A program made the position numbers and the translations under genes. Below, in pieces: positions 1 through 21,846 of a stretch of DNA of 21,846 nucleotides. The notes under the pieces are model-generated. The model saw nothing but the letters and a program-made list of their open reading frames with translations. It did no database searches and had not been told where the DNA came from. The DNA lies in assembly GCF_000808015.1 (NCBI RefSeq), contig NZ_JWHR01000045.1:1-21846 (forward strand), written 5' to 3'. The stretch is from Terrisporobacter othiniensis. GTDB lineage: Bacteria > Bacillota > Clostridia > Peptostreptococcales > Peptostreptococcaceae. Each line of letters begins with the position of its first letter. Position 1 is the stretch's first letter.

Positions 1-127
1 TGAGTAAACTTTTTCAACGTTTATTCCTATATTTTCTACCAGATTATTTATTTTTTCCTCGATCAAAGATATATCATCATTTTCTTTTATAAAATTTCTA
101 AGCTTATCTATTTCTTCCCTAATTGCA
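1..127. repeat. Terminal direct repeat, left copy (contig closure overlap)
   Basis: The first 127 bases are identical to the last 127 (21720-21846). The repeat lies inside selA, whose reading frame is restored when the two copies are merged. A 127-base exact overlap is what a de Bruijn assembler with k=127 leaves on a circular contig, so I read it as an assembly overlap and not a biological repeat. Confidence 0.95.
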
Positions 128-234
128 TCTACAACCACATCCCTGTGATGATTATTTATTAAATTTATAATTTCAGGTTTTTCTAATAAAACATCAACTT
201 TAGGTATATTTCTAAATAATATATTTTTATTCAT
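1..234 (-). CDS. selA: L-seryl-tRNA(Sec) selenium transferase SelA, N-terminal part (gene crosses the contig junction)
   Basis: This is the first 78 codons of SelA. It starts at the ATG whose first base is 234 and reads MNKNILFRNIPKVDVLLEKP, a typical SelA N-terminal domain that helps bind tRNA(Sec) and form the decamer. The frame runs to base 1 and continues, after removal of the 127-base overlap, into the long part at 20556-21846. It is the second gene of a sel operon: the selD stop is 63 bases upstream. Joined, the protein is 465 aa, the usual SelA length. I am confident because the two parts share the overlap in the same frame. Confidence 0.93.
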   Translation of the reverse strand, partial: MNKNILFRNIPKVDVLLEKPEIINLINNHHRDVVVDAIREEIDKLRNFIKENDDISLIEEKINNLVENIGINVEKVYS

Positions 235-297
235 ATCTCACTCAAGACCTTTCCCCTTTTACTCAAAACCCTATTTAGTAATTTAAATTTTAACTAC

Positions 298-1350
298 TTA
301 AAGACCTTTGATTAAATTAATACTCTTTTCTTGTTTTTCTATTACTCTTCCTATAATGGCAACTTTCGTATCCATATTTTTATCTTCAAAATCTTTCATA
401 ATATTTTCAACTTCATTTTCTGGTAATGTAATTAAAAGACCTCCAGAAGTTTGTGGATCGTATAATACATCTATGAAATATTCTTCTATATTTTCGCTAT
501 TTACGTCATTTGATATATAATCTTTGTTGTTATAAGTTCCAGCAGGTACTAGACCCATTTTAGCAAAATCTAGAGCTCCATCAATGTATGGTACTTTTTG
601 TACATCTATTTCAAAAGTAACTTTAGAACTAGATGCCATTTCCATAGCATGTCCAGCAAGACCGAATCCTGTTATATCTGTACATGCGCTTATATTGTGA
701 TTTTCTATAACTTCTTTAGCCTTCTTATTAAGTGATGTCATAACTGTTACAACCTCATCTATATGAGACTGTTCAGCCATTTCAGCCTTTATTGCTGTAT
801 TTATAAGGCCACTTCCTATTTGTTTTGTAAGGATTATTATATCTCCTGGATTTGAACCATAATTTTTAAATATTTTATTTGGATTTACAAAACCAGTTAC
901 GCTAAGGCCATATTTAGGTTCATCATCTTGAATAGAGTGTCCTCCAGCAAGTATTGCACCAGATTCCATAACCTTAGAGGCTCCGCCTTCTAAAATTCTT
1001 CCTAATATTTTCGGATCTAAGCAATTTGGAAATCCAACTATATTTAAAGCTGTTTTTGGTTCTCCTCCCATTGCGTAAACGTCACTTAAAGAGTTCGCCG
1101 CTGCTATTTGTCCAAATAAATATGGATCATCGACAATTGGAGTGAAAAAATCCAGTGTCTGAATTAATGCAAGATCATCACTTACTTTATAAATTGCTGC
1201 ATCATCACTAGTTTCCACACCTACTAATAAGTTTTCATCATGAAACTTTGGTAAATTGCCCAAAACTTGAGCAAGGGTCCCAGGACCTATTTTAGCCGCT
1301 CAGCCAGCAGTTTTTGTCATATGTGTTAATTTTATATCTTCATTCATCAT
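298..1350 (-). CDS. selD: Selenide, water dikinase SelD (selenophosphate synthetase), itself a selenoprotein with Sec17
   Basis: SelD makes selenophosphate from selenide and ATP, the selenium donor for SelA. The obvious open frame starts at 1263 (MGNLPKF), but the gene extends upstream through an in-frame TGA at 1300-1302 to an ATG at 1350 (a second ATG at 1347 is possible). The N-terminus then reads TKTAGUAAKIGPG, with Sec at residue 17, the position of the catalytic Cys17 of E. coli SelD. A SECIS-like hairpin follows the TGA. The rest has the expected AIR-synthase-like fold: DDAAIYK, the GGEP segment, LAGGHSI, DITGFGLAGHA and DPQTSGGLL. Total 350 aa, the family length. The ribosome site is AAAGGA, 8 bases upstream. 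It is the first gene of the operon with selA. Since SelD needs Sec for its own synthesis, its expression depends on the pathway it supplies. Confidence 0.95.
1276..1302 (-). promoter_or_regulatory. UGA selenocysteine codon of selD with a SECIS-like hairpin
   Basis: The in-frame TGA is at 1300-1302. Twelve bases downstream the transcript can form GGTC-CTGG-GACC (1276-1287), a short stem with GG in the apical loop, at the spacing expected for a bacterial SECIS recognised by SelB. The stem is short, so the assignment rests on position and on the SelD homology. Confidence 0.6.
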
Positions 1351-1424
1351 ATTTTTTTCCTTTTCTATAATTATTAAATTTATATATAAATTTATCACTT
1401 CTACTAAATTACTTATAGAAATAT

Positions 1425-1433
1425 TTTATAACA
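1425..1433 (-). promoter_or_regulatory. Possible extended -10 promoter for selD-selA
   Basis: On the minus strand TGTTATAAA (extended -10 type) lies about 75 bases upstream of the selD start. I see no good -35 box. Further upstream, GGTAATAC (1482-1489) and its inverted copy (1531-1538) flank a 41-base AT-rich stretch and could be an operator. Confidence 0.3.
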
Positions 1434-1552
1434 AAACTTAATCTTTGCACACCTTATTTATAGTTTTCATAATCTTATAAAGGTAATACTTATTTATTAT
1501 ATATAATATATTTATTAGTCTTGTATAACTGTATTACCAAATATTAGCCTTA

Positions 1553-1651
1553 GGGGATGTCTATCCCGAGGACATAGATAGACCCTATAGCAAAAAATCA
1601 GAGTTTCTGACTTCATACTATAGGGTCTAGTCATATGTTAGCCCCTTTTTC
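1553..1651 (+). other. GC-richer structured segment, possible small RNA or mobile-element end
   Basis: The segment contains nested hairpins: GGGAT/ATCCC (1554-1567), a perfect 10-bp stem GACCCTATAG (1581-1590) with CTATAGGGTC (1618-1627), and an inner TCAGA/TCTGA stem (1598-1610). On the plus strand it is framed by GGGG near 1553 and CCCCTTTTT near 1651, so a folded RNA with a U-rich end is possible. No convincing protein is encoded. The base composition differs from the surrounding very AT-rich DNA. I cannot assign it to a known RNA or insertion sequence. Confidence 0.4.
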
Positions 1652-1659
1652 AGTTCTAG

Positions 1660-1960
1660 AGCCCTCAGCATATCCCTTGTTAGACTACCTTTCGGATGTA
1701 ATTTTATTATTATTGTATCCATACCCAACAACTGAAAGCACTGTACCTCTCAGTAATTACACGACCTAATTCACATCACTGCAAATTATATGGTTGCCAA
1801 TCCTGACCTTTTTATTGGATGTCAACTCCTATCACTTAGGATCTTTGGCACAACAAGGGAAACAGCCTCCTCTAAGTTGTTGATTTTTTGCAACGGCTCA
1901 ACTAACCTATCTACTTTTTTGAGAGGTTTCAGGCATTCCCTCCTTTTCCATTATTTACAT
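1660..1960. other. Non-coding stretch with short coding-like fragments, possible remnant
   Basis: No intact gene is visible. On the minus strand short protein-like pieces occur between stops: one of about 40 codons near 1830-1955 (ending in PKILSDRS) and one of about 31 codons near 1640-1735 (containing KLHPKGSLTRDML). Broken frames and a base composition unlike the flanks suggest decayed mobile-element or plasmid DNA. I do not recognise the family. Confidence 0.3.
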
Positions 1961-1974
1961 TTATTTTTAGCATT

Positions 1975-2011
1975 AAAAAAAGCCTGTCTCTCAATTGTTG
2001 AAAAACAGGCT
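1975..2011 (-). terminator. Rho-independent terminator, minus strand
   Basis: On the minus strand AGCCTGT (from 2011-2005) pairs with ACAGGCT (1987-1981) across a 17-base loop, followed by a run of T (plus-strand A, 1975-1980). I see no clear gene immediately upstream on this strand, so it may end a small RNA or a lost gene. Confidence 0.6.
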
Positions 2012-2040
2012 ATAAGTTCATTAGTTATTTGTAAATGTAT

Positions 2041-2510
2041 ATAAATTTTTTATATTATGTACACTTTTTTAAAACTTTCATCTTTACAGATTGATTAAAA
2101 TTTTATATAATCTTATTAGATTATATATCTGTAAACAATAAGTTTTAAATTTACTAACTCTTTAACACTGCTACCAACAGTTTTAAGGTTTAATATATAT
2201 AAGATGCTACCAACGTTTTATATATACTGTAGATTTAAGACTTTTTTTATTTAATTTTTCTAAATTCATTCTACTACGTTTTTTTTCATAATACAAGAAA
2301 AAAATCATTTTCATTTCAAAATAATATATTTTTTCACAAATTCCCTCAAAATTACAGCATTTATTTAATATATAAATATTTTTATACACATTAGTATTTA
2401 ACTTTATTCCGATTATCTTCGCTTTTTGTTGAAAAAGTTTTCGTTACATAATATAATTTTATATGAAGAATAAGTCTCGTGTATTTTTTAATAATTTTAA
2501 AAGTCACTTT
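2041..2510. other. AT-rich gene-free region with a pair of direct repeats
   Basis: There is no supported gene in these 470 bases; the short minus-strand frame at 2207-2389 lacks a ribosome site. Two 10-bp direct repeats, TGCTACCAAC at 2169-2178 and 2205-2214 (36 bases apart), are each followed by a GTTTTA-like tail. The region precedes the partition operators. An origin or another protein-binding role is possible but unproven. Confidence 0.35.
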
Positions 2511-2581
2511 AACCAATGGTTATACAAATTGTTAAACCAATGGTTATGCAAATTGTTAAACCAATGGTTTTACCATTTGTT
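2511..2581. repeat. Operator/centromere array 1: six 11-bp palindromes phased every 12 bp
   Basis: The units fit AACMAWTKGTT (M=A/C, K=G/T, W=A/T), each an odd palindrome around a central A/T. Examples are AACCAATGGTT and ACAAATTGT. Counting from base 2511, the centres fall at offsets 6, 18, 30, 42, 54 and 66, exactly 12 bp apart. An array upstream of a small parA with an RHH partner is the usual place for a type Ib centromere and autoregulatory operator. Confidence 0.85.
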
Positions 2582-2604
2582 AAAGTATAAAAAACAACTA
2601 CAAT
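2577..2604 (+). promoter_or_regulatory. Putative parA promoter overlapping the operator array
   Basis: TTGTTA (2577-2582), a 16-base spacer and TACAAT (2599-2604) form a plausible sigma-A promoter. The -35 box lies inside the last palindrome of array 1, so binding there should repress it. Confidence 0.55.
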
Positions 2605-2622
2605 AATTATTTATCATATAAC

Positions 2623-2671
2623 TTAACCAATTGTTATACCAATTAAAAAACAAATTGTTGTACCAATGGTT
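2623..2671. repeat. Operator/centromere array 2: four palindromes phased every 12 bp
   Basis: ACCAATTGT, a degenerate unit, ACAAATTGT and ACCAATGGT have centres 12 bp apart. The block sits between the putative parA -10 box and the parA ribosome site, so a bound protein would also block the early transcript. Confidence 0.8.
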
Positions 2672-2695
2672 ATTTTCACAAAAGGAGATGGGAAA

Positions 2696-3502
2696 GTGAA
2701 GATAGTAAGTTTTTTCAATGTAAAAGGTGGAGTAGGAAAGACTACTCTAACAATTCTAAGTGCCATAGCTCTTAGCAAAGAAGGATCTAGCGTTTTAATT
2801 ATAGATGCAGATACACAGGCAAACTTAACTCAGTTTTTATACAAAGTTTCACATAGTGACAAAACTATGTTTGACGGCTTAGCTGATAATTTAAGTGCCG
2901 AAGAATTAATAATAAAATCACCTTGCGAAAGATATAAAAACATAGATATAATCCCTTCAGATTTATCTTTATCTGTACTTAGTGAATATTTAACTACAAA
3001 AACTAATCGTGAAAAGTCTGTGTGGAGATGGTTCAAATACAATGTGGACTCTCTAAGTAACTATGACTACATATTCGTGGATTTATCACCATCTTACGAT
3101 TTAATTGCCAGAAACTTCATGCTTTGTTCTGATTCCATAATAACTCCTATTGCTTATCAAGATATAGCAAGCATTAGAGGTTGCGAGTTATTTTACTTAA
3201 AATACAACCAAGATTTAGAAGATATGGAGATGGAAAACATGGCAAAAAGAGCCGTGGTTATAAACTCTTACACTTCTAGGAAACTATCTACCGGCGATAT
3301 ATTCTGGGAAAAATTAAATGAATTTGAACACATAAAAAAAGATTTAATTAATGCAAAAATATCTGATACAACAGTAATAAAGAATGCAATTCTTTCTAAA
3401 TTAGACATCGATGATTATTGCAGAAAAATAAAAAAATCTCATAAAGTTAGAGAGGAATTTAAAGAAGTTATAAGTGAATTAAAAGAAAGGGATGTGTTAT
3501 AG
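2696..3502 (+). CDS. parA: ParA-family partition ATPase (type Ib)
   Basis: This ParA/Soj-like P-loop ATPase distributes plasmid copies to daughter cells by dynamic binding to the nucleoid. The deviant Walker A KGGVGKTT is at residues 10-17, the DADTQAN segment at about 40-46 and Walker B (YIFVDLSPS) near 112-120. I chose the GTG at 2696 because AGGAG stands 8 bases upstream. The ATG at 2666 would add 10 residues encoded by the operator array. At 268 aa without an N-terminal helix-turn-helix it fits the small type Ib class, which pairs with a ribbon-helix-helix centromere-binding protein. The next gene, starting at the last base of the parA stop, encodes exactly such a protein. Confidence 0.93.
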   Translation: MKIVSFFNVKGGVGKTTLTILSAIALSKEGSSVLIIDADTQANLTQFLYKVSHSDKTMFDGLADNLSAEELIIKSPCERYKNIDIIPSDLSLSVLSEYLTTKTNREKSVWRWFKYNVDSLSNYDYIFVDLSPSYDLIARNFMLCSDSIITPIAYQDIASIRGCELFYLKYNQDLEDMEMENMAKRAVVINSYTSRKLSTGDIFWEKLNEFEHIKKDLINAKISDTTVIKNAILSKLDIDDYCRKIKKSHKVREEFKEVISELKERDVL

Positions 3503-3906
3503 TGGGACTAGATAAATTTTTAAAAGATGATAAAAAAGAAGAATTAGTTTTAACAAAAAAAGACTATAAATCTAAGGTAAATAACATAGTAAAAAATACT
3601 TTTGAAAAAGAAAACTTAAATTTATTACAAATAGAAAATGAAACTACAACTAGTAAGAAAGTTCCTATGAGTGTTTATTTTGAAAAAGAAGATTTAGACT
3701 TACTAAAGGCTATTGCTTTTGAAAAAAATACAACTGTGAACAAAGTTCTTATGAGTATCATAAAAGATCCTCTAAAAACTACAAAGGAAAATTTACCAGC
3801 TAGTTTTAATATAAACGAAAAAGCAAAGGAATACGAAGTTAATAGTAAAAAAAGAAAAGTAGAAAAAAAAGTTGAAACAAGAGGTAGAAAAAAGAAAATA
3901 AAGTAG
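3502..3906 (+). CDS. Ribbon-helix-helix DNA-binding partition partner (ParB/ParG-like)
   Basis: A 134-aa basic protein with a GTG start overlapping the parA TAG by one base and a ribosome site AAGGGATG. Residues 54-60 (VPMSVYF) look like the RHH beta strand, followed by helices at about 62-75 and 77-88, the MetJ/Arc dimer fold. The N-terminal 50 residues are charged and probably flexible; in this family such a tail contacts ParA. The C-terminus is Lys/Arg-rich and ends in an RGRKKK motif like an AT-hook. RHH dimers contact short palindromes and line up on phased arrays, so it is the best candidate to bind the 12-bp arrays at 2511-2671, 4583-4629 and 20523-20557. The match to those sites is inferred from context. 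Confidence 0.85.
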   Translation: MGLDKFLKDDKKEELVLTKKDYKSKVNNIVKNTFEKENLNLLQIENETTTSKKVPMSVYFEKEDLDLLKAIAFEKNTTVNKVLMSIIKDPLKTTKENLPASFNINEKAKEYEVNSKKRKVEKKVETRGRKKKIK

Positions 3907-3931
3907 AGCTTTTAGCTCTACTTTTTCTTTT
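3902..3931 (+). terminator. Rho-independent terminator of the par operon
   Basis: AGTAGAGCT (3902-3910) pairs with AGCTCTACT (3914-3922) across a 3-base loop, followed by TTTTCTTTTA. It overlaps the stop codon of the RHH gene. Confidence 0.85.
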
Positions 3932-3978
3932 ATTTTTAAATATAAATTTTATTAAGTGTTCTTAATGTATATTAAATT

Positions 3979-4167
3979 TTACTTTATACGAAGTTCTAAT
4001 TTTTTTCTTAATTTAATAATACGAAATCTATTATATCTTTGTATTATAATAAAAGGAATCTGCACAAAGAACATAACTATGGCTATAATTATAAATAATT
4101 ATATATATTTCATAGGATCACTTACAAAATAAATAAACAGTAATGATGTAAATCCAAAACATCCCAC
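3979..4167 (-). pseudogene. Possible broken small membrane protein
   Basis: Read from about 4167, the minus strand encodes a hydrophobic segment (FGFTSLLFIYFV), then a TAA at 4099-4101. In the same frame it continues with a second hydrophobic stretch (IIIAIVMFFVQIPFIII) and a basic tail (RFRIIKLRKK), stopping at 3979. Two membrane-like helices separated by one stop look like a decayed gene. It could instead be chance in AT-rich DNA. I do not recognise a family. Confidence 0.35.
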
Positions 4168-4193
4168 TAAAAAGCGAGAAATACCTTATATTT

Positions 4194-4397
4194 TTATATC
4201 AGAAGTTTATCCTTCCATCTTTTTATCTTTATTTTATTATAAAATTTTATTTTTCTTTCATCTACAGTATAAAAAACTCTATCAAAATCAATAAAACCAC
4301 TATATTTATTTACCATATATCCCCTAAAAAAATGCAGAGTTATCCAGAATATTATATTGCTTACAGTCATAATAATATTAAAATAAATATGCTTCAC
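4194..4397 (-). CDS. Hypothetical small membrane-associated protein
   Basis: A 67-aa frame with a GTG start, a hydrophobic N-terminus (about residues 4-24) and a basic C-terminal tail (KIKIKRWKDK). AAGGA lies very close to the start, so the ribosome site is poor and the frame may be partly decayed like the segment just downstream. It lies 162 bases downstream of a putative promoter that overlaps operator array 3, so it may belong to the regulon of the RHH protein. No known domain is recognised. Confidence 0.4.
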   Translation of the reverse strand: MKHIYFNIIMTVSNIIFWITLHFFRGYMVNKYSGFIDFDRVFYTVDERKIKFYNKIKIKRWKDKLLI

Positions 4398-4558
4398 TAT
4401 CCTTATTCATAACCATGCCTTCTTTCAAGTTTTATTATGATATTATTGTAGTTTAAGGTTTAAAAATTTTCATCTACTAACTAAAAAAATTCTGTTTAAT
4501 GCATATCTAACCCTTGATTTAAATTAACTGAAATTATGAATTATTAATGATAATATAG

Positions 4559-4587
4559 TTTGTATATCACTCTATTAATTATAACAA
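4559..4587 (-). promoter_or_regulatory. Putative promoter overlapping operator array 3
   Basis: On the minus strand TTGTTA (4587-4582), a 17-base spacer and TACAAA (4564-4559). As at parA, the -35 box is part of the terminal palindrome of the array. It would drive the small membrane-protein locus. Confidence 0.45.
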
Positions 4588-4629
4588 ATGGTTATACCAA
4601 TTGTTTTACAATTTGTATAACCATTTGTT
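4583..4629. repeat. Operator array 3: four palindromes phased every 12 bp
   Basis: AACAAATGGTT, ACCAATTGT, ACAATTTGT and ACCATTTGT have centres exactly 12 bp apart. Same consensus as the arrays upstream of parA. It lies just past the 3' end of the serine recombinase. Confidence 0.85.
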
Positions 4630-4640
4630 ATATATATCAT

Positions 4641-5219
4641 TTATATTTCAATACTTTCACGTTCTTTCTTAGCTCTAATTAAAGTACTTTTAGAAATACC
4701 AGTCATAAGTCCCACCTCTTTATAGGAATGCGTTTCAAGTAATTTTAAAGCATGTGAAATTTGCTTTTTAGTAAACTTTTTTGGTCTTCCTTCTCTATAA
4801 TCATCACTTGCTTTTGCCAGCTCTTTTCCCGATGAAGTTCTCTCTACAATCATAGATCTTTCAAACTGAGAAAAAGCAAGAAGACATGTTATTATTAAAT
4901 CACCCATGGGAGAATTCTCTATAAGTCCCATATTTAATATATGTATATTAATTTCTCTTTCTTGTAAACTCTTAACTATCTCTAACCCCTCTTTTGTGCT
5001 TCTACATAACCTATCCAGTTTTGTGGTAACTAATGTATCTCCTTTTTTTAATTTATCTAATATTTCATTAAACACAGGTCTATCAGATTTAATTCCGCTA
5101 ATTTGTTCTTTATAAATTACTGCATTTTCATATCTCCCTAGAATTTCTCTTTCTTGCAATTCTAAAGAATTATTATCCAATTGACTTCTTGAACTAACTC
5201 TACAATATCCGTATATCAT
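4641..5219 (-). CDS. Small serine recombinase (resolvase/invertase family)
   Basis: A 192-aa site-specific recombinase. The start at 5219 is chosen for [10 protein letters not shown], with GAGAGGA 7-8 bases upstream; a longer frame to 5267 would add an unlikely tail. The catalytic serine is in the RVSS motif (Ser9/Ser10). The conserved arginine region TKLDRLCRS and the segment [13 protein letters not shown] mark the catalytic domain. Residues from about 145 to the end form a helix-turn-helix domain ([17 protein letters not shown]). On plasmids such enzymes usually resolve multimers, which helps partition. The inverted repeats just upstream of the gene could be its target. Confidence 0.9.
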
Positions 5220-5296
5220 GTTATATCCTCTCCATTTTATATACAAAATATAGATTTCTTTTGACACTATATTTTGATACTCTCTTATACATTAAT

Positions 5297-5347
5297 ATAA
5301 CTTATAGAAAAGAAAGGTGTCAATATGTATAAGTTATGACACCTTTC
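5297..5347. repeat. Inverted repeats upstream of the recombinase, candidate res site
   Basis: ATAACTTATA (5297-5306) is repeated inverted at 5328-5337. GAAAGGTGTCA (5312-5322) pairs with TGACACCTTTC (5337-5347). Interleaved inverted repeats directly upstream of a resolvase gene are where a resolution site is usually found. The strong hairpin could also be a transcript end or an operator. Confidence 0.45.
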
Positions 5348-5371
5348 ATATTATTATTTATTTAATACAAC

Positions 5372-5398
5372 AAAAAAAGACACAAATTGTGTCTTTTT
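5372..5398 (-). terminator. Terminator of the cold-shock gene
   Basis: On the minus strand AAAAAGACAC pairs with GTGTCTTTTT, ending in a T run, 19 bases past the csp stop. The stem is symmetrical and could act in both directions. Confidence 0.75.
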
Positions 5399-5416
5399 CC
5401 ACGATACATATATATA

Positions 5417-5617
5417 TTATAATATAGTTACGTTTTCTGCTTGAGGACCTCTAGCACCTTTAACTATATTAAAGTTTACTTTTTGGCCTTCTTCTAATGA
5501 TTTAAACCCATCAGTTTGTATAGCTGAAAAATGTACGAATACATCATCTCCACCTTCTACTGATATAAAACCAAATCCTTTTTCATTGTTAAACCATTTT
5601 ACTATTCCATTATTCAT
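5417..5617 (-). CDS. Cold-shock protein, CspA family
   Basis: A 66-aa single OB-fold RNA/DNA chaperone with both nucleic-acid motifs: RNP1 KGFGFI (13-18) and RNP2 VFVHF (26-30). The length and the GxVKWFN start are typical. The ribosome site AGGAG is 9 bases upstream and a hairpin sits next to it. It has its own terminator and appears monocistronic. Why a plasmid keeps it is not shown by the sequence; Csp genes do occur on plasmids and phages. Confidence 0.95.
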
Positions 5618-5625
5618 TAAAAAAT

Positions 5626-5651
5626 ACTCCTATAAACCTATTTCTAGGTTT
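5626..5651 (-). promoter_or_regulatory. csp 5' leader: ribosome site with adjacent hairpin
   Basis: In the transcript AAACCTA and TAGGTTT (5651-5634) form a 7-bp stem with a 4-base loop, ending just before the GGAG ribosome site. Its position suggests temperature- or structure-dependent translation, as in other csp leaders, but no function is shown. Confidence 0.4.
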
Positions 5652-5979
5652 TTCAATTTATTTGTGCATTGCTACAAATATTATTATATCATAAATAAAT
5701 AATATTAGATAGCTTTTTATCTTTTTATTTATTTCTGTTCTTTTTTAACATTCTCTACATCTATTTTATTAATTAATTTATTTATTTTTAGATTATGAAC
5801 TTAAATATAAGTATTTAGAAATTATAACCAACTTAAAATGGAGTTGTACTAAGGCAGTATAATCCTTTTTGCTGGCATCGACTATAGTACACTATTTTCA
5901 CTTTATTCATAGCACAATACCTTTTGATACTAGGCAATCCCTAAAGGCATTTTTATTACAAACTCCCCTTTAAAAGGCT
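5652..5979. other. AT-rich intergenic region
   Basis: Contains the upstream leader and promoter region of csp. I see no gene. A more mixed-sequence patch at 5838-5895 has loosely inverted pieces (TTGTACTA and TAGTACA) but no clear terminator for the small gene at 5980-6249. Confidence 0.4.
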
Positions 5980-6249
5980 CTACATATTATTTTTTAAATA
6001 TTGTGTATCTAAGATTTCCATAACATAACTTAATATATTCCCCTCATTATCTTTAAAATGAAGTGTTTTCTTGCTCGCTTTCTTGTCAATATTTTTGCAG
6101 TTTTTTAATGAATAAGTATTATATGGTGCAATTTCATTACAAAGTTTGTTTTCCATTGCTTGTAATATGTCGCCAGATTGTTTTCCTTCTACTTCATACT
6201 TTTCTAGTTCCTTACCATAAAGTTCTTTAAAACTAATTATACATTTCAT
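5980..6249 (-). CDS. Hypothetical small protein (89 aa)
   Basis: Probably a real gene: AAGGAGGAG stands 7 bases upstream of the ATG and the frame is complete. The product is a soluble, charged protein with three cysteines (residues 3, 37 and 51) and no membrane segment or known motif. It lies downstream of the primase/helicase on the same strand with a 155-base gap, so it may be a plasmid maintenance gene. No family is recognised. Confidence 0.7.
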   Translation of the reverse strand: MKCIISFKELYGKELEKYEVEGKQSGDILQAMENKLCNEIAPYNTYSLKNCKNIDKKASKKTLHFKDNEGNILSYVMEILDTQYLKNNM

Positions 6250-6404
6250 TTTCTACTCCTCCTTATTGAACTTATATATAAATTCAATAAATAAGTAAAA
6301 AAACCTTTATTTCAACAAATTTTATTATATAAATATTTAATTTTAAGCTATGTTAGTTATATTAAAATTATAACTTTTTTGATTTTATTTAATATTTCTT
6401 ACAA

Positions 6405-9137
6405 TTAACCTTCATTGTAATCTATTGGCAATATATTATCCATTTCAAGTTTTTTAACCTTATCTATTTTTAAGATAAACATCATTTTATGTTTTATAAT
6501 ATAATCTGGAAGTCCATTTTTATCTTCTACTAAAGTTTTTATTTTTACTGCCCTATAATGTTTTTTAGGATCTAAGTCTGCAATATATTCTGATTTGCTT
6601 ATCATTTTAATAAAAGTATTGTAATTTAAAAGTTTTTCACTATCATTTTTATATTGTTTATAGTAGTTATTTAGTTTATCATAAATAGACTTAAAATCAA
6701 AAGCTATATGAATATTATCAGGTAAAATCCTATAATGAACATTTTCTTCTAACCTTATTTTTCTATCTGGTATGTAAATTAAATTATTAATATCTTCAAG
6801 TAATTTTTCGTAGTCACTCTTAAATTCATTTTGGCTTTCTTCCAATACATTGCATTTCAAATTATTAATGATTATGTTAGATGCTTCTTCCAAGTTAATT
6901 ATATTATTCATATTAACACCTAAAGATTCAAAGGTATTATATATAAGTTCTAGACCCATCATTGTATATATAGCTGTATTTATTTCAGTTGAATTACTTA
7001 AATATAGCTTTTCATCAAAATCATATTTAAATCTTGTTACTAAATACTCATTATCAAATGCTCCATCAATATAATAATTCAGAACTCTCAAGTATAAACT
7101 TTTTGAAAATCTTCTTAACAAATTTGAGCCATCTTCACTATTACATAAAAACTCTACAGATTCTTTACCTTCTCTAGTAAAATCACTTCTGGTATACCAT
7201 ACTATATTGGATCTACTTTTTATAGCTGTTTCTTGAATTTCTTCGTCTCCTGATATTATTAGAGATGCATTATAAGTAAATTTCTGCAATGTTGAATTTT
7301 CAGTAACTTTAGTATTTTCATATCCTTCTACAATAGCACGGATATGATTAGATAGGAAATTTATTTTACAATTGTCTACTTTTGAAATATTAACTTCATC
7401 TAAAAATACAGGTAAATAAGTTTCATCAAAGTATTTAAGCAGTTCAAAATCTGTTAATACCGATAAACTTATTCCTGGGTTTGTGTCATTAAATAATAGC
7501 CTTAAAATTTTAAGGACTTTACTTTTACCACTTTTACTTTCCCCCAAATCTTGAAGTATTGGCAAATTGTTCATAGAAGACTCTCTAGCAAAAGTATTTA
7601 ATATATTTGCAGCACCAAGTCCCAGGGTATTATATATATTTTCCTTTGAATTAAAATTAAACAAGTATTTACTTAATATTTCTGCTTCATCTTTATTTAA
7701 AATATCAAGATTGGTAAAGTCAATATTATGAATTGTATTTATTGATTTTCTTGTAATATCAAATTCTCCATTGGATTTTAATGTACCTTTATTTGTAACA
7801 AGAACATACTCATCATTTATTTTTCTTATTCCTGATCTTGTAAATATCGATATATCTTCTTTAATGAAGTAATTTATAATCCATTGATGAAGTTTTGTTA
7901 AGTCTTGTATTTCTCCATAAAAAATATAGTCAATTCCTAAGTATCTTCTAAAAATTTTCAAATCAGAAAAACACAATCTAGCATCTGCTTCAATAATTGA
8001 CTGTCTATGATTTGATTTAATGTTAAGCTTTATAATTTGATCTTTATTATCTTCATTTCTATATAATGTAACATCTATTATTTGAAAGTTTGTTAAATAA
8101 CGTCTACTTTCTTTCACTTCTTCATTTTCTATTTTATCTATAACTTCATATATTCCATCTTCATCTTGTTGTAGAGTATTTTTATCTAATATATTTAAAG
8201 ATTTTTTTACTATTTGTAAAAGTTCCTTGGATGTTTTACCAGATTCTAACCAATCTGTAACGTCTTTATTTTTACCATCACCTATATTTTCAAGCCCTGG
8301 CAAATCAATTATTTTTAGTCCTTTACAACATTTTTTTAATTTTTCTACTATAAAGTTTTTAAACTCTTGCCCTGATCTTCCGCTGTCTCCTATGAATATT
8401 ACTTTGGCATTTTTTAAATCTTCATCATAAGAACTTTTCCATTTTTTTGTGCAAATGGTTGTGGCAGGAAGATTTATTTTGCTTAAAGTTTCCACATCTT
8501 TTTCACCTTCAACAAAAAATATCCAATCATCTTTTGATATGGCTTTTTTTATTTCTAGTAAATTATAAAGAACCTTTTTACATTGTTCGAAATACTTATG
8601 GTCTCCATATTTATAACCTATATCCATTTCTATCAAAGACTTTGTTATAAAATGCTTTTTACCAAATAAATTTTTATATTTTATTTTACAATATAATGGC
8701 TTTTTATCTTCATCAAAGTAAATATAAATTTCTTCTAAATTATAAGTTTCTTTGTTTTTTATTATTGTTGACTGATTTGTTTTTATAAAATTTTTAAAGT
8801 TTTCAACTTTATTGTCGTTGATAGTACTGTATTTCAATTCCCTACCTAAGATGTCATAAGCTTTTCTTAAGGCTGTTATATTATCTATGTTCTCCATCTT
8901 ACAAATAAAGTTTATAATATCTCCTTGTTCTCCACATCCAAAACAATGATAAATGGCTCGATTTCCTTTGTCGCTGAGCCTTAAACTTGGCGTTTTATCG
9001 TTGTGAAATACACAGTTTGTATAATATCCACTATTATCTTTTTTTAAATTCATGTTGTAGTTTTGCATAATTGATATTAAGCAATTTAATGATCTTATTT
9101 CATCTACTGCATTTTTAAAAGTATCTTTGTTTTCCAT
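6405..9137 (-). CDS. Primase/helicase-like replication protein (CHC2 zinc finger, TOPRIM, P-loop ATPase)
   Basis: A 910-aa protein and the best candidate for the plasmid replication protein. Residues 42-68 form a CHC2 primase zinc finger (C42-x2-H45-x19-C65-x2-C68, with HCFGCGEQGD). A TOPRIM-like domain covers about 200-300 (FVEGEKD with E210, then GDSGRSG near 250). A P-loop ATPase follows, with Walker A GESKSGKS at 532-539 and Walker B LPVFLDEVN at 575-583, as in phage and plasmid primase-helicases of the DUF927 kind. The ATG at 9137 has AGGTGG 8 bases upstream, and a stop lies a few codons before it. No other Rep is visible, so replication presumably depends on this protein. A 31-codon leader overlaps its start. 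Confidence 0.88.
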   Translation of the reverse strand: MENKDTFKNAVDEIRSLNCLISIMQNYNMNLKKDNSGYYTNCVFHNDKTPSLRLSDKGNRAIYHCFGCGEQGDIINFICKMENIDNITALRKAYDILGRELKYSTINDNKVENFKNFIKTNQSTIIKNKETYNLEEIYIYFDEDKKPLYCKIKYKNLFGKKHFITKSLIEMDIGYKYGDHKYFEQCKKVLYNLLEIKKAISKDDWIFFVEGEKDVETLSKINLPATTICTKKWKSSYDEDLKNAKVIFIGDSGRSGQEFKNFIVEKLKKCCKGLKIIDLPGLENIGDGKNKDVTDWLESGKTSKELLQIVKKSLNILDKNTLQQDEDGIYEVIDKIENEEVKESRRYLTNFQIIDVTLYRNEDNKDQIIKLNIKSNHRQSIIEADARLCFSDLKIFRRYLGIDYIFYGEIQDLTKLHQWIINYFIKEDISIFTRSGIRKINDEYVLVTNKGTLKSNGEFDITRKSINTIHNIDFTNLDILNKDEAEILSKYLFNFNSKENIYNTLGLGAANILNTFARESSMNNLPILQDLGESKSGKSKVLKILRLLFNDTNPGISLSVLTDFELLKYFDETYLPVFLDEVNISKVDNCKINFLSNHIRAIVEGYENTKVTENSTLQKFTYNASLIISGDEEIQETAIKSRSNIVWYTRSDFTREGKESVEFLCNSEDGSNLLRRFSKSLYLRVLNYYIDGAFDNEYLVTRFKYDFDEKLYLSNSTEINTAIYTMMGLELIYNTFESLGVNMNNIINLEEASNIIINNLKCNVLEESQNEFKSDYEKLLEDINNLIYIPDRKIRLEENVHYRILPDNIHIAFDFKSIYDKLNNYYKQYKNDSEKLLNYNTFIKMISKSEYIADLDPKKHYRAVKIKTLVEDKNGLPDYIIKHKMMFILKIDKVKKLEMDNILPIDYNEG

Positions 9138-9210
9138 TAAGACCACCACCTAACTGTGTATTACTTTGCATTTTTTGAGGAATTTGTTGTATCGTATTCG
9201 TATATTGCAA
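9115..9210 (-). CDS. Putative 31-codon leader ORF overlapping the primase start
   Basis: A TTG at 9210 lies 8 bases after a perfect AGGAGG (9219-9224, minus strand), much the best ribosome site here. The frame runs 31 codons, rich in Gln and Asn with a GGG run, and ends at 9115, 23 bases inside the primase gene. The primase ribosome site is buried in the GGG codons. This arrangement suggests translational coupling or leader control of primase. It could be chance; the codons alone are not convincing. Confidence 0.45.
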   Translation of the reverse strand: MQYTNTIQQIPQKMQSNTQLGGGLNGKQRYF

Positions 9211-9269
9211 TTAAACAACCTCCTTTTTAAGAGGGCTTACAATCTCTTGCTGTCAAAACTTTTATGCCC

Positions 9270-9322
9270 AAATGTTTATGTTATAATATTTTATAGTGTA
9301 AAATATTATAACATAAACATTT
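9270..9322. repeat. Perfect 24-bp inverted repeat with 5-base loop
   Basis: Arms at 9270-9293 and 9299-9322 are exact reverse complements, beginning AAATGTTTATG and separated by TAGTG. No T run follows on either strand, so it is not a standard terminator. It lies between the prdB terminator and the primase/helicase leader. Candidate roles are an origin structure, a binding site for the primase/helicase or a control element. Each arm also contains a TATAAT-like box. Confidence 0.85.
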
Positions 9323-9434
9323 CCGAATCAATTCGCAATATTTAGTTTGTATATTAAGTAAAAACTTTTAAGTACTAATATAAATTATTCAAAATAAAAC
9401 ATTATAATTACGATGCTACATTATATTTTTCCAT

Positions 9435-9464
9435 AAAAAAACTGATAGGAATAAATCCTATCAG
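9435..9464 (-). terminator. Terminator of the prdC-prdA-prdB genes
   Basis: On the minus strand CTGATAGGA pairs with TCCTATCAG (9464-9442), followed by TTTTTTT (plus-strand A, 9435-9441). It lies 22 bases past the prdB stop. Confidence 0.9.
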
Positions 9465-9486
9465 CCTTTTAACATATATGCAAATA

Positions 9487-10212
9487 TTAAACTTTAGCTA
9501 CATACTCGTAAGGTAATGAAACTATCTTACCAGGAGTTTGTATTTCGTGTAATTGAACTAAAGTATCTTTAACTATGTTGTATTGCATTTCTCTGTTATT
9601 TGGTTCTCCAGCATTAGCACCCATTGGAACAAGTGGAGCAACTGCTCTTGGAGTTCCTGTTTGTCTAACTACTGGTGGAAGAGCTGCTATTATAATTGTT
9701 GGTATACCAGCTTCTTCAATCGCTCTCTGCACTAAAACTGCAGAGCGGTGGCAAGTTCCTCAGCCAGCTGTTAGAAGAACGCCGTCTACGCCTTCTTCTT
9801 TTAATATTCTAGCTATTTCTGGACCTGTTTCTTCTTTGAATTTTTGTTGGTTTCCACCACCACCCATGAATCCTATGTGTACTGGTGCAACTCCACCTAT
9901 AAATCCTTCAGCTGCAAGTTCATGTAATCTATCTATTGGGAACATACAGTTTATATCTTTATTAACGTCTCCATTATCGTATCCTCCGTGAGATACCATA
10001 AGATCGCTTGATAACATATTATCTCTAACTTCTCTGAAAGAGAAATCACCAGCTAAATTGAAACGCTTGTCATCTTTATGATGAACACCAGCAGCAGTAG
10101 CAAGAGCTATTTTCATCTCGCTTAAAGGCTTAGTTACAGGAGCCCATACTGATGGTGGTGTTATTGGAACGAATATTTCTGATTGCATTCCTTTAACTAC
10201 TGTTAAACTCAT
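9487..10212 (-). CDS. prdB: D-proline reductase selenoprotein subunit PrdB (Sec151)
   Basis: PrdB is the selenocysteine subunit of D-proline reductase, which cleaves the D-proline ring to 5-aminovalerate in Stickland fermentation. The gene is two open pieces (10212-9763 and 9759-9487) joined through an in-frame TGA at 9760-9762. Read as Sec, the site is LLTAGUGTCHRSAV, a UxxC redox pair (Sec151, Cys154). Total 241 aa, the normal PrdB length. Upstream sequence includes GFMGGGGNQQKF, and downstream PTIIIAALPPVVRQTG follows as in homologues. A SECIS-like hairpin lies 14 bases after the TGA. The ribosome site is AAAAGGGGGAAAAAA. It is the last gene of the minus-strand prd group and is closed by a terminator. 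PrdA carries the pyruvoyl cofactor that holds the substrate. Confidence 0.97.
9725..9762 (-). promoter_or_regulatory. UGA selenocysteine codon of prdB with SECIS-like hairpin
   Basis: The TGA is at 9760-9762. After 14 bases CTCTGCA (9745-9739) pairs perfectly with TGCAGAG (9731-9725) around the loop GTTTTAG. Stem position and length fit a bacterial SECIS for SelB. Confidence 0.8.
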
Positions 10213-10343
10213 CTTTTTTCCCCCTTTTAATTACTCCATTTACAAATGATTATGCAAATGAATTTAAGTTAATTTACTACTTGAACCTAAATTTAATCTA
10301 AATCTCTTATGAGTAGATAAATCTTAAGGTTTTTAGTAAAAAT

Positions 10344-10622
10344 CTATTTTTTAGACATTTCGTCGATTTTTTTATTTCTAGTCATAAGATTTGAAATATA
10401 TTTTTCATTAATCTCATCACCTAGTTGCTCAACAAAGCTCATATTAAAGCCTACTTCTTGACCAACTTTTATCTCATAATCGGAAATAAACATTCTCATT
10501 GGAACTCTTAAGTATCCTAGACGTCCCTTTAGATCAATACTTACGCATCCATCGTGAACTTCTACAATAACACCTTCCATATAAAGAATTTTATCGCCGT
10601 ATTTTAATTTATCATTTTTCAT
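10344..10622 (-). CDS. Small conserved protein between prdA and prdB
   Basis: 92 aa. Clostridial prd operons usually carry a small gene between prdA and prdB, and this matches in place and size. The first half is beta-rich (KYGDKILYMEGVIVEVHDGC, then SIDLKGRLGYLRVP) and looks like a small barrel; the C-terminal part is a charged helix. I recall such proteins under the name CBO2463/CBO2479 domain, but I cannot verify this here. It starts 16 bases after the prdA stop with a weak ribosome site (AGAAAG). A 131-base gap then precedes prdB, so prdB may also have separate control. Function unknown; a chaperone or maturation role is a guess. Confidence 0.8.
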   Translation of the reverse strand: MKNDKLKYGDKILYMEGVIVEVHDGCVSIDLKGRLGYLRVPMRMFISDYEIKVGQEVGFNMSFVEQLGDEINEKYISNLMTRNKKIDEMSKK

Positions 10623-10638
10623 TATGTGTCAGTTCTTT

Positions 10639-12477
10639 CTAGCTATATTTTTCCTTACGCTTTTGACTCATTGGAAGAGATGTTTCATTTTCAACTAACT
10701 CAACTGGTTTTCCAGTAACATTAGATATTAATTCTAAGTTAGTGTCTTTTACATTTGGATTCCATTTCTTTTCTGGTTTAGCTATTTTTTCTCCACCCAT
10801 TTCAGCCTTTAATGAATAAAGAGCTCTTATAGCATCTTCATGGCATAAAGTGTTACATCCTAATATTTCGTTTTCTATACCAGCTTCTGATTTATTGTTG
10901 TCTACCATGTTAGTCATGTACTTGTTACCAACAACTAGAGCACCTTGAACAGCACAGAATGACATACCAACTACTGGTATTCCTCTCATACCTATTTGTT
11001 CTATATGAGAAGCGAAGTCTATATGATTGTTTCCGAAACCTTCAGTAGTAACAAAAGCACCATCAACGTCTAAAGCTTCAACCATCATACCAACTCTTCT
11101 TGATACGTAGAATTTCTCAGCATTTATTTGAGGAGACCCAACAAATATAACACCACATAAATCTACTTCTTCATCATGTAAAGCTTCAAGTACTAGTGGC
11201 TCTCTCCAGTAATGTCTAGACATTTCTTTTGAAGCAGGTCCTATACAAGTTAATGCATGTATACAACCATCCAATACTTCAAGTGGAGATACCATAACTG
11301 GTACGTTTCCTAAGTCAACGTTTGGCTTAGCACCTAATACTCCAACTGGTTCCATTGGTAATATTAAGTTATCGTGCATTGCACCTTGACCCATTATTTC
11401 TTTTACTATAACAACTTTTTTCTTACCTGGTCTTCTTACTTGCTCAAAAGTTTCACTATCTACTATTAATTCATCATCAAGTTTCTTAAGAGCTTCTCTT
11501 ATTTCTTGAGTTATGAAGTCAGTAGCAGCATGAGCAGCAAGAGGTCCTGGTCTTTCCATGTTAGTTCCTTCTTTGATTATAACTTCTGTTTTGATGAATA
11601 TTTCACCTTTTTCAGGACAACCTGGTCTTCCCCACATGATATTTTCTTCTAAGATACCTTCAGATGAACCGAACTCTCCTATTTGAACACCATTTGCATC
11701 AGTACCAGTTACCATCATTACAACACCATCTATTACTCTAGTAGTTCCAAGACCTAATTCATCTTCACCATCTTTAGTAGCTATTGGTTGAACGTCCATT
11801 ATAGTCTCAGAGTAAGTGTTATATCTATCTGGAGTTATTATATCTATTTTTAAGCTATTTACTAATTTTTGGCTAGCTACAGCTTCTTCTTCTATACCTT
11901 CTCTAATGTATAAAACAGTACCTTCTATTTTAGTTTCAGGTCCTCTTTTAACTTCAGTTATTTTGTAGTGGTTTCTAGTTAAGCTTCTAACTACTTTAGC
12001 TTCTTTTTCTACTTCTTTAACTGCAGGTGCAACAGAAGCATTTTCGCCAACTGGAACTACTTGAGCTCCACCTTGAGAAGCGAACCCACCAACTGGTATT
12101 TCTATATTAATGTCTTTTCCTTCACCTATGTGGATTTTTAATCTTCCACCTTGTACTTGAGTAGCAACTGGTGCTGGTTTTACTTCTTCTACTATAGCTT
12201 CTTCTTCTACAGCTTCTTCTTTTGTTTCAACTATAGCATCTATAACATCAGCAGTTATTGGAGTTAAAGAATCACAAGTTTTAGTTAATTTTGCACCTAA
12301 TATTTGGCCTATAGTTAAGCAACCATCTAATTTTAAAAGACCAGAATCTACTAATTCATCGAATATAGCAGGATCTTCTAAGTTAGCAGGTCCTATAACT
12401 AATCCTTCTTCTGCTCTACAGCAAAGTACCGCAGGGTCATTTGCATGCTCTCTAGCAGTTTCAGCAGTTATTGACAT
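10639..12477 (-). CDS. prdA: D-proline reductase proprotein PrdA
   Basis: PrdA is made as a proprotein that cleaves itself at a cysteine, giving a large subunit and a roughly 23-kDa subunit whose new N-terminus is a pyruvoyl group that binds D-proline. Here the 612-aa protein has the site LTCIGPASKE at Thr410-Cys411. Cleavage would give about 410 and 202 residues, matching the known 45- and 23-kDa subunits. Other marks are RPGPLAAHAATDF (309-321), RRPGKKKVVIVKE (348-360) and EFGSSEG (268-274). Residues 80-110 are a Glu/Val-rich linker, followed by an EGKDINIE motif also seen at the end of PrdC. The ribosome site is GGGGGAAAA. The gene lies 147 bases after prdC and is homologous to PrdD plus PrdE. 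Confidence 0.97.
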   Translation of the reverse strand: MSITAETAREHANDPAVLCCRAEEGLVIGPANLEDPAIFDELVDSGLLKLDGCLTIGQILGAKLTKTCDSLTPITADVIDAIVETKEEAVEEEAIVEEVKPAPVATQVQGGRLKIHIGEGKDINIEIPVGGFASQGGAQVVPVGENASVAPAVKEVEKEAKVVRSLTRNHYKITEVKRGPETKIEGTVLYIREGIEEEAVASQKLVNSLKIDIITPDRYNTYSETIMDVQPIATKDGEDELGLGTTRVIDGVVMMVTGTDANGVQIGEFGSSEGILEENIMWGRPGCPEKGEIFIKTEVIIKEGTNMERPGPLAAHAATDFITQEIREALKKLDDELIVDSETFEQVRRPGKKKVVIVKEIMGQGAMHDNLILPMEPVGVLGAKPNVDLGNVPVMVSPLEVLDGCIHALTCIGPASKEMSRHYWREPLVLEALHDEEVDLCGVIFVGSPQINAEKFYVSRRVGMMVEALDVDGAFVTTEGFGNNHIDFASHIEQIGMRGIPVVGMSFCAVQGALVVGNKYMTNMVDNNKSEAGIENEILGCNTLCHEDAIRALYSLKAEMGGEKIAKPEKKWNPNVKDTNLELISNVTGKPVELVENETSLPMSQKRKEKYS

Positions 12478-12624
12478 AAGTTTTCCCCCTTATATAATAA
12501 ATCTTTTTATAATTTTATAATTTGAACATGAAATACTAATTTATATCAAAGAAATTTCTTTCTTTGTTAACATTTAATTATTTAGATATTCATTACTTAA
12601 GTTCTACTTCCTAATTTAAGTAAA

Positions 12625-14085
12625 TTAATCTATAACAAATTCTACGTAGATGTCTTTTCCTTCTTTAAGGTTTATAACAAGTCCACCTTCATCAGTAAAT
12701 GATGTAAAACTAGTTTCTACTGTTTCTACCTTAGGTTCTTCTACTGATTGAGCTCTAACTAATACTTCTTCAACTTCTTCTCCAAGTTGTGGAACTGTTT
12801 TAGATGCAGTCATATATCTTATTACATCTTTGCCTACTGTTTGTAATACATGGTCTGTTTGGTGATGAACTTCTACATTCATCTTTGGAGCAGATCCCAT
12901 AACTGTATTTGAACAGTCTGTACAGTTTCCTATAAGTATATGTTTAGCACCAGCTTTTTTAATGTTCATAACTTTAAGTGCTTGACCTGGACAGTTTCCT
13001 GGATTTTCACATTTTAAGTTTCCTTTAACATCTGCTGCTTGCTTACATTTTTGAACACAAACTACTTCAGCATTCATTTTTTTAGCTAAGTCTTGCATTC
13101 TTTCTTCATTACCACCACAAGCACATACTAAAAGTCCCATTTTTTCACCTTTTAAATCTTCAAAAGGCTGAGTTACTATTATTCCACCTGTAGTTTTAGT
13201 TATTGGATCATCTAACTCACAAGCTTTACCAGTAAATGGTCCACCCATGATTACTTCTCCATACTCTCCATCTATTCCACCAGCTCTTTCTATTAATTCT
13301 TTAACAGAAGTACCAACTGGAACATCCATAAATACATGAGGATCAGTACCACCGTTTAGCTTTCCAACAACTGTAACGTTTTTAGAAAAACATGGTTTTT
13401 TAAGCTCTATTGCTTCAGCAACTCTTTGAAGAGTTTCCACGTTTATAACTACAGCATCTGCTACTGATGGTAAATCAGTTGGTTGAAGTAATATTCCTAA
13501 GACTTCTCTTACAACTGCTCTTTCCTCACCCATTGGGTAAATATCTGGAAGTAAATGTATATCTAAAGAATTATCACCCTTAGTACCTTCAACTAAAGCA
13601 TCAACTGCCTTTTGGTTTTTAGCCTTAATTGCGAATATTCCTTTTTCTGCTTGACAAATTTCCATAACATATTTAAGACCTCTTATAGTTAACTCTGTGT
13701 TATCTACCATTTGGTCTACATTATGATGAAGTAATGGTTCACATTCAGCAGCATTAACAAGTATGTATTTTACCTTTGTTCCAAGTTTTATAGCTGTTGG
13801 GAATCCTGCACCACCCATACCTACTACACCAGCATCTTTTATAAGTTGAAGTTTATCTTCTCCTTCTAACTCAACGAACTCTTCTGGTTGATCTTCATCT
13901 TTTTCTATTATTATGGCATCTTCAGTTATTTCTTTAACTTCTCCATATACACTAGAGAATATGTTAGCACCAAGTCCTGTAGGCTTAGCTATTAGAGAAC
14001 CCTTTTTTACCCTATCTCCAACTTTAACTATTGCCTCACAAGGAGCTCCAACATGTTGTCTAAGTAATATTTTTTGTAATCCCAT
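12625..14085 (-). CDS. prdC: PrdC, RnfC-like electron-transfer protein for proline reductase
   Basis: PrdC resembles RnfC/NuoF-type subunits and is thought to pass electrons from NADH to proline reductase. The 486-aa protein starts at the ATG at 14085, 8 bases after GGGGG; a GTG at 14094 is less likely. N-terminus: a barrel-sandwich domain (QHVGAPCEAIVKVGDRV). Then a glycine-rich nucleotide-binding segment (GVVGMGGAGFPTAIKL, about 85-100) and AAECEPLLHHNV. A cysteine-rich C-terminal part holds CACGG, CVQKCK, CENPGNC and the pair GNCTDCSNT. PrdC of other clostridia is described as a selenoprotein; no in-frame TGA is seen here, so this is apparently a Cys form. The last 20 residues resemble a PrdA segment. 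Confidence 0.93.
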   Translation of the reverse strand: MGLQKILLRQHVGAPCEAIVKVGDRVKKGSLIAKPTGLGANIFSSVYGEVKEITEDAIIIEKDEDQPEEFVELEGEDKLQLIKDAGVVGMGGAGFPTAIKLGTKVKYILVNAAECEPLLHHNVDQMVDNTELTIRGLKYVMEICQAEKGIFAIKAKNQKAVDALVEGTKGDNSLDIHLLPDIYPMGEERAVVREVLGILLQPTDLPSVADAVVINVETLQRVAEAIELKKPCFSKNVTVVGKLNGGTDPHVFMDVPVGTSVKELIERAGGIDGEYGEVIMGGPFTGKACELDDPITKTTGGIIVTQPFEDLKGEKMGLLVCACGGNEERMQDLAKKMNAEVVCVQKCKQAADVKGNLKCENPGNCPGQALKVMNIKKAGAKHILIGNCTDCSNTVMGSAPKMNVEVHHQTDHVLQTVGKDVIRYMTASKTVPQLGEEVEEVLVRAQSVEEPKVETVETSFTSFTDEGGLVINLKEGKDIYVEFVID

Positions 14086-14112
14086 TAAGTTCACCCCCTA
14101 AAAATATAAAGC

Positions 14113-14216
14113 ATATATGTTAAAATAAATTGCTTTTATCTTAATAAATAAATAAATTAACAAAATTTCTTTATTTATTTTTTTTAACCGTATAATTAAG
14201 ATTATATATGTTAAAA
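14113..14216. promoter_or_regulatory. prdC upstream region with two direct 13-bp repeats
   Basis: ATATATGTTAAAA occurs at 14113-14125 and again at 14204-14216. Both lie between selC and the prdC start and could be regulator sites. I see no sigma-54 (GGCAC-N5-TTGC) box here, although PrdR, the known prd activator, belongs to that class. Confidence 0.3.
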
Positions 14217-14272
14217 AATTCACACGGAAAACCTTTTCACATTTTTTAAAAAAATATTCCATAATAGTTTAC

Positions 14273-14370
14273 TGGCGGGAGAATGTGGGAATCGAACCCA
14301 CCTAGGATGCTACTAACACCCCACACTGGTTTTGAAGACCAGGAGGCACACCAGTTACCTATCTACTCCC
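14273..14370 (-). tRNA. selC: Selenocysteine tRNA, anticodon UCA
   Basis: 98 bases with CCA encoded at 14275-14273. The anticodon arm CTGGT-CTTCAAA-ACCAG has UCA in the loop. The D stem is AGGTA/TGCCT. A long variable arm is present (GGGTG/CATCC), as is the T arm GTGGG-TTCGATT-CCCAC, which together with the length are diagnostic of tRNA(Sec). The acceptor arm is unusual: GGGAG pairs with CTCCC, but of the next three positions only A7-U pairs, position 6 being U-U and position 8 G-A. It is the decoding partner for the UGA codons of prdB and selD and lies between the divergent prd groups. Confidence 0.95.
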
Positions 14371-14388
14371 ATTTTTACTTCCAAAATC

Positions 14389-14394
14389 ATTATA
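14389..14394 (-). promoter_or_regulatory. Extended -10 promoter of selC
   Basis: On the minus strand TGTTATAAT (TGn plus a perfect TATAAT) ends 18 bases before the tRNA 5' end. The -35 region is only AT-rich. The region 14395-14610 otherwise shows no gene. Confidence 0.6.
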
Positions 14395-14610
14395 ACATCA
14401 TTTATTGATAATTTTTATAAAAATTTTTCAAATATAGACAAAATTTATAAGATTTATTGAATCTATAAATATTATAACAATAAAAATTCACAAATTCAAT
14501 AACTCAATACTAGACTAAAGTCTGTTTTTATAATATAAATTTTTTTTTGCATTGAAAAATCTAGCAATTGGATACAATTGGAAAATTTTGTTTGTTATTA
14601 TTTTGTCAGT

Positions 14611-14660
14611 TTTATCATATTTTTTATATATAAATAAATAATATGACGAAATATGATAAA
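14611..14660. promoter_or_regulatory. 12-bp inverted repeat upstream of the prdD promoter
   Basis: TTTATCATATTT (14611-14622) and its exact reverse complement AAATATGATAAA (14649-14660) lie just upstream of the -35 box, a usual place for an activator such as the LysR protein encoded nearby or a host PrdR. Confidence 0.5.
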
Positions 14661-14668
14661 TAAAATAG

Positions 14669-14698
14669 TTGATACCCTCAAACTTTAGCAACTATAAT
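14669..14698 (+). promoter_or_regulatory. Sigma-A type promoter of prdD-prdE
   Basis: TTGATA (14669-14674), an 18-base spacer and TATAAT (14693-14698), 72 bases before the prdD start. Confidence 0.7.
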
Positions 14699-14770
14699 TA
14701 TATTGAAATTAACAAATTTATAAATGTGCTTTATTAATAGAATTTTTCAATATAAAAAGGAGGAGAAATC

Positions 14771-15535
14771 ATGAGTGAAGAAATCAACTTACGTCGCCTT
14801 GTGATTAAGTCATACCATGTAAAGGAAGTAGAATTTGGAACAGAAAATAACGTTTTTCTAGATGGAAAACTTACTGTCTGCAAGGATTTATTAAAAGATC
14901 TAATAGAATCAGAGCCTTTAATAAAAGATATAGACATTCAAATAATAAAACCAGGAGATCATGATAGATTTACAAACACTATGATGGATATTATTCCAAT
15001 TTCTACAAAGGTTCTTGGTAAAATTGGAGAAGGAATAACTCATACTTTAACAGGTGTGTATGTTATGCTTACAGGTGTTGATGAAAAAGGAATACAAACT
15101 GCTGAGTTTGGTTCTTCTGAGGGTAATTTAAAGGAACAACTTTTCTTAAATAGACCAGGTACTCCTGGAGACAATGACTACATAATTTCATTTGATGTAA
15201 CTCTTGCAGAAGGTCAAGGACAAGTTAGACCAGGACCTACTGCCGCACATAGAGCTTGTGATAAGTTCTGTAGCGAATTTAGAACAAAATTAAAAAAATT
15301 AAACGGTCACAAATTTACTGAACGTCATGAATTTTATGACAAAGTAAGGCCTGGTAAGAAAAAAGTAGTTATTATAAAACAAGTGGCAGGCCAAGGTGCT
15401 ATGTATGATACTCAGCTATTCTCTCATGAGCCAAGTGCTATGGAAGGTGGAAGAAGTATTATAGATATGGGTAATGTACCTATGATTGTAACACCAAATG
15501 AATATAGAGACGGCGCTCTTCGCTGTATGTGCTAA
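14771..15535 (+). CDS. prdD: PrdD, proline reductase-associated protein (PrdA N-part paralogue)
   Basis: 254 aa, colinear with PrdA residues of about 165-410. Shared blocks include HYKITEVKRG/YHVKEVEFGT, MMDIIPI/IMDVQPI, EFGSSEG, VRPGPTAAHRA/ERPGPLAAHAA and VRPGKKKVVIIKQ. It ends in GALRCMC, at the point where PrdA reads ALTC at its cleavage cysteine, so the protein stops where PrdA would be cut. It lacks the PrdA N-terminal 160 residues. AAGGAGG lies 7 bases upstream of the start. The role of PrdD is not established in this family; a part in PrdA maturation or a second complex is possible. Transcribed with prdE from its own promoter, divergent from selC and prdC. Confidence 0.92.
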   Translation: MSEEINLRRLVIKSYHVKEVEFGTENNVFLDGKLTVCKDLLKDLIESEPLIKDIDIQIIKPGDHDRFTNTMMDIIPISTKVLGKIGEGITHTLTGVYVMLTGVDEKGIQTAEFGSSEGNLKEQLFLNRPGTPGDNDYIISFDVTLAEGQGQVRPGPTAAHRACDKFCSEFRTKLKKLNGHKFTERHEFYDKVRPGKKKVVIIKQVAGQGAMYDTQLFSHEPSAMEGGRSIIDMGNVPMIVTPNEYRDGALRCMC

Positions 15536-15547
15536 GGAGGTAATATT

Positions 15548-16018
15548 ATGGGAATAGGACCATCTACTAAAGAAACTACTTTGCATCACTTTAGAGATCC
15601 TCTACTTGATGTAGTAAGTAACGATGAAGATATAGATTTACTAGGAATTATAGTTGTGGGAACTCCACAAGATAACGAAGATAAATTATTTGTTGGAACA
15701 AAGGCTGCTTCTTGGGCTGAGGCCATGAGAGCAGATGGAGCAATACTTTCATGTGACGGTTGGGGAAACTCTCACGTTGACTTTGCAAACACTGTGGAAC
15801 AAGTTGCAACTAGAGGAATCCCTGTTGTCGGGCTTACTTTTGTTGGAACTGTGGCTCAGTTTGTTGTTGTAAATGAATATATGGATACTATAGTTGATAT
15901 GAATAAAAATCCTGAAGGAATTGAAAGTGAAATTGTTGGTGAAAATGAAGTAACTGAGTTAGAGGCTAGAAAGGCTCTTGCATTTTTGAAATTGAAAATG
16001 AGAAAATACGGAAAATAG
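15548..16018 (+). CDS. prdE: PrdE, proline reductase-associated protein (PrdA C-part paralogue)
   Basis: 156 aa, colinear with PrdA from Cys411 onward: MGIGPSTKE against CIGPASKE, then DLLGIIVVGTPQ against DLCGVIFVGSPQ and ATRGIPVVGLTF against GMRGIPVVGMSF. Met stands where PrdA has the cleavage Cys-Ile, so no pyruvoyl group can form in the PrdA way. It begins 12 bases after prdD with AAGGAGGT overlapping the prdD stop, so the two are translated together. PrdD and PrdE probably form one PrdA-like heteromer. Compared with PrdA it lacks the last 40 or so residues. Confidence 0.92.
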   Translation: MGIGPSTKETTLHHFRDPLLDVVSNDEDIDLLGIIVVGTPQDNEDKLFVGTKAASWAEAMRADGAILSCDGWGNSHVDFANTVEQVATRGIPVVGLTFVGTVAQFVVVNEYMDTIVDMNKNPEGIESEIVGENEVTELEARKALAFLKLKMRKYGK

Positions 16019-16121
16019 AAAAAACAAACTCCTACTATAAGATTCTTCTTTTTTTCTTAAAACTAAAAAAGAAAGAATTAGAGGTAAATACATTTCAACT
16101 GGTTTATTATTCATAAGAGGA

Positions 16122-16132
16122 GTGCCCGGCAC
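16122..16132. repeat. Short GC-rich palindrome GTGCC-C-GGCAC
   Basis: An 11-bp palindrome in very AT-rich DNA, between prdE and the convergent terminator. Function unknown. Confidence 0.4.
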
Positions 16133-16153
16133 ACTACATATTTATAAAGAACC

Positions 16154-16189
16154 AAAAAATGAGGGTATGTTATAATACCCTCATTTTTG
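16154..16189. terminator. Bidirectional terminator between prdE and the selenium operon
   Basis: ATGAGGGTAT (16159-16168) pairs perfectly with ATACCCTCAT (16175-16184) over a 6-base loop, with A run before and T run after, so it can end transcripts from both sides. Confidence 0.9.
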
Positions 16190-16204
16190 TTATACCCTCG
16201 TACT

Positions 16205-16441
16205 TTACATCATTATCTCATGTATATTATTTATATCTAAATTTTTATCATTTATAAGGTCTTCTATTTTCTCTTTGTCATCTTTATTACAAAGCCATGA
16301 AAGACCGCATCCAGCTGATATTTGTCTTGGTACTGGTATTAATCTTCCTGGTACGTTTTCACTTTTGCAGGCTTTTTCCATCGCCATTGCTCCTGTTGTT
16401 GTGTTAAAAGTTACTATTAGTCTTAATTGTTTTTCTCTCAT
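16205..16441 (-). CDS. DUF3343 (putative Se/S carrier-like) protein
   Basis: 78 aa, the small domain named DUF3343 or putative Se/S carrier, often found next to selenium genes and fused in YedF-like proteins. The core reads TFNTTTGAMAMEKACK, then the conserved GRLIPVPRQISAGCGLSW with Cys45, followed by Cys51, which could bind selenium or sulfur. It is the last gene of the sel operon, 11 bases after the desulfurase stop, with AAGGTGAT as ribosome site. A role in carrying selenium from the desulfurase to SelD is likely from context but not proven. Confidence 0.88.
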   Translation of the reverse strand: MREKQLRLIVTFNTTTGAMAMEKACKSENVPGRLIPVPRQISAGCGLSWLCNKDDKEKIEDLINDKNLDINNIHEIMM

Positions 16442-16452
16442 TTTATCACCTT

Positions 16453-17595
16453 TTATTCATTATAAGTTGCTGCTATTTCTTTAACTGCATTTATAGCAGT
16501 GTCTATTTCTTCTTCTGTATTGTAGTGGGAAAAAGAAAATCTTACGGCACCTTGATCTACTGTGTTCATGGCTTTATGCATAAGTGGGGCGCAGTGAGCT
16601 CCCGGTCTTGTGGAGATGTTATAGTATAAACTTAGTTCATCAGAAAATGCTGCAGAATCAATGTCTCCAATGTTAAAAGTCACAATAGCCGCTCTTTTAT
16701 TTTCAAAGTTTCCATAGATTTTAATATCTTTAATATCTTTTATTCCATTATAAAATCTAAACATTAACTCTTCTTCACGATTCCTGATATTTTCTATTCC
16801 TTCTTCTTTTAAGTAATCCAGTGCAGCATTTAATCCTGCTATGGCATGTCCATTTAATGTTCCTGCTTCCAACATGGTTGGCATGACATCTGGGTGAGTT
16901 TTTGAAAAAGTATTAACTCCACTTCCTCCAACCTTTAAAGGCCTAATATTTACATTTTCTCTCACACAAAGTCCTCCAGTTCCTTGAGGTCCAAGCAACC
17001 CTTTATGACCTGTAAAACAAAGAATATCTATGTTCATATCTTGCATATCTATAGGAAAAACACCTGCACTTTGTGATGCATCTACTATAAATACTAGGTT
17101 ATACTTTTTAGCTATTTCTCCTATTTTTTTCACGTCCAATAGGTTTCCTACCAAATTAGACGCATGAGTGCAAACTATAGCTTTCGTATTATCTTTTATT
17201 AAACTTTCAAAATCATCATAATTTATATTTCCATTTTCGTCGCATTCTACAACAGAAAGTTCCATTCCTTTTGACTCTAATTCATATAAAGGACGAAGTA
17301 CTGAGTTATGCTCTAGAGACGTAGTTATTGCATGGTCAGATCTAGTTAATACTCCTTTTATAGCAGTGTTTAAACTTTCAGTTGAGTTACATGTAAAAGC
17401 AACTCTTGATGGATTTTGCAAATTAAATAAATCTGAAATTTTTTCTCTTGTATCGTAAATTACTCTAGATGCATCTAAAGCTGCTTCATTTGCTCCACGT
17501 CCTGCATTTCCCATATGTGTCATGGCATTAACTACTGCATCTATAACACACTGTGGTTTTTTCATAGTTGTAGCTGCATTATCTAAATATATCAT
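16453..17595 (-). CDS. Cysteine desulfurase-like PLP enzyme (class V aminotransferase fold)
   Basis: 380 aa, NifS/CsdB-related. It has YLDNAATT at the start, the PLP aspartate region VDASQSAG (171-178), the PLP lysine in FTGHKG (Lys198) and the reactive cysteine in RPGAHCAP (Cys335). It belongs to the short desulfurases of the kind found in clostridial selenium operons. Such enzymes release selenide or sulfide from selenocysteine or cysteine, which here would feed SelD. It lies 14 bases after the LysR gene, with AAAGGTGAT before the ATG. The precise substrate cannot be read from the sequence. Confidence 0.9.
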   Translation of the reverse strand: MIYLDNAATTMKKPQCVIDAVVNAMTHMGNAGRGANEAALDASRVIYDTREKISDLFNLQNPSRVAFTCNSTESLNTAIKGVLTRSDHAITTSLEHNSVLRPLYELESKGMELSVVECDENGNINYDDFESLIKDNTKAIVCTHASNLVGNLLDVKKIGEIAKKYNLVFIVDASQSAGVFPIDMQDMNIDILCFTGHKGLLGPQGTGGLCVRENVNIRPLKVGGSGVNTFSKTHPDVMPTMLEAGTLNGHAIAGLNAALDYLKEEGIENIRNREEELMFRFYNGIKDIKDIKIYGNFENKRAAIVTFNIGDIDSAAFSDELSLYYNISTRPGAHCAPLMHKAMNTVDQGAVRFSFSHYNTEEEIDTAINAVKEIAATYNE

Positions 17596-17609
17596 TTTAT
17601 CACCTTTTT

Positions 17610-18503
17610 CTAGTTAAAAAATTCTCTTATAAATTTAATAAATTTAAGTGCACATTTTGACATATACATTTCTTTATTTCTAACTATATATAAGTTTCTG
17701 TACATGTCCATTTCTTCGAATTCAAATAGCAATACTTTGTTGTCTTTTGCGAAATCCTCTACAGCCAAGTTTGATACTATGGAAATGCCCATATTATTTT
17801 GTACTGATTTTTTTATGGCTTCTATGGAGTTTAGTGTTGCTATTACATTTAAGTTATTTATATCAAAATTATGAGCTTTTAAAAATTCTCTTATTTCTTT
17901 TCTCGTTCCTGAGCCCTCTTCTCTCATTATTATTGGCTCTTTTAATAAATCTTTTACATGGAATCCATCTTTTTTCATTTTTATATATTTGTCATTTACA
18001 GGTGTTATAATAACTAACTTATCTTTATAAAACGGTTCAAATATTAAAGATGAGTTTTCTATTTCTGTTCCAACAAGACCTACTTCCACTTCTTTGTTTA
18101 TTATTTGATTTATAACTTCGCTAGAATCCCCTTGAAGTATTTTTAGCTCAGTTTTATTTTTTCTTATATATCTTGGTAAAACTTCTGGAAGTATATACTG
18201 TTCTGGAATAGTTGATGCTCCCAAAGTTAATAAATTACTATCTTCGCTTTTCACATTAAATTCTTGTAATATTGTATTTTGTAAGTTTAATATTTGTTTT
18301 GCATAAGTATATAGCCTTTTTCCATCTTCTGTTGGATGTACATCCTTTGTTGTTCTTACAAGAAGTTGAGTATTTAACTCTTTTTCTAGTAAAGAAATAT
18401 GAGAAGATATTGTAGGCTGTGTTAAAAATAATTTTTTTGCAGCCTGAGAAAAACTTCTACTCTCTATAATTAACGCAAATGATTCTAATTGTTTTAAATT
18501 CAT
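17610..18503 (-). CDS. LysR-type regulator of the selenium metabolism-associated group
   Basis: 297 aa: an N-terminal winged helix-turn-helix (residues 1-60, MNLKQLESFALIIESRSFSQ then AAKKLFLTQPTISSHI) and a periplasmic-binding-like effector domain (about 90-290; TLGASTIPEQYILP, EEGSGTRKEI). LysR proteins of this type sit beside selB or selD in many clostridia and are annotated as selenium metabolism-associated. The start at 18503 follows the selB stop after a single base; the longer frame from 18533 would lie inside selB. GGTGG upstream may serve as ribosome site. Targets are unknown; candidates are the selD and prdD upstream regions. Confidence 0.88.
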   Translation of the reverse strand: MNLKQLESFALIIESRSFSQAAKKLFLTQPTISSHISLLEKELNTQLLVRTTKDVHPTEDGKRLYTYAKQILNLQNTILQEFNVKSEDSNLLTLGASTIPEQYILPEVLPRYIRKNKTELKILQGDSSEVINQIINKEVEVGLVGTEIENSSLIFEPFYKDKLVIITPVNDKYIKMKKDGFHVKDLLKEPIIMREEGSGTRKEIREFLKAHNFDINNLNVIATLNSIEAIKKSVQNNMGISIVSNLAVEDFAKDNKVLLFEFEEMDMYRNLYIVRNKEMYMSKCALKFIKFIREFFN

Positions 18504-18504
18504 A

Positions 18505-20412
18505 TTAATATGCCACCCTTTCACTTTCTGCACCGTTTTTTCTTGTTATCTTCATGTTGTCAAAGTATTCAAGCATTGGTTTGGCACTTTTTCTTGATGT
18601 GTTTAGAGCATCTCTAAGTTCAGAAATCGTAATTAGATTATTTTTTTCTAATTTTTCACGAACTACTATTTCTGCTTTATCCATAAGAGATTTTAGTGTA
18701 AACATTTCATCATTTATTTTCACTATTTTTTCCTCATCTATTAAAACATTTAACACATCTCTTACTATATTTTCATCTATATTAAAGTTTATTTCACTAA
18801 GTCTTACAAAATCAAATTCTGCTTTTTTATAAGTATTTACTAAAGTTTTCTCAACATTTTGGAACGTTTTATCTTTATTTATTTCAAAGTCATTTAAACT
18901 TAAGTATTCTTTGTATTTTTTTATTTCATTTTCTAAGATAAATTTATAGATAATTTGATCAAAAACATTTTGTTTTATCTTAGAATACAACTTTGTTTTA
19001 ATAAGAGATTTTCCAACACCAAATTTATATGGATTTTCATTATGGAAATTCTTTATAAACTCTATAGTTTCTCTTTTTAATCTCATTTCTTCGCTGCTAT
19101 GATACACATAAACATCTTTTTTCATTTCATAAGTTAAAACTAAGTTTTCTTCTTTTAATTCACTTATACATTCATTTAGTTCTTCTATAGAAAATCCTGT
19201 TAGCTTTCCTATTTCTTTTATAGTTATCATTTCTGGATGTTTTTTAACTAATAACTCAACTATATCACTGTGAGATCCTTCTTCTTTTCGTTTTATTTCT
19301 TCCAGTTGTGCCTTATTAAAAGGTGTTTTCTTTGTAGGATTGGCATCTAATATAACTCCTCCTCCTACAGTTTCAAGTGGTGAATAGAAACGAACTATAA
19401 ATTTATCTCCCCTTCTTACGGCTATTTTTTCTTCTAATCTAAGTTGGGCATAGCAAGAATCTCCTGGCGCTGCTTCTTCTGTATCTAAAAGTACAGCTCT
19501 ACATAAAACCTCTGAAGTTCCTGTAAATAAATGAAGTCTACATCTATTTGATAAAATTCTCTCACTGGAATTTAGAACATTTAATTTTACATCTAGCATC
19601 ATAGTATCTTCCAAAGAATTTGGTGGTGCTAACACATATCCTCTTTTTATTTCGTCTTTTTTAAGATTTGAAATATTTATGGCACTTCTTTGGCCTGCAA
19701 AACATTCCTTCACATCTTTTCCATGAACTTGAATGCTTCTTATTTTTACTTTTTTTCCAGTAGGATAAATTTCCAACTCATCGTCCTTTTTTATACTTCC
19801 TGAGATTAAAGTTCCAGTTACTATAGTTCCAAAGCCTGATATACTAAAACTTCTGTCTATTGGAAGACGAGATATGGTATTTATATCTTTTTCATTTAAT
19901 TCATCTTTTGTCATGTGAACTATTTCTTTTATTAAATCAGCTATGCCTTCCCCTGTCATAGCTGATACTTCTATTATATTTGCTTTTTCAAATACTGAAC
20001 CGATTAATTCTTCTTTGATTTCTTCTTTTACTAACTCTTTCCACTCATCGTCTACTAAGTCACATTTATTTAAAACAACTATACTTTTATCTACACCGAG
20101 TTGGCTCATAATATCTACGTGCTCACGAGTTTGTGGCATCATGCCCTCATCTGCTGCAACAACAAGCATAACAAGATCCATTCCTATAACTCCTGCCAAC
20201 ATGTTATTTACAAACTTTTCATGACCTGGAACATCTATTATTCCAGCTCTGTCTCCTGATGGTAAATCAAAATAAGTAAATCCAAGATCTATGGTAATTC
20301 CTCTTCTTTTTTCTTCTTCCCATCTATCTGTTTCTTTACCTGTCAAGGCTCTAATTAAAGCAGTTTTTCCGTGGTCTATATGCCCTGCTGTTCCGATTAT
20401 AATATTCTTCAT
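18505..20412 (-). CDS. selB: Selenocysteine-specific elongation factor SelB
   Basis: 635 aa. SelB brings Sec-tRNA(Sec) to UGA codons marked by a SECIS. GTPase motifs: GHIDHGKT (G1, residues 10-17), [10 protein letters not shown] (G2), DVPGHEKF (G3) and NKCDLV (G4). Domain II follows with [12 protein letters not shown], then domain III. The C-terminal third is a chain of winged-helix domains that bind the SECIS hairpin. The start at 20412 has AAGGGGAGC upstream; a longer frame from 20442 adds ten residues and a poorer site. It is separated from selA by 143 bases that contain the operator array and a possible promoter, so selB and the three genes after it may be a separate unit. Confidence 0.97.
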
Positions 20413-20500
20413 TTTTGCTCCCCTTTTGCTATTTTTACTCAAAAACAGTTATAAAACATTTACTCATTCATTTTTCACTTCTAAAATTTTTTTGTAAAAT

Positions 20501-20528
20501 ACTGTATTTCACTAGATTTTATAACCAA
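20501..20528 (-). promoter_or_regulatory. Putative promoter of selB overlapping operator array 4
   Basis: On the minus strand TTGGTT (20528-20523), a 16-base spacer and TACAGT (20506-20501). The layout matches the parA promoter (TTGTTA, 16, TACAAT), with the -35 box inside the terminal palindrome of the array. Confidence 0.45.
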
Positions 20529-20557
20529 TTGTTAAACAAATTGTTTTACCATTGGTT
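20523..20557. repeat. Operator array 4: three palindromes phased every 12 bp between selA and selB
   Basis: AACCAATTGTT, ACAAATTGT and ACCATTGGT have centres exactly 12 bp apart, the same consensus as the arrays at parA. The selA stop codon (20556-20558) lies in its edge. Confidence 0.85.
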
Positions 20558-21846
20558 ATTTTAAAACATTAATAATTTTTTGTACTAATACATCTATTTC
20601 ATCTTCTAAAACTGTTCTCATGTCTAATATCAACTTATCTTCACTTATTCTTCCTACAACTGGATTTTCTCCAAGTCTTAGTTTTTCTTCTAAGGCTGCA
20701 GTTGACATATTTTTAGGCATTATAGTTACGCATTTACTTTTTATTCTTTCTGCTGGTAAAGATCCTCCACCAATTTGAGATAAGGTATCTTCAATTTCTA
20801 CCTGTGCCACATCTTTTAAATCATTTAATTTTTCATATAATTTATTTGCACTTTCTTCTATTTCCTTTATGTCTTTAGTTATAAGTGAAAGCACCGGTAT
20901 ATTTTTTATGGCATCTTCTTCACTTAAGTACTCATGTAATATCATTTCAAGTATTGTTGCAGTGAACTTATCTATTCTAAAAGCCCTTGTAAGAGGGTTT
21001 TTCTTCATCTTGTCGATGTATTTCTTCTTTCCAACAATAATTCCTGCCTGAGGGCCTCCTAGGAGCTTGTCACCTGAGAAAGAAACTATGTCTACACCGG
21101 CTTTTATTGAATCTTGCACAGTCGGTTCATATTCTAAACCGTACTTACTAAGATCAACTAAAACTCCACTACCTATATCTTCTATGACTGGAATCTCCTT
21201 TTCTTTTCCTAGTTTACAAAGTTCATCAATTGATACACTTTCAGTAAATCCTAATATTTTAAAGTTGCTTGTATGGACTTTTAAGAAGGCTCCTGTATTT
21301 TCAGAAATTGCATCTTCATAGTCTTCTAAATGTGTTTTATTTGTTGTTCCTATTTCCACTAAGTGAGCCTTAGAACTTTTCATTACATCTGGAATTCTAA
21401 ATTTCCCTCCAACTTCAACAAGTTCACCTCTAGACACTATAACTTCCTTATTTTCTGCCATAGATGATAAAACAAGCATTACAGCCGCTGCATTATTATT
21501 TACCGCCATGGCACACTCTGCACCAGTTATTTTGCAGATTAACTTTTCAAAATGAGAGTAACGCTCTCCTCTTTTTCCTTCTTCCAAATTGTACTCCAAA
21601 TTAGAGTAACTTGTCACAACTTCACTAAGATAATCAGCATGTTTTTTAGAAATTATAGCTCTTCCTAAGTTTGTATGAAGTATTGTTCCTGTTCCATTTA
21701 TAACCTTTCTCAAATTATATGAGTAAACTTTTTCAACGTTTATTCCTATATTTTCTACCAGATTATTTATTTTTTCCTCGATCAAAGATATATCATCATT
21801 TTCTTTTATAAAATTTCTAAGCTTATCTATTTCTTCCCTAATTGCA
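20556..21846 (-). CDS. selA: L-seryl-tRNA(Sec) selenium transferase SelA, main part (continues at bases 1-234)
   Basis: SelA uses PLP and selenophosphate to turn Ser-tRNA(Sec) into Sec-tRNA(Sec). This part carries the whole catalytic core: RKVINGTGTILHTNLGRA, the AVNNNAAAVML segment, VEIGTTNKTH and the PLP lysine in FSGDKLLGGPQAG, which is Lys296 of the joined protein (Lys295 in E. coli). A shorter frame starting at 21785 (MIEEK) is an artefact of the cut; the real start is at base 234 after circularising. Bases 21720-21846 duplicate 1-127. Full protein 465 aa. No missing motif or frameshift. Confidence 0.95.
   Translation of the reverse strand, partial: AIREEIDKLRNFIKENDDISLIEEKINNLVENIGINVEKVYSYNLRKVINGTGTILHTNLGRAIISKKHADYLSEVVTSYSNLEYNLEEGKRGERYSHFEKLICKITGAECAMAVNNNAAAVMLVLSSMAENKEVIVSRGELVEVGGKFRIPDVMKSSKAHLVEIGTTNKTHLEDYEDAISENTGAFLKVHTSNFKILGFTESVSIDELCKLGKEKEIPVIEDIGSGVLVDLSKYGLEYEPTVQDSIKAGVDIVSFSGDKLLGGPQAGIIVGKKKYIDKMKKNPLTRAFRIDKFTATILEMILHEYLSEEDAIKNIPVLSLITKDIKEIEESANKLYEKLNDLKDVAQVEIEDTLSQIGGGSLPAERIKSKCVTIMPKNMSTAALEEKLRLGENPVVGRISEDKLILDMRTVLEDEIDVLVQKIINVLK
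21720..21846. repeat. Terminal direct repeat, right copy (contig closure overlap)
   Basis: Exact copy of bases 1-127. Removing one copy gives a circle of 21,719 bp. Confidence 0.95.

Follow-up and report, generated by a model that had tools for sequence, protein, structure and literature searches.

The window analyzed here, a stretch of 21,846 nt of Terrisporobacter othiniensis DNA (contig NZ_JWHR01000045.1), is a circular plasmid, a divergent member of the published 21-kb Terrisporobacter family, which carries selA, selB, selC and selD, the gene set by which a bacterial selenocysteine (Sec) decoding system is recognized, together with genes for D-proline reductase. Gene distribution across related genomes and phylogenetic analysis make it probable that such plasmids are the sole source of Sec decoding in their hosts, with the chromosomal selenoenzymes depending on them too, and that the decoding system came partly from a Lachnospiraceae-like source, displacing the operon of the family. 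In the open-licence literature searched, we found no report of Terrisporobacter Sec decoding being confined to a plasmid while glycine reductase and acetogenesis enzymes encoded on the chromosome require it.

Plasmids of this kind are already on record, so that the statement of the first-pass annotation that no described example was known does not hold. The 21-kb Terrisporobacter prd/sel plasmid was described in Boer 2023 (PMC10564238) and four more were added in a 2024 paper (PMC11253131); megaplasmids that combine sel genes with a client gene have been reported as well (PMC8124441, PMC4165912). Eight of these plasmids, namely, pTM1, pTG1, that of T. petrolearius JCM 19845, that of T. hibernicus, pTPHSE2, pTPELB1, pTPDSL1 and pTVTCOM1 (PMC10564238, PMC11253131), are equivalent to the window in size, circularity, gene order and content, with the exception of three segments of the window that are matched by none of the eight (4127–4571, 5811–5978 and 16029–16205). 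In PLSDB, these eight complete circular plasmids match 93–95% of the window at 90.0–90.4% DNA identity and show the same gene order in their gene tables, although these tables leave out occasional genes. All the nearest DNA records in PLSDB come from Terrisporobacter.

Selenocysteine and proline reductase genes

The selA gene runs across the junction of the circle on the minus strand (20556–21846 and 1–234, positions 1–127 repeating 21720–21846; Pfam SelA, 533.7 bits). Next to it on the same strand, selD (298–1350; NCBIfam selD, 395.5 bits with TGA read as Sec) contains an in-frame UGA at codon 17 and is itself a predicted selenoprotein gene. The tRNA-Sec gene selC (14273–14370, minus strand), with the anticodon UCA, was detected with ARAGORN and with the Rfam model RF01852 (70.4 bits against a gathering score of 47); its product is identical to the tRNA-Sec of pTG1 and 81–86% identical to three Peptostreptococcaceae tRNA-Sec. 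The product of selB (18505–20412, minus strand) is a predicted Sec-specific elongation factor by its Pfam SelB domains and belongs to a Lachnospiraceae-like type in the phylogenetic tree. Three further minus-strand genes encode a putative LysR regulator of selenium metabolism (17610–18503; Pfam LysR and NF040786 LysR_Sec_metab, 356.8 bits, cut-off 250), a cysteine desulfurase or selenocysteine lyase-like protein (16453–17595; TIGR01977, 446.4 bits, with a score under the cut-off of the SclA model), and a 78-aa DUF3343-type protein (16205–16441), a possible selenium or sulfur carrier that is named after annotated counterparts in relatives and has no NCBIfam match.

The proline reductase genes prdA, prdB, prdC, prdD and prdE are all present. 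On the minus strand are prdB, encoding a reductase subunit with an in-frame UGA at codon 151 (9487–10212; TIGR04483, 425.5 bits with TGA read as Sec), a gene for a CBO2463-domain protein (10344–10622; NF041553), prdA, encoding the reductase proprotein (10639–12477; TIGR04480, 975.9 bits), and prdC, predicted to encode an electron-transfer protein, which has no in-frame UGA (12625–14094; TIGR04481, 658.2 bits). On the plus strand, prdD (14771–15535; TIGR04482, 384.5 bits) is followed by prdE (15548–16018), which was assigned from its position 3' of prdD and a PrdA-like match. The prd cluster of C. difficile includes the prdF racemase and the prdR regulator; the family-matched ORFs of the window include neither and in this differ from the C. 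difficile cluster. According to Boer 2023 (PMC10564238), prdF is chromosomal and a PrdR ortholog was not found.

Client genes with an in-frame UGA are prdB and selD, with one such codon each. Candidate SECIS hairpins fold, and their stability does not exceed that of shuffled sequences (z from −0.8 to 0.7 for 8 sequences, with simple shuffles as the control).

The gene content suggests a pathway in which SelD, whose own synthesis would require UGA reading, makes selenophosphate, with selenium probably supplied by the desulfurase and the DUF3343 protein; SelA would convert Ser-tRNA-Sec, the product of plasmid selC, to Sec-tRNA-Sec, and SelB would deliver it to the UGA codons of prdB and selD on the plasmid. 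The UGA codons of grdA, grdB and fdhF on the chromosome may be served in the same way. The LysR protein is the probable regulator.

Origin of SelB and SelA

Over its N-terminal 500 aa, the plasmid SelB is 63–65% identical to Lachnospiraceae-type SelB, whereas identity to any of the 28 Peptostreptococcaceae and 29 class-level sequences compared does not exceed 53%. SelB searches gave 61–62% identity to Lachnospiraceae-type proteins and 40–47% to those of 62 Peptostreptococcaceae genomes; this set was drawn from 64 other family genomes with SelB over the cut-off, G013 and G019 being dropped. In the SelB tree, from which G005 and G006 are absent, the plasmid and Lachnospiraceae-type proteins form a joint clade with SH-aLRT support of 100. 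For approximately unbiased (AU) tests, 61 of the 74 sequences were kept and 13 dropped, and rpoB served as the reference with 60 of 63 genomes (G012, G013 and G016 dropped, G004 having no rpoB match). Placement of the plasmid SelB with its rpoB sister was rejected (p-AU 4e-8); a forced grouping with all Peptostreptococcaceae sequences was rejected less strongly, at 0.018, these sequences not forming one clade in the tree. The SelB phylogeny suggests a Lachnospiraceae-like donor for at least part of the system, which would have displaced the sel operon of other Peptostreptococcaceae.

The picture for the other genes leaves some room for vertical descent, that is, for relocation of the family's own operon from chromosome to plasmid accompanied by mere acceleration of SelB evolution. 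In the SelA tree, the plasmid protein falls outside Peptostreptococcaceae, and the AU test does not reject family membership (p-AU 0.19); all 120 SelA matches listed are at least 88% identical, with no outside sequence among them, and a class-wide search of 391 genomes produced matches of 47–59% identity in 58 other genomes. The plasmid PrdA is 64–74% identical to its full-length-type Peptostreptococcaceae matches, and the plasmid ParA is 71–78% identical to ParA of Paraclostridium plasmids. Nevertheless, fast evolution alone would not raise the identity of SelB to one distant group, and with the fully supported clade and the rejection of the rpoB sister, we regard vertical descent as unlikely. 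The SelB tree supports the view that the decoding system was, at least in part, acquired horizontally in the past. The 11–12 kb around selB in three Peptostreptococcaceae genomes contain no match to the desulfurase (csd) or LysR genes.

Three chromosomal neighborhoods of the family (G060, G045 and G047, on contigs of 0.5–1.2 Mb) resemble the window in having selA, selB and prd genes within 14–15 kb but encode SelB proteins with only 42–47% identity to that of the plasmid.

Decoding genes in Terrisporobacter genomes

We searched six genomes of the genus, of which one, that of T. glycolicus DSM 1288 (G003), is complete, comprising a chromosome of 4,039,277 bp and the 21,319-bp plasmid pTG1; the others are drafts. 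The complete genome contains one SelA, one SelB and one SelD over the cut-off and one tRNA-Sec of 70.4 bits, all on the plasmid, and profile searches of its chromosome detected no second copy of any of the four above the cut-off. The same chromosome encodes two full-length GrdA proteins and one FdhF, each with one in-frame TGA, and contains a GrdB-like frame with one TGA. Given that this chromosome has genes with in-frame UGA and, in these searches, no decoding genes, the plasmid is likely to be needed for every selenoprotein of its hosts. The first-pass annotation had asked whether the host chromosome has sel genes of its own; in the one complete relative, it has none that we could find. Among open-licence papers, we found none in which the Terrisporobacter chromosome is said to be devoid of sel genes.

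Two drafts (G001 and G002) show the same pattern as the complete genome, with the sel genes on contigs of 21,415 and 22,012 bp; in a third (G004), tRNA-Sec and FdhF were not found. The sel genes are missing in two of the six genomes. One of these, draft G005, has a GrdA gene with TGA and no SelA, SelB, SelD or tRNA-Sec above the cut-off, FdhF not being found either; its plasmid probably remained unassembled. The other (G006) has neither GrdA nor FdhF, and its chromosome bears a scrap of the plasmid. Across the family, SelB was over the cut-off in 68 of 71 Peptostreptococcaceae genomes. SelB proteins with 77–93% identity are encoded on contigs of 23–76 kb in seven cases, which may mean that these divergent relatives carry the gene on larger plasmids or on the chromosome.

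An accessory metabolic plasmid that mainly serves its own PrdB would be a coherent unit as well, given that the UGA-dependent prdB and selD genes adjoin the sel genes, and loss of such a plasmid would cost the cell proline reduction only. The chromosome would then have to encode Sec decoding in an unrecognized or divergent form, and odd homologs can indeed escape HMM searches. However, the searches of the complete genome returned the plasmid copies and no second ones above the cut-off, and the chromosomal matches to RF01852, at 50.2 bits, turned out to be tRNA-Ser(UGA) in the three of six that were read; we consider this explanation improbable.

Sole supply of decoding by the plasmid is thus the reading that we prefer, and under it, plasmid retention would be selected through carriage of the cell's only decoding genes. 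With somewhat better than even confidence, we propose a more specific scenario, in which a multicopy 21-kb circle bearing a Lachnospiraceae-type SelB took over from the family's chromosomal decoding system and is now the only reader of UGA in the chromosomal formate dehydrogenase and glycine reductase genes; loss of the plasmid would cut short acetogenesis and both Stickland reductases at once, and one lineage, in which none of these selenoproteins is now detected, would have lost the plasmid except for a remnant in its chromosome. If true, a codon meaning needed by chromosomal genes of central energy metabolism would be supplied only by a small plasmid. This would offer a clean system, open to curing, in which to study the maintenance, loss and replacement of an expanded genetic code, and the displacement of one decoding system by another would become amenable to direct tests. 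Furthermore, genomes assembled without the plasmid would look Sec-negative and yet contain selenoprotein genes interrupted by UGA; draft G005 is such a case.

Plasmid backbone, mobility and topology

The backbone includes a parA-type partition ATPase gene (2666–3502, plus strand; Pfam AAA_31 and a ParA PHROG), adjoined by a gene for a 134-aa protein (3502–3906, plus strand; phrog_27746, of unknown function) that, by position, could be its partition partner. Upstream, repeat analysis detected about three 24-nt repeats (2511–2584, no strand assigned), a possible partition or origin site; the segment at 4582–4630 is an inverted counterpart of 2510–2558. ParA, the 134-aa neighbor and the flanking repeats probably mediate partition. 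The minus strand encodes a serine recombinase (4641–5222, with the start at 5267 if an upstream GTG is used; Pfam Resolvase and a DNA invertase PHROG), a cold-shock-like protein in a variable segment (ORF at 5417–5617, matched in five of the eight relatives), an 89-aa backbone protein without Pfam or PHROG matches that is present in all eight (5980–6249), and a 914-aa CHC2 primase (6405–9149; Pfam Zn_ribbon_DnaG, the CHC2 zinc finger, and phrog_26824 over residues 37–911), the likely replication protein. The dN/dS values of 0.02–0.26 in 17 genes common to all eight relatives indicate purifying selection on these genes.

We considered and rejected a phage origin of the backbone: although phrog_26824 matches the primase along most of its extent, the matches cover 19–30% of the primase at 24–32% identity among the 15 phage records listed of 81, and viral contigs scanned with SelB and with the primase contained no relative.

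Some features of the plasmid fit the proposal of the first-pass annotation that a single transfer could bring both UGA recoding and a fermentation route: the set of sel genes is compact and complete, a client enzyme is included, and Enterococcus and Ligilactobacillus have megaplasmids that likewise combine sel with prd genes. Among these, region R1 of pMP1046A from Ligilactobacillus salivarius (PMC4165912) shares with the window prdA, prdB, prdD, prdE, prdC, selA, selB, selD and desulfurase-like, DUF3343 and tRNA-Sec genes but differs in the size of the plasmid (219.7 kb), a prdF-type racemase within the cluster and a SelB with 34% identity; its prdB is listed in that paper's table as a probable pseudogene. 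Enterococcus raffinosus pCX012922 similarly combines sel, DUF3343, desulfurase-like, prd and tRNA-Sec genes but is a 985-kb replicon with a proline racemase, a different gene order and a SelB with 40% identity. The Sinorhizobium meliloti megaplasmid pSymA, with fdoGHI-selABCD, also joins Sec genes to a client, which in this case is formate dehydrogenase (PMC8124441).

Present-day transfer of the Terrisporobacter plasmid is nevertheless very unlikely, and the one-step proposal finds no support at present. All eight relatives are typed as non-mobilizable in PLSDB, and among the scanned ORFs of the window, there is no Pfam or PHROG match to the relaxase or transfer genes that mark mobilizable or conjugative plasmids. 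PLSDB records covering at least 80% of the primase are confined to the eight Terrisporobacter plasmids, and among 393 genomes of the order, the primase relatives outside three plasmid-bearing genomes are weaker (at most 65%). The chromosomal location of prdF (PMC10564238) also argues against the proposal.

The first-pass annotation had recognized the window as a circular plasmid with the selA–D, LysR, desulfurase, carrier-like, prdA–E, parA and primase genes, and this is borne out. A 127-nt direct repeat at the ends (1–127 and 21720–21846, 100% identical) closes the window to a circle of 21,719 bp, whose junction falls inside an uninterrupted selA reading frame of 466 codons; the circle has the size of the 21-kb family (about 21–22 kb) and the family content, with prdA–E and selA–D arranged as published, along with parA, recombinase and primase. 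Terminal repeats of this length are a typical leftover of assembler k-mer overlap, which would fit an artefact or a chromosomal region closed through such an overlap, but the chance of this is negligible in view of the selA frame unbroken over the junction and the eight complete circular relatives. For the plasmid family, the artefact concern is settled by complete plasmids obtained from Nanopore and Illumina reads (Boer 2023, PMC10564238), and the coverage of pTM1, pTP1 and pTG1 in both read types, 2.8–5.2 times that of the chromosome in the same report, likewise speaks against an artefact. By hand count, the longest contig with SelA is 20.8–22.3 kb in 40 of the 120 SelA entries listed and longer in one.

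The circular plasmid and its relatives

The first and last 127 bases of the window are identical, and closing at this repeat gives a circle of 21,719 bp in which selA is a single intact frame spanning the junction, so that the circularity claimed in the first-pass annotation holds. Its gene list stands as well: we identified selA, selB, selC, selD, a selenium-type LysR regulator, a desulfurase-like protein, prdA-E, parA and a CHC2 primase. For the 78-aa carrier-like protein, the name comes solely from annotated counterparts in relatives. A single in-frame UGA occurs in SelD and another in PrdB; PrdC has none. In the protein database, the SelB of the window belongs to P0001, a 129-member cluster with a longest contig of 21,700 bases.

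That annotation knew of no described example of such a plasmid, but the plasmid is of a known kind, already published (PMC10564238, PMC11253131). In 2023 Boer and colleagues reported it to be restricted to Terrisporobacter, listed its selenocysteine-decoding (sel) and D-proline reductase (prd) genes and gave its coverage as 2.8–5.2 times that of the chromosome (PMC10564238); a second paper added four further strains (PMC11253131), and megaplasmids with sel genes and a client enzyme have also been recorded (PMC8124441, PMC4165912). Eight PLSDB plasmids, every one from Terrisporobacter, cover 93–95% of the window at 90.0–90.4% identity. All eight carry every scanned window gene except the cold-shock gene (five of eight), and dN/dS is 0.02–0.26 across the 17 genes common to all of them.

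At synonymous sites, divergence between the window and its eight relatives amounts to 0.06–0.23 for prdA, prdB and prdC (window 9487-14094) but 0.42–0.56 for selA, selB and selD (298-1350 and 18505-21846); either recombination or codon bias linked to high expression may explain the gap. The cold-shock segment (5350-5720) also matches eight Paraclostridium plasmids at 85–91%, a distribution suggesting that plasmids have exchanged it. In Boer 2023 this gene appears for T. mayombei only (PMC10564238), whereas annotation tables of further relatives include it. On a divergent plasmid (locus L089, contig C45 of draft genome G004), a 195-aa membrane-protein-like ORF at 6280-6867 separates the DUF3343 gene from prdE and, from a reading of its translation, may be YitT-like.

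Decoding genes and UGA clients in Terrisporobacter genomes

Six genomes of the genus, one of them (G003) complete, were searched for sel genes, GrdA and FdhF. G003 comprises a 4,039,277 bp chromosome and a 21,319 bp plasmid, the lengths published for T. glycolicus DSM 1288 and its pTG1 (PMC10564238). SelA, SelB and SelD over cut-off and a 70.4-bit tRNA-Sec are found only on the plasmid; SelB-model matches on the chromosome reach at most 185 bits against a cut-off of 242 and resemble other translation GTPases. The chromosome itself contains two full GrdA genes and an FdhF gene, each having a single in-frame TGA, as well as a GrdB-like frame bearing a UGTC motif. We infer that the chromosomal selenoproteins depend on the plasmid, which deserves follow-up; no statement of this sole-copy arrangement for Terrisporobacter turned up in the accessible text of open-licence papers, Boer 2023 included. 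Six tRNA-Sec matches of 50.2 bits, above Rfam's gathering score, lie on the chromosomes of G001-G003, and all three of those read are tRNA-Ser(UGA).

Drafts G001 and G002 agree with G003, with sel genes on contigs of 21,415 and 22,012 bp. In draft G004, plasmid pieces lie on C45 and C307, contig ends cut SelD, and no tRNA-Sec or FdhF over cut-off was found. Draft G005 has GrdA with TGA and no SelA, SelB, SelD or tRNA-Sec passing the cut-offs; an assembly that lacks the plasmid would be expected to look like this. ARAGORN calls tRNA-Pyl (anticodon CUA) inside big chromosomal tRNA arrays (L015, 1723-1799; L016, 1247-1323), perhaps misread tRNA-Arg.

G006 falls in the Terrisporobacter clade by rpoB and yielded no SelA, SelB, SelD, tRNA-Sec or FdhF above cut-off and no GrdA; its completeness is not given, and absence of the system is provisional. 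Its chromosomal-looking 16.6-kb contig C53 has plasmid-like genes, all on the same strand, at 8447-12803 (L107): a shortened primase that lacks residues about 555-638 and is 57% identical over the longest aligned stretch, a DUF3343 protein, a desulfurase (88%) and an 89-aa backbone protein (73%). Translations of the flanks read as lysine-biosynthesis-like genes on one side and lrgAB/trpS-like genes on the other. We read this stretch as a plasmid piece left in the chromosome after loss of the remainder.

Origin of the plasmid SelB

Of 71 Peptostreptococcaceae genomes, 68 have a SelB above cut-off (the exceptions are G005, G006 and G051), and at least 13 of these SelB genes lie on contigs >1 Mb. 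rpoB places Terrisporobacter well inside this family. A foreign system appears to have displaced the native SelB, a reading that is well supported. The plasmid SelB is only 40–47% identical to those of 62 other family genomes, and its next database relatives, at 61–62%, are Lachnospiraceae-type proteins (Faecalicatena contorta, Bariatricus, C. scindens, Lachnospiraceae bacteria; such names stand on three of seven tree rows). When the N-terminal 500 residues are compared, the plasmid protein shares 63–65% identity with the seven Lachnospiraceae-type rows and no more than 53% with the 28 rows from the family and the 29 from the class, five of the latter being family genomes again. Plasmid and Lachnospiraceae-type SelB form a joint clade (SH-aLRT 100). 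A tree constrained to pair Terrisporobacter with its rpoB sister group was rejected (p-AU 4e-8); one constrained to unite it with all family rows, which do not form one clade in the SelB tree, was rejected less strongly (0.018). In the SelA tree the plasmid lies outside the family, but family placement was not rejected (p 0.19); displacement is thus well supported for SelB and only possible for the rest of the system. The direction of SelB transfer is one that we infer. The foreign SelB deserves follow-up alongside the likely chromosomal dependence.

Possible larger carriers and the sel-prd pairing

Among the 120 SelA entries listed, the longest contig is 20.8–22.3 kb in 40 and longer (33 kb) in one (hand count), most long contigs ending near 22 kb. 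Cutting the other way, seven SelB entries of 77–93% identity (P0028, P0091, P0093, P0094, P0101, P0103, P0108) are on contigs of 23–76 kb, so that divergent relatives may have larger plasmids or chromosomal forms of the system. The longest contigs of P0108 (77% identical) and P0103 (83%) are 76 and 63 kb.

The sel-prd pairing is recurrent, being shared by chromosomal neighbourhoods in some relatives (prdA about 5–9 kb from selB, for example in G060, G061, G045 and G047) and by one megaplasmid of Enterococcus raffinosus and one of Ligilactobacillus salivarius, both of which, like the window, have sel, prd and tRNA-Sec together. Among the plasmid forms of the pairing that were examined, the 21-kb plasmid is the most compact. 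A published table lists prdB of L. salivarius pMP1046A as a probable pseudogene (PMC4165912), probably with UGA taken for a stop; the current record annotates PrdB as intact (L113, 5097-5822).
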